64,000 nt of DNA from the NCBI RefSeq assembly GCF_000797465.1, contig NZ_JSWG01000008.1:1-64000 (forward strand), in the 5' to 3' direction. The stretch is from Psychroserpens jangbogonensis. GTDB lineage: Bacteria > Bacteroidota > Bacteroidia > Flavobacteriales > Flavobacteriaceae. Made by a program: the position numbers and the translations under genes. Positions 1 through 64,000 of the stretch are shown here, piece after piece; the stretch's first letter is position 1, and every line of letters starts with the position of its first letter. Under the pieces are notes generated by a model. The model worked only from the letters and a program-made list of their open reading frames with translations. It did no database searches and was not told the origin of the DNA.

Positions 1-3000
1 TCCCTTCTAAACTTCCTTGATCTGAACTATCAAATGTTGGTCCTGTAACTGTTAGAACAGTTCCATCTAAGTTCGTTAAGGTATCCACTAATCCAACATT
101 GGTCAGGGTTACATTTCCGGTATTCTCTACTGTGATTGTATAGTTGATTACATCGCCTGCTCCTAATACACCATCACCATTATCTGTAACACTAGCACTC
201 TTCTCTGCTATAATACTTGGATCTTCACAACCATTTACATTAGGATCTATTGAACTAACATCGTTTTGCTGACCTGTGGAGCCTCCTACTTGTGGTATAC
301 CATTTGCATCAACCACGTCACCAAGAGAATCATCACCATCTAAATCTGAAGCAACAAAACCTCCATCAGCTTCAAGAGCATCTGGACATCCATCATTGTC
401 ACTATCTGAATCTAAATGATTAGGAATTCCATCTTCATCTGTATCAAACAAAGTAGTGATTGGATTCGTGAAATTATTTACACAATTAAATTCGACACTA
501 TGTCTTCTAGCAGAAAGGTTGTTACCTGTGTTCGCTCTTAAACCAAGTCTAATTGTTTGACTTGAAGTGTTTAAGTATCTAGTAGAAAAATTAACTTGAG
601 GATTAATATTTGAAGTTCCCGAAATATTAACATTACTTGATGTTCCAACCAACCAAGGGCTTTCGTCTGTGATCGTAATTTCGCTAGGGTTATCTAGAGT
701 ATAACTAATTGGATACTCTGTCCAGTTTTGTTCCGATAAATCTACATTTCCATCAACATCATTAAAATTAATGAATAATTCAGGAATTATAAAAGCAGTA
801 TTCGTACCAGTTTGCACAAAATCAAATTGATATTCAACAAAAGGTTGTTGACCTGCCGGAATATTTCCAACACGAGTCTCTGGTTTAAAGAATGTTGGGT
901 CAGTAGAGTTTTCATCAATTACAGTTACAAAGCAATTGTAAACTTCATTAATTGTTACTAAAGCATCAACTCCAGGAGCAACATTAGAAAATCTAAAAAC
1001 TTCTCCTTCTTTTACACTTCCAAGCATGCCATCTCCAATTTCTTCAATTGGAGTACCACTAAAATCTAAAGTAGTTTGCCCACCACAAATCGGCTGACTA
1101 TTAGTTGTATTTCCTTGTTCGACAACATCAAGTAATCCATCATTATCGTCATCATCATCACAACCATCTACATATAAATCACCATCATTGTTTTGTGTAT
1201 CGTCAAAACCAGGACATTGATCATTATTATTAATAACACCATCTCCATCATCATCACATTCTCCTGAAGTAATATTTGGATTGGTTGCACTGATATCATT
1301 TTGAAGCCCAGACGAACCTCCTACTTGAGGAACACCATTTGCATCGACAACATCTCCTAAAGTATCATCAATATCTAAATTTGCTAAGACAAACCCGCCG
1401 TCACCTTCAAGAGCATCAGGACAACCATCATTATCAGTATCTGAATCTAAAAAGTCTGGTACTCCACCTCCATCTAAATCTTGACAAAGTTCTACAAATA
1501 TATTATCTAATCTAAAATCATCAGAAACTCCAGGTCCAGCAGAAAATGCTCTAATACTTATAATTGCAGTACCAGTAGCTGATACAAAGAATAAAGATTG
1601 TGTAGCAAAAGTGTCTACGCCTCCATTGTCTGCTTGAATTTCAGCAGCAGTTTTACTATAAACTACACTTCCGTCAATTGAAATTTCTAAAGTGGCATCA
1701 ATTACACTTGTTGCATCAGCAGCATCTTGAAACGTAAATGCTGTTATTACATTTGAATAAACCGTTACAGTTTGTTCAAATGTTGAATCAGAATTATCTG
1801 CATTAAATCTTGCAGTTCCACCTCCAACACCTGATCTAAACCAGTCTGAGTTACCAGATTCAGTCCAACCTGTAATTAGGTTTGAATCAAAATTACCATT
1901 TGTTAATGCATTTGAAGCATTACACTCAATGGAATCTAATAATCCATCATTATCATCATCGTCATCACAACCATCAGGAATAGTATCACCATCAACATCG
2001 GCAGTATCGTCAAAACCTTCACATATATCTGAAGAATTTAAAACACCATCATTGTCACAATCGTTTGTTGGAAAATCTAAACAAGCTCCAACCAAAATAG
2101 TCACATTTGCTACATCACAAATTGAATTATCTATGTCTAAACAAATTGTATACTCAACAGTATAAGTTCCAGGTGTGCTTCCTGCAGGAACATTCATAGT
2201 TCCATCTGAATTAATTGTTACTCCTGTTAAGCCGCCATCATTACTTATAATAATATTATCATCTATATTGGCATCTGTAGCTGCAATTCCATCTGCAAGA
2301 TCTTCAGTTGAACCATTATCTAAAAACACGCTTAGTGTTGTTCCTCCTATTATTGGATTGAATGGTGTTCCGCTGAAATCATCGTCTTCTGCAGTTATAC
2401 TAAAGCTGCAAGAAACTGGAGCAGTGAAAACATTTGAATTAGTAAAAACACATGCTAAATCATCAGAAAATGTAGCTGTAATTGAAATGGCATTTCCATT
2501 CGCAGGTAAAACAACATCATCAAACACATAAGGTGATGTTAAACCTGTTACGGAAATAGAACCTGTTCCATCTCCTGTTAAATCCAAAGTCCCAGAAGTA
2601 GGTACATCTGAAAATTCTACTGTAATATCTGCAGTAAAAAAATCATCTGCGTCATTTAATGGTGTGGCATTATCATTACACGTCGATTCGTCAGAAGAAG
2701 CAATAGAATCAACAGAACAAGTATTAACTCCACATACCTCAAAATTAACTATTGTTATACACTGAAAAGTAGTCGCAGTCGCTCCTGTTAGCCCTCCAGT
2801 ACTACCGTCAATAACATGTCCTGTAAAACAAATCGTTTTTGTATCTCTATTATATATTGTTGTAGCATGACCTCCAGTACTTACATAAACAGCATCATCG
2901 TCATCAATAACATATCCTCCTGGAAGTGTAGGATATTCTGTTGTTGTATCCGTTCCTTGTCCGATTGCTCCTTGATTATTTGAACCCCAAGTAAGCAATA

Positions 3001-4024
3001 TTCTTGTTGATGTCGGTGTAGCACCTTCTGTAATTGCACCAGCACTAGCCCATTGTTCTGAAGACTGATTAGATGATATTTGTAATACATTTTCGATAGG
3101 GTTACCTAAAGAATCATCAATTGTATCCCAATTTAATACAGCCGTTGTAGTTTCATTTATTATTTTTTGAGATGTATTAAACCCTACGCCATACATTCTT
3201 CTATCTGTTCCTAATGCTAAAACACCATGCTCGTCTGATTGATCATTGTAATACGCCGTAATGTAAGTTGGAGTTGAACCAGGTGCAGTAACTAAAGTAG
3301 CATAGTCATAGTCTGCTGCTGTATTACCATCTGCCAAATGTATATTCTCTCCCCATGCATATATATCACCATCATTTTGAATCGCATACAAAGCTACATC
3401 GCTCCCTGTGACATGAAAAACATCTGTAATAGGAACTCCTGCAGCCGTCTGTACTTGTTGCCAAACAGTTGCATCTGTTGAAATATTTCCGTTTACTCTG
3501 TTTTCCCTTGACGCTATCCATACCTCTCCGGCAGCCGTATTAATTGCAAAAACGTTAGATGTTGCATATAAATCTGTTACATCTGTTGGAAGAACACCAG
3601 CAGGCAAAGTCATTGGAGCAAATGTTGCTCCACTTACGAAATCAGAATTGACAACTTCGTCAACTTGACCCCAAGCATATAAGTTTGTTGTTGTCAGCAA
3701 AAAAGCCTGACCTCCAGAGTTTCCAGACACTGCATATTGCACTATTGTTCCTGTAAAATTATATCCGTTTGCTGTCGATATTTCTTGAATTGCCGTAACA
3801 TTTCCTCCATCAAAATCCATATCCTCACCCCAAGTAATTAAACCCGTTGGTGTTTTGGCTATACTTTGGTGATAAGATGTTATAATTATATCATCTTTAG
3901 GATTGTAAGTACCGTCTGCTTCTGGAACAGGACATTGTGCAAACAAAAAAGCTTGAAAAAACATCATTGCTGAAAACGCAAATGAAAACTTATTTTTTAA
4001 CGAGAATCGGGTAGAGATTTTCAT
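1..4024 (-). CDS. Giant secreted surface protein with RCC1-like, TSP3 and DUF11-like repeats (partial, C-terminus outside window)
   Basis: An open frame of about 1341 codons starts at ATG 4024 and runs without a stop to the left edge. I translated it by hand and checked the frame at several points. Residues 1-30 are a signal peptide (MKIS...FLFAQC). Residues about 45-400 hold repeated blades ending in AWG or TWG ([33 protein letters not shown]), which resemble an RCC1-type beta-propeller. Ig-like segments follow (about 430-645), then two calcium-binding thrombospondin type 3 stretches rich in DxDxDG (about 660-695 and 930-965). [14 protein letters not shown]-type module occurs twice, and a DUF11-like domain ([12 protein letters not shown]) lies at about 1270-1341. 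Such proteins normally end in a type IX secretion C-terminal signal, which would lie outside the window. The likely role is cell-surface adhesion or gliding; the exact function is unknown. Confidence 0.85.
219..450 (-). repeat. Second copy of the [10 protein letters not shown] module inside the surface protein
   Basis: On the minus strand this encodes [19 protein letters not shown] followed by [32 protein letters not shown]. It is a near copy of the module at about 1249-1480 ([18 protein letters not shown], then [13 protein letters not shown]). The unit is about 70 residues with a period of about 1030 bp, so larger domain blocks have been duplicated within the gene. Confidence 0.75.
1249..1480 (-). 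repeat. First copy of the [10 protein letters not shown] module inside the surface protein
   Basis: Upstream member, in transcript order, of the pair of calcium-binding TSP3-like modules described at 219-450. The two copies differ mainly by conservative changes and keep the order DVVDANG, QVGGS, QND. Confidence 0.75.
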
Positions 4025-4084
4025 AAAATCTTATATAATTATTTATTCTTAAATTTTATATAACACCTTAAATCATCTACTTAA

Positions 4085-4131
4085 AACAAAAAAAACCTTA
4101 TCCAATACACATAAATGTATAGGACAGGTTA
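4085..4131 (-). terminator. Terminator-like hairpin in the 5' leader of the surface protein gene
   Basis: Read on the minus strand, an imperfect stem (AACCTGTCCTATACA pairing with TGTATTGGATAAGGTT, loop about 6 nt, one mismatch pair and a bulge) is followed by a run of eight T. It lies about 60 bp upstream of the ATG at 4024. No minus-strand gene lies between it and prfC, so it would end a short leader RNA. It may be an attenuator. Confidence 0.5.
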
Positions 4132-4175
4132 ACTGTTTCTGTTGTAGGTTCAAAATAAGTGCTATTAATCTGGTT

Positions 4176-4183
4176 CAAATGTA
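4176..4183 (-). promoter_or_regulatory. Putative -7 element (TACATTTG) for the surface protein gene
   Basis: Minus-strand TACATTTG fits the Bacteroidota -7 consensus TAnnTTTG. It would start a leader of about 145 nt that includes the terminator-like hairpin at 4085-4131. I do not see a good TTTG -33 element at the usual spacing, so the call is tentative. Confidence 0.4.
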
Positions 4184-4222
4184 ATAATTTTGTGAAAAAA
4201 TTACTATAAATTTTAACATATA

Positions 4223-4260
4223 TTTAATCGATTAAACGCTTATTTTAATCGATTAAACGC
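4223..4260. promoter_or_regulatory. Two tandem copies of a 14-bp palindrome (putative operators)
   Basis: TTTAATCGATTAAACGC occurs at 4223-4239 and again at 4244-4260. Each contains the perfect palindrome TTTAATCGATTAAA with a central CG, and the start-to-start distance is exactly 21 bp, two helical turns. A central CG in an AT-rich palindrome is typical of LacI-family operators. The pair lies 40-85 bp upstream of the putative minus-strand promoter and 236 bp upstream of prfC. Confidence 0.6.
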
Positions 4261-4368
4261 AAATTTAAAGTAATTTCCCTAAAAATAAAAGGTTTTTTGA
4301 AATAATTATATCATAGATATTAACATAGGTTAATTTGTGATAAATAATATTCAATAAGCAATATTAGT

Positions 4369-4400
4369 TATGTGACACATTAATTTTAAAATGTCACATA
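4369..4400. repeat. 9-bp perfect inverted repeat TATGTGACA ... TGTCACATA
   Basis: The arms at 4369-4377 and 4392-4400 are separated by 14 bp. It lies about 75 bp upstream of the putative prfC -7 element. It could be a regulator site or an RNA hairpin. The half-site TGTGA resembles a CRP half-site, but the spacing does not fit CRP. Confidence 0.5.
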
Positions 4401-4447
4401 TATTTTAACTTGACACTACTTCTGAAAGAACTACGATAAAACTATAT

Positions 4448-4483
4448 TTTGGGTTTTAAATAGTTTAATAAAATTTATATTTG
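4448..4483 (+). promoter_or_regulatory. Putative prfC promoter (TTTG - 24 bp - TATATTTG)
   Basis: TATATTTG at 4476-4483 matches TAnnTTTG. TTTG at 4448-4451 is a possible -33 element, with spacing slightly longer than usual. Transcription would begin only about 6 nt before the ATG at 4496, so the mRNA may be nearly leaderless or translation may start at the second ATG (4502). Confidence 0.5.
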
Positions 4484-4495
4484 CACCTACTATAA

Positions 4496-6091
4496 ATGAA
4501 TATGAGTTTTTTAAAAGAAATCAATAGACGTCGGACTTTCGGAATTATTTCCCATCCAGATGCAGGTAAAACAACATTAACAGAAAAACTATTACTTTTT
4601 GGAGGCGCAATTCAAGAAGCTGGAGCTGTTAAGAGTAATAAGATTAAGAAAGGTGCTACCAGTGACTTTATGGAAATTGAACGCCAAAGAGGAATATCTG
4701 TAGCCACCTCAGTTTTAGCATTTGAATATGATGGTATCAAAATTAATATTCTTGATACTCCAGGTCACAAGGATTTCGCTGAAGACACATTTAGAACACT
4801 TACTGCTGTTGATAGTGTAATTGTTGTAATTGATGTCGCTAAAGGTGTTGAGGAACAAACAGAGAAACTTGTTGAAGTTTGTAGAATGCGAAATATACCA
4901 ATAATTGTATTCATTAACAAAATGGATCGCGAAGGTAAAGATGCATTTGATTTACTTGATGAAATAGAACAAAAGCTTGGTTTAAAAGTTGTGCCTCTTA
5001 GTTTTCCTATAGGAATGGGATACGACTTTAAAGGCATTTACAACATCTGGGAAAAAAATGTCAATTTATTTAGTGGTGATAGTCGTAAAGATATTGAAGA
5101 AACGATTGAAATAGACGACTTATCATCTTCAGAATTAGATAAGCTAATAGGCGAAAAAGCTGCACAAACCCTTAGAGAAGAAGTTGAACTCGTTGAAGGT
5201 ATTTATCCTGAATTTGATAAAGACAAATATTTAAATGGTGAATTACAACCTGTGTTTTTTGGTTCGGCTCTAAATAACTTTGGAGTTCGCGAACTATTAG
5301 ATTGTTTTGTGGAAATTGCACCAAAGCCTAGACCTAAACATAGTGAAGAGCGATTAGTACAACCAGATGAAGACAAGTTTTCTGGATTTGTATTTAAGAT
5401 TCATGCTAATATGGATCCTAATCATAGAAACCGTTTAGCTTTTATAAAAATTGTTTCTGGAGAATTTAAGAGAAATGCTCCTTACCTTCATGTAAGACAC
5501 AATAAAAAACTAAAATTTTCAAGCCCGAATGCTTTCTTTGCTGAAAAGAAAGAAATTGTAGATATCTCCTATCCTGGTGACATTGTTGGATTACAAGATA
5601 CTGGTAACTTTAAAATTGGAGACACATTAACTGAAGGTGAAATTCTAAATTACAAAGGTGTGCCTAGCTTTTCACCTGAACACTTTAGATATATTAATAA
5701 TGCGGATCCATTAAAATCTAAACAGTTAAATAAAGGAATTGATCAATTAATGGATGAAGGTGTTGCACAATTATTTACCTTAGAACTTAATGGAAGAAAA
5801 ATTATAGGTACAGTAGGTGCATTACAATATGAAGTTATTCAGTATAGACTAGAACATGAATATGGAGCAAAGTGTACTTATGAAAATTTAAATGTACATA
5901 AAGCCTGTTGGGTTGAACCTTCAGATCCCAAAAGTGATGAGTACAAAGATTTTTTAAGAGTTAAGCAACGTTTTCTGGCTAAAGATAAGCGAGGACAACT
6001 GGTATTTTTATCAGATTCTAGCTTCTCATTACAAATGACTCAGCAAAAATATCCGAGTATTACATTTCATTTAACATCAGAATTTGACTAA
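4496..6091 (+). CDS. prfC: Peptide chain release factor 3 (RF3)
   Basis: A translational GTPase that uses GTP to recycle RF1/RF2 from the ribosome after peptide release. The 531-residue product has G1 HPDAGKTT (20-27), the G2 region ERQRGISV, G3 DTPGH and G4 NKMD, followed by the EF-Tu-like domain 2 and the RF3 C-terminal domain (typical RF3 length about 530). The alternative start at 4502 gives MSFLKEINRRRTFGI, which I recall as the usual family N-terminus; either start is possible because the putative promoter lies so close. It is a single gene, divergent from the surface protein gene, followed by the small Fe-S gene in the same direction. Confidence 0.97.
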   Translation: MNMSFLKEINRRRTFGIISHPDAGKTTLTEKLLLFGGAIQEAGAVKSNKIKKGATSDFMEIERQRGISVATSVLAFEYDGIKINILDTPGHKDFAEDTFRTLTAVDSVIVVIDVAKGVEEQTEKLVEVCRMRNIPIIVFINKMDREGKDAFDLLDEIEQKLGLKVVPLSFPIGMGYDFKGIYNIWEKNVNLFSGDSRKDIEETIEIDDLSSSELDKLIGEKAAQTLREEVELVEGIYPEFDKDKYLNGELQPVFFGSALNNFGVRELLDCFVEIAPKPRPKHSEERLVQPDEDKFSGFVFKIHANMDPNHRNRLAFIKIVSGEFKRNAPYLHVRHNKKLKFSSPNAFFAEKKEIVDISYPGDIVGLQDTGNFKIGDTLTEGEILNYKGVPSFSPEHFRYINNADPLKSKQLNKGIDQLMDEGVAQLFTLELNGRKIIGTVGALQYEVIQYRLEHEYGAKCTYENLNVHKACWVEPSDPKSDEYKDFLRVKQRFLAKDKRGQLVFLSDSSFSLQMTQQKYPSITFHLTSEFD

Positions 6092-6230
6092 ATGCCTATG
6101 TCGTTCGTCGATAGTCAATCTACAAAAACGCATTTCAACGATTAAATCATACACTTTATCGAATTTTTTGAAACTCAAACGTTTTAGTACATACATTTCT
6201 ATCAGATTGAACCCCAAAATTAATCTACCT

Positions 6231-6461
6231 ATGAAAACTACACCTAATGTTTTCAGTAATAATGATATTACTGTTACCTACAATCCTTGTCAATGCATCA
6301 ACGCTGAACGTTGTGCTAAAGAACTTTCAAATGTATTTCGTCATTCTGTTATCCCATGGATAGACTTAGATGGAGAATCTACAGAAAAAATAATTCAACA
6401 AGTAAAGAAATGCCCATCTGGAGCATTAAAATTTCATATCAATCAAAAAGAAGTCGCTTAA
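6231..6461 (+). CDS. Small divergent 4Fe-4S mono-cluster protein (YjdI/Fer4_19-like)
   Basis: The 76-residue product has cysteines C20, C22, C28 and C61 in the arrangement CxC-x5-C ... CPSGAL, which matches the (4Fe-4S) mono-cluster domain of YjdI-type proteins. I place the start at ATG 6231 (MKTTPNVFSNN). The frame is open back to 6084, but those 49 extra residues overlap the end of prfC and have no family-like character. The cluster probably serves electron transfer; the partner is not evident. A bidirectional terminator follows. Confidence 0.85.
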   Translation: MKTTPNVFSNNDITVTYNPCQCINAERCAKELSNVFRHSVIPWIDLDGESTEKIIQQVKKCPSGALKFHINQKEVA

Positions 6462-6477
6462 ACTTGTATACTAAGCT

Positions 6478-6517
6478 AAAAAACTCCCTTTGAATTTAAA
6501 TTCAAAGGGAGTTTTTT
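6478..6517. terminator. Bidirectional terminator, 20-bp perfect stem
   Basis: AAAAAACTCCCTTTGAATTT is followed immediately by its exact reverse complement ending in six T. It sits between the convergent Fe-S gene and the DUF3467 region and works in both directions. Confidence 0.9.
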
Positions 6518-6519
6518 AT

Positions 6520-6567
6520 TTATGCTTGTCCTGTTAGTCCAAAGTTTAATGGTCTTGGAGGTTGCTC
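6520..6567 (-). pseudogene. Duplicated 3' tail of the DUF3467 gene (last 15 codons plus stop)
   Basis: Minus-strand translation is EQPPRPLNFGLTGQA-stop, against EQPPIPLNFGPTGQA-stop at the end of the intact gene (6627-6674). The offset is 107 bp. Eight codons differ including the stop; five of the changes are silent, two alter the residue, and TAG becomes TAA. The frame has a stop 24 codons upstream, so this is only a fragment. It begins directly after the T-run of the hairpin at 6568-6593. Confidence 0.8.
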
Positions 6568-6593
6568 AAAAAAATATTTTGAGAACCTCAAAA
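6568..6593 (-). terminator. Small hairpin plus T-run downstream of the DUF3467 gene
   Basis: On the minus strand TTTTGAG-GTT-CTCAAAA (7-bp stem, 3-nt loop) is followed by ATA and seven T. It probably terminates the DUF3467 transcript and separates it from the duplicated tail. Confidence 0.7.
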
Positions 6594-6626
6594 GACTTTA
6601 TGAAATTCTCGCTTTAAATTGAAACC

Positions 6627-6941
6627 CTAAGCCTGACCTGTTGGACCAAAATTTAATGGAATTGGAGGTTGCTCATAATCTTTGATTTCCCCATGAGCTT
6701 TTTCAAATCTATTTACATTATCTCCTAAAGCTTTTAATAAACGTTTAGCATGCTGAGGCGTTAATATAATTCTAGATTTAACTTTACTCTTTGGTGTACC
6801 TGGCATTATACTAACAAAGTCAACTACAAACTCTGACACAGAATGATTAATAATTGCTAGATTAGAATAAGTTCCTTCAGCAATTTTCTCATCTAATTCT
6901 ATATTGATTCCTTTTTTCTTTTGGTTTTTATCGTCAGCCAT
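6627..6941 (-). CDS. DUF3467 family protein
   Basis: The 104-residue product MADDKNQKKKGINIELDE... matches DUF3467, a small conserved protein common in Bacteroidota. It has a lysine-rich start, a central RIILTPQHAKRLLKALGDN segment and a proline-rich end (EQPPIPLNFGPTGQA). There is no signal peptide or membrane segment, so it is cytoplasmic. The function is unknown. It follows rpoC, with a terminator between the two. The last 48 bp are duplicated downstream. Confidence 0.9.
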   Translation of the reverse strand: MADDKNQKKKGINIELDEKIAEGTYSNLAIINHSVSEFVVDFVSIMPGTPKSKVKSRIILTPQHAKRLLKALGDNVNRFEKAHGEIKDYEQPPIPLNFGPTGQA

Positions 6942-6970
6942 AACTATTTGTTTTTAATACTTGAATTTAA

Positions 6971-7001
6971 AATAAAATCCCGTAAAAAACGGGATTTTAT
7001 T
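6971..7001. terminator. Terminator between rpoC and the DUF3467 gene
   Basis: Stem AATAAAATCCCGT / ACGGGATTTTATT (13 bp, loop of five) lies 42 bp downstream of the rpoC stop. It is the probable end of the rpo transcript, although the T-run is formed mostly by the stem itself. Confidence 0.8.
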
Positions 7002-7042
7002 ATTATAATTTGAATTTATAAATTGTCGAAACTATAGTTTCT

Positions 7043-10000
7043 TTAGTTATAATTCATCTCTTCTTTCGCTTTCATCATTTCATTGAATTCTTCTTTAGAA
7101 CCTACGATGATGTTATCAAACTTTCTAACACCAGTTCCTGCAGGAATTCTATGACCTACGATTACATTCTCTTTTAAACCTTCAAGATCATCAACTTTAG
7201 CATTTACTGCTGCTTCGTTAAGAACTTTTGTAGTTTCTTGGAACGATGCCGCAGAGATAAATGATTTCGTCTGTAATGATGCTCTTGTAATACCTTGTAA
7301 AATTGGTGTAGCAGTAGCAGGTTTTGCATCTCTTGCAGTTGCCAACGCTTTGTCTTCTCTACGCAGTATTGAATTCTCATCTCTTAACTCTCTAGAAGAT
7401 AAAATCTGTCCAGCTTTTAAAGATTCAGAATCTCCTGGCTCTTCAACAACTTTCATTCCGAAAATTTTATCATTTTCTTCGATGAAATCTGCTTTATGAG
7501 CTAATTGATCTTCTAAGAATATCGTATCACCAGAATCAATAATTCTAACTTTACGCATCATTTGTCTTACAACAACTTCGAAATGCTTATCATTAATCTT
7601 CACACCTTGTAAACGATATACTTCTTGTACTTCGTTAACTAAATATTGTTGCACTGCAGAAGGTCCTTTTATATTTAAGATATCGTTAGGAGTAATTGAA
7701 CCGTCAGATAAAGGCATACAAGCTTTTACGTAATCATTTTCTTGAACAAGAATTTGATTAGATAACTTCACTAAGTATTTCTTAACCTCACCTTGCTTAG
7801 ACTCAATGATAATTTCACGGTTACCTCTTTTGATTTTCCCGAAAGAAACAACACCATCAATCGCACTTACAACAGCAGGATTAGAAGGGTTACGTGCTTC
7901 GAACAATTCAGTTACACGAGGTAAACCACCTGTAATATCACCAGTTTTAGCAGATTTACGAGGAATCTTAACTAAAATTTTCCCAACCTTAACTTTTTCA
8001 CCATCATCAATCATAAGGTGAGCTCCTAATGGTAAATTGTAAGAGCGTATAGTTTCGCCTTTAGCATCTTCGATAAGAAGGGTAGGAATTAATTTCTTGT
8101 TTCTAGATTCAGAAATTACTTTCTCTTGGAAACCAGTTTGTTCATCAATTTCTACTTGATAAGTGATACCTTGTTCAAGGTTTTCAAACTTCACTTTACC
8201 AGCAAATTCTGAAATAATTACACCATTATATGGATCCCACTGACAAATAATATCTCCTGTTTTCACTTTGTCACCTGGTTTAATGTAGATGAAAGATCCA
8301 TAAGGAATATTATTCGTACTTAATGTGATACCTGTTTTAGCATCTACTAATTTTAATTCTGAAGTACGAGAGATAACAACGTTAACATCATTTCCATCAT
8401 TATCCTTAGTTTTAACAGTTTTTAGATCTTCAATCTCTGCAACACCATCAAACTTCACTGTTAATTTGTTTTCTTCAGAAATGTTACCTGCAACACCACC
8501 AACATGGAATGTACGTAGAGTAAGTTGTGTACCTGGTTCACCAATTGATTGTGCCGCAACGACACCAACAGCTTCACCTCTTTGTACCATTTTACCTGTC
8601 GCTAAATTACGACCGTAACATTTAGAACAAATACCTTTCTTAGCCTCACAAGTTAATGCTGAACGCACTTCAACAGAGTCTAAAGCAGACGTTTGAATAC
8701 GTTTTGCAACATCGTCATGAATATGACCACCTGCTTCAACTAATAGCTCTTCGGTAATTGGATCGTAAACATCATTTAGAGATGTACGACCAACTATTCT
8801 AGCCTCAAGCGTTTCAATTATTTCTTCGTTTTTCTTTAACGCCTTAACTTCAATACCTCTTAATGTTCCACAATCTTCAGTATAAATAATAACATCTTGA
8901 GACACATCAACTAAACGACGCGTTAAGTAACCTGCATCAGCAGTTTTAAGTGCTGTATCGGCAAGACCTTTACGTGCACCGTGTGTAGAGATAAAGTAAT
9001 CCAAAATTGAAAGACCTTCCTTAAAATTAGAAAGAATTGGATTTTCAATAATCGATCCTCCACCTGCAGTAGATTTTTTAGGTTTCGCCATCAATCCACG
9101 CATACCTGTCAACTGACGAATCTGTTCTTTAGATCCACGAGCTCCAGAATCAAGCATCATAAACACCGAGTTAAATCCTTGCTGATCCTCACGGATACGC
9201 TTCATAGACAACTCAGTTAATTCAGCATTTGTAGATGTCCAGATATCAATAACTTGGTTATAACGTTCATTATTTGTTATTAATCCCATGTTATAGTTAC
9301 CCATAATTCCATCAACTAAGCCATTAGCTTTGTCAATCATACCTTGCTTTTCAGGTGGAATAATAATATCACCTAAACTGAAAGATAGACCACCTTGGAA
9401 GGCGAATTTATATCCTTGTGTCTTAATTTCATCTAAGAAATCAGCTGTTACTGGTACACTCGTCTTTTTAAGAATTCCATGAATAATATCTCGTAAAGAT
9501 TTCTTAGTCAATACCTCATTAATGTAACCTGCTGCTGCTGGAACTTTTTCGTTAAAAAGTACACGACCTACAGTTGTTTCAATAATTTGAGTAGTTAACT
9601 CTCCTTCTTCATTAAAATCTTGAGTTCTTACTTTAATACCTGCATTTAATTCTACTTTTTTCTCGTTGTAAGCAATAATTACTTCTTCTGGAGAGTAGAA
9701 TGTTAAGCCTTCACCTATAACTTTAACTTCAGCAGTAGATTTTCTGAGCTTGGTCATATAATAAAGACCAAGTACCATATCCTGAGAAGGAACTGTTACT
9801 GGAGCACCATTTGCTGGGTTTAAGATATTATGAGATGCCAACATTAATAATTGACATTCTAAAATAGCTTCTGGTCCAAGTGGTAAATGTACTGCCATCT
9901 GGTCACCATCAAAATCGGCATTAAATGCAGTACACACTAATGGGTGTAACTGTATTGCTTTCCCTTCAATTAATTTTGGTTGGAAAGCCTGGATACCAAG

Positions 10001-11344
10001 TCTGTGTAATGTAGGAGCACGGTTCAAAAGAACTGGATGTCCTTTTAAAACATTCTCTAAGATATCCCAAACAACTGGCTCTTTTCTATCTATAATTTTC
10101 TTAGCAGATTTTACAGTTTTTACAATTCCTCTTTCAATTAGTTTTCTAATGATAAAAGGCTTGTAGAGTTCTGCTGCCATATCTTTAGGCAATCCACATT
10201 CAAATAATTTTAATTCTGGTCCAACAACAATTACCGAACGTGCAGAATAATCAACACGTTTTCCAAGTAAGTTTTGACGGAAACGCCCTTGCTTACCTTT
10301 TAATGAATCGGATAACGATTTTAATGGTCTGTTAGAATCTGTTTTTACTGCAGAAGCTTTACGAGTGTTATCAAATAATGAATCTACAGATTCTTGCAAC
10401 ATACGTTTCTCATTACGAAGAATTACTTCTGGAGCTTTGATTTCAACTAAACGCTTTAAACGGTTGTTACGAATAATAACACGACGATATAAATCATTTA
10501 AATCTGATGTTGCAAAACGACCACCATCTAAAGGCACCAATGGTCTTAATTCCGGTGGAATGATTGGAATAGCCTTCATGATCATCCATTCTGGTCTATT
10601 CTCTCTATTTAAATTAGAGTCTCTAAACGCTTCAACAACTTGTAAACGTTTTAACGCTTCAGTTTTACGTTGTTTAGAAGTTTCAGTATTTGCTTTATGA
10701 CGTAATTCAAATGATAATTCGTTTAAGTCGATTCTTGATAATAAATCGATTAAACATTCAGCTCCCATTTTAGCTATAAACTTATTTGGGTCTGTATCAT
10801 CTAAATGTCTGTTTTCCGGTGGAAGACCTTCCATGATAGTTAGGTACTCTTCTTCCGTTAAGAAATCCAACTTTTGTAATGGTTCTCCTTCAGCATTCAT
10901 TGCTTCACCTGGTTGTATAACTACATAGCGTTCGTAATAGATAATCATATCTAAACGCTTAGAAGGTAAACCAAGTAAATATCCTATTTTGTTTGGTAAC
11001 GAACGGAAATACCAGATATGAGCTACAGGCACAACAAGGTTGATGTGTCCTACTCTATCACGACGTACTTTCTTTTCAGTTACTTCAACACCACAACGGT
11101 CACAAACGATTCCTTTGTAGCGTATTCTCTTATATTTACCACAAGCACATTCAAAATCCTTTACAGGACCAAAAATACGCTCACAGAATAAACCGTCACG
11201 TTCAGGTTTATGTGTTCGATAATTAATAGTTTCTGGTTTTAAAACTTCACCACGAGAAGCTGCCAAAACAGATTCTGGAGATGCGAGACCAATAGAAATT
11301 TTACTAAATTTCTGTATTACATTCTTATCTTGTCTTCTTGCCAT
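7043..11344 (-). CDS. rpoC: DNA-directed RNA polymerase subunit beta'
   Basis: The 1433-residue product is the catalytic beta' subunit. The N-terminal zinc site uses C66, C68, C81 and C84 ([20 protein letters not shown]). The Mg2+-binding motif NADFDGD lies at about residue 474. The second cysteine cluster ([16 protein letters not shown]) is at about 895-910, and trigger-loop and bridge-helix segments such as [13 protein letters not shown] are intact. It is full length for Bacteroidota. It is transcribed with rpoB upstream, across a 77-bp spacer with a heptad-periodic inverted repeat. Confidence 0.99.
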
Positions 11345-11354
11345 AATTACTTTT

Positions 11355-11417
11355 ATAGTCTTGAGTTTTCAATCTTCAGTACACAGTTAAACTGTGTACT
11401 GTTGACTGATTACTGTT
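11355..11417. repeat. Heptad-periodic inverted repeat between rpoB and rpoC
   Basis: Nine consecutive 7-mers on the plus strand read ATAGTCT, TGAGTTT, TCAATCT, TCAGTAC, ACAGTTA, then AACTGTG, TACTGTT, GACTGAT, TACTGTT. The first five carry (C)AGT-like cores and the last four carry the complementary ACTG core. The centre folds into a perfect 11-bp hairpin (CAGTACACAGT-TAA-ACTGTGTACTG, 11377-11401). It fills most of the 77-bp spacer and has no ORF. Confidence 0.75.
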
Positions 11418-11421
11418 TTTT

Positions 11422-14400
11422 TTATTCTTCTAATCTAATATCTAATCCTAATCCTTTCAATTCGTGCATAAGAACGTTGAAAGATTCAGGTAGTCCTGGT
11501 TCTGGCATTGGCTCTCCTTTTACGATAGCTTCGTAAGTTTTAGCTCTACCTATTACATCATCAGATTTTACTGTTAAGATTTCACGTAATGTACTTGATG
11601 CTCCATAAGCTTCAAGTGCCCAAACTTCCATCTCTCCAAAACGTTGACCACCAAATTGTGCTTTACCACCTAAAGGTTGTTGTGTAATTAAAGAGTAAGG
11701 ACCTATGGAACGTGCGTGCATCTTATCGTCAATCATGTGACCTAACTTAATCATATAAATCACACCTACGGTTGCTGGTTGATCAAAACGATCTCCAGTT
11801 CCACCATCATATAAGTATGTATGACCATATCTTGGTACACCTGCTTCATCTGTAAACGCGTTGATTTGATCTAGAGTTGCACCATCAAAAATTGGTGTCG
11901 CATAAGTACGACCTAATTTTTGTCCAGCCCAACCAAGAACAGTTTCGTAAATCTGTCCGATGTTCATACGAGATGGTACACCTAATGGGTTTAATACGAT
12001 ATCAACAGGAGTTCCATCTTCTAAGAATGGCATATCTTCTTGACGAACGATACGAGCAACAATACCTTTGTTACCGTGACGTCCTGCCATTTTATCACCA
12101 ACTTTTAGTTTACGCTTTTTAGCAACATAAACCTTAGCTAATTTGATAATACCTGCTGGTAATTCATCACCTACAGAAATTGTAAACTTCTCACGACGTA
12201 ATGATCCTTGAAGGTCATTCTCTTTAATCTTATAGTTGTGGATTAAATCTGCAACTAACGTATTTAAATGATTGTCTGTCGTCCAAACTCCTGAAGTTAA
12301 ATGTGTATAATCATCTACAGAATTTAACATCTTAAGTGTATATTTCTTTCCTTTAGGAATGATTTCTTCACCTAAGTCATTATAGATACCTTGAGCCGTT
12401 TTACCATTTACAAGAGCGAATAATTTTTCAACTAAAACAGCTTGTAAATCATCAAACTTCTTGTAATAGATATTTTCTAATGCTTCAATATCTTCTTTAT
12501 CTTTTGCTCTCTTACGTTTATCTTTAATTGCTCTTGAGAATAATTTCTTCTCAATAACAACACCATGTAATGAAGGAGATGCTTTTAAAGAAGCATCTTT
12601 TACATCACCTGCTTTATCTCCAAAGATTGCACGTAATAATTTTTCTTCTGGTGTAGGATCTGATTCTCCTTTTGGTGTAATTTTACCAATAAGAATATCT
12701 CCTGGCTTAATTTCAGCACCAATTCTAATCATACCGTTTTCATCAAGGTCTTTTGTAGCCTCCTCAGAAACGTTTGGAATATCATTAGTTAATTCTTCGT
12801 TACCTAATTTGGTATCTCTAACTTCTAATGAATACTCATCAATATGAATAGATGTGAATATATCGTCACGAACTACTTTTTCTGAAATAACGATTGCATC
12901 CTCAAAGTTGTAACCTTTCCATGGCATAAATGCCACTTTCATGTTACGTCCTAATGCTAATTCTCCATTTTCAGTAGCATAACCTTGACAAAGTACTTGT
13001 CCTTTTTTAACCTTATCACCTTTCTCAACGATTGGTTTCAAGTTAATAGACGTTCCTTGGTTGGTTTTTCTGAATTTTACTAATGGATATGTTTTGGTAT
13101 CACTATCAAAACTCACCATTCCAGCTTCTTCAGAACGCTCGTATTTTATAGTTACTTCGTTTGCATCAACGTACTCAACAGTTCCATTTCCTTCAGCATT
13201 TATCAATACTCTTGAATCTGAAGCTACTTGACGTTCAAGACCAGTACCTACGATTGGTGCTTGAGGGCGCAATAATGGTACAGCCTGACGCATCATGTTA
13301 GATCCCATCAATGCACGGTTGGCATCATCATGCTCTAAGAACGGAATCAAAGATGCCGAAATAGAAGCAATTTGGTTAGGCGCAACATCTGTATAATTTA
13401 CATTTGCTGGATCAATAACTGGGAAATCACCTTCTTGACGTGCAATAATTTTATCTTCTAAGATTTTACCATTATCGTCTACACGAATATTCGCTTGAGC
13501 GATTAACATGTCTTCCTCTTCTTCTGCACTTAAATATACAGGTGCATTCTTAATATCTACAACACCATTCTCTGATTTTCTGTAAGGTGTTTCAATGAAT
13601 CCCATTGAATTCACTTTAGCATAAACTGAAAGAGAAGAAATTAATCCAATGTTTGGTCCCTCAGGAGTTTCAATTGGACAAAGTCTTCCGTAGTGTGTAT
13701 AGTGAACATCACGAACCTCGAAACCTGCTCTTTCTCTAGATAAACCTCCAGGTCCTAAAGCTGATAAACGACGTTTGTGTGTAATCTCTGCCAGTGGATT
13801 GGTTTGATCCATAAACTGAGATAACTGATTAGTTCCAAAGAATGAATTAATAACAGAAGATAAAGTCTTCGCGTTAATTAAATCAATCGGTGTAAATACT
13901 TCATTATCACGAACATTCATACGCTCACGAATGGTACGAGCCATACGTGCTAAACCAACACCAAATTGAGAAGATAATTGCTCACCTACTGTACGTACAC
14001 GACGGTTAGATAAGTGATCAATATCATCAATCTCTGCTTTAGAATTGATTAATTCGATTAAATATTTGATGATAGTAATGATATCTTCTTTAGTAAGCAC
14101 TTGCTTATCCATTCCGATATCCAACTGTAATTTTTTGTTCATTCTATAACGACCTACTTCACCTAATGAGTAACGTTGGTCAGAGAAGAATAATTTGTCA
14201 ATAATACCACGTGCTGTTTCCTCATCTGGCGGCTCAGCATTTCGTAATTGACGATAGATGTGCTCAACAGCTTCTTTTTCAGAGTTTGTTGGATCTTTCT
14301 GTAATGTATTATGAATAATTGCGTAATCTCCTTGTTGTGCACTTTCTTTATGTAAAAGAATAGTTTTTACACCAGCTTCAAGGATTTCTTCAATATTATC

Positions 14401-15234
14401 TTTATCTATAATAGTGTCACGATCTAAAACAATTTCGTTACGTTCAATAGATACAACTTCACCAGTATCTTCATCTACGAAATCTTCATGCCATGTATTT
14501 AACACACGAGCAGCTAGTTTACGACCAACAACTTTTTTAAGACCAGATTTTGATACTTTAACTTCTTCAGCAAGATCAAAAATCTCTAAAATGTCTTTAT
14601 CACGTTCAAAACCGATAGCTCTGAATAATGTTGTAACAGGTAATTTTTTCTTTCTATCAATGTACGCATACATTACCTGATTAATATCTGTAGCAAATTC
14701 TATCCAAGACCCTTTGAAAGGGATTACTCTTGCAGAATATAGCTTAGTACCATTTGCATGGAAAGATTGACTAAAAAATACACCTGGAGATCTATGTAAT
14801 TGTGATACAACTACACGCTCTGCACCATTGATACAGAATGTTCCACTAGGTGTCATATATGGAATTGTTCCAAGATATACATCTTGAACAATTGTTTCAA
14901 AGTCTTCATGTTCTGGATCTGTACAATACAGTTTTAAACGTGCTTTTAATGGCACACTGTATGTAAGTCCTCTTTCGATACACTCTTCAATTGAATATCT
15001 AGGTGGATCAATGAAATAATCCAAGAATTCTAATACGAATTGATTACGTGTATCTGTAATTGGAAAGTTTTCCATGAAGGTGTTATATAACCCTTCATTT
15101 CCTCTTTGTTCTGATTTTGTCTCTAACTGGAAAAAATCCTGGAAGGATTTAATTTGAATATCCAAGAAATCTGGATAATCAGTTCTGTTAATTATAGAAG
15201 AGAAATTTAATCTTTCAGCTGTATTTGCTAACAT
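11422..15234 (-). CDS. rpoB: DNA-directed RNA polymerase subunit beta
   Basis: The 1270-residue product has the complete beta-subunit architecture: the protrusion and lobes; the rifampicin-binding region with [23 protein letters not shown] and [20 protein letters not shown]; the [15 protein letters not shown] block; and a C-terminal [24 protein letters not shown] clamp motif. The rifampicin region looks wild type (S in FMDQ context, H in [10 protein letters not shown]). It is expressed with rplJ/L upstream and rpoC downstream. Confidence 0.99.
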
Positions 15235-15298
15235 CGATGAACGAGATTTTGATTAAAAAAAATATTTATTTTCCTGTGCACTTTTTTATACACAAAAG

Positions 15299-15336
15299 GG
15301 TTTAGGTCATTCCGACTATTTCGAAAGACCTAAACC
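15299..15336 (-). promoter_or_regulatory. Hairpin in the rplL-rpoB spacer (putative attenuator or processing site)
   Basis: A perfect 10-bp stem GGTTTAGGTC / GACCTAAACC has an 18-nt loop that itself contains a TTCG...CGGAA partial stem. It lies 22 bp after rplL and 64 bp before rpoB. On the minus strand it is followed by CCTTTTGTGTATAAAAAAG, a weak T-tract. In E. coli the same spacer holds an attenuator and an RNase III site, so a similar role is plausible. Confidence 0.55.
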
Positions 15337-15358
15337 ATAATTTGTAGGTTTGTTAAGC

Positions 15359-15733
15359 TTACTTAAGCTCAACCTCTGCTCCTGCTTCCTCTAATTGAGT
15401 TTTAAGAGCTTCAGCTTCATCTTTAGCAACACCTTCTTTGATAGCACTAGGTGCATCATCAACTAAACCTTTTGCTTCTTTTAATCCTAAACCAGTTAAT
15501 TCTTTAACTAATTTTACAACTGCTAGTTTAGAACCACCTGCTGCTTTAAGGATTACGTCGAATTCTGATTTTTCTTCAGCAGCTTCCGCTCCTGCTCCTC
15601 CACCTGCTGCTACTGCTACTGCTGCTGCTGCTGGTTCGATACCATATTCGTCTTTTAATATTGTCGCTAATTCATTAACTTCTTTTACCGTTAAATTAAC
15701 TAATTGTTCTGCGAAATCTTTTAAATCTGCCAT
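15359..15733 (-). CDS. rplL: 50S ribosomal protein bL12 (L7/L12)
   Basis: The 124-residue stalk protein has an N-terminal dimerisation helix ([26 protein letters not shown]), an alanine/glycine-rich hinge (about 35-55) and a C-terminal domain with the factor-binding [13 protein letters not shown] segment. It recruits translational GTPases. It lies 60 bp downstream of rplJ in the standard rplJL pair. Confidence 0.98.
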
Positions 15734-15793
15734 TTTCTACCGTTTTTAATAATTTTAATAAAATATAATTTGTTTAAGTGCGTACTTATTTGA

Positions 15794-16315
15794 TTATCCT
15801 TCTTTTTCGGATAATGTTTTGAGAATACCTGCAATTGTTCCACCACCTGATTTAAGTGCTGAAATAACATTCTTAGCTGGCGATTGTAACAATCCAATGA
15901 TTTCTCCTATCAACTCTTCTTTAGACTTGATATCAACGAGCATATCTAATTGATCATCTCCAAGGTAAACAGACTCTTCAATAAAAGCTCCTTTAAGCAA
16001 TGGCTTTTCAGATTTTTTACGGAAGGCTTTAATTACTTTAGCTGGAGCATTACCAGTTTCAGAATACATCACAGATGTATTACCCTTTAAAACTGTAGGA
16101 AGTTCTCCGAAATCTCTTTCAGAAGCCTCCATAGCTTTAGTTAATAATGTATTTTTTACTACGCTTAATTGCACGTTTGCTTTAAAACAAGCGCGACGTA
16201 AGTTTGAAGTGCTTCCTGCATTTAATCCAGAAATATCTGTTAAATAGATATTAGCATTATCTGCTAACTGAGCAGTTAACTCTTCAATTACTTGTGATTT
16301 TTCTTCTCTTGTCAT
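15794..16315 (-). CDS. rplJ: 50S ribosomal protein uL10
   Basis: The 173-residue uL10 anchors the L7/L12 stalk to 23S rRNA. The N-terminal RNA-binding part (MTREEKSQVIEELTAQLADN ... NLRRACFKANVQLSVVKNTL) and the C-terminal helix that carries L12 dimers are present. In many bacteria the L10-L12 complex binds its own leader. The spacer to rplA is only 20 bp, so any control here would act within the operon. Confidence 0.98.
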   Translation of the reverse strand: MTREEKSQVIEELTAQLADNANIYLTDISGLNAGSTSNLRRACFKANVQLSVVKNTLLTKAMEASERDFGELPTVLKGNTSVMYSETGNAPAKVIKAFRKKSEKPLLKGAFIEESVYLGDDQLDMLVDIKSKEELIGEIIGLLQSPAKNVISALKSGGGTIAGILKTLSEKEG

Positions 16316-16335
16316 AATAATAAAGATTTAACTAC

Positions 16336-17025
16336 TTATGCGAATTTTACATCAATTGCGATACTAGGACTCATCGTACTAGACATAAAGATGCTCTTCA
16401 TGTAAATACCTTTAGATCCAGTTGGCTTTAATTTATTTATAGTCGTTAACAATTCCATTGCGTTGTCCTTTAATTTATCAGCACTAAATGATGCTTTACC
16501 TATAGGAGCGTGTACGATTCCTGTTTTATCAACTTTAAAATCAATTTTACCAGCTTTCACTTCTGCTACTGCTTTAGCAACATCCATAGTAACTGTTCCT
16601 GTCTTTGGATTCGGCATTAAACCTCTTGGGCCTAATACTCTACCTAAAGGACCTAATTTACCCATGATAGCAGGCATAGTAACGATAACGTCAACATCTG
16701 TCCAACCACCTTTAATTTTTTCAAGGTACTCATCAAGCCCAACGTAGTCGGCTCCAGCAGCTTTAGCTTCCTCCTCTTTATCAGGAGTTACTAATGCTAG
16801 AACTTTCATGTCTTTACCTGTTCCATGTGGAAGAGACACTACTCCTCTAACCATTTGATTGGCTTTACGAGGATCTACACCTAATCTAATTGCTAAATCA
16901 ACAGAAGCATCAAATTTTGTGTAAGTGATTTCCTTTAATAATACAGTTGCATCTTCAAGAGAGTATAATTTATTATTCTCTACCTTAGCTACTGATTCTT
17001 TTCTCTTTTTTGTTATTCTTGCCAT
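16336..17025 (-). CDS. rplA: 50S ribosomal protein uL1
   Basis: The 229-residue uL1 forms the mobile L1 stalk near the E site. The conserved [19 protein letters not shown] segment and the split two-domain layout are intact. It follows rplK after an 11-bp spacer, the usual rplKA order. Confidence 0.98.
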
Positions 17026-17036
17026 TTCAAAAATTT

Positions 17037-17477
17037 TTAGTTAGGTGCTTGACCACCTTTAACTGTGATTCCCATTGATCTTGCAGTACCAGCAACCATC
17101 TTCATAGCAGACTCGATTTTAAAGGCATTTAAATCTACCATTTTATCTTCTGCGATAGCTTTAACTTGATCCCAAGTTACTTTTGCCACTTTCTTTCTGT
17201 TCGGTTCTCCAGATCCTTTCTTTACTTTGGCCGCTTCTAATAATTGTACTGCCGCAGGAGGTGTTTTGATCACGAAATCAAAAGATTTGTCTTTGTAAAC
17301 AGAAATTACAACTGGAAGAACTTTACCAGGTTTATCCTGAGTTCTAGCGTTGAATTGCTTACAAAATTCCATGATGTTAACTCCAGCAGCACCTAAAGCG
17401 GGTCCAACCGGTGGCGACGGATTCGCTGCACCTCCCCGAACTTGTAATTTAACTACTTTACCTAATTCTTTTGCCAT
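17037..17477 (-). CDS. rplK: 50S ribosomal protein uL11
   Basis: The 146-residue uL11 of the GTPase-associated centre has the N-terminal signature [20 protein letters not shown] and the rRNA-binding C-terminal domain ending in [13 protein letters not shown]. It is downstream of nusG after 71 bp. Confidence 0.98.
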
Positions 17478-17548
17478 TTTACTTATTTTAGTTTTGCATC
17501 TCTTCTATTTTGAAGCTAAAAGACACGCTATCTATATTGTAACAATTA

Positions 17549-18109
17549 TTAAACTTTTTCAACTTGCATATAACTCAATTCTAATGGCGTTTTTCTTCCG
17601 AAAATTTTAACCATTACTTCTAGTTTACGCTTTTCTTCATTTATCTTTTCAACAACACCATCAAACCCATTAAATGGACCATCAATAACTTTTACTGTCT
17701 CACCAATAGTGAATGGTATCGCTACATTTAAATCAGCATCAACAGCCAATTCATCAACTTTACCTAACATTCTATTAACCTCAGTTTGTCTTAATGGAAC
17801 AGGGTCTCCTCCTTTTGTTTCACCTAAAAAACCAATAACATTAGTTATAGATTTAATAATATGAGGAATCTCTCCACTTAAATTTGCTTGTATCATTATA
17901 TAACCAGGAAAATATACTTTTTCCTTGTTTATTTTTTTTCCTTTACGGATTTGAATTACTTTTTCAGTAGGTACTAAAACTTGATCAACATAATCTTCTA
18001 AACCTAATCTAGAAATTTCATTTTCTATATAAGCCTTGATTTTATTTTCTTGACCACTTACAGCTCTAACTACGTACCACTTTTTATTTACACTTGTCTC
18101 AGACATCAT
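17549..18109 (-). CDS. nusG: Transcription termination/antitermination factor NusG
   Basis: The 186-residue product has an NGN domain (KKWYVVRAVSGQENKIKAYIE) and a C-terminal KOW domain (VKVIDGPFNGFDGVVEKINEEKRKLEV). It binds RNA polymerase and couples it to ribosomes or Rho. Two ATGs are adjacent; the second (MSETSVNKKWY) is equally plausible. It follows secE by 19 bp. Confidence 0.97.
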   Translation of the reverse strand: MMSETSVNKKWYVVRAVSGQENKIKAYIENEISRLGLEDYVDQVLVPTEKVIQIRKGKKINKEKVYFPGYIMIQANLSGEIPHIIKSITNVIGFLGETKGGDPVPLRQTEVNRMLGKVDELAVDADLNVAIPFTIGETVKVIDGPFNGFDGVVEKINEEKRKLEVMVKIFGRKTPLELSYMQVEKV

Positions 18110-18128
18110 TCTTTGGTTTTATAGTTTG

Positions 18129-18320
18129 TTATATCAACTCAAAATAAGCTTTGATAACTTTACTGAAAACAGTATCAACTCCCCAAATAGCTAATGAAAA
18201 AATTATTGAAAACACAGCTACTAAAATAGTTAAGCTTTGCGCCTCAGACCATGGTGTCCAAGTCACGTTGTTTTTTAATTCTTCAAAAGATTCTTTAATA
18301 TAATTTATAATTCCTGCCAT
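18129..18320 (-). CDS. secE: Preprotein translocase subunit SecE
   Basis: The 63-residue single-span SecE (MAGIINYIKESFEELKNNVTWTPWSEAQSLTILV...) has the amphipathic helix and conserved W-x-P-W-S-E before the transmembrane segment. The frame is open upstream to 18365, but that extension overlaps tRNA-Trp, so ATG 18320 is chosen. Its place between tRNA-Trp and nusG is standard. Confidence 0.95.
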   Translation of the reverse strand: MAGIINYIKESFEELKNNVTWTPWSEAQSLTILVAVFSIIFSLAIWGVDTVFSKVIKAYFELI

Positions 18321-18335
18321 TTGATTTTGTATTTG

Positions 18336-18408
18336 CACGGGTTGAGAGACTCGAACTCCCGACACCTGGTTTTGGAGACCAGTGCTCTACCAACTGAGCT
18401 AAACCCGT
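18336..18408 (-). tRNA. tRNA-Trp (CCA)
   Basis: Acceptor stem ACGGGTT/AACCCGT, D-arm TTTAGCTCAGTTGGTAGAGC, anticodon loop CTCCAAA with anticodon CCA, and T-arm GGGAGTTCGAGTCTC. It is 73 nt without an encoded CCA end and lies between tuf and secE. Confidence 0.97.
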
Positions 18409-18420
18409 AAATATAAATCA

Positions 18421-18447
18421 AGGCGTTCGCCTTTGACGAACACCTTA
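18421..18447 (-). repeat. Hairpin between tuf and tRNA-Trp
   Basis: AAGGCGTTCG / CGAACACCTT pairs with one mismatch around a 7-nt loop, flanked by A/T-rich arms that can extend the stem. There is no T-run in the minus direction, so a processing signal separating tuf mRNA from the tRNA is more likely than a terminator. Confidence 0.5.
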
Positions 18448-18471
18448 ACTCATATTTATATAATAAATATT

Positions 18472-19659
18472 TTAGTCTAAAATCTCAGTAACCTGACCTG
18501 CACCTACCGTTCTACCACCTTCACGAATTGCGAAACGTAAACCTACGTTCATTGCAATTGGTTGAATTAATTCAACGATGATTGTTAAGTTATCTCCAGG
18601 CATTACCATTTCAACTCCATCAGGAAGCGCAATGTTTCCAGTTACATCAGTTGTACGTACGTAAAACTGTGGACGATAGTTATTATGGAATGGAGTATGA
18701 CGTCCACCTTCTTCTTTTTTAAGTACATAAACCTCAGCTTTAAATTTAGCATGTGGTGTTACTGAACCTGGCTTACAAATAACCATACCTCTAGAGATTT
18801 GAGATTTTTCAATACCTCTTAGTAAGATTCCTGCATTATCTCCAGCCTCACCTCTATCAAGAATTTGACGGAACATTTCAATACCAGTAATAGTAGATGT
18901 TAATTTCTCAGCACCCATACCAATGATCTCAACTGGATCACCTGTATTACCAACACCAGTTTCGATACGACCTGTAGCAACAGTTCCACGACCAGTAATT
19001 GAGAATACATCTTCAATTGGCATTAAGAAAGGCTTATCCATATCACGTACTGGCTCTTCGATCCAAACATCAACAGCTTCCATTAATTCCATTACAGTAT
19101 CTACCCATTTTTGCTCACCGTTAAGTGCACCTAAAGCTGAACCAGCAATTACAGGACCATTATCACCATCATATTCATAGAATGACAACAATTCTCTAAT
19201 TTCCATTTCAACTAATTCTAATAATTCATCATCATCAACCATATCCACTTTATTCATGAATACAACCATACGAGGAATCCCTACCTGACGTCCTAAAAGG
19301 ATGTGCTCACGAGTTTGTGGCATTGGACCATCTGTAGCAGCTACAACTAAAATCGCACCATCCATTTGAGCAGCACCAGTAACCATGTTCTTTACGTAAT
19401 CGGCGTGACCTGGACAGTCAACGTGAGCGTAGTGACGATTTGCTGTTGCGTATTCAACGTGTGATGTATTAATTGTAATACCTCTTTCTTTCTCTTCTGG
19501 AGCATTATCAATTTGATCAAACGACATTGCGTTTGATAAACCTGCATCAGCTAATACTTTAGTAATAGCAGCAGTTAAAGTTGTTTTACCGTGATCTACG
19601 TGTCCAATAGTACCTATGTTAAGGTGTGGTTTTGAACGATCGAAAGTTGCCTTTGCCAT
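18472..19659 (-). CDS. tuf: Elongation factor Tu
   Basis: The 395-residue EF-Tu has G1 [10 protein letters not shown]3 DCPGH and G4 NKVD, plus complete domains 2 and 3 (the latter with [19 protein letters not shown]). It delivers aminoacyl-tRNA to the ribosome. It sits in a cotranscribed block of four upstream tRNAs and tRNA-Trp/secE downstream. Confidence 0.99.
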
Positions 19660-19718
19660 GTTTAATTTATTTAATCTTATTTATATTAGTGTTCAATTTA
19701 ATTCAATACAAAAAAAAG

Positions 19719-19790
19719 AGCCAATGACGAGATTTGAACTCGTGACCTCTTCCTTACCAAGGAAACGCTCTACCCCTGAGCTACACCGGC
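19719..19790 (-). tRNA. tRNA-Thr (GGT)
   Basis: Acceptor stem GCCGGTG/CATTGGC, anticodon arm TTTCC-TTGGTAA-GGAAG with anticodon GGT, and T-arm GTCACGAGTTCAAATCTCGT. It is 72 nt, the last of the four tRNAs before tuf. Confidence 0.95.
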
Positions 19791-19829
19791 TTTAAAGGTT
19801 TTTTTTCTAAACAGAAACGTTTACTCAAC

Positions 19830-19859
19830 AATCGAATCAACACTTGAGTTGATTCGATT
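19830..19859 (-). repeat. 12-bp perfect hairpin between tRNA-Gly and tRNA-Thr(GGT)
   Basis: AATCGAATCAAC / GTTGATTCGATT with a 6-nt loop lies in the spacer of the polycistronic tRNA-tuf transcript. It is a candidate processing hairpin. A T-tract follows only about 20 nt later in the minus direction. Confidence 0.6.
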
Positions 19860-19862
19860 TAG

Positions 19863-19935
19863 AGCGAGAGACCGGGTTCGAACCGGCGACATTCAGCTTG
19901 GAAGGCTGACGCTCTACCAACTGAGCTACTCTCGC
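19863..19935 (-). tRNA. tRNA-Gly (TCC)
   Basis: Acceptor stem GCGAGAG/CTCTCGC, anticodon loop CTTCCAA with anticodon TCC, and T-loop GGTTCGAACC. 73 nt. Confidence 0.96.
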
Positions 19936-19978
19936 ATTATTTACAACTATCTTACTAGTTGAAGGTTTCAAAATTTTG

Positions 19979-20060
<82 letters not shown>

Positions 20061-20114
20061 TATTTTAAAGAACATTTGCTAAAATTAACTTGTGTTATTC
20101 TTAGACTTTTTTAG

Positions 20115-20188
20115 AGCCGATGGAGGGACTCGAACCCACGACCTGCTGATTACAAATCAGCTGCTCTAGCCAGCTGAGCTACATCGGC
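20115..20188 (-). tRNA. tRNA-Thr (TGT)
   Basis: Acceptor stem GCCGATG/CATCGGC, anticodon arm CTGAT-TTGTAA-TCAG with anticodon TGT, and T-arm GTGGGTTCGAGTCCC. 74 nt, the first gene of the tRNA-tuf transcript. Confidence 0.96.
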
Positions 20189-20210
20189 TTTTATATAACT
20201 TTTTGGCTAT

Positions 20211-20237
20211 AAAAAAAGCCCGCTATTTCTAACGGAC
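20211..20237 (-). terminator. GAAA-loop terminator after hpf
   Basis: Minus strand GTCCGTTA-GAAA-TAGCGGGC (8-bp stem with two G-T pairs) is followed by seven T. It ends the xerC-hpf transcript and lies at the start of the tRNA-tuf transcript. Confidence 0.8.
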
Positions 20238-20239
20238 TG

Positions 20240-20269
20240 CAAATGTAAAGATTTATTTATTTATTCAAA
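20240..20269 (-). promoter_or_regulatory. Putative promoter of the tRNA-tuf block (TTTG - 18 bp - TACATTTG)
   Basis: Minus-strand TTTG at 20269-20266 and TACATTTG at 20247-20240 with 18-bp spacing is a near-ideal Bacteroidota promoter. The expected start at about 20233 falls inside the terminator hairpin of the upstream operon. Confidence 0.7.
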
Positions 20270-20289
20270 ACATTTTTTGAAAAATTTTA

Positions 20290-20592
20290 CTACATATGTG
20301 CTCTTAATTTTTCTTTTCGCTTTTTTAACTGTCTTTCTAACGACGAAACTGCCATATCTGTGCCTTCTTCAAATGTTTTACATTGTTTTTTTACAATAAA
20401 ACTATCTCCAGGGACTTTAACTCTAGCTTCAAAAATCTTATTTTCCTTATCACTTGTATTTTCAAGCTTAAGATATACGTCAGATTGTATCACTTTATCA
20501 TAAAACATATCTAGCTTATCCATGCGCTTTTGAATAAAGTCAATTAGTTTTTTATCTGCGTTAAAATTTACGGATTGTGTGTTTACCTTCAT
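20290..20592 (-). CDS. hpf: Ribosome hibernation-promoting factor (HPF/RaiA family, short form)
   Basis: The 100-residue HPF/YfiA domain (MKVNTQSVNFNADKKLIDFIQKRMDKLDMFYDKV...) has the conserved basic C-terminal part (RQLKKRKEKLRAHM). There is no long C-terminal dimerisation domain, so it is a short form. The family binds the 30S decoding region and silences ribosomes in stationary phase. It lies 27 bp downstream of xerC. Confidence 0.92.
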   Translation of the reverse strand: MKVNTQSVNFNADKKLIDFIQKRMDKLDMFYDKVIQSDVYLKLENTSDKENKIFEARVKVPGDSFIVKKQCKTFEEGTDMAVSSLERQLKKRKEKLRAHM

Positions 20593-20619
20593 ATTCTATC
20601 TTTTATTAGTTAGATAATA

Positions 20620-21510
20620 TTACTTTTTACTTCTTGGATGTGTATTTGAATACACTTTTTTTAATTCTGCTATACTATTATGTGTATAGATTTGTGTTGC
20701 CGCTAAACTAGAATGACCTAGTAGTTCTTTTACAGCATTTAGGTTTGCACCTTGGTTTAGTAAATGAGTCGCAAATGAGTGCCTTAAAATATGTGGACTA
20801 CGTTTTACCTTGGAAGATGCCTTACTAAAGTAATCATTTATAATTCTGTAAACAAGTGTTTCATAAATTTTAACCCCTTTTTTGGTTAAAAACAAATAAG
20901 AACCATCTTGTATAACATTGAGTTCACTTCTTGCAATTACATAAGTTTTCAAAGTTTCAACTACAGATGGTATTAACGGAATAAATCTTTCCTTATTTCG
21001 TTTTCCTAAAACCTTTAAGGTTTTATTTGCAATATCAACATCGATAAGTTTAAGCTGAACAAGTTCTATACGTCTGATACCAGTTGCATAAAACAGTTCA
21101 ATAATTAATCGATTTCTTAAGCCTTCAAAATCTGTAGCAAAATTTAATTCTTCAAGTACTGTCTTTATTTCCTGTTCAGAAAAAGGAACTTGTATTTTTT
21201 TACTGGTCTTTAATGCTTTGTGCTTGGTAAGAGGATTAACTTCTATCTCTTCAATTTTTAAAAGAAATCTATAATAGGAATTTAAAGAAGAAATCTTTCT
21301 GTTAATACTTCGGTTTGAAATTCCGCTATCTACTAATAGTATTATCCAACTCCTTATTTGTTGATAGTTGACATTTGTAATTGATTTAGAATCAAATTCA
21401 GATACAATAAAATCAGAAAAATCTTGAATATCTTTAAGATAGGCCTTGAGTGTTAACTGAGAATAGTTTTTTTCAAGTAATAAATAATCTGAGAATGATT
21501 GCAATGACAT
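20620..21510 (-). CDS. Tyrosine recombinase of the XerC/XerD family
   Basis: The 296-residue product has an N-terminal SAM-like core-binding domain (1-90) and a catalytic domain with R146 (TGIRRIELV), K170, H240-x-x-R243 (HILRHSFATHLL), H266 (GHSSLAATQIYTH) and nucleophile Y275. Length and intact motifs fit the chromosomal dimer-resolution recombinase. It stays in one cluster with rpsU and hpf and shows no sign of lying on a mobile element. XerC versus XerD cannot be decided here. Confidence 0.93.
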   Translation of the reverse strand: MSLQSFSDYLLLEKNYSQLTLKAYLKDIQDFSDFIVSEFDSKSITNVNYQQIRSWIILLVDSGISNRSINRKISSLNSYYRFLLKIEEIEVNPLTKHKALKTSKKIQVPFSEQEIKTVLEELNFATDFEGLRNRLIIELFYATGIRRIELVQLKLIDVDIANKTLKVLGKRNKERFIPLIPSVVETLKTYVIARSELNVIQDGSYLFLTKKGVKIYETLVYRIINDYFSKASSKVKRSPHILRHSFATHLLNQGANLNAVKELLGHSSLAATQIYTHNSIAELKKVYSNTHPRSKK

Positions 21511-21569
21511 TTAAACACTTTAGAATTAAATCTAAAATACAAAGTTTTAATTACAATCTTGTTAGAAAC

Positions 21570-21599
21570 AAAAAAATCCCATTATTTCTAATGGGATTT
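21570..21599 (-). terminator. GAAA-loop terminator after rpsU
   Basis: Minus strand AAATCCCATTA-GAAA-TAATGGGATTT (11-bp stem) runs into a T-tract. It separates rpsU from xerC and has the same loop as the terminator at 20211-20237. Confidence 0.85.
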
Positions 21600-21617
21600 A
21601 CTATCATTTAAACACAA

Positions 21618-21812
21618 TTAAACGGCTTCTTGATCTCTTAGACCTTGAACGTACTGTGCTTTTTGTACTTGTTCTCTTCTTTGAACAGAAGGTTTTGTGA
21701 ATTGTTTGCGTTCTTGCAACTGGTTTTTAACCGTTGTCTTCACAAACTTTCGTTTGTAACGTTTTAACGCTCTATCTATATTTTCTCCTTCTTTAACTGG
21801 TATTCTTAACAT
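21618..21812 (-). CDS. rpsU: 30S ribosomal protein bS21
   Basis: The 64-residue basic protein (MLRIPVKEGENIDRALKRYKRKFVKT...) is full length for Bacteroidota. It has a strong Shine-Dalgarno, unusual for this phylum, and its own promoter and terminator. In Flavobacterium ribosomes bS21 helps sequester the 3' end of 16S rRNA, and the rpsU SD is thought to serve autoregulation (published work on F. johnsoniae, recalled from memory). Confidence 0.97.
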   Translation of the reverse strand: MLRIPVKEGENIDRALKRYKRKFVKTTVKNQLQERKQFTKPSVQRREQVQKAQYVQGLRDQEAV

Positions 21813-21821
21813 AGTGTCTTA

Positions 21822-21831
21822 ACCTCCTCTC
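21822..21831 (-). promoter_or_regulatory. Strong Shine-Dalgarno of rpsU (GAGAGGAGGT)
   Basis: AGGAGGT lies 9-10 nt before the rpsU ATG. Other genes in the window that I checked lack a comparable purine-rich core. The site would pair with the 16S 3' end only when bS21 is absent from the ribosome. Confidence 0.85.
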
Positions 21832-21851
21832 TTTTAAAATTTTTAAGGCTG

Positions 21852-21881
21852 CAAATATAGGAAGGAATTTAAGATTTCAAA
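21852..21881 (-). promoter_or_regulatory. Putative rpsU promoter (TTTG - 18 bp - TATATTTG)
   Basis: Minus-strand TTTG at 21881-21878 and TATATTTG at 21859-21852 with an 18-bp gap, giving a leader of about 33 nt that contains the SD. The promoter is flanked by a 6-bp inverted repeat (AAGGCT 21845-21850 / AGCCTT 21887-21892). Confidence 0.7.
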
Positions 21882-21924
21882 ATAAAAGCCTTGATTTTTA
21901 AATAAGAAGATGTATTATTTTAAA

Positions 21925-23352
21925 TTACTGCTTAAAAAGTGACGCGCGTTTACTTAAATCTTTTATTAGTTGCTCGTCTTCTTCACTCTCTAATAAAATA
22001 TTGTAGTTTTTCCAAAATGCTTTATCATATGGCCTTGGCGCAAAGATATCTGAATCCCAATCTGCTAGTAAAGCTTCAGCAATAATTTGATCGTCTTCAA
22101 TAATATCTGAAAACAAGATTTCTTGAATGGTATAATAAAAACGTTCTTCATTATAATATTTAGCCTTCTCCTCTTCCGTTAACTTTTCTGAGGTCTTCAA
22201 ACCAACGTTAACCAACTTAGGTGTTTCATAATAAATATAATTTGGATACATCTTGTCGTTGTATTCCATATAGGTCATTACTAATTTATGGTTAAGCTGA
22301 GTTCCAAAAAGAGTTTTACTTCTACTTTTTTGAGCATCAGAAGCAGCAACGAGTTCGTATTCAATTTTTTTAATTGCATAATTGTCCCAATAAATATAAA
22401 CCCAACCTTGAGCTTTAAAGCCTTCATTAAAAATACCATCAGTGTCTAGACCAACAAAATCCTTACTATCTGAGATTTGAATTTTATAAATCTTACGATC
22501 ATTATCGACTAAGACCGTATCCAATTTAAACTGATGCTTATCTAAAATATTCTCTCCGAATAAAGCTTTGGCAGCATTAGAATTCCTTACCAAGTTTAGT
22601 TTTCCTTTAAACAAGTTTTCGAGTCCGTTAACTCGAGTATCATTCCATTTAATAGCTTTAACCAAAGAAGATGTTTTGATGGTATCTCTTTTTAAGTTTT
22701 TAGCTTTTAGTTTCCTGTTATTTTCATAACGCTTTAAATAAGAATAATAAGAGAATATACTATCTACATCACGAAGATCATAGCTTTTGCGAACCTGATC
22801 CACATTGATTTTTAGATGATCTTCTGAAGACGAAGAGTAACCTGAATCATAAACAGTAATAGCACTTTCAATTAGCCATTTAAACTCTTTAGAATTTCGC
22901 TCTTTATGTCTTAAGAATCCTTTTTGAATGTAAGCAGAATCTGGAAGATTTTCAGATAATCTTTCTATAGCTTTTAAAATAATATCATTCCCAGTTGTTG
23001 GACGGTTTTCAGCAATAAGGATAATTTCATCTAAAGCAGCAATATCTTCCTCAAGATAAATCTCTTCTGTATTATCAAATTCGTTAACTGGTATTTTAAA
23101 GCTTTTATAACCTATAGAAGAAATGATAAGTGTATCTAATTGTAATTCATTAGAAACTTGTAACACAAATTTTCCATCCTGATTACTTACAGTTCCGATT
23201 GTAGTATTTTTTATATAAATACTAGCACTCTCAATTGGCATTAAGGTCGTGAAATCTACAATCTTATTTTTCAACTCAGTTTGAGAAAACGAAAGCATAC
23301 TGAATAAACAGAAACAGTATATTATGAATTGCTTAGCTAATTGAGATTTCAT
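21925..23352 (-). CDS. Secreted protein with carboxypeptidase-D regulatory-like N-terminal domain
   Basis: About 475 residues. A signal peptide (MKSQLAKQFIIYCFCLFSMLSFSQ) is followed by a beta-sandwich of the CarboxypepD_reg-like type (LKNKIVDFTTLMPIESASIYIKNTTIGTVSNQDGKF, about 25-110), which in Bacteroidota commonly precedes an outer-membrane or periplasmic domain. The remaining about 360 residues are an uncharacterised beta-rich region. ATG 23352 is chosen: the open frame reaches 23400, but the 16 extra residues come from the region beside the duplicated gene tail and precede a clean signal peptide. The function is unknown; the protein is likely periplasmic or outer-membrane associated. 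Confidence 0.8.
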   Translation of the reverse strand: MKSQLAKQFIIYCFCLFSMLSFSQTELKNKIVDFTTLMPIESASIYIKNTTIGTVSNQDGKFVLQVSNELQLDTLIISSIGYKSFKIPVNEFDNTEEIYLEEDIAALDEIILIAENRPTTGNDIILKAIERLSENLPDSAYIQKGFLRHKERNSKEFKWLIESAITVYDSGYSSSSEDHLKINVDQVRKSYDLRDVDSIFSYYSYLKRYENNRKLKAKNLKRDTIKTSSLVKAIKWNDTRVNGLENLFKGKLNLVRNSNAAKALFGENILDKHQFKLDTVLVDNDRKIYKIQISDSKDFVGLDTDGIFNEGFKAQGWVYIYWDNYAIKKIEYELVAASDAQKSRSKTLFGTQLNHKLVMTYMEYNDKMYPNYIYYETPKLVNVGLKTSEKLTEEEKAKYYNEERFYYTIQEILFSDIIEDDQIIAEALLADWDSDIFAPRPYDKAFWKNYNILLESEEDEQLIKDLSKRASLFKQ

Positions 23353-23368
23353 TATAATTAATTTTAGA

Positions 23369-23413
23369 TTATGTCGCTGGCTTATAATCTTTCTTATCAA
23401 TTACCATTTTTGC
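23369..23413 (-). pseudogene. Duplicated 3' tail of the acyl-CoA dehydrogenase gene
   Basis: Minus-strand translation AKMVIDKKDYKPAT-stop is identical to the end of the intact gene (23454-23498). The 45 bp differ at four positions, all silent. The offset is 85 bp. Similarity begins immediately after the 7-bp hairpin at 23414-23430 and stops at the TAA. The fragment forms part of the leader of the downstream gene. Confidence 0.82.
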
Positions 23414-23430
23414 AAATTGTTGTACAATTT
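23414..23430 (-). repeat. 7-bp hairpin bordering the duplicated tail
   Basis: AAATTGT-TGT-ACAATTT (read on the plus strand), 3-nt loop, touches the start of the tail copy. The size matches the hairpin at 6577-6593 next to the other tail copy. Confidence 0.6.
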
Positions 23431-23453
23431 TCGCAAAAAAGATAATACCCTTT

Positions 23454-24620
23454 TTATGTTGCTGGTTTGTAATCTTTCTTGTCAATTACCATTTTTGCGA
23501 TAATCTCTCTTAAAATTTCAGATGTTCCTCCACCAATTGGTCCAAGTCTACTATCACGTAATAATCTAGCTAAAGGATATTCTTCCATGTAACCATATCC
23601 TCCCAAAAATTGAAGGCAATCATACATTACTTCATCTGCCATTTTTGTACACTGAAGTTTAGACATTGTCGCTTCTTTTACAACATACTCACCTTGATCT
23701 AATCTACTAGCAACCGAATAATTAAACTCTTTACAGATTTCCATTTCGGTATATCTATCTGCTATTTTATGACGTAGTGCTTGAAATTTATTGATTGTTC
23801 TTCCGAAAGCTTCGCGCTCACCCATATACTTTAAAGTATATTCTAATGCAAACTCAGCTCTTGCATGCGCATTAATACCCATGATTAAACGCTCTAAAGC
23901 AAAATGTTGCATGATATAAGGAAAACCTTTATTCTCTTCTCCCATTAAATTGGACGAAGGAATTACAACATTATCAAATGCGATTTCTGCTGTATCTGAA
24001 GCTCTCCAACCTAATTTATCTAATTTAGTAGCTGAAATACCAGGTGTATCTCTATCCATAATAAAGATACTAATTCCTTTATTCCCTAGTTCAGGATTTG
24101 TCTTTGCGGCAACTACTAAATAGTCGCTATAAACACCATTAGTTATAAATGTTTTAGATCCATTAATAACGTAAGTATCATCTTTTTTCACAGCCGTAGT
24201 TCTCATACCTGCGACATCACTACCTCCAAAAGGTTCAGTAATACATAGGCAACCTATTTTTTCTCCTGTAATACTCGGAGCTAAATATTTTTCTTTGATA
24301 GCATGATCACCTTCTTTATTAACATGTGTCATTGCTAAGTAAGCATGAGCCCAAATTGCAGCAGCAAATCCACCTGAATTTACCTTCTGTAGTTCTTCGA
24401 GAAGAATTACAGTATAGAATAAATCTAAGTCCATTCCTCCATATTCTTCAGGATAAGCAATTCCAAAGAATCCCATTTCACCAAATTTCTCCCAAATAAA
24501 GCGTTCTATCTGTCCTGTTTCCTCCCATTTTTCAATGTGCGGAACCACTTCTTTTTGTAAAAAATCTTTTAAACTCTGTCTAAACAACTCATGTTCTTCA
24601 GTGAAGTACCTACTATTCAT
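23454..24620 (-). CDS. Acyl-CoA dehydrogenase
   Basis: The 388-residue FAD-dependent dehydrogenase oxidises an acyl-CoA to the 2-enoyl-CoA. Acyl-CoA_dh_N is about 8-120, the middle domain has CLCITEPFGGSDVAGM (124-139) and NGSKTFITNG, and the C-terminal helical domain ends in PIGGGTSEI. The usual Glu in the YEGT motif is Gly here. As in long-chain and isovaleryl types, the base is probably E243 in FALERLIMG. The substrate is not predictable. It is the last gene of a minus-strand run from DUF2851, 21 bp after the HhH gene, and its last 45 bp are duplicated downstream. Confidence 0.93.
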   Translation of the reverse strand: MNSRYFTEEHELFRQSLKDFLQKEVVPHIEKWEETGQIERFIWEKFGEMGFFGIAYPEEYGGMDLDLFYTVILLEELQKVNSGGFAAAIWAHAYLAMTHVNKEGDHAIKEKYLAPSITGEKIGCLCITEPFGGSDVAGMRTTAVKKDDTYVINGSKTFITNGVYSDYLVVAAKTNPELGNKGISIFIMDRDTPGISATKLDKLGWRASDTAEIAFDNVVIPSSNLMGEENKGFPYIMQHFALERLIMGINAHARAEFALEYTLKYMGEREAFGRTINKFQALRHKIADRYTEMEICKEFNYSVASRLDQGEYVVKEATMSKLQCTKMADEVMYDCLQFLGGYGYMEEYPLARLLRDSRLGPIGGGTSEILREIIAKMVIDKKDYKPAT

Positions 24621-24641
24621 ATGTAATCTTTTTATTCTAAA

Positions 24642-25517
24642 TTAGAGTGTCAAATATAACTTAATTATCTCAATCTTTTTGACAGGAAAGTCTTTAACTT
24701 TTGTTAATTCATCTAAGGATTTAAAGCCTTCTCTTAGTGCACGTTCCTCAATAATAAAATGAGCAATTTCATAATCTATATGTTGAATAGAAACTAACTC
24801 TTTTACTGTGGCTGTGTTTAAGTTTAACTTAGTAATCGGTTTTGCATCTTTAACTGTGAATTCATTTAAAGTCCGCTCAATGACTTCTGGCGACAATCCA
24901 TACACATCCAGAAGTTGCACATCAGCAATGAAGCTACCACCAAGTTTTGTTCTATATGTAACAATCCGTTCTGATAATTTTTCACCAATTCCATTAACTT
25001 TTTTTAGTTGTTGTGCAGTAGCCTTGTTTAAATTTAGTTTTTGATCAAATGTCTTAGGTTTACTATTATTTGAATACGAATATTGCGCCTTTGGTTTAGG
25101 ATTAGTTACCCAATCTGGAAATTTAAAATACGGAGAGATTTGAGCCAACAATGAGTCGGAAACTTCAGTGACGTTTTGAAAGTCTTTTACAGAATTAACC
25201 CATTTGTTTTGTTTTCTGAAGGAGAGCAATCTATCAATTTCAGCAGTAGTCATTCCTAATGTATACCCTTTATAATCTGTAATGAAATTTGGATTGAAAG
25301 GATAGATTTTGGGTTTGCTTTCTTCTATTTGAATTAGTTTAAGTGAATCTACTTCCGCTTGAAATAGCGCCAAATCATTTTGATTTACTTGAATTTCTTC
25401 TGAAGAAAAATTAACAAAAAAGTAAATACTTTGTAAAATAAGTATGAGTAGTAATAATACAAAAATCCCACTTCGTTGTTGTTTTGTAAACATGAAGTGG
25501 GATTTGATATTTTTCAT
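24642..25517 (-). CDS. Membrane-anchored helix-hairpin-helix protein (ComEA-like)
   Basis: The 291-residue product has one N-terminal transmembrane segment (IFVLLLLILILQSIYFFV, about 18-35) and three HhH units: TLGMTTAEIDRLLSFRK, LNKATAQQLKKVNGIGEKLSERI and LNLNTATVKELVSIQHIDYEIA. The middle unit is the classic DNA-binding ComEA type. The protein is probably periplasmic and may bind incoming DNA for transformation, but other roles are possible. It lies 9 bp after the symporter gene. Confidence 0.82.
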   Translation of the reverse strand: MKNIKSHFMFTKQQRSGIFVLLLLILILQSIYFFVNFSSEEIQVNQNDLALFQAEVDSLKLIQIEESKPKIYPFNPNFITDYKGYTLGMTTAEIDRLLSFRKQNKWVNSVKDFQNVTEVSDSLLAQISPYFKFPDWVTNPKPKAQYSYSNNSKPKTFDQKLNLNKATAQQLKKVNGIGEKLSERIVTYRTKLGGSFIADVQLLDVYGLSPEVIERTLNEFTVKDAKPITKLNLNTATVKELVSIQHIDYEIAHFIIEERALREGFKSLDELTKVKDFPVKKIEIIKLYLTL

Positions 25518-25526
25518 TTTAGTTTT

Positions 25527-27122
25527 TTATACTTTTCTAGACTTAATAGCGTCCAAATATTTGTTCAATTCTTCTTTTACTTTAGGTGCCAAAATTGCTA
25601 AACCAATCATATTGGGTACCATCATAGCGAAAATCATAGCATCAGAAAAATCAATTACTGAGCCTAAGCTTGCTGCTGCACCAACGATAACGAATAAACA
25701 AAAGATTACTTTATAAGTATACTCCATCTTTTTTGTTCTTCCAAATAGGTAAGTCCATCCTTGAAAACCGTAGTAAGACCACGAAATCATAGAACTAAAA
25801 GCGAATAAAACTACAGCAACAGTCAATACATATGGGAACCAAGAAATTGACGAAGCAAATGCACTAGACGTTAATAAAATTGCTTGAGCATCATTAGCTG
25901 GTGGGTTCAATGGATCTACAAAACCTGTGATTATTAATACTAAAGCCGTCATTGTACAAACGACTACTGTATCTATAAAAGGTTCTAATAGAGCTACCAT
26001 TCCTTCACTAGCTGCATATTTAGTTTTAACTGCTGAATGCGCAATAGAAGCCGAACCAATACCTGCTTCGTTAGAAAACGCAGCACGTTTAAATCCTTGA
26101 ACTAAAACACCTACTGCTCCACCTGCAATCCCTTCAGGACTAAAAGCGCCATTCCATATTTGAGCAAAAGCCGAACCAATTAAATCATAATTTGCAAAGA
26201 TTACAAACAAAGAAGCTGCAACATAAATCACAACCATAAACGGAACGATCTTATCAGTTACTTTGGCAATTTTCTTAATTCCACCAATGATTACTATACC
26301 AACAAGAATTGCCATTACTAGACCAAATAACCATCCTCTACCATGTAAAAAAGAATCATCTCCACCTGTAATATGCTCTACTAATTGAAATGCTTGATTA
26401 ACCTGAAACATGTTTCCACCTCCAAATGAACCTCCAATCACAAAAATCGCAAATAAAACTGCTAAGACTTTTCCTAAACCGGCAAGTCCCTTAGACTTAA
26501 GTCCTTTGGTTAAGTAGTACATTGGTCCACCGTAAACTGTACCGTCTTCATCTATATCTCTATATTTCACACCTAGTGTACACTCTACAAATTTTGAGGC
26601 CATACCAAGAAAACCAGCTACAATCATCCAAAATGTTGCTCCAGCTCCACCAATAGATACAGCAATTGCAACACCTGCAATATTACCCAGACCTACGGTT
26701 GCAGACAAAGCCGCTGTTAAAGCTTGAAAGTGCGAAACTTCTCCAACATGTCCTTCTATAGCAATAGTTTCTATACTATCTCCTCCAGGAGTTGAATCTC
26801 CAGCAGCAACTAAAGTTTCATGATGATCTAACTCATCATACTTTCCTCTAACAATATTAATCGATTTAAAAAATCCTCTAAAATTTATAAACTTGAAGTA
26901 AAATGTAAAATATAATGCACCAAAAATTAAAGGGAATAAAACCCAAAACACTTTTACATCATTACCAAAATCAATTTTATAAAAGATGAAGCTAACAAAC
27001 CAGCCAGTAGCATCTCCAAAAACTTGATCGATTTTTTCATCGATTCCCATTTCCTTAGCTTCTTGAGCGAATGTTAGAATTGGTAAAATGATTGCAAAAA
27101 GTGAAAGAAGAAATTTCTTCAT
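25527..27122 (-). CDS. Alanine/amino acid:cation symporter (AGCS family)
   Basis: The 531-residue product is a multi-pass inner-membrane Na+- (or H+-) coupled amino acid transporter. AGCS hallmarks are TVGLGNIAGVAIAVSIGGAGATFWM (about 145-168) and GFKRAAFSNEAGIGSASIAHSA. A hydrophobic signal-like start precedes the first helices. The amino acid is probably alanine or glycine by family. It is cotranscribed with neighbours on both sides. Confidence 0.93.
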   Translation of the reverse strand: MKKFLLSLFAIILPILTFAQEAKEMGIDEKIDQVFGDATGWFVSFIFYKIDFGNDVKVFWVLFPLIFGALYFTFYFKFINFRGFFKSINIVRGKYDELDHHETLVAAGDSTPGGDSIETIAIEGHVGEVSHFQALTAALSATVGLGNIAGVAIAVSIGGAGATFWMIVAGFLGMASKFVECTLGVKYRDIDEDGTVYGGPMYYLTKGLKSKGLAGLGKVLAVLFAIFVIGGSFGGGNMFQVNQAFQLVEHITGGDDSFLHGRGWLFGLVMAILVGIVIIGGIKKIAKVTDKIVPFMVVIYVAASLFVIFANYDLIGSAFAQIWNGAFSPEGIAGGAVGVLVQGFKRAAFSNEAGIGSASIAHSAVKTKYAASEGMVALLEPFIDTVVVCTMTALVLIITGFVDPLNPPANDAQAILLTSSAFASSISWFPYVLTVAVVLFAFSSMISWSYYGFQGWTYLFGRTKKMEYTYKVIFCLFVIVGAAASLGSVIDFSDAMIFAMMVPNMIGLAILAPKVKEELNKYLDAIKSRKV

Positions 27123-27160
27123 ATGAGGATTATTTAAATTAGTTAGTTTTAATAAGGTTT

Positions 27161-27202
27161 ACAAGATGCTAAAAAAAAATGATTCTATAAAGCATCCCTT
27201 GT
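27161..27202. repeat. Imperfect inverted repeat in the channel-symporter spacer
   Basis: ACAAGATGCT at 27161-27170 pairs with AGCATCCCTTGT at 27191-27202 (two-base bulge, 20-nt loop rich in A/T). It may terminate or process the channel transcript before the symporter gene. Confidence 0.35.
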
Positions 27203-27218
27203 TAAAATGAGATGTACT

Positions 27219-28238
27219 TTATTTGATATCGTATAAAGAGTTTAATCTTTGAATCTGCTCAGGACGTCCTAAAACAATAATTTTGGAGCCAGCTATTAAT
27301 TGAGTATCTGCTTCTGGGTTAACGAGATATTCGCCTTTACCATTTTTAAACCCAATAACAGTGCAGCCTGTTTTTCTTCTTAGATCTAAATCTCTAATGG
27401 TTTTCACAACATCAGTATCATAAAGTTTATCAACTAAAACTTCTTCTATATTAATATTTCGTTCTCCTACGATACCTAAATTATCTATAAATTCAACTAA
27501 ATCTGGTATTACCACCAAAGAAGCCATATGGTCTCCTCCAATTCTATCTGGTAAAATCACATTATTTGCTCCAGCTAATTTTAGTTTTTCATAAGAGGTT
27601 TCTTGAGATGCTCTACTAATGATTCTCATGTTCTTATTTATTTGTCTTGCAGAAAGCACAACAAATAAATTATCGGCATCGTTAGGCAATGCAGAAATTA
27701 AAGTGCTTGCTTTCTCGATACCAGCTTCAATTAAGGTTTCATCTTCATTAGCGTTTCCAAAAATAAAAGGGAGATCATCTTCTCCAAATTTTTCAATAAC
27801 CTCTTTATCCTTTTCAATAATTACAAAAGGTTTGTTGTAAGTCGTTAGTTTTCGTGCTGCCTGCTTACCATTTCTACCAAAACCACAAATAATGATATGA
27901 TTTTTAAAACTATCAATTTTCTTTTGCATCTCTTTATGTTTTATTTCTTCTAAATCATTTTTACTCAATATGTATTCTGTTATAACAGTAATGGCATAAC
28001 CTAAAATTATAACGCTAGCTAAAATTAAAAAAATTGTAAATATTTTTGCATTATCATCTAGAGGCTGGACTTCTCCAAAACCAACAGTAGTAATCGTTAT
28101 AACCGTCATATAAACGGAATCTACCCAAGAATAATCAGACATGATTTTAAATCCAATAATTCCAATTGCTAAAAGCAACGACAGTAAAAATACTGCTGTG
28201 TAAATTTTAGTTCTAAAAAATTTTATAACTGGATTCAT
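27219..28238 (-). CDS. Two-TM potassium channel with RCK (TrkA-N/TrkA-C) domains
   Basis: 339 residues. TM1 is about 12-32, the pore helix and selectivity filter TVGFG are at 51-55, and TM2 is about 66-91. A cytoplasmic RCK domain follows with Rossmann motif GFGRNG (119-124), and then TrkA-C (about 260-339). The layout matches MthK-type ligand-gated K+ channels. The filter has F where many channels have Y, which is common in bacteria. It starts 3 bp after the PspC gene. Confidence 0.92.
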   Translation of the reverse strand: MNPVIKFFRTKIYTAVFLLSLLLAIGIIGFKIMSDYSWVDSVYMTVITITTVGFGEVQPLDDNAKIFTIFLILASVIILGYAITVITEYILSKNDLEEIKHKEMQKKIDSFKNHIIICGFGRNGKQAARKLTTYNKPFVIIEKDKEVIEKFGEDDLPFIFGNANEDETLIEAGIEKASTLISALPNDADNLFVVLSARQINKNMRIISRASQETSYEKLKLAGANNVILPDRIGGDHMASLVVIPDLVEFIDNLGIVGERNINIEEVLVDKLYDTDVVKTIRDLDLRRKTGCTVIGFKNGKGEYLVNPEADTQLIAGSKIIVLGRPEQIQRLNSLYDIK

Positions 28239-28241
28239 ATA

Positions 28242-28469
28242 TTATAGGTCAAAGACTGAAGATCGTTTAGTATAAACAACATCTTTTATTTTTATCCAAA
28301 AAGCAAAAAACAGATATAAGGCAAAGCCAAATCCTAAAGTAACAAAAGTCAAATACATAAATGATGTACGTACTACTTTTGCTCTTATCCCTAAACGATC
28401 GGCAATACGCTGACAAACGTAATATCCTCGTTTTTGAAAGTAATAAAGCATTTGGTAGAAAAATTTCAT
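28242..28469 (-). CDS. PspC domain protein
   Basis: 75 residues with a PspC-like helix (YYVCQRIADRLGIRAKVVRTSFMYLTFV) running into a transmembrane segment (TLGFGFALYLFFAFWIKI). It is likely an inner-membrane envelope-stress protein or a small structural partner. The near-overlap with the channel gene (3 bp) suggests co-production. Confidence 0.8.
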   Translation of the reverse strand: MKFFYQMLYYFQKRGYYVCQRIADRLGIRAKVVRTSFMYLTFVTLGFGFALYLFFAFWIKIKDVVYTKRSSVFDL

Positions 28470-28505
28470 ATTGCAATTTAGTATTTAGTTTAAAATATTA
28501 AAAAT

Positions 28506-29777
28506 TTATTTGTTTAAAAGTGAATTTCCAATCGCACATTTCAAACATTGATGCTTATTACAATATTCCGTTTTTAATTGAACTAATGCCTGAGACTCTA
28601 AAGCTGATTTTGGTACTTTCCTTAAACTATTAAAACCTTCTATAATTGAGTTTTTCTCAGAATCTATTGCTCTAATAATTTCCATAAGTTGTTCATTGAT
28701 AGCTTCTCCTTTATGTTTTGCATAACTAAATTTAATTGGGATTAACGTATTAATCAACAACAGGTCTACAAATGCCTTGGTTACTGTTTTCTTACTTGAT
28801 TTGGATATCTTTTGGAACGTATAATGTGTTTTCCAATACTGAGATGTTGACACTTCAAAAAGCGTGTAGAAATCTTCTAATGTCTCACAAACTAACAGCT
28901 TAGAAAACAAGTTGTGTTGTTTATGATACAAACATGCTAATTGAGATAAACGAATCGTTGGGAAATTTGGTGGACGAAGCCTAAAAAACTGCAAGGGCAA
29001 TACAAACGAATTTGACAACTGAAATTTTTGCTTTAAAAAGCTATACTCATCCTTCAAGTCTTGATAATATGTTTCTTCTATTTCTTTCTCTAGCAATCCT
29101 GCTTGTCCAAATAATAATGCTTCTATTGACAGCAGATTTGACTGTGATTTTCTTACAACAGAAAACTCTATGGACTGGGCTAAACTAAAAAAGGAATCGC
29201 CATTAACTTTAAGTCCGAAATTTTTTGTCAGCATTTTAAAAAGTACAGCTTCCCAATTGTTTTTAGAAGCGTCTAGTAAATCTTCAATGGTTTTTGACTT
29301 TCGTTCTAAACGCTCGAAGTACAAACGTTCTAGCCAATGATTTAAGATAAAATCTTCTGTTTGGGCAAAATCGGCTTCACAGTTAATCCATTTCGATTTG
29401 TTGGAAAAGAGTTTTTGATAATTCTCTAAGACATCTGCATTGATGTATTGTTTTAATTCTAATGTTGGAATGGTGGAATTATCTTTTCTGAAGATATCTG
29501 TATCATGTTCATATACCACATGTAAAATAACATTATCATAAGCTTTATCTTCTTCATGGTTGTGTGCAAACCAATCACTAGATTTTATATGAATCTCTAC
29601 GTTTCCTGCCCAAAGCTGTTGTTCTATTTTAAGTTGAGCATTGAAAAAATCAGGACCAGAATTATGATTATGTTTCCCAACAGAAACTAAAACTATAGAT
29701 TCGTGCTGAGTTGTTTTGATATTGAGTATATCAAATTTTTTGTGTTTCCATACATAATGTAGAAAATTTTCTCTCAT
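28506..29777 (-). CDS. DUF2851 family protein
   Basis: The 423-residue product starts MRENFLHYVWKHKKFD and contains GKHNHNSGPDFFNAQLKI and WAGNVEIHIKSSDWFAHNH, hallmarks of DUF2851, a Bacteroidota family with a restriction-endonuclease-like layout (my recollection). A C-terminal CNKHQCLKCAIG cysteine cluster may bind metal. The function is unknown. It is the first gene of the minus-strand run to 23454. Confidence 0.88.
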   Translation of the reverse strand: MRENFLHYVWKHKKFDILNIKTTQHESIVLVSVGKHNHNSGPDFFNAQLKIEQQLWAGNVEIHIKSSDWFAHNHEEDKAYDNVILHVVYEHDTDIFRKDNSTIPTLELKQYINADVLENYQKLFSNKSKWINCEADFAQTEDFILNHWLERLYFERLERKSKTIEDLLDASKNNWEAVLFKMLTKNFGLKVNGDSFFSLAQSIEFSVVRKSQSNLLSIEALLFGQAGLLEKEIEETYYQDLKDEYSFLKQKFQLSNSFVLPLQFFRLRPPNFPTIRLSQLACLYHKQHNLFSKLLVCETLEDFYTLFEVSTSQYWKTHYTFQKISKSSKKTVTKAFVDLLLINTLIPIKFSYAKHKGEAINEQLMEIIRAIDSEKNSIIEGFNSLRKVPKSALESQALVQLKTEYCNKHQCLKCAIGNSLLNK

Positions 29778-29871
29778 TCTATAAAAGTAATAAAATAGAC
29801 GAAAGTAACAAGGTTTAACGAAAATTTTAGACTACAACTGGGTTAAGCTTTGTGTTTTGAAAGAAAAAAGC

Positions 29872-30399
29872 ATGAATCTTAAATTAATTATAATTACTCT
29901 TTTAACCCTAGGAAATATGACACTTTATAATTTCACCCCTGAAAGCAACACAAACGATTGGTATATTTTAAATGATGTCGTTGTGGGTGGACGCTCTAAC
30001 GGAAAATTCAAAATTGACAATGAAGGTCATGGAATGTTTTACGGAAATGTCTCTTTAGCGAATAATGGCGGATTTTCATCAGTACGATATCAATTTAAAA
30101 CCAAAGACGTTAGTGGTCACTCGAAAATTAAATTACGAATTAAAGGCGATGGTAAAACCTATCAGTTTAGAATAAAAACAAATTCTAGAGATTATGCTTC
30201 ATATATTTATGAATTTGAAACAACCAAAGACTGGATTACTATTGAAATACCTTTTTCAAAACTTTACCCTAGTTTTAGAGGAAAACGATTAAATCAGCCA
30301 AATTTTGAAGGTAAATTCTTATCTGAAATCGCTTTTTTAATAGGAAATAAAACTCCACAAGAATTTCAGTTATTGATAGATAGCATTGAGTTAAAATAA
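29872..30399 (+). CDS. CIA30-family (NADH:ubiquinone oxidoreductase intermediate-associated protein 30-like) protein
   Basis: About 175 residues. A hydrophobic start (MNLKLIIITLLTLGNMTLYNF) is followed by the CIA30/CBM11-like jelly-roll (WYILNDVVVGGRSNGKF, FSSVRYQFKTKDVSGHSKIKLRIKGDGKTYQFRI). An upstream ATG at 29857 (MKEKS) is possible. Bacterial members are single-domain sandwiches of unknown role; complex I assembly is not implied. It is monocistronic, divergent from DUF2851, and ends at a shared terminator. Confidence 0.82.
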   Translation: MNLKLIIITLLTLGNMTLYNFTPESNTNDWYILNDVVVGGRSNGKFKIDNEGHGMFYGNVSLANNGGFSSVRYQFKTKDVSGHSKIKLRIKGDGKTYQFRIKTNSRDYASYIYEFETTKDWITIEIPFSKLYPSFRGKRLNQPNFEGKFLSEIAFLIGNKTPQEFQLLIDSIELK

Positions 30400-30428
30400 T
30401 AAAGCCTAAACATAGGTTTAAGCTTTAT
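30399..30428. terminator. Bidirectional terminator between CIA30 and PLP enzyme genes
   Basis: Stem AAAGCCTAAAC / GTTTAAGCTTT with a 4-nt loop and one mismatch, with A/T tracts on both sides, lies between convergent genes. Confidence 0.75.
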
Positions 30429-30450
30429 TTTAAAATTATAAAAGTAATTA

Positions 30451-31431
30451 TTAGTCAATATAACCCATTTTTTTCATCCACTCATCGTTGAACATTTTTC
30501 CAACATAACGACTTCCGTGGTCATGAAACAAAACGACAACAACATCGTCCTTTTTAAAATGCTCTTTTAATTGCAACACACCTTTTATTGCAGATCCAGC
30601 AGAATTCCCTAAAAACATACCTTCTTCCTTCGCTAATCTTTGAGTATACACACAAGCATCTTTATCGGTTACTTTCGTAAATCCATCAATTATAGAAAAA
30701 TCAACATTTTTTGGAAGAATATCTTCACCAATCCCTTCAGTGACATAAGGATAGATTTCCTTTTCATCAAAGACACCGGTTTCATGATATTTTTTGAATA
30801 CACTTCCGTAGGTATCAACTCCCCAAATTTTCACATTTGGATTCTGTTCTTTTAAATATTTTCCAACACCAGAAATAGTTCCTCCAGTACCAACACCAAC
30901 TACAAAGTGTGTTATTTTACCATCGGTTTGTTTCCAAATTTCAGGACCAGTACTTTCATAATGTGCTTTTGCATTACTCGGATTATCATATTGATTTACG
31001 TACCAAGAATTTGGAGTTTCTTCACCTAAACGTTTAGAAACCGAATAGTAACTACGCGGATCATCAGGCTCAACAGCTGTAGGGCATACAATTACTTCAG
31101 CTCCAACTGCTCGCATAATATCTACTTTTTCTTTACTTTGCTTATCTGCCATAACAAAAATACATTTGTATCCTTTTACAATAGCAGCAAGTGCCAATCC
31201 CATTCCTGTATTACCAGAAGTTCCTTCTATGATAGTTCCGCCTGGTTTTAGACGACCATCAGCTTCAGCATCTTCAATCATTGTTAAGGCCATACGATCT
31301 TTAACCGAGTTCCCTGGATTAAAAGTTTCGTACTTTGATAAGACCAAACATGGTAATTCGGCTGTAAGCTTATTTAATTTTACTAATGGTGTATTACCAA
31401 TGGTACCTAATATATTTTCTGCGTAATCCAT
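30451..31431 (-). CDS. PLP-dependent cysteine synthase / cystathionine beta-synthase-like enzyme
   Basis: 326 residues from ATG 31431 (MDYAENILGTIGNTPLVKLN); the upstream ATG at 31452 adds seven residues without family similarity. Fold type II PLP enzyme with lysine K44 in NPGNSVKDR, phosphate-contact TSGNTG and glycine loop GVGTGGTISG. The C-terminal CBS pair is absent. It carries out O-acetylserine or serine/cysteine beta-replacement; CysK versus CBS-type cannot be settled, though the C-terminal VVVLFHDHGSRYVGKMFNDEWM is CBS-like. Confidence 0.9.
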   Translation of the reverse strand: MDYAENILGTIGNTPLVKLNKLTAELPCLVLSKYETFNPGNSVKDRMALTMIEDAEADGRLKPGGTIIEGTSGNTGMGLALAAIVKGYKCIFVMADKQSKEKVDIMRAVGAEVIVCPTAVEPDDPRSYYSVSKRLGEETPNSWYVNQYDNPSNAKAHYESTGPEIWKQTDGKITHFVVGVGTGGTISGVGKYLKEQNPNVKIWGVDTYGSVFKKYHETGVFDEKEIYPYVTEGIGEDILPKNVDFSIIDGFTKVTDKDACVYTQRLAKEEGMFLGNSAGSAIKGVLQLKEHFKKDDVVVVLFHDHGSRYVGKMFNDEWMKKMGYID

Positions 31432-31498
31432 AGTTATTGTTTTGCGATGCAAAAATAGATATTTAAACTGGAAACAAAATTGTTTTTTTAATTAAGAA

Positions 31499-32737
31499 TT
31501 ATTCAAATCGAATTGCCTTAATTGGAGAGATTTTTGTGATGATAATTGAAGGAATCATAAGCATTAAGAAACACGCTATAAACGTTCCTATATTTAATAG
31601 AATAATATAGTCGAAACCAATATGTACTGGAATAATAGACACATAATATTGTTCTGGGTCTGGAAATTTAAGTAAACTAAATTGTTTCTGAATAAACAAT
31701 AATCCTAAACCAATAATGTTTCCCCAAAATAAACCTAAGCAAATTAAATAGGTTGCATTGTAGAGAAAGATCTTTCTAATACTCCAATTTGAACTTCCTA
31801 AAGCTTTTAGAACACCAATCATTTGAGTACGTTCTAAAATTAAAACCAATAGTGCTGTAATCATATTAATTCCAGCAACGATTATCATAATAGCAATAAT
31901 ACCATACGTATTATTATCGAAAATTTTAATCCATTCAAACGTGGTATAATATCTCTCTTCAATGGTTTGCGTATTTAAGTTTGATGGTGTGGCTGCTCTA
32001 ATTTTAGCATCCATATCTTTCAGCTTACTATAATCATTAATAAACACTTCAAAATTGCCTATTTGATTTTTCTCCCACTTATTTAAACGTTGCACATGTC
32101 TTATATCACCAAGCATAAAAGTTTTATCGATATCTTGAAAACCAGAATTAAAAACACCAACGATATTAAATTGTCTAATAAATGGAATTTCATCTATGTT
32201 TTCCTTTCCAAAAACCATTTGAAACGAATCTCCTACTTTAAAGTTAAGTCGATTAGATAGGTAACTCGAAATAAGTACTTCGTTATGCAATTCATTTGAA
32301 TAGTCAGGCAAATTACCTTCAACTAAAAAATCTTCGAGATATGACCAATCATAATCTTGACCGACACCTTTTAGAACAGTTCCTTCAAAATCAGTTTCTG
32401 TTCTTATCACACCAAATTTAGTAGCAACTGCTTGGATATGTTTAACTCCTTCAATCGTATTGAAATTAGGATAAAAATTCTGTGTAGTCGAAACTGGAAA
32501 TTCAGATTCGTTTGAAATATTGCTGTCGTAATTATTGATTGTTAAATGACCATTAAACGCAATCACCTTTTCACGCACCTTTTTTTGGAGTCCAATGCCA
32601 GTAGCTATAGCAATCAGCATAACAATTATACCAACAGCTATTGCTGTGATTCCAATTTTTATTATTGGAGCCGAAACACTACTTTTATACGATTTACTAC
32701 CAATAATTCGTTTAGCTATAAAAAACTCGTAATTCAA
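31499..32737 (-). CDS. ABC transporter permease, LolC/LolE-like (FtsX domain)
   Basis: 412 residues: an N-terminal TM (about 25-48), a MacB-type periplasmic core domain (about 50-265) and three C-terminal FtsX-domain helices ending in PIKAIRFE. This is the layout of lipoprotein-releasing permeases. A cognate ATPase is not next to it. The start is only 9 bp from that of the divergent NamZ-like gene, so promoters must overlap the coding regions. Confidence 0.88.
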   Translation of the reverse strand: MNYEFFIAKRIIGSKSYKSSVSAPIIKIGITAIAVGIIVMLIAIATGIGLQKKVREKVIAFNGHLTINNYDSNISNESEFPVSTTQNFYPNFNTIEGVKHIQAVATKFGVIRTETDFEGTVLKGVGQDYDWSYLEDFLVEGNLPDYSNELHNEVLISSYLSNRLNFKVGDSFQMVFGKENIDEIPFIRQFNIVGVFNSGFQDIDKTFMLGDIRHVQRLNKWEKNQIGNFEVFINDYSKLKDMDAKIRAATPSNLNTQTIEERYYTTFEWIKIFDNNTYGIIAIMIIVAGINMITALLVLILERTQMIGVLKALGSSNWSIRKIFLYNATYLICLGLFWGNIIGLGLLFIQKQFSLLKFPDPEQYYVSIIPVHIGFDYIILLNIGTFIACFLMLMIPSIIITKISPIKAIRFE

Positions 32738-32746
32738 AATTTAAAT

Positions 32747-34003
32747 ATGCGTTTTAAGATGTTCAAAAATAGGGTTTTCCCAATTATTATTGTGCTTGTT
32801 TTGGTTCTGATTTCCTGCGGAAATAAAACCAATGATATTTCAAAGACAACTGAAACTGAAAAAAGTGAGCTAACGACTATAGACTCAAAAACAGAAACTA
32901 TTTTAGTAGGTGCAAATAATACGAGCCAATACTTATCATTATTAAAAGGAAAACGTGTTGGTATTGTTGCAAATCAAACAAGTGTGATTTTTAAGTCTGA
33001 CAATAATCAATATACACATGTAGTAGATTCTTTATTGGCTTTAAACATAGATGTCAAACAAGTATTTGCTCCAGAACATGGCTTTCGAGGTAACGCTGAT
33101 GCTGGTGAAGTTGTAAAAGATGGGATTGACACAAAAACTAAGTTACCTATTGTCTCTCTCTACGGAAAAAACAAAAAACCAACAAAAGCGCAATTAGCAG
33201 ATTTAGATATTATTGTATTCGATATTCAAGATGTAGGTGCTCGATTTTACACTTATATTTCTTCTTTGCATTATGTCATGGAAGCATGTGCTGAAGCCAA
33301 AATTCCTATTCTTATTTTAGACAGACCTAATCCTAATGGGCATTATATTGATGGACCAATTTTAGAGATGACACATAAAAGTTTTGTTGGCATGCATCCA
33401 ATTCCTGTTGTACATGGAATGACTATTGGAGAATATGCACAAATGATTAATGGAGAATATTGGTTAGCAAACGGAATTAAATGTGAACTAACAGTTATTC
33501 CTATTAAGAATTACACTCATAAAAAACCATATAGTTTACCAATAAAACCTTCACCTAATTTACCTAACGATGTTGCTATAAATTTATATCCTAGTTTATG
33601 TTTCTTTGAAGGCACAAATGTAAGTGCAGGTCGTGGTACTTCTGGTCAATTTCAAGTATATGGAAGTCCGTTTTTAGATAAAGATGATTACACTTTTAAA
33701 TTCGTTCCACAACCAAATGTAGGTGCTAAATACCCAAAACACAAAGGTGAGATTTGCTATGGTGAAGATCTTAGAGATCTTAAAACATCAAGCATGCTTA
33801 ATCTAGATTACCTAATCAGAGCTTATAACAATTCTGTTGGTAAGCAAAAGTTCTTTAATGACTTCTTTACCAAGTTGGCTGGAACAAAACAATTACAACA
33901 ACAAATTGAAAATGGTATATCTGAAAATGACATTAAAGCCTCTTGGGAGAAAGGACATGCAGAATTTAAAACAATGCGAAGTAAATATTTGATTTACGAC
34001 TGA
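32747..34003 (+). CDS. DUF1343 / NamZ-type exo-beta-N-acetylmuramidase lipoprotein
   Basis: About 418 residues. A lipoprotein signal (MFKNRVFPIIIVLVLVLISCGNK) is followed by the NamZ fold: KGKRVGIVANQTS, FAPEHGFRG, FDIQDVGARFYTYI, LDRPNPNG and FEGTNVSAGRGT. NamZ enzymes remove terminal MurNAc from peptidoglycan fragments. Starts at 32747 (MRFKMFKN) and 32759 (MFKN) are both possible. The frame is open back to 32546, but that part is antisense to the permease gene. Confidence 0.9.
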   Translation: MRFKMFKNRVFPIIIVLVLVLISCGNKTNDISKTTETEKSELTTIDSKTETILVGANNTSQYLSLLKGKRVGIVANQTSVIFKSDNNQYTHVVDSLLALNIDVKQVFAPEHGFRGNADAGEVVKDGIDTKTKLPIVSLYGKNKKPTKAQLADLDIIVFDIQDVGARFYTYISSLHYVMEACAEAKIPILILDRPNPNGHYIDGPILEMTHKSFVGMHPIPVVHGMTIGEYAQMINGEYWLANGIKCELTVIPIKNYTHKKPYSLPIKPSPNLPNDVAINLYPSLCFFEGTNVSAGRGTSGQFQVYGSPFLDKDDYTFKFVPQPNVGAKYPKHKGEICYGEDLRDLKTSSMLNLDYLIRAYNNSVGKQKFFNDFFTKLAGTKQLQQQIENGISENDIKASWEKGHAEFKTMRSKYLIYD

Positions 34004-34011
34004 ATATAAAT

Positions 34012-34413
34012 CTACTCTTTTTTAGAAACCAACTTATCCTCATCTAAAGCCAATAAAATAGAATTATCCCTAAGTATTTTAACTACAAATACAATTCGCA
34101 TGGGAGATTGGACGGCGACAAACACGTGCCTCCCGATACTTAATGATTTTAGTGGAATTTTGATTGATTTTTCTCTTACAGCAAGATCAATTTCTCGTTC
34201 ATAATTCATATTGACCGCATATACTTTTTTGATTAAAGTATTGCTTTCAAGCAAGAGCGTATCTTTAGTTGCATTTAATTTATGGGACAAACCTTTAGCT
34301 CGAATATTGATATTTTTTTCGAGAATGGCAAAATCATTTTGAGCCTGAAGATTGTTAAACGGTGAAGTTATTAAAACAAAAAAGACTATAACACAAACTG
34401 TTTTCATGTACAA
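34012..34413 (-). CDS. Small secreted protein, paralog of the next gene
   Basis: 133 residues with a signal peptide (MKTVCVIVFFVLITSPFNNLQAQ, probable start at the internal Met, 34407). The mature part aligns with residues 42-125 of the upstream neighbour: INIRAKGLSHKLNATKDTLLLES against VNPLAINLNHELSTTQDSLLLEN, then IKIPLKSLSIGRHVFV against TKIPLDELPLGKYTVM. No known domain is recognised. It is probably periplasmic or surface exposed. Confidence 0.75.
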   Translation of the reverse strand: MYMKTVCVIVFFVLITSPFNNLQAQNDFAILEKNINIRAKGLSHKLNATKDTLLLESNTLIKKVYAVNMNYEREIDLAVREKSIKIPLKSLSIGRHVFVAVQSPMRIVFVVKILRDNSILLALDEDKLVSKKE

Positions 34414-34419
34414 ACGTGG

Positions 34420-34435
34420 TTAACGTCAACGTTAA
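34420..34435. promoter_or_regulatory. Palindrome TTAACGT-CA-ACGTTAA (putative operator)
   Basis: A 7-bp perfect dyad lies 7 bp upstream of the 34413 start, with a further AACGT just beside it (34413-34417). It may bind a regulator of the small secreted-protein gene. Confidence 0.45.
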
Positions 34436-34563
34436 TGAACTAATAGCTTAATTATAATCCCGAACATCTAAACTAAAACTCTTTTAGTGTTTACACACAA
34501 AAAAACCTATGAACGGTAAATAAAACCGAAGTATGGATATTTTCTTACAAATTCAGGCTATAA

Positions 34564-35205
34564 TTAGTCGTCGTAAGGCTTTCCATTAGGTCTTAGATTA
34601 TTTCGTCTGTAATCTGCTCGCGACTGCATATTGTCTCTGTTTGCATCCGAAATATTATAGCTTTTTCTAAAATGGTCTATTCCACTTTCATAATCTAAAT
34701 CAGTTCCGTTAGATGCAACACTTAAATTAGCGGTATCATAATCTAACTCTACAACATCAAAATCATCTGATAAAATTTCAGAGTCATTGAGAGCAACATC
34801 AGCTTCTAAACCTTTTAATGGACCGAAAGGTAATAATCTTTCAATTTGAAACACAATAATTTTATCTGCCTGATAAAACATAACTGTATATTTTCCTAAT
34901 GGTAATTCGTCTAAAGGAATTTTTGTACTCATAACCGCTGGCTTAAAGTTAAGTACTTTTTCAGCTTGATTACTTATAAAACTAACCCTTTTAAACAGGA
35001 ATTTGTTTTCTAAAAGCAACGAATCTTGAGTAGTTGACAACTCATGATTTAAGTTGATAGCTAATGGATTCACATTCTTTCTAATTGTAGTATAGGTCTC
35101 TTGTGCAGAGAGGCTACTACTAAAAAATAGTGCAAATAATACGAGGCCAATGAGGCCGTTAATTGGCATACCAATTGTAGTAATCTTGTTCATGATTTGG
35201 GTCAT
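34564..35205 (-). CDS. Secreted protein with acidic C-terminal tail, paralog of the preceding gene
   Basis: 213 residues: signal peptide (to about SLSAQ), a domain shared with the 34012-34413 product (about 42-125), then an acidic and asparagine/arginine-rich tail (DFDVVELDYDTANL ... RADYRRNNLRPNGKPYDD). The start could be the internal MNKITTIG. No family is recognised. A putative -7 element lies 78 bp upstream. Confidence 0.75.
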   Translation of the reverse strand: MTQIMNKITTIGMPINGLIGLVLFALFFSSSLSAQETYTTIRKNVNPLAINLNHELSTTQDSLLLENKFLFKRVSFISNQAEKVLNFKPAVMSTKIPLDELPLGKYTVMFYQADKIIVFQIERLLPFGPLKGLEADVALNDSEILSDDFDVVELDYDTANLSVASNGTDLDYESGIDHFRKSYNISDANRDNMQSRADYRRNNLRPNGKPYDD

Positions 35206-35467
35206 TTAAAGGTTAACTAAAAATAAATCCAATCTCTCAGTGAAGGACTTTACATCATCGAGGGATTGTTTGTAATTATATTCAAATGTATGAGTAGAAA
35301 AACATCAATAACAAGAATTTGGTTGAATACCAAAAAAGATTCGATGAATGAAAAAAAAAGATAAAAAAAAGGGATGAACTACATGATTTTAAGAAATTAA
35401 AGGGCACCAATGATGACCGTAAATCCTTAAAAATGAGCACTTAATCGAATTACAAATAGATTATATT
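35206..35467. other. Intergenic region with one putative promoter
   Basis: This A-rich spacer holds a minus-strand -7 element TACATTTG at 35283-35290 for the 35205 gene. Nothing else coding or strongly structured is visible. Confidence 0.45.
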
Positions 35468-36307
35468 CTATTCAGAAGAATTAATAGTAGTTGGTTTTCT
35501 GTACTTATGAAAAGGTTGTTTTAGGAGTTTTCCAATTTTTCCATTAGCTTCTTCATCAGGAAATGTATCAACACCGTAAACTATTAATTTAGGGTCCAGT
35601 TTCATAAAAGTTCCGAAGAGTCTATCCCAAATAGAAAAGATATTCCCATAATTACTATCTGTATATGGTAATTTATAATGGTGATGTACTTTATGCATAT
35701 TTGGAGATACGATAATATAGCTCAATATATCATCTACTTTTTTTGGCAATTTAATATTAGCATGACTAAACTGGGTTGCTACTAAAGATAAAGACTGGTA
35801 CAAAAACACAATAGCAATAGGTGTACCAACAATAAAGACGCCTGCAAGTGTAAAAGCAAATCTAATAACACTTTCAAGCGGATGATGTCTATTTGCTGTT
35901 GTTGTATCGACATTGTGATCGGTATGATGTACCAAATGCACCATCCAAAGCGGTTTTACCTTGTGTTCTACAAAATGAGCAAGGTATGCTCCAATAAAAT
36001 CTAAAAGCAAAACACCGAGCAAAACATAAGCCCATAAAGGCAGGTTAGGTATCCAATTAATAATTCCAAACTGATTTTCCTTAACCCATTCAGCACTTCC
36101 AATTAATATAAATGCTAAACCAAAATTGATAACTATAGTTGTAATGGTAAAAAAGATATTAGGTAATGCGTGTTTCCATTTCTTGTATTTAAAGTTCATT
36201 AATGGCAACGAACCTTCAAGTAACCAGAAAAATGTTAGTCCTCCAACTAGAATTATACTTCTATGAAGTGAAGGAATGGTTTCGAAATAATTAATGAGTG
36301 TATCCAA
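35468..36307 (-). CDS. Sterol desaturase / fatty acid hydroxylase family membrane protein
   Basis: 279 residues with about five hydrophobic helices and the di-iron histidine boxes HFVEH (111-115), HLVHH (124-128), HH at 141-142 and HKVHHH (205-210). The family hydroxylates or desaturates lipids with O2 in the inner membrane. Bacteroidota members may act on carotenoids, sphingolipids or ether lipids; the substrate is unknown. It overlaps no neighbour but lies 5 bp after the thioredoxin-like gene. Confidence 0.9.
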   Translation of the reverse strand: MDTLINYFETIPSLHRSIILVGGLTFFWLLEGSLPLMNFKYKKWKHALPNIFFTITTIVINFGLAFILIGSAEWVKENQFGIINWIPNLPLWAYVLLGVLLLDFIGAYLAHFVEHKVKPLWMVHLVHHTDHNVDTTTANRHHPLESVIRFAFTLAGVFIVGTPIAIVFLYQSLSLVATQFSHANIKLPKKVDDILSYIIVSPNMHKVHHHYKLPYTDSNYGNIFSIWDRLFGTFMKLDPKLIVYGVDTFPDEEANGKIGKLLKQPFHKYRKPTTINSSE

Positions 36308-36312
36308 ATTGA

Positions 36313-37200
36313 TTAGGAATTATTCTTGATAATTAAATTGGCTTTCTTCAAATTTACTAAAGAAACTTTACTTCTCCATACGCTTGCATTGTTTTCATCT
36401 TTTAGCATAACATAAGAAGTGAAATACAAAAAAGCAACAAGCGTTTGGTTTGAGTCATCAATCTTAGAAATATCAATTCTTTTTAATTGCCTGATAACTT
36501 TTTTGGCTTTGCCAAGAACCAAAGTTTGCTTTATTCTTTGAAGTTCGAGTTTTTGCCGCAACGGGTCTGTATCGTCATTTGAAATAAAACTTTCAGCTTC
36601 ATTTAAATAGTAATTTGATAATTTCACTATTTCTGGTCTAACATCATCATTAACAAGGACAGCAAAATCAATATGTTTTGAAGCCAAACGATATGCTGTA
36701 TTAAAATTTTGTTGATCTTTATAATTGGTTAATTCTGTTTTTAAAAAAGAAGTATTCAACGCATATTTGGTGATAAACTTTACAATATCCAAATAATCAT
36801 AATAGGTAACTGTAGTGTTGATAATGTTACCATTAATATCCATGATTTTTATAGAGTCATCGTTAAATTTATCTATATAAACTTGGTTTCGATTATCCTT
36901 TATGTCGTTATATAATTCTGCGTAATTATGCTCACTAATAATTACTGGTACAAAATGTTCCCAAACAGTTTCATTAATCCATTCATTACTAAATAAATCA
37001 TCTACAACTGCAACACCTTTCTCATTTCTTATGAGCACAGGATACTCTTGAAACGAAGTATCCTCCCATATTACAAAAAGTAATTTATCTTGAACAAAAG
37101 CCAGACTTTTAGCGACATCTAATGAAGTCATCCATTCCTGGGATTGGCAAACCGAAAACGATCCAAAAAAAAGTAAACAAATAAGCGTGATCTTTTTCAT
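36313..37200 (-). CDS. Secreted thioredoxin-like protein without a CxxC motif
   Basis: 295 residues with a signal peptide (MKKITLICLLFFGSFSVCQSQ). The N-terminal part (KLLFVIWEDTSFQEYPVLIRNE ... VYIDKFNDDSIKIMDINGNI) looks like a degenerate thioredoxin fold. The C-terminal helical half (about 150-290) resembles the helical tail of other Bacteroidota thioredoxin-like proteins. No catalytic cysteine pair is present, so redox activity is unlikely. It is cotranscribed with the hydroxylase. The function is unknown. Confidence 0.65.
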   Translation of the reverse strand: MKKITLICLLFFGSFSVCQSQEWMTSLDVAKSLAFVQDKLLFVIWEDTSFQEYPVLIRNEKGVAVVDDLFSNEWINETVWEHFVPVIISEHNYAELYNDIKDNRNQVYIDKFNDDSIKIMDINGNIINTTVTYYDYLDIVKFITKYALNTSFLKTELTNYKDQQNFNTAYRLASKHIDFAVLVNDDVRPEIVKLSNYYLNEAESFISNDDTDPLRQKLELQRIKQTLVLGKAKKVIRQLKRIDISKIDDSNQTLVAFLYFTSYVMLKDENNASVWRSKVSLVNLKKANLIIKNNS

Positions 37201-37211
37201 AAACGATACTA

Positions 37212-37706
37212 TTACATTTTAATTCGTTGTTTCATGTCCTCTACAATATTATATGCTGCTGGACAAATGGCCACATTTTTTAATGTAAGGTTTGATATCT
37301 GCTGAAACTTTTTTCGGTCTGTATGCGGAAATTCGCGACATGCCTTTGGTCTCACCTCATAAATTGAGCAATAATTATCTGAACCTAAAAAAGTACATGG
37401 AACAGATTGCAATACATAATCATTTTCTTCATCTAACCTTAAATAGGTTTCAATAAATTGCTTTTGCTTCATTTTAAAGTGTCTTGCAACTCGCTCAATA
37501 TCCTTAGTTGTAAATAATGGCCCAGTAGTTTTACAACAATTAGCGCATTCTAAACAGTCTGTACGTTCAAATTCAGCTTCATGAAGATCTTGCATGATAT
37601 AATCTAATTGCTTAGGTGGCTTTTTTTTAAGCTTTGCAAAGAAGGTTTTGTTTTCCTTATGTTTATCTTTGGCGAGCTTTGGAAGATTATTTATTAGGTC
37701 TTGCAT
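37212..37706 (-). CDS. YkgJ-family cysteine cluster protein
   Basis: 164 residues with the cluster CLECANCCKTTGP (about 56-68), then CTFLG and CSIYEVRPKACREFP, the Fe/Zn-chelating CxxCxxCC family. The role is uncertain. It is divergent from the methyltransferase gene by 55 bp and lies 11 bp before the thioredoxin-like gene. Confidence 0.87.
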   Translation of the reverse strand: MQDLINNLPKLAKDKHKENKTFFAKLKKKPPKQLDYIMQDLHEAEFERTDCLECANCCKTTGPLFTTKDIERVARHFKMKQKQFIETYLRLDEENDYVLQSVPCTFLGSDNYCSIYEVRPKACREFPHTDRKKFQQISNLTLKNVAICPAAYNIVEDMKQRIKM

Positions 37707-37761
37707 AAAACAAAAATACTACTTTAAGAGCTGTTTAAAAAAGCTCCAAGAAAATAAAACT

Positions 37762-38469
37762 ATGAAAGATTTATTCGGAAAAGCTTTAGGTGATTATCAC
37801 AACAATAATTATACCGAAGACCTCATCACCTCAACAAATATCTCTGGTAATGATGAACTGCCTCTTCCCTATTTATTTAGATCTTTCTCTGAAATGCCTA
37901 AGCTCGAACAAAAGGCTTTGAAATTAGCTAAAGGAAACATTTTAGATGTAGGCTGTGGTTCTGGAAGCCATAGCTTGCAATTACAAGAAAACCATTTAAA
38001 TGTAAAAGCCATTGATATTTCTGAAGGCGCAGTAAAAGTGGCTAAAAGCAGAGGTGTTAAACATGTAGAATTGAAAGCTCTTTTGGATGAAACCGAAACC
38101 TTTGATACTATTCTTTTACTCATGAATGGCACTGGTATTTTTCAAACTTTGGATCAAGTTGCAACTTACTTAAAGCATTTGAAATCATTATTAAATCCTA
38201 GCGGACAAATACTCATTGATTCTTCAGATATTCAATACATGTATGAAGATGAAGATGGTGGACTATGGATAGATACGAATGCTAATTATTATGGTGAATT
38301 GGATTATTTCCTTAGTTATAAAGGTGAAAATGAAACGCCTATAAAATGGCTATACATCGATTTTGAGCGCTTACAACTGGCTTGCGAAACTATTGGTTTA
38401 CAATGCGAAAAAGTTATCGATGGCGAACATTTTGATTATTTAGCAAAGATTACTGCGCCTCGCCATTAA
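37762..38469 (+). CDS. Class I SAM-dependent methyltransferase
   Basis: 235 residues with motif I ILDVGCGSGSHSL and an acidic end of beta-2 (IDISEGA). ATG 37762 (MKDLFGKALGDY) is chosen because the open frame upstream overlaps the divergent YkgJ gene. The substrate is unknown. Its last 20 bp overlap the convergent amidohydrolase gene, so no terminator separates them. Confidence 0.87.
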   Translation: MKDLFGKALGDYHNNNYTEDLITSTNISGNDELPLPYLFRSFSEMPKLEQKALKLAKGNILDVGCGSGSHSLQLQENHLNVKAIDISEGAVKVAKSRGVKHVELKALLDETETFDTILLLMNGTGIFQTLDQVATYLKHLKSLLNPSGQILIDSSDIQYMYEDEDGGLWIDTNANYYGELDYFLSYKGENETPIKWLYIDFERLQLACETIGLQCEKVIDGEHFDYLAKITAPRH

Positions 38470-40066
38470 CAAAAGTTTGGTCGACTTTAATATTCGGAAT
38501 TTCATTTTGATCAACCAACATAATATCTTTATCCAACACTATAAAATCGGCTAATTTACCAGCTTCTATACTTCCTTTTTCATTCTCTTCAAAGTTAGAA
38601 TACGCAGCCCAAATGGTCATTCCTTTTAAGGTTTCCTCTCTAGTTAAACCATTTTCTTTTTGGAATCCTCCTTCTGGATATTGCTCTAAATCCTGTCGAG
38701 ATACAGATGCGTAAAACGTTAAAAACGGACTTACTTGCTCTACAGGAAAATCAGTTCCAAGAGCGATTTTTCCGTAGGCATTTAATAATTGTTTGTAGGC
38801 ATAAGCGCCTTTCACACGCTCACTTCCTAAACGATCTTCAGCCCAATACATATCACTTGTTGCGTGCGTTGGTTGAATAGATGGCAATACGTTTTTATAT
38901 AAATCAAAATCTTCTTGAGACACAACTTGAGCATGTTCAACTCTCCAACGTCTATTAGATTTTCCAGCTAACACTTTGTTATAGATTTGAAGTACAGCAC
39001 GATTAGCAGAATCTCCAATGGCATGTGTATTCATTTGATAATCAGAATTAGCAATTCGTTCAGCATTTCTATTAAAGGTTTCTAAATCGGTAACCAATAA
39101 CCCGAAATGACTTGGTTTATCACTATAAGGCGCTCTTAACATCGCTCCTCTTGAACCTAAAGCGCCATCAGCATAAAACTTAAACGATCGCACATTTAAA
39201 CGTTCTGTTTTAATGGTGCCTTTATTGAGGTAATAATCAACATTCTCTTCGCTAAATGACACCATGGCATACACTCGCATTTTAAGATCTCCAGTCTTGT
39301 GTAGACTATCAATTATCTCAATCGCTTCTTGATTCAATCCTGCATCGTCAACGGTTGTCAAGCCTAAATCAAAACAGATATCTTGAGCTGTCAACAAAGC
39401 TTCTACTTTATCTTTTCGAGTTGGCTTTGGCCAGTAATCCATGACAAGCATTTCTGCATTGTCTACCAAAATACCTGTCAATTCTCCATTCTCGATTACA
39501 ACTTCACCTCCTTCAAATTTACTATTTACAGTAACATTTCCTAAATCTAAAGCTGTTTGATTACATAAAATAGCATGACCATCTATACGAGTTAAAACGA
39601 CAGGTGTATTAGGAAATAATTTATCTAATAGGTTTTTATTCGGAAAAACTTTGTCTTCCCAATCATTTTGATCCCAACCTCTACCCAAAATATAATCTTG
39701 ATTCCTCTCATTTTGAAAATCTAACACGCGTTTCACAACCTCTTCAAAGCTTTCTGTTCCAACTAGATTCGCAACTTGCTGATTAAAACCTAAACCTAAA
39801 AAATGACAATGTGCATCTATAAGACCTGGAACAACGGTTTTGCCCTGAGCATCGATAGTGTTATTTGAAATATATTTAGATAGTAACTCATTAGTCGTGC
39901 CCACGGCTACAAATTTCCCGTCTTTAACTGCAAATGCTTCAGCTTTACTAAAATCAGTATCAACTGTATAGACATTCGCATTAATAAATAAAGTATCTAC
40001 GGTTTGTTTATCTTCAGAACATGAAAAACAAATGATTAAAAAAAGAAGGACGGTTAGCTTTTTCAT
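38450..40066 (-). CDS. Amidohydrolase (YtcJ-like) lipoprotein
   Basis: 538 residues. A lipoprotein signal (MKKLTVLLFLIICFSCSEDKQ) is followed by the amidohydrolase superfamily fold with HCH metal ligands (IDAHCHFLGLG), a second site (HAIGDSANRAV, VEHAQVV) and Asp in GTDFPVE. It resembles the YtcJ/exoenzyme subgroup acting on amides. The residues after the lipidated Cys (SED) resemble a surface-export signal. The substrate is unknown. Confidence 0.88.
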   Translation of the reverse strand: MKKLTVLLFLIICFSCSEDKQTVDTLFINANVYTVDTDFSKAEAFAVKDGKFVAVGTTNELLSKYISNNTIDAQGKTVVPGLIDAHCHFLGLGFNQQVANLVGTESFEEVVKRVLDFQNERNQDYILGRGWDQNDWEDKVFPNKNLLDKLFPNTPVVLTRIDGHAILCNQTALDLGNVTVNSKFEGGEVVIENGELTGILVDNAEMLVMDYWPKPTRKDKVEALLTAQDICFDLGLTTVDDAGLNQEAIEIIDSLHKTGDLKMRVYAMVSFSEENVDYYLNKGTIKTERLNVRSFKFYADGALGSRGAMLRAPYSDKPSHFGLLVTDLETFNRNAERIANSDYQMNTHAIGDSANRAVLQIYNKVLAGKSNRRWRVEHAQVVSQEDFDLYKNVLPSIQPTHATSDMYWAEDRLGSERVKGAYAYKQLLNAYGKIALGTDFPVEQVSPFLTFYASVSRQDLEQYPEGGFQKENGLTREETLKGMTIWAAYSNFEENEKGSIEAGKLADFIVLDKDIMLVDQNEIPNIKVDQTFVNGEAQ

Positions 40067-40094
40067 AGTTGAAATTTAATGACTATAAAAATAC

Positions 40095-40132
40095 AAAAAG
40101 CATTCAATTCCATAAGAATGAATGCTTTTTTT
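40095..40132 (-). terminator. Terminator of the TPR-lipoprotein-barrel operon
   Basis: AAAAGCATTC/GAATGCTTTT with inner ATTC/GAAT and a T-run in either direction, located 22 bp after the barrel gene. Confidence 0.85.
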
Positions 40133-40153
40133 AAAATTTAAAATACCTAGTTT

Positions 40154-41872
40154 TTAAAAATCAAACTGGTATGTAGCACCTGCTAAAAACTGAATGCCTT
40201 GAACAGGGTAATTCAACCAATGTTGATAATCTTGATTAGCGATGTTATTCGCTTTTGCAAACGCTGATAACTGATCATTAATTTTGTAGCCTACATGTGC
40301 ATTCACATCAAAGAAACTATCTAAAGTAATCGTTTGTGGTGAACCAACTGGAAAGAAACTCTGCTCAATTGCAAACTGATCTTTACGTTCACCTACAAAA
40401 AACAAGTTAGCTCCAGCAAACCAATTCTCATCGATTTGATAATCTAAAAATAAGGACGCTTCAATATCTGGTAAGTTCCAAGCTTCGGCTTCATCATCTG
40501 TATCATAACCAAAATACTCTGCTTTTAATGCCAATTTAAAGTTCCGGTTGATATCAACATTTAATTCTCCTGCTATAGAAAACGTACTAACATCATCATA
40601 AACAACTCCCATAGAATTTCCTAATTGGTAATTCTCATTAGCTGTTCCTAACACAGAATTTGTTTTAAATAAAGCTCTATTAGAATCCGCTAAATAATGT
40701 CCGCTAATATTATAGCTTAAACTATTAGACAGTTTCCCTCTAAGTCCGATTGATGCATTGTAGGTTTGATCTGTAGGCGCAACAAATAGCGTTGGTGATA
40801 CGAATGGATTTTCCTGAGCAAAATCGTAGTAAGAATTTTGAATCAAACCGCCTTCAATTCCACCATAAGCAATCATTAATTCGTCAACTAACCTATAACT
40901 TGCTGTAATATTTGGATAGATAAAAAGTTTACTCTCACTAGCTTCTGTATCGTTAAGATAAAGCAAATTAACTCCTAGATTCACTGTTAAGTCATCTTGA
41001 TTCATTTGGTAGCTTGGTGCAATTCCAATATTGAAATTACCATATTTTAATTCTTCATCTAAATAATAATTTCTATCAAATGAGCCTCCAATATAATCGA
41101 ATGTAACCTCAGTATTTATAAGCTCATCGCTTACTGGAACATCAAATCCTGATTTTAATACAAAACGGTTTTCGCCAGAATCTTGATTGTCTCCAAAACG
41201 TCTATACAATACACTTCCATTATTAATGATGGCATCTTCAAAGTTGATATTACCACCAAAATTTGCAGTATAAAATGAATGATCAACATCAAATTTATTG
41301 ACATCTTGAACTGGAAGACCATACCAATTATAACTCTGTAATTGAAATCCACCTTCAACTTTCCAAGCGTAGTCTCTAAGTTTCTGACTATAATGTGCGT
41401 TCAATCCAGTTTCGGAAAAATTATCATCAAAATTTACACCTTCAATATCTCCTGCCGAAGAATGATGACTAAAATAACCACCAACACGTTCTGTGCTACT
41501 CAAAGCGTGATTTAAATACACTTCTCCAAGAATAGTAGTATATGTTCCAACGCCTAAAGACGCATAATTATCATATAACTTAACCGCCTTTTCTTTATCT
41601 ACTTTAGCTGCTTTTCCTTTTGCAGGCGTAAAGGTTGAAGCCACAGGAATTGAAAAGATATTGTATTTAATTTCTTTTTTCTTAGCTGTTGTAGAATCGT
41701 TTAAACTCGGAGTTTCTTTGATTTTAAATGCATCAGAAATTTTTGGCGTATACGGTTTTACAACATTTACGGTTCCTGCATCTATAGAATCTGTTTCACG
41801 TTCTTGCGCAAATGACACAAAGATGTTTAAGCTTAGGATGGTTAAAACAATATATTTAAATCTATTTTGCAT
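40154..41872 (-). CDS. TonB-receptor-like outer-membrane beta-barrel without plug domain
   Basis: 572 residues: signal peptide (to about VSFAQ), a proline- and lysine-rich linker (about 30-95), then alternating amphipathic strands (NYASLGVGTYTTILGEVYLN ... IQFLAGATYQFDF). The terminal residue is aromatic (F), as required for BAM insertion. The C-terminal part looks like a TonB-dependent receptor barrel, but the CNA-B and plug domains are missing, so uptake by TonB is unlikely. It is cotranscribed with an acidic lipoprotein and a TPR protein. Confidence 0.8.
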   Translation of the reverse strand: MQNRFKYIVLTILSLNIFVSFAQERETDSIDAGTVNVVKPYTPKISDAFKIKETPSLNDSTTAKKKEIKYNIFSIPVASTFTPAKGKAAKVDKEKAVKLYDNYASLGVGTYTTILGEVYLNHALSSTERVGGYFSHHSSAGDIEGVNFDDNFSETGLNAHYSQKLRDYAWKVEGGFQLQSYNWYGLPVQDVNKFDVDHSFYTANFGGNINFEDAIINNGSVLYRRFGDNQDSGENRFVLKSGFDVPVSDELINTEVTFDYIGGSFDRNYYLDEELKYGNFNIGIAPSYQMNQDDLTVNLGVNLLYLNDTEASESKLFIYPNITASYRLVDELMIAYGGIEGGLIQNSYYDFAQENPFVSPTLFVAPTDQTYNASIGLRGKLSNSLSYNISGHYLADSNRALFKTNSVLGTANENYQLGNSMGVVYDDVSTFSIAGELNVDINRNFKLALKAEYFGYDTDDEAEAWNLPDIEASLFLDYQIDENWFAGANLFFVGERKDQFAIEQSFFPVGSPQTITLDSFFDVNAHVGYKINDQLSAFAKANNIANQDYQHWLNYPVQGIQFLAGATYQFDF

Positions 41873-41899
41873 ATGTTTTGATTTGATTGAATGATAACA

Positions 41900-42442
41900 T
41901 TATTGTCCACTAATAATTGGATCGAAGCCATTGGCTAATGGATCACATTCGCTAAAATTTTGTTCTATTCCTGGGTTATTTGTAAACAAGCAAAAGAATC
42001 CTGATTTCAAAAATGTTTGTTCATTTACAACAACAATTTTGTATTTATAGGTTCCGTCTAGTATTCCAACAACACCACCTTCTCCTTGAAATCCAACTGG
42101 GAAAGACTCATCATTATTTTCTCCATAACTTGTACTCTCAAAAACTACCTCATCATCATTGTTATAGATGGTAACTGTGTGATTTTCGTAAAACTCGATA
42201 TTATCAATTCCTAAAAGATCAATAATTCCGTCACCATTTGGAGTAAACAAATTCTCAACTACAATCTCACCTTGCAAGCCATTTAAATTATTAATATTAG
42301 CACCAAAAGCTGGATCTGGAGAGCAGCAACCATCAAAGGCGCTTTCTTCTTTTATCTCTTTAGAGTTATCGTCATCATCATTACATGATGTAAACGTAAA
42401 TGCTAGTAGTAAAATGGGTAAATATTTAATTTTGAAATTCAT
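41900..42442 (-). CDS. Surface-type lipoprotein with CHU_C-like domain
   Basis: 180 residues. The lipobox FTSC ends at C20 and is followed by NDDDDN, an acidic run that resembles the surface-export signal of Bacteroidota lipoproteins. Residues about 65-175 (LFTPNGDGIIDLLGIDNIEFYENHTVTIYNNDDEVVFE ... DGTYKYKIVVV) match the gliding-motility-associated C-terminal (CHU_C, T9SS type B) domain. Here it makes up nearly the whole protein instead of terminating a large one. It lies 3 bp after the TPR gene and 27 bp before the barrel gene. Confidence 0.78.
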   Translation of the reverse strand: MNFKIKYLPILLLAFTFTSCNDDDDNSKEIKEESAFDGCCSPDPAFGANINNLNGLQGEIVVENLFTPNGDGIIDLLGIDNIEFYENHTVTIYNNDDEVVFESTSYGENNDESFPVGFQGEGGVVGILDGTYKYKIVVVNEQTFLKSGFFCLFTNNPGIEQNFSECDPLANGFDPIISGQ

Positions 42443-42445
42443 AGT

Positions 42446-45400
42446 TTAGTTTTGTTCGGTTTCAACTGAAGCATTTGTTTTTGCTTCTTCTATTTTAATT
42501 GTGTTCAATTCGGTTTGAGCTTCTGCTACCACATCATCAAATTCGGCAAAGTTGGTAATTACACTTTCCAAAATATAAGTGGCTTGAAATGCATCACCTA
42601 AGGCATAATAGTTTTTAGCCATTAGCACTAATCCTTTTGCACTATAGTATTTATAACTACTGTAGTCTTTTGCTAATTTCTGGACTACGGTATTAGATGC
42701 TTCGTGGCTACTTTCCTTATTCTTAAAATAAGCATTGTAGTATAATGCTTCAGCTGCCAAAACACCATTTGCGATTTTTTCAACCTTAGCATAAGCGGTT
42801 TTTGCTTTGTCTTCATCTCTAGTTTTCATAGCAGAACGCGCTATGATAATTTGAGCATCACTTTTAACTTTGTTATCCAGTTTAGAATTCTTTAATGTTT
42901 TTTCAGCATATATTACTGCATCACTGTATTCCTCAATTTGGTAATAAGCGTTCATCAAATTAGATTGTGCATAGGTAATATTCTGTGGATAATCAGCTTC
43001 ACCTTCCAAACGTTTCAATAACGGAATTGCTTTATTCCAGTTAGAATTGTTAAGATATATTTCAGATAATTTCACAATAGCCTGCTCTGTAAATTCTCCT
43101 TTTTGCTTAGCAACCACATATTCATAATGCGAAAGTGCATTTTCAGGCAATTGCTTTTTTGAATACAATTCAGCGATATAGAAATGTGATTTTAAAGCGT
43201 GAATACCATTTGGAAATTCATTCAAGTACTTATTAAACTGACGAATGGCTTTATCTGTATTATTATCTAGATATTGCTTCTCTGCTGCTAAGTACGCTGT
43301 ATTATCTAATTCTGCATCTGTAACATCAACATAATCTAAGGTTCTTACCCAAGCTGCGTATTCATCAACGCGTCCCAAATCGATATAAATCAAACGAGCT
43401 GTATACACTGCCTGATTGGCTTCTTCGGTAGATGGAAAATCTCTAGCGACTTTCTTGAATTTAGTTAAGGCTCGTTCATTGTCGTTAGTATTGTAATACG
43501 ATAACCCTTGACGTAATAAAGCTTTAGGAATGAAAACGCTATTACTATATTCTGAATTGAGTCTATCATACATGGTCATGGCTTTATCAATCTCATTTGA
43601 TTTCACATACGAATTTGCTAATTCATACATGGCATCATCACGTAAGGATGATTTTGAAAAATCCTTTATAAAAGTGTCTAAGCCTTTGATTTTTTTTGAA
43701 CCTTGTCCAATGTAACCATAGCTCATTGTCTTTTGAAAAGACGCATAATCTGATTCAATTTCATTGATACCAATTGCTTTATCATAAGCTGTAATTGCCA
43801 TGCTATAATTACTTGACACAAAATGACCATCACCTAGTCTTAGATAGGCATCATTTAATCTTAATTTATCATCTTTATGATTATCAATAAACTTTTGAAA
43901 ACTTGCCGTTGATTGGTTATAGTTTTTAAGTTTGAAATACGTGTAAGCTATATTGTAATCAATATTATTAATTTCATCAACTTGTGACGCTTCGCTTTGT
44001 TGCATGAATTGTTTAAACCCAATGAGAGCATCATCAAAATTACTTAAGTGGTAATCTGTTTCAGATTTCCAAAATGTAGCTCTGGCAGTAAAAACAGGAT
44101 CTTTTGCTTCTTTGGTTGATAAATCAAATAGGTTTTTAGCTTCAATATAATCGCCTTCATTATAGACTTCTATACCTCTGTAAAATGCTACTTTCTGATA
44201 TGCTACACGGTTTTCAAAACTCTTTTTATCCTTTAAGAGTTTAATCGCTTCTTTGTAGTTTTTTGACGTAATGTAAGAGTCGATTAATAAAGTTTCTAAT
44301 TCTTCTTTATAACCAGTATCTGGATATTTATCTAAGTAACCTGCCAAAACTTGAGGAACCGATTGATACGGATTTCCAATCTCGTAGCTAATCTTGGCGT
44401 AGTTTAACCAAGCATCTTCTTGAATTTGTAAATCATAATCCATTTGAGACGCATTTCTAAAAGCATTTAAAGCTTCTTGTTTCTTTTCTAAATTGATATA
44501 ACTTTCACCTAAATGGTAATATGCATTTTGAGCAACTGCATTGTTACCATCTATAATTTTGTTGAATTCTGAAATGGCATTATCAAAATCGTTTTGTTTG
44601 TAATACGCATATCCTAATTGGTAATAATCGGTATTATTCCAACGTCCACGTTTACCTTTATACGCCTTTAAGAATGGAATAGCTTCAGGATATTGTTCCA
44701 AGTTAAAATAACTCTCTCCAATAATTTTTGACAACTGTGATTTTTCTTGCGGACTGCCATTGTCTACTTGAGCTTTAGCTAACTCAATAGCCTTTTCAAA
44801 TTTACCTAGTTTAAAGTTTAGGTCTGCTTGGTAATATGATAACTTCTCTTTGTACTTTTCTTCATCACTTACTTGATCAAAATACTCATTCGCTGTATCA
44901 TAGTCGTCACCTTCATATGCCATAAAGCCAATATAATATTTAGCTTGTGAACCGTATTCTTTCGAATTAACTACACGATTTAAATATTTATTAGCTCCAG
45001 TTTCGTCTCCTGTAGAATACAATGTGTAACCATAATTAAAATTGAATTTAGCACGATCTGAACGAGCGATGCTATTTTCATCTACTTTGTCGTACCACTT
45101 TCTTGCATAAGAATATTTACCATTTGCAAAATAATAATCCGCAACATCTAAAAATGCAGTATTTCGTTTTGTACTTGTTGGGTATGTGTCTACAAAGTCT
45201 TGAATTAAATCATCCGCATTTTGCTGGTTTAAACGCACAGCACAATTAGCAATGTAATACGTACAATCTGATTCTAAAGTCTCATTAGGAGCTTCCTTCT
45301 TTATATCTTCAAACAAAGACTGAGCAGCTTGGTACTGTTTATTATTATAAAGCGTTAGTGCTTTTTGATAATCTACCAAATCACTTGTATAGGTGGCAGA

Positions 45401-45469
45401 TTGTTGTGCTTGTAGGTATAAACTGCACAACAAAAAAGTAAGCAAGATACTTAGTTTTCTGAAAGTCAT
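42446..45469 (-). CDS. Large secreted tetratricopeptide-repeat protein
   Basis: 1007 residues with a signal peptide (MTFRKLSILLTFLLCSLYLQAQQ) and an almost continuous array of TPRs, e.g. ALTLYNNKQYQAAQSLFEDI, AYYKQNDFDNAISEFNKII and AYDKAIGINEIESDYASF. It is probably a periplasmic scaffold. First of a three-gene operon with the CHU_C lipoprotein and the plugless barrel, suggesting an envelope complex. It is not obviously SprE, which is a lipoprotein. Confidence 0.85.
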   Translation of the reverse strand: MTFRKLSILLTFLLCSLYLQAQQSATYTSDLVDYQKALTLYNNKQYQAAQSLFEDIKKEAPNETLESDCTYYIANCAVRLNQQNADDLIQDFVDTYPTSTKRNTAFLDVADYYFANGKYSYARKWYDKVDENSIARSDRAKFNFNYGYTLYSTGDETGANKYLNRVVNSKEYGSQAKYYIGFMAYEGDDYDTANEYFDQVSDEEKYKEKLSYYQADLNFKLGKFEKAIELAKAQVDNGSPQEKSQLSKIIGESYFNLEQYPEAIPFLKAYKGKRGRWNNTDYYQLGYAYYKQNDFDNAISEFNKIIDGNNAVAQNAYYHLGESYINLEKKQEALNAFRNASQMDYDLQIQEDAWLNYAKISYEIGNPYQSVPQVLAGYLDKYPDTGYKEELETLLIDSYITSKNYKEAIKLLKDKKSFENRVAYQKVAFYRGIEVYNEGDYIEAKNLFDLSTKEAKDPVFTARATFWKSETDYHLSNFDDALIGFKQFMQQSEASQVDEINNIDYNIAYTYFKLKNYNQSTASFQKFIDNHKDDKLRLNDAYLRLGDGHFVSSNYSMAITAYDKAIGINEIESDYASFQKTMSYGYIGQGSKKIKGLDTFIKDFSKSSLRDDAMYELANSYVKSNEIDKAMTMYDRLNSEYSNSVFIPKALLRQGLSYYNTNDNERALTKFKKVARDFPSTEEANQAVYTARLIYIDLGRVDEYAAWVRTLDYVDVTDAELDNTAYLAAEKQYLDNNTDKAIRQFNKYLNEFPNGIHALKSHFYIAELYSKKQLPENALSHYEYVVAKQKGEFTEQAIVKLSEIYLNNSNWNKAIPLLKRLEGEADYPQNITYAQSNLMNAYYQIEEYSDAVIYAEKTLKNSKLDNKVKSDAQIIIARSAMKTRDEDKAKTAYAKVEKIANGVLAAEALYYNAYFKNKESSHEASNTVVQKLAKDYSSYKYYSAKGLVLMAKNYYALGDAFQATYILESVITNFAEFDDVVAEAQTELNTIKIEEAKTNASVETEQN

Positions 45470-45735
45470 TAGGTTCGATTTTTAATTGATGTCAAAAATA
45501 ATTTATCTGCTATCTATAACGCAACAATCGTGCTATAATTATAAACAGACTTATTAAAAGGACTATAAATACAAGATTATGTTACAGGCGACGTTACACA
45601 TTAGAATAAATGTTCATCAAATTTTCAGTAAACACATTCCTTTATCAATTTCAAGAATTTGATTTTTGAAAATTGGAATTTGATTTTTTTTTATGATACA
45701 TTTACATATTAGAATACTAGTCTTAAAATTTCTTT
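45470..45735. other. Divergent intergenic region between TPR operon and ftsE
   Basis: 266 bp without an ORF. The part next to ftsE has repeated GAATTTGATTT/GGAATTTGATTT runs (about 45654-45690) and a weak -7-like TACATTT at about 45703. No other structure is clear. Confidence 0.4.
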
Positions 45736-46419
45736 ATGTCTGAAACTATTTTACAACTCAAAAACGCTTCTATTTATCAAGGTGATAACATGGTATTATC
45801 TGATGTAAATATTGAAATGAACAAAGGTGATTTTGTATACCTCATTGGAAAAACTGGAAGTGGCAAAAGTAGTTTTATGAAAACCCTTTATGGTGATTTA
45901 GAGCTTACAGAAGGTGAAGGTCATATTGTAGACTATGACTTAAGAACCCTTAAAGAAAGTGAGATTCCATTTTTAAGACGAAAATTGGGTATTGTATTTC
46001 AGGATTTTAAGTTATTACCTGATCGTACGATTAATAGTAACTTAGAATTTGTACTTAAAGCTACAGGTTGGAAAGACAAGACTAAAATTGCAGAACGTGT
46101 AGAAACCGTTCTTGATAAAGTGGCTATGAAAACCAAGGGATTTAAGTTTCCTCATGAATTATCTGGAGGAGAACAACAGCGTATCGCAATAGCAAGAGCT
46201 TTATTGAATGAACCAGAACTTATATTGGCCGATGAGCCTACTGGTAACCTCGACCCTCAAACTAGTATAGAGGTTATGGAAGTCTTAAGAGATATCAACA
46301 AAAACGGCAACACCATTTTAATGGCTACACATGATTATGCTTTGCTCTTAAAATATCCTAGTAAAACTTTGAAATGTGATGAAAATAAGGTGTTTGAAGT
46401 CGTACAACGTAAAAGTTAA
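45736..46419 (+). CDS. ftsE: Cell division ATP-binding protein FtsE
   Basis: 227 residues; ABC ATPase with Walker A GKTGSGKS (38-45), signature LSGGEQQR, Walker [10 protein letters not shown] and a switch His in MATHD. Size and sequence match FtsE, the partner of FtsX in activating septal peptidoglycan hydrolases. ftsX is not adjacent. The last four bases overlap the convergent beta-helix gene. Confidence 0.9.
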
Positions 46420-48038
46420 AATCCTAACCAGCTAAAAAAACGTTTAAAGAAATTAGGATTCTCTTCTGAAATCTGAACAGTTCTTTGGTCTTCAAATTCA
46501 ATTACAAATACTCCAAAATTAGATAAGGTCTTTTCTGCTGCTGTATTATGAATTGGTTTTTCAAATTCAGATAACTGCATTGGAAATGTTATTTTCAAAT
46601 CTTCAGGTAATATTCCTGTTTTCAGAACTAAATTAGGGTTTTCAACATCATAAATGCTAAAATTTAATCCTGCTTTCAAATCTGGTTTAGAAAAATCTGC
46701 TATGATATCTTTACTATCTTCATTAAATAAAACCACTTTATACGTCAAAGCTTTATGTTGATATTTAGTAATACTAACAACCGATTTCATATCAAATTGT
46801 TTGATGCTTTTCCAAGTGCTTTCTTCATCCAAACCAAATTTAGATTGCCATCTCTCTAGGTTATAATCTTTGTCGCCTTTAATTCTGAAACTAGAATTCT
46901 TTTTAGTGTAATACACATTGTTTTTAAACTTCCAGTCAATAATATTTGCAAGTACTGAAGATTGCAAGTTGACATAACCTGAGTATATTCTATTGCCTTC
47001 AAATATTAATGATTTTGCATGTAGAATACGAAGCGCATTATTCCTGCCAATTATAATATTGTCTTTGATTATTATATTTTCAACTGGGGAATATTTAATA
47101 AAACCTAAAGTTAACGAAGCTCCATCACCATTAATCTCTGCATTTTTAATATCGGTATTATGATAGAAAATATTGGTTTGAACCTTTACGTTTTTAGCAA
47201 TATTAATTCCGTTTTTATCTCCTGAAGCAATAATGAGATTGTCTTTAAACTCCTGAGCTGGATTACCATTATTGAAAATAACGTTGTTCTTAATCTCAAA
47301 ATTTTTTACATAATCAATTTTAGCATTTGCATTTGCTGACCACACTTCAATGCCTTTATAATAATTATTGAATATGATGCAATTCCGAATGACTCTCGTT
47401 TTGTTACTAATATTTTGAGTATATAAACCTTCACCTAAACCTCTACCATCTTTAGAAATGTATCCATTATTATAAATAACACAGCCATCAAATAGGGTAC
47501 CTCCAGTTTGCTTCCATGAACCTACACCAAGTCCTGGATTATTATAAACTTTAAGGTTAAGAAATTGACAGTCTTGACCAGATGAATGTTCAAGGCCTGT
47601 AACGACTTTAAAATTTTCATCTTTGCCATGTCTTGAAAATTCTCCTAAAAAGGTGATTTCAATGTTTTTATAAATGACTTGTTTTCCTTTAACTTCAAGG
47701 ACATGTCTATTGGGAGAGTTTACATTTCCATTTAAAATAACCTTGTCATTTTTAAAAGCTGAAACAGTGATAAACTTATTTGCTTCAAGACTTTGAAGTG
47801 TACTCACAAATCTGCCCTTATAGATGCCTTGATGCAACCAAATTGTATCTTCAGAATTTACTATATCAGACTTTTGACTAAGTGCAGTTTGTAAATCCCA
47901 AGGATTATTAATAGCACCAGTTCCATTCTGAGTCCCTGGAGTTTCGCTATGATCTTTTGGAAACACATGAAATTCTTGTTGAGCATAACTAATTAGGCTC
48001 AGACCTATACCAAATATGATTGTTAAAACTTGTTTCAT
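46416..48038 (-). CDS. Secreted right-handed parallel beta-helix protein
   Basis: 540 residues. A signal peptide (MKQVLTIIFGIGLSLISYAQ, start chosen at 48038) is followed by a parallel beta-helix of repeated N-rich turns (IKNNVIFNNG, IIIKDNIIIGRNNAL). Such proteins are often polysaccharide lyases or hydrolases; no catalytic residues can be assigned. It borders the polysaccharide cluster, so glycan modification is a reasonable guess only. Confidence 0.78.
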   Translation of the reverse strand: MKQVLTIIFGIGLSLISYAQQEFHVFPKDHSETPGTQNGTGAINNPWDLQTALSQKSDIVNSEDTIWLHQGIYKGRFVSTLQSLEANKFITVSAFKNDKVILNGNVNSPNRHVLEVKGKQVIYKNIEITFLGEFSRHGKDENFKVVTGLEHSSGQDCQFLNLKVYNNPGLGVGSWKQTGGTLFDGCVIYNNGYISKDGRGLGEGLYTQNISNKTRVIRNCIIFNNYYKGIEVWSANANAKIDYVKNFEIKNNVIFNNGNPAQEFKDNLIIASGDKNGINIAKNVKVQTNIFYHNTDIKNAEINGDGASLTLGFIKYSPVENIIIKDNIIIGRNNALRILHAKSLIFEGNRIYSGYVNLQSSVLANIIDWKFKNNVYYTKKNSSFRIKGDKDYNLERWQSKFGLDEESTWKSIKQFDMKSVVSITKYQHKALTYKVVLFNEDSKDIIADFSKPDLKAGLNFSIYDVENPNLVLKTGILPEDLKITFPMQLSEFEKPIHNTAAEKTLSNFGVFVIEFEDQRTVQISEENPNFFKRFFSWLGF

Positions 48039-48145
48039 GTACTTATGTTGACAATATCTATACCAAATGTATGAATACAATAAACTATAGAGTTTATTTT
48101 TAATCTAAATTATTGTTTTAGCTTTGAATAAATTTAAAACAAAAT

Positions 48146-49039
48146 ATGAGTTTTTTATTAAAGCGATTATCTCAAAAAAACAGTTGGAATAAAGTGTTTA
48201 AACAACGACTTACAGAACCATTTCATCTAAATGTGATAGCGCTATTTGTTTTTATTTTTGGTTCTTTCCGCAAAAAAGTGGCCTATGATTTAGTCATTCG
48301 TCCACAACATGCCTTCGGACTTTTAAATGCAGCTGATCAAGCTAAATTAAGAGGTTTCAATGAGATTACTATTATTGAGTTTGGTGTAGCAAATGGAGCT
48401 GGATTAATGAATTTAATCGCCATAGCCAATAAAGTAACAAAAGAGACTGGTGTTAAAATTCATATTTATGGATTTGATACAGGTGAAGGTATGCCAGAAC
48501 CAATTGATTATAGAGATCATCCTGAATATTATAATACTGGAGATTTCCCGATGAATAAAGATTTACTGGAAGAAAAAATAAAAGGTAAAGCAACGATTAT
48601 TTATGGTCCAATTAAAGAGAAAGTATCTCACTTCATAACAAACATTTCTAAAAATGCACCTATTGGCTTTGTATCTATTGATGTAGATTACTACAGTTCA
48701 ACTAAAGAAGTGCTTGAGTTACTTAAAGCTGAAGCCACCTGCTTCCTACCATTGACTTATGTTTATCTAGACGATATTTTCATGTCGCATCACAATGAAA
48801 AATGTGGTGAGATGCTTGCCGTTTCTGAATTTAATGAAGAACAACCAAGACGTCAGTTAAGTTATCACAGGTTTTTTGAAAACCAACGTATTTTTAAAAA
48901 TGCAAATTGGGTAAAGCAACTCTATTATTTTCATGTCTTAGATCATCCGTATAGATCAGATTTGAAGAGAGACAGGAAAGCTTATGTTTTAGATAATCCT
49001 TATTTAAAGTTTGAAGGAAATAAAAAACAATTCGATTAA
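48146..49039 (+). CDS. Class I SAM methyltransferase of the TylF-like type
   Basis: 297 residues with IEFGVANGAG, YGFDTGEGMPEP, FVSIDVDYYSSTKEVLE and YLDDIF, an arrangement like that of TylF/MycF-type O-methyltransferases and related enzymes acting on sugars. No signal peptide, so cytoplasmic. The substrate is unknown. It overlaps the end of the convergent dioxygenase gene by 4 bp. Confidence 0.7.
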   Translation: MSFLLKRLSQKNSWNKVFKQRLTEPFHLNVIALFVFIFGSFRKKVAYDLVIRPQHAFGLLNAADQAKLRGFNEITIIEFGVANGAGLMNLIAIANKVTKETGVKIHIYGFDTGEGMPEPIDYRDHPEYYNTGDFPMNKDLLEEKIKGKATIIYGPIKEKVSHFITNISKNAPIGFVSIDVDYYSSTKEVLELLKAEATCFLPLTYVYLDDIFMSHHNEKCGEMLAVSEFNEEQPRRQLSYHRFFENQRIFKNANWVKQLYYFHVLDHPYRSDLKRDRKAYVLDNPYLKFEGNKKQFD

Positions 49040-49863
49040 TCCTTCTTTTTATAAAAGTGCGGATTTTTACGAATTCCTTTTTTAAATACTTTTCGAATTA
49101 GCATTCTGAGATTTGCATCTAAATCTAAAATAATGTTAGTGAATGTATCTTCAGGACGTCCTCTAAATTTAGTCACGTGAAACTTATCGGTTTCATTTAA
49201 AGGTTCATCGCTAAAATAGTAATTTGAGATACAGCATCTACTTCTATCTACCATGACTTGATTTACAGAATGCCAAGATTTATCGTGTGTAGCCATTACT
49301 GCCAACCTATTAAACTTACTTTCTACAACAACTGATTCCTTTTTGGGACCATTTGGCCAAAGCTCAAGGTGACCTCCATTTTCAGTTTTCCAATTTGGTG
49401 TCACATAATACAATAAATTTAAAACTCGCCAGCGTTCACGTTCAGCATCATGTGAATTGTCTAGATGCGGATTAAGAAAATTATTGTGAGCCATTTGTGA
49501 AATACCTCCAGCATACAAAGATTCATCAGCATAAAGTGAGTCAACGCCACATATTTCACCAATTAAGTTTACAATTTTTGAATCTTGAAAAGCGTAAAGT
49601 ACATGCTCTAAAAGCTCATTATGTTTATCCATTTGTGCAGAAACATACTTGTACTCTCTTATACTTTTTAAACCTCGCATTTCAGAAATATCTGGAAAGA
49701 CTTCAAAACATTGTTTAGCTAGACTTTCAGGAAGTAAATCATCTATATAAAAAAAACCGATTTGAGATTTAGAAGCATCATAATTCGCTTTTAGCTCGTC
49801 TTGTTTCTCTTTAATCTTTTGGTAAATGAGTTCAGAAATGTCTTTAGATTTAGAACTATCCAT
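49036..49863 (-). CDS. 2-oxoglutarate/Fe(II)-dependent oxygenase
   Basis: 275 residues from ATG 49863 (MDSSKSKDISEL). The double-stranded beta-helix core has H133-x-D135 (PHLDNSHD) and the distal H198 (SWHSVNQV) with R208, the prolyl-4-hydroxylase-like (2OG-FeII_Oxy_3) signature. It is a candidate for hydroxylating a sugar, lipid or protein in the polysaccharide pathway. The longer frame to 49962 would overlap the divergent glycosyltransferase start and is rejected. Confidence 0.83.
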   Translation of the reverse strand: MDSSKSKDISELIYQKIKEKQDELKANYDASKSQIGFFYIDDLLPESLAKQCFEVFPDISEMRGLKSIREYKYVSAQMDKHNELLEHVLYAFQDSKIVNLIGEICGVDSLYADESLYAGGISQMAHNNFLNPHLDNSHDAERERWRVLNLLYYVTPNWKTENGGHLELWPNGPKKESVVVESKFNRLAVMATHDKSWHSVNQVMVDRSRCCISNYYFSDEPLNETDKFHVTKFRGRPEDTFTNIILDLDANLRMLIRKVFKKGIRKNPHFYKKKD

Positions 49864-49918
49864 GTCTGTCTTTTTTGAGTACTGCAATTTAACGCTTTTA
49901 ATTCTTATTTTAGCAGTC

Positions 49919-50809
49919 ATGATTTCTGTATTAATTCCAGTATACAATTCTAATATCGTCACACTTGTGACTCATGTTCATACGCAATTACAATTGTGTA
50001 ACGTGCCATTTGAAATTATATGCTTGGATGATGCCTCTACTTCAGAGGTGACTAATGAAAATGATAACATTTCAAACTTAGACTTCACTAGTTATATAAA
50101 AAGCAAAGAAAATCTTGGAAGAACAAATGCTAGGCAATACCTAGCAAAAAAAGCAACTTATGACTGGCTATTTTTTTTGGATGCAGATGTAATTCCGAAG
50201 TTGGACACTTTTATTAGTAATTATCTCATATTTATTGATTCAGATTATGAGGCAATTTATGGAGGATTTGCATATCATGAAAACATTCCAGATTCAGACT
50301 ATATGCTGCGATGGAAGTACGGAAAAACACATGAACAAATTAGTGCCATCCAAAGAAACAAAAGGCCATACAAGGTTATTATTTCTGCGAATTTCATGAT
50401 TAAAAAACCTGTCTTCATAGACATCAACTCTCAAATAGAGCAAAAAGGATATGGTTTTGATAATTTTTTTGCCGCTTTACTCAAGATGAAAAAAATCAAA
50501 GTCTTTCATATAGACAACGAAGTTTATCATTTAGGAATTGAAACCAGTGCTATATATTTAAATAAAAAAGAAAAGGCTGCTGAAACTTTATTATCATTAC
50601 ATAAAGCAAACAAAATTGGAAGTCATCAAAATGACTTATTGCTTTTATTTATTAAACTGAAACGATATAGATTACATTATATATTCTCCTTAGTTTACAA
50701 AACATTTAAAAAGACGTTAAAGCAAAATTTATTAAGCAGTCGTCCTTCAATGAAGGTCTTACAATTATATAGAATTTGTTATATGTGTTATAAAGATTTA
50801 AACTATTAA
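49919..50809 (+). CDS. Glycosyltransferase family 2
   Basis: 296 residues from ATG 49919 (MISVLIPVYNSN). GT-A fold with a DDAS motif and nucleotide-sugar metal site FLDADVIP, followed by an acceptor-binding region and a C-terminal hydrophobic tail. The earlier ATG at 49826 lies in the antisense of the dioxygenase. Its stop overlaps the next start (TAATG), implying translational coupling with the second GT2. Confidence 0.88.
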   Translation: MISVLIPVYNSNIVTLVTHVHTQLQLCNVPFEIICLDDASTSEVTNENDNISNLDFTSYIKSKENLGRTNARQYLAKKATYDWLFFLDADVIPKLDTFISNYLIFIDSDYEAIYGGFAYHENIPDSDYMLRWKYGKTHEQISAIQRNKRPYKVIISANFMIKKPVFIDINSQIEQKGYGFDNFFAALLKMKKIKVFHIDNEVYHLGIETSAIYLNKKEKAAETLLSLHKANKIGSHQNDLLLLFIKLKRYRLHYIFSLVYKTFKKTLKQNLLSSRPSMKVLQLYRICYMCYKDLNY

Positions 50810-51750
50810 TGAAACCCTATTTTTCCATAATCATTCCTTTATATAATAAGGAAAAGCATATTAAAGACACACTTAATAGTGTCTGGTCTCAAAGCTTTGT
50901 AGATTTTGAGGTGATTGTTGTTAATGATGGTTCGACAGATGATAGTTTAGAAAATCTAAAAACCATAACTGATAACCGTTTAAATGTATTTAGCACTAAA
51001 AACCAAGGGGTTTCTAAAGCAAGAAACTATGGTATTTCAAGAGCAAGTTCTGATTTAATCGTGTTTTTAGACGCTGATGATATTTGGCTGGAACACCACT
51101 TACAAGATCTTAAAGATTTGCATGAACAATTTCCAGGTTGTGGCATGTATTGTAAGTCTTATGACAAAAAAGATGGTTCTACTTTAATTGCTTCAAAGTT
51201 TAAAAATATTACAACTGACTCACCATGGAAAGGCATTGTTGAAAATTATTTTTATTCAAGTCAAATAAGTAGTATTGCTTGGACTTCAGCTGTAATGATT
51301 CCGAGATCTACTTTTGAAACCATTGGCAGCTTTAATACTGCATATAACTCAGGAGAAGATACTGATTTATGGATTAGAATTGCATTAGAATATCCTGTAG
51401 CGTTTAGCAATACAGTAAGTGCGATTCATAACTTAAGCTCAGACCATAAAATTACAGATTTAAAGCTCTCTGCTAGAAGTCATATAGATTTTAATGAATT
51501 TCAAGGTCAGGAAAAACAGAATGAAAGTTTAAAAAAATATTTAGATCTAAATCGTTATTCAGTCGCTATTCAATATAAATTAGAAGATAATTCATCAGTA
51601 GCCAAAAACATATTCAGCCATATTAAAAGTGACAACCTAACTTCTCTACAAAAAATTTTATTTAGCCTCCCAAATTCTGTAATTAGACAGGGATTGAAAT
51701 CAAGAAATTTCCTTAGACGATTAAATCTTGATTTAAGATTGTTTAGATGA
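50809..51750 (+). CDS. Glycosyltransferase family 2
   Basis: 313 residues; MKPYFSIIIPLYNKEKHIKDTLNSVWSQ is the standard GT2 N-terminus, with NDGSTDD and metal-binding FLDADDIW. The donor is unknown. It is translationally coupled to the preceding GT2 and overlaps the convergent cupin gene by 18 bp. Confidence 0.93.
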   Translation: MKPYFSIIIPLYNKEKHIKDTLNSVWSQSFVDFEVIVVNDGSTDDSLENLKTITDNRLNVFSTKNQGVSKARNYGISRASSDLIVFLDADDIWLEHHLQDLKDLHEQFPGCGMYCKSYDKKDGSTLIASKFKNITTDSPWKGIVENYFYSSQISSIAWTSAVMIPRSTFETIGSFNTAYNSGEDTDLWIRIALEYPVAFSNTVSAIHNLSSDHKITDLKLSARSHIDFNEFQGQEKQNESLKKYLDLNRYSVAIQYKLEDNSSVAKNIFSHIKSDNLTSLQKILFSLPNSVIRQGLKSRNFLRRLNLDLRLFR

Positions 51751-52128
51751 TACAAACATATCGTAATCTCTAATATATTCACTTTCGTTATACTCTGTTG
51801 AAGCGAGAACTAAACAGACAGCTCCAGAAGAAAAATTTTCAATTTCACGCCAAACACCAGTAGGAATATAAAGTCCGATATGAGGCTTATTAAGCATAAT
51901 TCGTTCACTTTTTTTTCCATCATTAACGATAACTTCAAAACTACCACTCAATGCTAATATTAAAGATTGTTGTTCTTTATGTGCATGACCTCCACGATAC
52001 GCATCACTAGGCACATCAAAAAGATAATACACACGTTTAATTTCAAAAGGGATACAATCACCTTCAATTACAGCTAGACTTCCTCTCACATCGTGAGCCT
52101 TAGGTATGTGAATTAATTTAACACCCAT
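51733..52128 (-). CDS. FdtA/WxcM-like dTDP-sugar 3,4-ketoisomerase
   Basis: 131-residue cupin with RGGHAHKEQQS (H48, H50), LALSGSFEVIVNDG and YIPTGVWREIENFS, matching the FdtA/QdtA family that converts dTDP-4-keto-6-deoxyglucose to its 3-keto isomer. With the DegT aminotransferase at 58640 this points to a dTDP-3-amino-3,6-dideoxyhexose (Fuc3NAc or Qui3NAc type). RmlA and RmlB are not in the window. Confidence 0.85.
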   Translation of the reverse strand: MGVKLIHIPKAHDVRGSLAVIEGDCIPFEIKRVYYLFDVPSDAYRGGHAHKEQQSLILALSGSFEVIVNDGKKSERIMLNKPHIGLYIPTGVWREIENFSSGAVCLVLASTEYNESEYIRDYDMFVSSKQS

Positions 52129-52134
52129 TTTATC

Positions 52135-52959
52135 TTAAATCTTATCTATTAAATCATTTCGTTTTAAACGCTTGTATTCTTTTATACCCTTAAATCCGGT
52201 AATAATTTTAGGAACTATTTCTCTAAATGATATATAGCTATGCCTAATCAAAAAGAACACATACTTGAACACCCAAATATAACTCAAATTACCATAAAAT
52301 CTGCAATTAAGAGCTGCTCGAGCAAAAATTGCATTATCACTTCCCATATGTCGTCCTGAACTTTCATTAGGATGCATTACTATGATTTGAGATATATGAA
52401 TCATTGATAAATTCTTATCAAACGCGCTTCGTAAAAACACATACTCAGTCTCACCTTTAAATATAGAACCCACTCCAAAATAATGATTAAAATAAATAGC
52501 ATTCTCTCGAAAGGCTTTTCTATTGAATGTAATTACCCAAGTATAAATCTTTTTAAGTGACTTTTTATTATGAACACCTTCTGGGTAATAATTCGTGTAA
52601 AGTTTCCCTAATTCATTAACAGCCTCGAATGAAATCATCGCTGCATTTGGATGATTTTCATAAGCCTCAATAATACTATTTTTTAAATTAAGTTTATAGA
52701 CGATATCATCATCAGACATTAAGCAAATGTCTTTTGAGGCATTCTGTATAGCAAGGTTTCGACTAGCTGGAGATCCTCTTTTAAAAGAATTGAAGACTTT
52801 AATATTCGGAATATCAGACACTAACAACTTATCTTCTGTTGTTTGATTAACAATAATTAAGTCGAAATCATCAATATTGTTATGAATAAACATAGGTTGC
52901 AAGAAAGCTAAATCCTGCTTAAACATAGTAGATATTAAAATTTCAATACGTAATGACAT
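52135..52959 (-). CDS. Glycosyltransferase family 2-like
   Basis: 274 residues; MSLRIEILISTMF is a GT2-like start, with metal-binding SDDDIVYKL and KRGSPASRNLAIQNA. The C-terminal part has hydrophobic helices. It lies 6 bp upstream of the isomerase gene in the same direction. Confidence 0.82.
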   Translation of the reverse strand: MSLRIEILISTMFKQDLAFLQPMFIHNNIDDFDLIIVNQTTEDKLLVSDIPNIKVFNSFKRGSPASRNLAIQNASKDICLMSDDDIVYKLNLKNSIIEAYENHPNAAMISFEAVNELGKLYTNYYPEGVHNKKSLKKIYTWVITFNRKAFRENAIYFNHYFGVGSIFKGETEYVFLRSAFDKNLSMIHISQIIVMHPNESSGRHMGSDNAIFARAALNCRFYGNLSYIWVFKYVFFLIRHSYISFREIVPKIITGFKGIKEYKRLKRNDLIDKI

Positions 52960-53016
52960 TATAGAATAAGTGGCTATTTGATATGAATTCTTATTTTTGT
53001 TAAAAGTAATATTTTT

Positions 53017-54162
53017 ATGCGAGTATTATTAATTGGAGAGTATAGTGGACATCACAATGCAGTGAAAGAAGGTCTTGAGAAATTGGGACATGAAGTTTTA
53101 CTGGTTGGTAATGGTGATGGGTTTAAAAACTATCCTGTTGACATTAATATTAGTCATTCGTTTCACAATAAAATTTTAAAGAAATTTAAAGTTGGTTTTT
53201 TTAAACTAACATCAATAGATTTAGGCTCTTTAGAAGTATATCTTAAAGCCATATCTCACCTCAAAAAGTTCAAAGGGTTTGATGTTGTAGAGTTGATGAA
53301 TGAATCGGCATTAAGTATAGCTCCTAAATATCAAATACGATTTTTAAAAAAAATTCTTAAGTATAATAAAAAGTTAGTTTTAATTTCAAGTGGAATAGAT
53401 CATCAATGTATGTCTTACATGATGGAAGGAAAATTCAGATATAGTATAATGAGCCCTTATTTAGAGGACCAATCCTTATATGAAACGTATCAATTTCAAT
53501 TACAATACTTGAATGAGGAATTTACTAATCTTCATAATTTCATTTACAAACAGTGTTATGGTGTGATTGCATCAGACATGGATTATCACATTCCGTTAGT
53601 AGGACATGAAAAGTATTTAGGTTTGGCTCCAAATCCAATAAACACAGATAGAATAGAATACATTCCTATTAAAATAGATGAAAAGATAAAAATATTTCAT
53701 GGTGTAAACACGTCTGCAATGCATAAAAAAGGGAATCATTTTTTTATTGAAGCTCTAAAAATTATCGAAGAAAAATATGCAGATAAAGTAGAGATAAAAA
53801 CAACTTACAGTATTCCTTATGATGAGTACATAACTCTTTATGAAGACTGTCACATTTTACTAGATCAAGTGTATGCATTCGACCAAGGATTTAATGCATT
53901 AGAGGCCATGGCTAAAGGTAAAGTTGTTTTTACAGGTGCAGAACAAGAATGGCTAGACTATTATAACTTGAAAGAAGATACTGTTGCAATTAACACATTA
54001 CCTGATGCAAAAAAAATTGCTGAAAAATTAGAGTGGTTAATCCTTAATCCAGATCAAATTCATACCATCTCTAAAAATGCCAGAGCGTTTGTTGAGAAAG
54101 AACATCACTATTTAAAAGCTACAAAAAACTATATTGAAAAGTGGAATGTAACTAAGCCCTAG
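53017..54162 (+). CDS. GT-B fold glycosyltransferase (GT4-like)
   Basis: 381 residues: N-terminal Rossmann start MRVLLIGEYSGHHNAVKEGL; C-terminal donor-binding region with KIFHGVNTSAMHKKGNHFF and GFNALEAMAKGKVVFTGAEQEW, the usual EX7E-like site area of GT4 enzymes. Its last 11 bp overlap the convergent dioxygenase. Divergent from the GT2 gene by 57 bp. Confidence 0.82.
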   Translation: MRVLLIGEYSGHHNAVKEGLEKLGHEVLLVGNGDGFKNYPVDINISHSFHNKILKKFKVGFFKLTSIDLGSLEVYLKAISHLKKFKGFDVVELMNESALSIAPKYQIRFLKKILKYNKKLVLISSGIDHQCMSYMMEGKFRYSIMSPYLEDQSLYETYQFQLQYLNEEFTNLHNFIYKQCYGVIASDMDYHIPLVGHEKYLGLAPNPINTDRIEYIPIKIDEKIKIFHGVNTSAMHKKGNHFFIEALKIIEEKYADKVEIKTTYSIPYDEYITLYEDCHILLDQVYAFDQGFNALEAMAKGKVVFTGAEQEWLDYYNLKEDTVAINTLPDAKKIAEKLEWLILNPDQIHTISKNARAFVEKEHHYLKATKNYIEKWNVTKP

Positions 54163-54982
54163 GGAATCTCAATTCTAAAGAAATACGAGTTATATCTTCA
54201 TTTTGATTTACTGCAGCACCGTGAATTAGGTATGGTGAAAAAATAAGGGCTTGCCCATAATTAATTTTCGGTCTCATCATCTTTATCACACCTTCACTTG
54301 TTTCTAAAATACAAGGCACATAATATATGTTACCATTAATTTTAGCGCCTTTACTTTCAGTTCTTAAAATTTGGTTTTCAGGAATTAAATGACTTCCTGG
54401 AAGTACTGGCAACGATGCTTTATCATTACAACCTTCAATTGGAATCCAGACGTTTATTATATCCTTCCAATAACTCAAATAGCCATCACGATGTGGTGGG
54501 TTAATATCTAATGAATTCGGTCTACTTATTCGTATTTGAATATGAGATTTTTTCAATTCTTCCACCCAAGAGGTCAGTTTATATCCCAAAATATTACCGA
54601 ATTTTTCTACTAAGGAGTCAATATCAAAATCAAAATCGGAATTTTCAAGATTACGAGTCACATCAATTACCTTATTGTGAAGTGCATCAGAATTAATAAC
54701 TTCATGATATTTATCTAAAGTAAATGTGTTTTCATCAAATTCAATATTATTTAATTTAAACGCATTAATAATATTTTTTTTAATTGATGTTTTAAGATTT
54801 AAAAACTGATTTTCTTGAAAGGCTTCTACAATGTCATAACCTACTTCTTTCCATGACATTTTTGAAATAACATTATCCTGCTCCTTAAAAAGCAGTTTAT
54901 TTTCGCCCCAAAAAAACTCACCTTCAACATTAAATTTAAAAGGTTGATGGTCTATAATTAATTCACACGCTTTTTTGGTCAT
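54152..54982 (-). CDS. Phytanoyl-CoA dioxygenase-like (PhyH) 2-oxoglutarate oxygenase
   Basis: 276 residues with H164-x-D166 (PPHRDGY), distal H254 (YLIHGAAVN) and 2OG-binding R266, plus LPVLPGSH. All iron and cosubstrate ligands are present, so it should be an active hydroxylase. The target is unknown. It is the second 2OG enzyme in the cluster, of a different subfamily from the one at 49036. Confidence 0.85.
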   Translation of the reverse strand: MTKKACELIIDHQPFKFNVEGEFFWGENKLLFKEQDNVISKMSWKEVGYDIVEAFQENQFLNLKTSIKKNIINAFKLNNIEFDENTFTLDKYHEVINSDALHNKVIDVTRNLENSDFDFDIDSLVEKFGNILGYKLTSWVEELKKSHIQIRISRPNSLDINPPHRDGYLSYWKDIINVWIPIEGCNDKASLPVLPGSHLIPENQILRTESKGAKINGNIYYVPCILETSEGVIKMMRPKINYGQALIFSPYLIHGAAVNQNEDITRISLELRFPRA

Positions 54983-55132
54983 TTTAGTTACCTTTAAATG
55001 AATTTTCAGTCAAATTTAATAAAATAAAGAGTGCTAATTTTCATAACTTGGAACAATAAAATAAAAATAATATAGATTTAAATCTTAAAACCAATAAACC
55101 ATTATTATCTTGTGTTTCATATTTAATTTGAA

Positions 55133-56071
55133 ATGAGTATTCAAATACCAAATACATCAAATTTTCCTAATCTATTTATTCCTGGAGCTGCAAAGTCTGG
55201 CACAAGTACGTTGCACGATTTATTGAACCAGCATCCTAAAATATGTATGTCTTCTTTAAAAGAACCATACTATTTAATTAATGATAATTTCGAAGATAGA
55301 AAGGAAGTATACAATACAAAATATGAAACTCTTTTTAAGAATAAACCAAAAGCATTGTTTAAAGGTGATTCAAGTACCGCATATATGCTTTTTCCAAATT
55401 TTATTGAACGAGTAAAGGCTAATGTTACCAAAGATGTGAAGTTTATTTTCATTTTAAGAAACCCAATAGATAGGATTTATTCGCATTATTGGTATTTAAA
55501 AGGCCTTGGAAGCGAATCTTTAGGTTTTAGGGAGGCTATAGAAAAAGACAAGCATATTGAACCTAATATGTCAAATAAATTACCAGAAGGAAAATTTAAA
55601 AACTACTATCAATATGGTTTATATGGAAAATGGTTAGAGAAATTCTATAGTAATTTTAGTGATAATCAAATTAAGGTTATTTTGTTTGAAGATTTAAAAG
55701 AAAACCCATTAGAAATTACTAATGGGTGTTTTTCGTTTCTAGAATTGCAACCTATTGACCATTTAAATGAAATCAAGTCCAATTCAACAGTGATTTTGAA
55801 ATATCCTAAACTCCATAAATCCATTTTACGTTTTACCCAAGGAAGCATAAAATCAATGAAACCAATATATAGATTGGTTCCTAGAGCTTTAAAGACATTT
55901 ATTAAAAAGCGTACTTCAAATTTTATAATAAAAGTAACTAAAACATCAAAAACATATCCTGAATTATCTTTATCAGACAGAAAATGGGTTCAAAGTTTAT
56001 ATGAAGATGATTTTGAACTTTTAAAAAAAACAACAAGTCATAAGTTTAAACCCTGGAAAGACTTTAACTAA
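55133..56071 (+). CDS. Sulfotransferase
   Basis: 312 residues; PAPS-dependent sulfotransferase with the 5'-phosphosulfate loop PGAAKSGTST (17-26) and the 3'-phosphate site FILRNPIDRIYSHYWY. It probably sulfates a surface glycan, as is common in marine polysaccharides. Its stop lies 2 bp before the flippase start, so the two are coupled. Confidence 0.9.
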   Translation: MSIQIPNTSNFPNLFIPGAAKSGTSTLHDLLNQHPKICMSSLKEPYYLINDNFEDRKEVYNTKYETLFKNKPKALFKGDSSTAYMLFPNFIERVKANVTKDVKFIFILRNPIDRIYSHYWYLKGLGSESLGFREAIEKDKHIEPNMSNKLPEGKFKNYYQYGLYGKWLEKFYSNFSDNQIKVILFEDLKENPLEITNGCFSFLELQPIDHLNEIKSNSTVILKYPKLHKSILRFTQGSIKSMKPIYRLVPRALKTFIKKRTSNFIIKVTKTSKTYPELSLSDRKWVQSLYEDDFELLKKTTSHKFKPWKDFN

Positions 56072-56073
56072 TC

Positions 56074-57324
56074 ATGAGTTTACTAAAAACAACATTCTTT
56101 TCAGGCATAAGCACAGGAGTTTCACTTATCTGTAGGCTGATAACCAATAAAATTATTGCAGTATATCTAGGCACCAACGGAATGTTTTTACTAGGTCAGC
56201 TTAAAGACTTCATTAATATTGGAAAAATAGCAGGAAGCTTAGGATCTGGTAATGGTATTATTAAATATGTAGCATCCTATAAAGATGATCAAGAAAAGAT
56301 GAAATCCTTTTTATCTACTAGCCTTAAACTTCATATTTATTTTTCGCTTTTAGTTTGCTTCCTCACTTTTATTTTTAAGGATCAATTATCAAATTATTTG
56401 TTTAACGATCATAAGTTCTCAAATGCTATTGCGCTTTTATCATTTTCATTTATAACCGTTTCCATACACAGTTTTTTTATGGCTGTTTTTAATGGTCTCA
56501 AAAAAATCAAAACGTATATTACAATTAGTATTATATCCACGATTATTGCTTCAGCATTAGTTGTCGTTCTTGTTTTAAAATTTAAACTCTTAGGTGCCTT
56601 TTATGCCCTAATATTGAGCCAATTTCTAGGGTTTATAATTTCTATACTTTTTATTAGGAAGCTCAATCTCATATCTTTAGAAAACTTCTCCTTTAGAATA
56701 AATAAAACACATTTTAAAAACTTAACTAAGTTTTCATACATGGCAATTGCAGCTCCCGTTTGTATGATTAGCGCTACTCTATTTATTCGTTTCTTTTTAA
56801 ATGATAATTTAGGTTCAGAATATGCAGGATCATGGGAAGGTATGTGGCGAATTTCGGCAATATACATTATGTTTCTAACGACAACATTTAAGTTCTATTT
56901 ATTGCCTACTTTTTCTGAAATCTCAGGTAACCAATTGAAAAAAGAAGTGTTTAAGGTTTGGACATTAAGTATTCCAACAATTATTATCATTACGCTAACT
57001 GTCTACTTTTTAAAAGATTTTATAATTCCGTTACTGTTTAGTAAAGAATTTATTCTAATAAATACAATCCTATTGTTTCACCTTTTAGGTGATGCTATAA
57101 AAATTAATTCTTGGGTTCTTGGGAATATATTAATAGCAAAAGCTAATACTAAAGTGTTTATAATCTTTCAAATTGGTTGGGCTGTTATTTTTTGTACACT
57201 ATCCATAATCCTCATAAAGACTAATGGATTTGTGGGCGTTTCTATAGCTTACTTTCTAACCTATGTTTTGCACTTTATTGCTATGAATATATACTTTAGA
57301 AAACTTCTCTGGTTAAAAGATTAA
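56074..57324 (+). CDS. Wzx-like polysaccharide flippase (first)
   Basis: 416 residues with about 12 hydrophobic helices, member of the MATE/MOP polysaccharide transporter group (SGISTGVSLICRLITNKIIAVYLGTNGMFLLGQ). It moves lipid-linked repeat units across the inner membrane. Paralogous to the convergent gene at 57338; the tails are only 13 bp apart. Confidence 0.85.
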   Translation: MSLLKTTFFSGISTGVSLICRLITNKIIAVYLGTNGMFLLGQLKDFINIGKIAGSLGSGNGIIKYVASYKDDQEKMKSFLSTSLKLHIYFSLLVCFLTFIFKDQLSNYLFNDHKFSNAIALLSFSFITVSIHSFFMAVFNGLKKIKTYITISIISTIIASALVVVLVLKFKLLGAFYALILSQFLGFIISILFIRKLNLISLENFSFRINKTHFKNLTKFSYMAIAAPVCMISATLFIRFFLNDNLGSEYAGSWEGMWRISAIYIMFLTTTFKFYLLPTFSEISGNQLKKEVFKVWTLSIPTIIIITLTVYFLKDFIIPLLFSKEFILINTILLFHLLGDAIKINSWVLGNILIAKANTKVFIIFQIGWAVIFCTLSIILIKTNGFVGVSIAYFLTYVLHFIAMNIYFRKLLWLKD

Positions 57325-57337
57325 TCTGAAAAACTAT

Positions 57338-58639
57338 TTATTGCTGTTCTTCTGTTATCACTCCAAATAGGGAATTACTGAATACAAGTAGCACAATTAA
57401 AAAATGCATTAAATAACTAAAAAAGTGTCCCATAACTGCTCCTTCTACACCATAGAGATCAATTAAATACACACTCGTTAAGTAAAGCATAATTACTAAG
57501 AAAATTTCAATAATTATAAATTGAGTAAACATCTTTTTTGCCAAGAATTGGTACGCGATTACAATTGATAGTACTTTTACAAAATCTCCTAATAATTGCC
57601 ACAAAAATAAATTTTCAACAGGTTGAAATTCTTCTGAGAACACTAGGTTTACGACAAATGGTCTTAAGAAATAGATCGCTATTAATCCTAAACCGAATAT
57701 TGGCATTACAGATTTATAGAATCCAAAAACTTCTTTTCTAAATTCCTTTTTACTATCAATTTCACTAAATCTAGGTATGATATAAAGCGTCATTATTGAC
57801 GTAACGAACATCAAATAATAATCTGAAATTCGATTCATGGCTTCCCAGTATCCAGCTTGCTTGATTCCTAGTTCTTCAATTAAAAAATTACGAATCATTA
57901 TTGAAGTAAACGGTAATGCAATAGCAGTAACCAAAGCCATTGTTGCATATGGCGCGAACGTTTTCAATACACTCAGACTCATATGTGATATCTTAATTTG
58001 AGGCATTAAATTTCTCCGATTGATAATACCGACAAGTGTAATTAAAAACAATAATGAAGGAGCAATCACTGCAGCAATTAATGCACCATCAATATGTTCG
58101 ATATAGATAAGATATAAGGTGACACTCAGTCCGAGAATCTGACCAATAATATTAATTATCAATAACATTTTAAAATTTGAAAACCCGTTCATTATTCCGA
58201 AACAGAACATATTCAAAGAATAAAATGGAAGTGCCAATGCTAATACCTGAATCACATAGCCATAGTTATAATTTGAAGAAAATAGAAAGTCATTTATAAA
58301 CTCCGCATTATAATAACACAAAAAAGACATTAAAATGGTTGAAAAGAACCCTAAGTAATAGGTCGTAGAAATCGTTTTACTTAACTCTAAAGCATCATCT
58401 TTACATTTAGCTACAGTTTTAACAAAGCCGTTGTAAAAGCCTAGAATAGCAAACGATTGTATGGCACTTAAAAAGTTTCTTAAATTACCAATAAGCGCCA
58501 TCCCTTCTACTCCAATAAAAATAGCGATTGCCTTAGAAGTTAAAATTCCAGCAATTATTTTGGTAGCAATAGTAGCCGAATTAAGATGTGCAACCTTAAA
58601 CAGCACATTGGTATTAATGTACTTAATAAGCTTTTTCAA
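57338..58639 (-). CDS. Wzx-like polysaccharide flippase (second)
   Basis: 433 residues, about 12 helices. Shares motifs with its neighbour: TIATKIIAGILTSKAIAIFIGVEGMALIGN, RISDYYLMFVTSIMTLYIIPRFSEI and FLWQLLGDFVKVLS. It immediately abuts the aminotransferase gene (start 58639, stop 58640), so it belongs to the minus-strand unit with the amino-sugar genes. Confidence 0.85.
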   Translation of the reverse strand: MKKLIKYINTNVLFKVAHLNSATIATKIIAGILTSKAIAIFIGVEGMALIGNLRNFLSAIQSFAILGFYNGFVKTVAKCKDDALELSKTISTTYYLGFFSTILMSFLCYYNAEFINDFLFSSNYNYGYVIQVLALALPFYSLNMFCFGIMNGFSNFKMLLIINIIGQILGLSVTLYLIYIEHIDGALIAAVIAPSLLFLITLVGIINRRNLMPQIKISHMSLSVLKTFAPYATMALVTAIALPFTSIMIRNFLIEELGIKQAGYWEAMNRISDYYLMFVTSIMTLYIIPRFSEIDSKKEFRKEVFGFYKSVMPIFGLGLIAIYFLRPFVVNLVFSEEFQPVENLFLWQLLGDFVKVLSIVIAYQFLAKKMFTQFIIIEIFLVIMLYLTSVYLIDLYGVEGAVMGHFFSYLMHFLIVLLVFSNSLFGVITEEQQ

Positions 58640-59743
58640 TTAATAACGATTTAGGGCATTAATAACAGTTTGAACCTCTTCATTTGTCATTACAGGACTT
58701 ATTGGTATACTTACCACAGTCTCATGAATAGATTCTGTTACAGACAAATATAGTGTTTTATAAGTCGAGAAGGCCTCTTGCTTATGAGGCGGAACAGGGT
58801 AATGAATAAGATAACCTATTTGATTACGCTCTAAATATGTTGTAAAATCTAACCTATCTTTTACACGAACTACAAACACATGAAACACATGGTTTTCAGA
58901 GTTGTTGTATTCGGGAAGTTCTATTTTATTATTCTGAATTTTCTCCAGATAGATTTTTGCAATATCACGTCGTCTATTATTGTCTTCATCGAGATGCTTA
59001 AGCTTTATGTTCAAAAAAACGGCCTGTAATTCATCTAAACGACTATTAATACCTAACGATTCATTTATATATTTTTTTGAGCTGCCATAATTACGTAACA
59101 GGCTTATCTTATGTGCTAATTCTGTATCATTAGTAGTTACAGCTCCTGCATCACCTAATGCTCCAAGGTTTTTAGTAGGATAAAAACTAAATCCAGCTGC
59201 ATCAGCCAAATTTCCCGCTTTTTTTCCTTCATTATCCAAAACAGCTCCATGTGCTTGAGCAGCATCTTCAACGACTAGTAGGTTATGGTTTTTTGCAATT
59301 ACATTTATGCTTTTCATATCTGCTAATTGACCATAAAGATGAACTACAAGAATCCCTTTTACTTTCGGACTAATGTGCTTTTCAATTTCAGAAGGTGATA
59401 TATTAAAACTAGCTTCATCAGGCTCCACAAACACAGGTTTTAAACCAGAATTAATAACTGACAAAATACTTGCTATATACGTGTTAGCAGGCACAAGAAT
59501 TTCATCATTTGGTTGCAACTTTCCAAGTTCTATATAGGCTTTGAAGATTAATGTTAGTGCATCTAATCCATTGGCTACTCCAACACAATGTTTTGTACTA
59601 CAGTACTTAGAAAAATTGGTTTCAAAGGTTTTAACCTCGTTTCCAAGAATATAATATCCTGAATCTAAAAAGGACTTGAACTTTGACGAATATTCGTCTT
59701 CAAATCTAGCGTTGACTTTATGTACATCTAAAAAAGGAATCAT
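58640..59743 (-). CDS. DegT/DnrJ/EryC1/StrS aminotransferase (dTDP-sugar type)
   Basis: 367 residues from ATG 59743 ([14 protein letters not shown]); a TTG 6 bp upstream is possible. PLP aminotransferase with lysine K191 in [16 protein letters not shown] and [10 protein letters not shown]. Together with the FdtA-like isomerase it would aminate a 3-keto-6-deoxyhexose. It starts inside the stop of the previous gene (ATGA). Confidence 0.9.
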
Positions 59744-60660
59744 AACCAAATGTCATTTAAACGATTATAGTTTTTAGTACTCATTTTATAAAAATCATGG
59801 CTTATAGCTCTAGCTCCAAAACTTTCCTTCCATTTTAATAACCCACGATTAACTTGCTGTCCTTGATTTTCGTTAGAAATACCAAAACTAAAATAGCGTT
59901 TGTGTTTAAATTCAGTATGAATCAATTGATCAAAAATGGCATCCAATCCTGCTAAATCCTTTTTTGAATCTAGAGTTGATATATATTGTGCATGCACAAC
60001 TTGATCAGTCTCAAAAACAGTAACTCCAGCAATAATCACATCATCATGATACGCATTAAACTGTCTAATGTGTTTTGGGAATTTGGTCTTTAAGCTATTT
60101 ATATCTTCAACATTGTGTGTTGGTAATGCTTCATGTCGTTCTTTTAAATTCGGAATAAGAATCATATTAAAAAACGCTTCACAATCTTCTACTTCTTTTA
60201 CTACAACCTGATTTGATATTGCTTTCTTTAAGTTTCGTTTTCGATTTGAAGAGGTGATTTTCAATGGTTCCCTAAAATCTATTACTGTAGAAATGTCTTT
60301 TCTAATAATTTGTGCATCTGTTTTAAATAACAAAAAATCCATTTCATCACTAGGCAACATATGATATATCTTAGGTAGCAATTTCAACTCGAGGTTATCA
60401 AAATTGTTTTCATTTAAATATTTCAAAAGAATTTTAAATGCTTCTAAAACATCTTCAAATTTACAGTCTTTCTTAAGTAGTAAACCTCCATAACTTAAAC
60501 CTTGATGAGAGTATACATGACTGCCTTTGCTATTTGCCGGAAGCAATGCAAAAAGATCGTTGCCTTTATACAACATTAAAGAAAAGTCATTGAATCTATC
60601 ACTATGATAGTCCATGAAGTCTCTTTGAAATAAAAATGTAGCATTTTTAGAGGTTGCCAC
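59740..60660 (-). CDS. GNAT/FemAB-like acyltransferase
   Basis: 306 residues from GTG 60660. The sequence resembles Acetyltransf_6/FemAB-like enzymes ([56 protein letters not shown]). Protein-like coding continues upstream in frame to an ATT at 60729 (IKYQFIITVKPYHSEFKDHW), with no ATG, GTG or TTG. It may N-acylate the amino sugar made by the neighbouring aminotransferase. Overlaps that gene by 4 bp. Confidence 0.75.
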
Positions 60661-60743
60661 GAATTCATCCCAATGATCTTTAAATTCTGAATGATATGGT
60701 TTGACTGTAATAATAAACTGATATTTAATAATGATTGAAAATA

Positions 60744-62237
60744 CTAATTTAAGATGGTTTTAAAAACTACATTTCCATTCTGATCTATTAATTCATATAC
60801 ATCAAAAGGTGCGTCTTTTTTTATAATACCATAACTTGAGTTATTTTCTAAAGCATTTAAATAACTTTTGTCATCACTAAGATATGAAAATAAAACCCTA
60901 AACAAATTGACATTAGATTTTAAATCTTTATCAACTTGAATATTACCATCAGGCCATTTTATGGCTAAGGCGCTTGAAAACATAGAATGCACTAAATCTT
61001 TATCAGATTGCTTTGTTTTTGATTGCTTCATATAATCAAATCCAACATATCCTCCATGATCAGCCATTATAATAATTATACCATTTGAGTCTTTATTTAC
61101 GATATAATTTACTAGATCTTTAATCCAAACATTTGCTTCCTTTATACGTTTTTGATATAATCTTTTTTCTTCTTCTTTTCCTTTAGATGACATATTATCG
61201 ACGCTAATATGACCTGGTAGATATCTTTCAATAAAAAAGAAATTATTGCCTTTATTAGAACTGTTTTCTAAAGCAATTTTAAAATCATGAGTAACATCTT
61301 TTTCGAAATCAAAACCTTTTGAAAAATAAGGAATCTCATTTAAATCAATGTTGCAATAATCAAATTTTAAATTAGGTCTATTAACTAAAAAATAAGGTGA
61401 ATCTACAATTAAGTGAGTTTTGTAATCATTATTTTTAAATATTGAATGTACAGGATTATTACCTGCAATCATATGTCTTGCTTTTCTCAACTCACCTCCT
61501 ATATTTTTTGAAAAATTATAATAATGATGCTTCATCATAAAAACAGACGCATTTGAATGCAATGTTGTAGTATAATTGCTTCTGTGATTCGAATACAATT
61601 TAAAATTTGAATCCAACAAAAAACTTTCAAAATCAGTGTTTTCAATTTCATATAAATCATTCCCTAATTCTGAAAAATTAGCATAACCATCTGGCTGAAT
61701 GAAATACACATTAGGGCTTTTTTTAAATACTACTTTTTCTATGTCATCTGGAAGTTGTTTCCATTCATTATTATAGGTTATTACATTATATACATCTGTG
61801 AACAATTGAAAAACAACAATTGACGCCATCAACAATTGAACTACAATTATTTTTTTATAAAATTTATAAAATTTGATAGTTAAGACTATAGACACTACAA
61901 TTGAAATAATTAAGTACATATAATTTACTCCAAAAACACTAATAATTATGAGAACAAAAAAACTACAGAAATTAACAAATGGTATTACATACTTCTTAAA
62001 CCTAATAAATGTTGAACTATTAGAAGTAATTAGTAAAAATAAGATCCCTAAGACTACTGGTATAACAATAAAAATACCAATAAATTCAAGTACTCTTTTT
62101 AGAGTTTCTATATAAGTAAAATTCAAGTTACAATAATGTAATAAAGGATAAAGACCCGAAGACACTCCTGCAATAATTGGTATTTGTTTCTTAGAATTAA
62201 CAAATGCTGAAATTATATGCCTTAATTTATTTATCAT
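60744..62237 (-). CDS. Membrane sulfatase-like (alkaline phosphatase superfamily) enzyme
   Basis: 497 residues: about four or five N-terminal transmembrane segments, then a periplasmic sulfatase-like domain with NVYFIQPDGYANF, TTTLHSNASVFMM (nucleophile region) and MADHGGYVGFD. The layout resembles LtaS/EptA-type phosphoglycerol or phosphoethanolamine transferases. The start overlaps the end of the methyltransferase by 11 bp. Confidence 0.8.
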   Translation of the reverse strand: MINKLRHIISAFVNSKKQIPIIAGVSSGLYPLLHYCNLNFTYIETLKRVLEFIGIFIVIPVVLGILFLLITSNSSTFIRFKKYVIPFVNFCSFFVLIIISVFGVNYMYLIISIVVSIVLTIKFYKFYKKIIVVQLLMASIVVFQLFTDVYNVITYNNEWKQLPDDIEKVVFKKSPNVYFIQPDGYANFSELGNDLYEIENTDFESFLLDSNFKLYSNHRSNYTTTLHSNASVFMMKHHYYNFSKNIGGELRKARHMIAGNNPVHSIFKNNDYKTHLIVDSPYFLVNRPNLKFDYCNIDLNEIPYFSKGFDFEKDVTHDFKIALENSSNKGNNFFFIERYLPGHISVDNMSSKGKEEEKRLYQKRIKEANVWIKDLVNYIVNKDSNGIIIIMADHGGYVGFDYMKQSKTKQSDKDLVHSMFSSALAIKWPDGNIQVDKDLKSNVNLFRVLFSYLSDDKSYLNALENNSSYGIIKKDAPFDVYELIDQNGNVVFKTILN

Positions 62238-63615
62238 TTTTAACTTTTAAAAAAAACATCACACGATGAGAACCCTCAATTGGTCTTTTTTCAATAAGAT
62301 CAAAGTGAGATAAATAACAATTTTCAAAATTTTCAATAGTATAAAAATCGAAATGGGCTTTAAATTCTCCTTTAGTATTCAGTAAACGTTGTACCCAAGA
62401 ATCCTCACGTTTTGGAAACTCAATAATTAAATTCTGAGAAAACGATGCGAAAAAATGAGCAGACATCTCAAATGGGACATTACCAGATAAAGTCATGTGA
62501 TGAATTACAGCCAATGCCGAAGTCACGTCAGGAGCATACTTTGCAATTCTTTCTATAAAGGATTGACGTTCTTTGTTTTCAAATCCTACAGCTGCTGAAG
62601 GATTAAGAACATCCAATACAAAAGGAAGCATATTACTTTCTTTGTTAGATTTAAGAGTTTTATGATTAAAGTCAACAGAATTATTATCGATATCACAAAC
62701 TAATGCCAATTCAAAATCGTGATTTATTTGTCTTACAAAAGTGCCATCATTTCCTCCTACATCAATGATTGATTTGGCATTGAGACTAGTAACCCAATTA
62801 TCAATTATCCTCGCTTTTTCTGTAAAAGCAGCATCTGTATAATTGGTTTTATCATAATAATTTCCCCATTCACTATGTTCTTTTAAAGACAACTTCTTTA
62901 TATAATCATACAGGGAAGTTATGATATTAAGTTGCGCTTTTTTAGACAACTTAGACTCCTTTGCTTCACCCTTATAGTCTTCATTGTGTTTGTCTTCAAA
63001 CTTAGCTAATAAGTGTATATTAGAATATAAAAAAGGATTCAACTTGGTCTTGAATGGCAACATTGACGATAGCATTTTTATTGGAATTCCATCAATGAAA
63101 TTGCTCATCAATTTTAAAGATTGAGCACCATGGAAATGAGCTAAGACTAGAGGTCCTAAAAAATGGGTTATAAACTGTTTATAAGCTCTCCAAGGCGAAT
63201 TGTCTTGATAAAAATCAAAAGACAAGGTGTCGACAAAAACGGCCTTTCCATTATGAAAAGCAACATTAAATGCCGTTGCATCTTTAAGAGAAAAATCGTT
63301 TTCTAAACAGTACTTCTGCAACTTTAAAGTAAGTAATGCTGCTTCTTTGTACTGATTAAAACTCCACTCATAAGGATAAGTTATAAAAGGAATTTGTTCA
63401 GGCTGAATTACAATTTCAGTATCAGAAGATGAAACTTCAGTATGCTTAATTAGTAAACCTGCTTTACTTAAGGTTTCAAATATATTAGCCTTTTTTAAAG
63501 CTTGATACTGTTTAAAATAAATAGGAAAGATACGACGCTTAACGATGCCTTCATCTATAAAAATATATCCTGAAGGATCACGAAAAGATGAAGAATGCCT
63601 AATGTTAGTCGTCAC
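62227..63615 (-). CDS. SAM-dependent methyltransferase with N-terminal extension
   Basis: 462 residues from GTG 63615 (MTTNIRHSSSFRDPSGYIFIDEG). The N-terminal half (about 1-240) looks kinase-like or capsule-specific (LKDATAFNVAFHNGKAVFVDTLSFDF). The C-terminal half is a class I methyltransferase (SIIDVGGNDGTFV). GTG start is inferred from an 11-bp overlap with the small membrane protein gene. Substrate unknown. Confidence 0.78.
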   Translation of the reverse strand: MTTNIRHSSSFRDPSGYIFIDEGIVKRRIFPIYFKQYQALKKANIFETLSKAGLLIKHTEVSSSDTEIVIQPEQIPFITYPYEWSFNQYKEAALLTLKLQKYCLENDFSLKDATAFNVAFHNGKAVFVDTLSFDFYQDNSPWRAYKQFITHFLGPLVLAHFHGAQSLKLMSNFIDGIPIKMLSSMLPFKTKLNPFLYSNIHLLAKFEDKHNEDYKGEAKESKLSKKAQLNIITSLYDYIKKLSLKEHSEWGNYYDKTNYTDAAFTEKARIIDNWVTSLNAKSIIDVGGNDGTFVRQINHDFELALVCDIDNNSVDFNHKTLKSNKESNMLPFVLDVLNPSAAVGFENKERQSFIERIAKYAPDVTSALAVIHHMTLSGNVPFEMSAHFFASFSQNLIIEFPKREDSWVQRLLNTKGEFKAHFDFYTIENFENCYLSHFDLIEKRPIEGSHRVMFFLKVKNDK

Positions 63616-63814
63616 TTGATTTTTTGTTTTCTATATCGGAATCTTCAATATTAATATCATCAAACAATTCATCCTCTTGTGACTTAGTAGCACCAAAGAA
63701 TAATTTGATCTTATACACTAGGTTCTTAGAAAACAAAAGCACTCCAGCTACTGCAGCAACAATAGCTTGAATTATCATTGCTCCCAACCCTGGATCAAAA
63801 TATAGAAAATACAT
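63605..63814 (-). CDS. Small membrane protein of the methyltransferase-sulfatase triplet
   Basis: 69 residues; MYFLYFDPGLGAMIIQAIVAAVAGVLLFSKNLVYKIKLFFG gives one or two transmembrane segments, followed by an acidic tail. No family is recognised. It starts the three-gene unit and overlaps the methyltransferase by 11 bp. Confidence 0.75.
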   Translation of the reverse strand: MYFLYFDPGLGAMIIQAIVAAVAGVLLFSKNLVYKIKLFFGATKSQEDELFDDINIEDSDIENKKSSDD

Positions 63815-63878
63815 TGTTTATTTTTTTGTAAATATACACAAGAGATTTAATAACCGACCACTAAATAAAATGTTACAT

Positions 63879-63913
63879 AAAAAAAGGAACCCAAAATTGG
63901 ATTCCTTTTTTTT
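63879..63913. terminator. Terminator of the gene entering from the right
   Basis: AAAAAAAGGAA / TTCCTTTTTTT stem with a 12-nt loop (partly paired) and T-runs on both sides, 19 bp downstream of the minus-strand stop at 63932. Confidence 0.75.
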
Positions 63914-63931
63914 AAATATTTAAATTTTCCT

Positions 63932-64000
63932 TTACATATTCTTATTACGTTTACGATCTACTTCCGTTAAGTAAATTTTACGTAATCTTATGAACTTAGG
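63932..64000 (-). CDS. C-terminal fragment of an unidentified gene (last 22 codons)
   Basis: Minus-strand frame ending TAA at 63934-63932 reads ...FIRLRKIYLTEVDRKRNKNM-stop. The gene begins outside the window. The basic tail does not identify a family; the terminator just downstream supports that it is a real gene end. Confidence 0.6.
   Translation of the reverse strand, partial: PKFIRLRKIYLTEVDRKRNKNM

What the first reader, a model, noticed from the sequence alone, without database searches (positions are those of the whole stretch)
6520..23498. Recurring architecture: gene end - short spacer - 7-bp stem/3-nt loop hairpin - copy of the gene's last 45-48 bp
In both cases the spacer is 40-59 bp and the copy is 15-16 codons long. 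A hairpin with exactly 7 bp stem and 3-nt loop (6577-6593; 23414-23430) lies at or within 9 bp of the copy's start. Two cases with the same geometry suggest a shared mechanism, such as recombination or uptake footprints at gene ends or insertion of a tiny hairpin-bearing element that restores the 3' end, as integrative elements do at tRNA genes.
Basis: inference. Interest (0 to 1): 0.75.

Follow-up and report, generated by a model that had tools for sequence, protein, structure and literature searches.

The report
Hairpin-linked repeats of gene tails
In a family of marine bacteria the last 15 or so codons of two unrelated genes are repeated just after the gene, once to at least seven times, with a hairpin at each junction that keeps matching the gene's own codons; what this does is not known.

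Summary
Both genes (DUF3467, 6627-6941; an acyl-CoA dehydrogenase, 23454-24620; both minus strand) are followed by a copy of their tail (scores 28.5 and 35.0; best of 10,855 shuffles 16.0). The 7-bp/3-nt hairpins exist but are parts of larger ones that span the copy's start.

No third case appeared in about 21% of the own genome. Yet the same two tails are copied in many relatives: DUF3467 in 14 of 22 same-genus loci and at least 20 of 299 family genomes; the dehydrogenase in 6 of 23 and 12 of 199. Each unit is tail, stop, spacer, R', short loop; R' is the reverse complement of the gene's codons. Where copy and gene differ, R' fits the gene in 60 of 74 units. Spacers diverge to near chance while R' and the loop start persist. 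Arrays go with particular silent codons.

Best reading: a template-switch tandem duplication, later expanded, lost and exchanged with the gene, with the pairing between R' and the gene constrained. Function unproven. A new variant of hairpin-bearing tandem repeats.

The parts
6627..6941 (-). DUF3467 gene, first host gene
   Evidence: Pfam PF11950, E 3.1e-33; ORF list
6667..6675 (-). R arm inside the gene (TGAGCAACC), start of the copied tail
   Evidence: sequence; arm compared
6569..6626 (-). spacer with R' and loop, 58 nt between stop and copy
   Evidence: sequence; copy offset 58
6580..6589 (-). R' (GAGGTTCTCA), followed by loop AAATATTT at 6572-6579
6558..6589 (-). junction hairpin, 13 bp with one bulge
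   Evidence: RNA fold, z -4.66
6520..6568 (-). tail copy of DUF3467; 9 differences from the gene, 7 at third codon positions
6477..6518 (-). terminator-like inverted repeat directly after the copy
   Evidence: self-complementary match; sequence
23454..24620 (-). acyl-CoA dehydrogenase gene, second host gene
   Evidence: Pfam PF00441, PF02771, PF02770
23489..23500 (-). R arm inside the gene (TCGCAAAAATGG)
   Evidence: sequence
23414..23453 (-). spacer with R' and loop, 40 nt between stop and copy
   Evidence: sequence; copy offset 40
23400..23446 (-). junction hairpin with a 2-nt bulge on the 5' side
   Evidence: RNA fold, z -3.83
23369..23413 (-). tail copy of the acyl-CoA dehydrogenase; 4 differences, all at third codon positions

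Best explanation
The copies are units of a self-derived tandem repeat: arm R and the rest of the gene's tail, the stop codon, a spacer of mostly 30-65 nt, then R' (reverse complement of R) and a short loop, after which the next R begins. Origin (inferred): a replication template switch near the gene's end copied a few codons backwards, giving R', and then resumed at R, giving a tandem copy of the tail with a hairpin at the junction. Afterwards units multiply, are lost cleanly and exchange sequence with the gene through the direct repeats (patchiness and similarity shown; the route inferred). Spacers drift, but R' and the start of the loop persist, and R' follows the gene's own codons more than the neighbouring copy (shown). 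So the pairing of R' with the gene's end, in mRNA or in single-stranded DNA, is probably constrained: either it does something for the 3' end of the transcript, or the same mutational process keeps correcting it (inferred, undecided).
For: Layout at two unrelated genes in many species. R' matches its own genome's gene arm better than other genomes' arms, 0 of 5000 permutations as good, 42 genomes. Where copy and gene arm differ, R' fits the gene in 60 of 74 units, the copy in 7, both alike in 7. Loop start A[ACG]AT in 38 of 43 DUF3467 genomes and (A)A[AC]AT in 12 of 14 acyl loci, located by complementarity alone, while spacers are at shuffle level or nearly so. Arrays go with silent codons: TAC 34 of 41 against 24 of 73; ATTATCGC 13 of 13 against 7 of 35; independent pairs on the trees agree, median p 0.03 in each. 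R' absent where there is no copy: 4 of 73 above their own 95th percentile, as chance gives. Hairpins more alike than spacers within 20 arrays, p 0.02. RNA folds z -3.5 to -10.6, six junctions. Template switching can create and correct hairpins (PMC8794818, part 1 of 6 read).
Against: No function was shown, and most genomes of the family lack copies, so nothing essential is at stake. The loop AMAT differs from the plain reverse complement TAAT, which a fresh switch would give. Part of the fit of R' to the gene is geometry, since many copies begin one or two letters inside the arm. In the two closest pairs (gene-body identity 0.90 or more) R' (0.56) is less alike than the spacer (0.74). GAG showed no tree-corrected link with arrays. 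The permutation test does not correct for relatedness. In one search tails are not more alike than spacers (p 0.55), nor hairpins than tails (p 0.22).
Confidence: 0.5

Rival explanations
1. Neutral hotspot: the gene's own codons (ATTA followed by CG in both genes) make a mutation-prone site at which the same duplication arises again and again, and quasipalindrome correction keeps R' matched to the gene. Nothing is selected.
For: Patchy presence: at least 30 changes among 114 rows for DUF3467 and 12 among 48 for the acyl gene. Link to particular silent codons. Template switching is known to correct stems (PMC8794818).
Against: The loop start AMAT, which is not the gene's reverse complement, persists across genera at both genes while spacers do not.
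Confidence: 0.25
2. A small site-specific mobile element that inserts at ATTA(T)CG near a gene's end and restores the 3' end, as integrative elements do at tRNA genes.
For: Geometry; both sites share ATTA(T)CG; arrays go with that sequence; the last tail lies next to the terminator-like hairpin (by eye).
Against: Each unit carries the host's own tail and complements its codons; only two genes are hit. 6 of 14 DUF3467-array genomes of the genus show neither a Y1 transposase nor an RVT_1 match (one of the six is only 88% complete). Tyrosine recombinases were not tested.
Confidence: 0.12
3. Import by homologous recombination: a foreign gene end replaced the native one and the native tail stayed behind as the distal copy.
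For: Gene-copy differences lie mostly at third codon positions: DUF3467 20/14/97 in 36 ungapped of 39 loci, acyl 5/6/27 in 13 of 14.
Against: Does not make R' or arrays; many first copies are nearly identical to their own gene; frequent exchange between gene and copies gives the same bias.
Confidence: 0.08

Closest known systems
Template-switch mutations and quasipalindrome correction (PMC8794818, part 1 of 6 read; PMC7202029, abstract start in a listing)
   Same: One event can give a reverse-complement piece that forms a hairpin, and stems are kept matched by the same process
   Different: Here the event goes with a tandem copy of a gene's last codons and recurs at the same two genes across genera
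REP/BIME hairpin repeats (PMC3733652, abstract start in a listing; BIME arrays recalled)
   Same: Hairpins after genes, sometimes in tandem arrays
   Different: Stem taken from the host gene, two genes only, no genome-wide copies found in the sample
Bacterial minisatellites / VNTRs (recalled)
   Same: Head-to-tail units of about 84-110 nt, variable number, decayed end units
   Different: Unit begins in the coding end of a gene; spacers diverge while R' and the loop start persist
Integrative elements at gene 3' ends (recalled)
   Same: Gene end restored, second tail downstream
   Different: Unit of about 100 nt without a gene; arm R' tracks the gene's silent codons
Diversity-generating retroelements (recalled)
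   Same: Second copy of a gene's 3' end with a hairpin nearby
   Different: In the window's DUF3467 pair 6 of 9 differences have A in the copy, but 0 of 4 in the acyl pair (by eye); 9 of the genus' 14 DUF3467-array genomes have no RVT_1 match

Membership tests
REP/BIME | many copies in a genome | tested here: not met
   2 of 2171 ORF ends in stretches of five genomes; loop word at control level in the own genome, 8+12 against 10+11
REP/BIME | conserved GTAG or CGTC tag at one end (from the abstract start of PMC3733652) | tested here: not met
   neither word at the foot of the two window hairpins (by eye); other loci not checked
Minisatellite / VNTR | tandem units of variable number | tested here: met
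   1 to 7 copies after the gene
Minisatellite / VNTR | number varies within a species | not tested
   one genome per species is held
Template-switch product | reverse-complement piece of a nearby sequence at the junction | tested here: met
   R' complements the gene arm
Template-switch product | event reconstructed between an ancestor without and a descendant with the unit | not tested
   no ancestral reconstruction was made
Integrative element at a gene 3' end | integrase or other recombinase gene of its own | tested here: not met
   units of about 84-110 nt hold no gene; an enzyme elsewhere was not excluded
IS200/IS605 relatives | Y1 transposase in the genome | tested here: not met
   17 of 22 genus genomes, many with arrays, have no PF01797 match
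Diversity-generating retroelement | reverse transcriptase in the genome | tested here: inconclusive
   9 of 22 genus genomes have an RVT_1 match, the own genome included; 9 of 14 DUF3467-array genomes have none
Any Rfam family | match above gathering score at the arrays | tested here: not met
   window, L069, L165, L005: five tRNAs only

The most novel reading that the evidence does not exclude
A cis-acting element built from its host gene: a hairpin whose 3' arm is a copy of the gene's codons and whose 5' arm is held complementary to those codons across genera, so that silent sites at a gene's end are tied to a downstream repeat array, at two unrelated genes about 17 kb apart.
Probability: 0.3. 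Interest if true: 0.8.

Novelty: new variant of a known kind. Interest (0 to 1): 0.6.

Why it matters
If the pairing between R' and the gene's end is constrained, synonymous codons at the end of a gene are tied to a repeat downstream of it, in a system with many natural replicates. It would also be a natural record of template switching at fixed places, in which origin, correction and loss of hairpins can be followed across species. Practically, some assemblies end inside these arrays, so copies are hidden.

Tried and rejected
Equal 7-bp/3-nt hairpins as the signature: rejected, they are sub-stems of unlike parts of two larger hairpins. Many gene ends per genome: not seen in the sampled stretches; five other ORFs with scores of 18 or more (L400, L130, L312 and two in L297) are, by eye, repetitive proteins or doubtful ORFs. 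Shared loop word as a genome-wide motif: at control level; among 1880 short-loop hairpins those starting AAAT are no commoner than those starting TTTT, 32 each. Covariance model R1: its alignment had the acyl rows misaligned at the 3' arm; its strongest matches in 22 genus genomes were DUF3467 sites, most weaker ones were not followed up. Translation of the copies: unit lengths are often not multiples of three and no constant start lies in frame (by eye). R' kept without a copy: not seen. GAG and CAA codons: a raw difference; for GAG pairing on the tree gave no link, for CAA the output was cut and only partly seen. Of mobile-element enzymes only Y1 transposase and RVT_1 were tested.

Limits of the counts. 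One search looked at 152 loci: 137 with a gene found, 52 of these with copies at its low threshold, 15 dropped as 'no gene'. The set is biased (best matches, some genomes twice, 8 loci fetched because they had several tail matches). 43 distinct loci with copies and 80 without entered; 41 and 73 the tree, which is a quick tree with many weak branches. In one search the loop was located by a pattern that itself required A[ACG]A[TC]; one search repeats this without it. Recounted row by row, one search gives 38 of 43; my notebook's 41 of 43 was a count of single positions and is wrong. One search left out L083, which held.

Papers: PMC8794818, part 1 of 6 read; the others in search listings only. 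Searches that could have shown an earlier description: (DUF3467 alone gave one unrelated paper); I saw nothing like this in those listings, which hold open-licence PMC papers only.
Full report
What is there. On the minus strand the DUF3467 gene (6627-6941), next to a 1433-aa ORF that I take for rpoC (label recalled, not tested), and an acyl-CoA dehydrogenase gene (23454-24620) are each followed by a copy of their tail, at 6520-6568 and 23369-23413. The matches score 28.5 and 35.0 with a best control of 16.0 in 10,855 shuffles. The two 7-bp/3-nt hairpins exist as stated, but the stable predicted structures are larger and bridge the end of the spacer and the beginning of the copy.

How common. 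Within a genome it is rare: tail against the next 300 nt for 2171 ORFs in stretches of five genomes gave these two genes and five further scores of 18 or more that are, by eye, repetitive proteins or doubtful ORFs (own genome covered to about 21%). Across species it is the same two genes. DUF3467: 14 of 22 same-genus loci. In the family a tail-peptide search gave more than one match in 28 of 299 genomes, 281 of which had any match; in 20 the second match is next to the gene, in 2 (G060, G114) it sits at a contig end, in 6 it is remote and weak. This is a lower bound, since decayed copies are missed (G192 has copies but one match). Acyl-CoA dehydrogenase: 6 of 23 genus loci; in the family 14 of 199 genomes had more than one match, 123 any match, and 12 had the second next to the gene (my count). 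Named genera with DUF3467 copies include Winogradskyella, Mangrovimonas, Algibacter, Tamlana, Seonamhaeicola and Aestuariivivens. Arrays reach 7 clear copies (G022, G035). In G021 and G018 contigs end inside arrays, and in G240, G060 and G114 tail matches sit at contig ends, so numbers there are minima.

Anatomy. Each unit is R, tail, stop, spacer, R', loop, followed by the next R. R lies in the codons of Glu-Gln-Pro with the last letter of Tyr (DUF3467) or of Ile-Ala-Lys-Met (acyl gene). At DUF3467 the last tail is mostly followed by a terminator-like hairpin, as is the gene's own stop in genomes without copies (by eye). Among 780 pairs of 40 DUF3467 genomes the spacer identity exceeds shuffles by 0.00 to 0.03 at gene-body identities of 0.70 to 0.90 (778 pairs), with R' at 0.69 to 0.70 and the loop octamer at 0.77 to 0.81; in the two closest pairs the spacer reaches 0.74 and R' only 0.56. 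In the acyl set (91 pairs of 14 loci) the excess is 0.03 to 0.07, R' 0.70 to 0.93, octamer 0.64 to 0.78. Located by complementarity alone, the loop begins A[ACG]AT in 38 of 43 DUF3467 genomes and (A)A[AC]AT in 12 of 14 acyl loci; the plain reverse complement of the gene would be TAAT in both.

R' follows the gene. R' matches its own genome's gene arm better than other genomes' arms: 0 of 5000 permutations as good, 42 genomes, relatedness not corrected. The silent changes are mirrored: where the gene has T at the Tyr codon R' has A in 6 of 7, where it has GAA R' has T in 4 of 6. Where the copy's arm differs from the gene's, R' fits the gene in 60 of 74 units, the copy in 7, both alike in 7. Part of this is geometry, because many copies begin one or two letters inside the arm.

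Link to silent codons. With DUF3467 copies TAC is used in 34 of 41 tree rows, without in 24 of 73 (Fisher 2e-7). At the acyl gene 13 of 13 with copies read ATTATCGC against 7 of 35 without (4e-7). Independent pairs on the trees agree: 8 pairs on well supported branches in each, 5.6 the same way against 0.2 and 5.7 against 0.0, median p 0.03, range up to 0.6 and 0.25. GAG gave no such link. Either this sequence is needed for gain, or an existing array holds it in place. Both sites contain ATTA followed by CG within one letter.

Dynamics. Presence is patchy: at least 30 changes among 114 rows and 12 among 48. R' is not found without a copy (4 of 73 above their own 95th percentile). Gene and first copy differ at codon positions 20/14/97 in 36 ungapped of 39 DUF3467 loci and 5/6/27 in 13 of 14 acyl loci, more at third positions than a freely decaying copy should show, as expected if copies and gene keep exchanging sequence or if the copy was coding not long ago. 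In last copies third positions inside R agree with the gene more (0.88) than those of the rest of the tail (0.73); in inner copies 0.90 and 0.82. Within 20 arrays hairpins are more alike than spacers (0.92 against 0.88, p 0.02); tails are not (0.90, p 0.55).

Mechanism. A template switch that copies a few codons backwards and resumes at R yields this layout in one event, and template switching is known to create and correct hairpins (PMC8794818, part 1 of 6 read). I take it as the most likely origin, by inference. What keeps R' and the loop start is open: a role of the RNA 3' end, or correction at a hotspot. A mobile element is less likely: units carry the host's own tail, two genes are hit, and 6 of 14 DUF3467-array genomes of the genus (G004, G005, G007, G011, G016, G020; G011 only 88% complete) have neither a Y1 transposase nor an RVT_1 match. 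The own genome does have two RVT_1 matches.

Novelty. No Rfam match at four sources and nothing like it in the listings. It works like hairpin-bearing tandem repeats and fails the tested features of REP/BIME. I file it as a new variant of a known kind, with a 0.3 chance of a new type of cis element.

Noticed in passing
window 18336-20188: Five tRNA genes in a row on the minus strand between the two host genes.
   Followed up: no
L337 (G021:C18), L065 (G021:C9), L071 and L072 (G018), L250 (G240): Contigs end inside or at the tail arrays, so long arrays probably break short-read assemblies.
   Followed up: partly
L400, around 14031-14267 (minus): A direct repeat of about 50 nt roughly 190 nt apart in the own genome, next to a doubtful 78-aa ORF.
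   Followed up: no
L124 (G006) and L297 (G092): Repetitive coding sequence with recurring short motifs, which also gives tail-like repeats by chance of its own periodicity.
   Followed up: no
L312, 16385-19618 (minus): A 1077-aa ORF in a repetitive protein whose frame ends in the middle of a repeat that goes on downstream.
   Followed up: no
G046 L165 and G000 window, DUF3467 and acyl-CoA dehydrogenase: The two array-bearing genes lie about 17 kb apart in several genera (for example G046 at 2508590 and 2525454).
   Followed up: partly
DUF3467 loci: First copies start 32 to 69 nt after the stop, mostly near 33-39 or 54-61.
   Followed up: no
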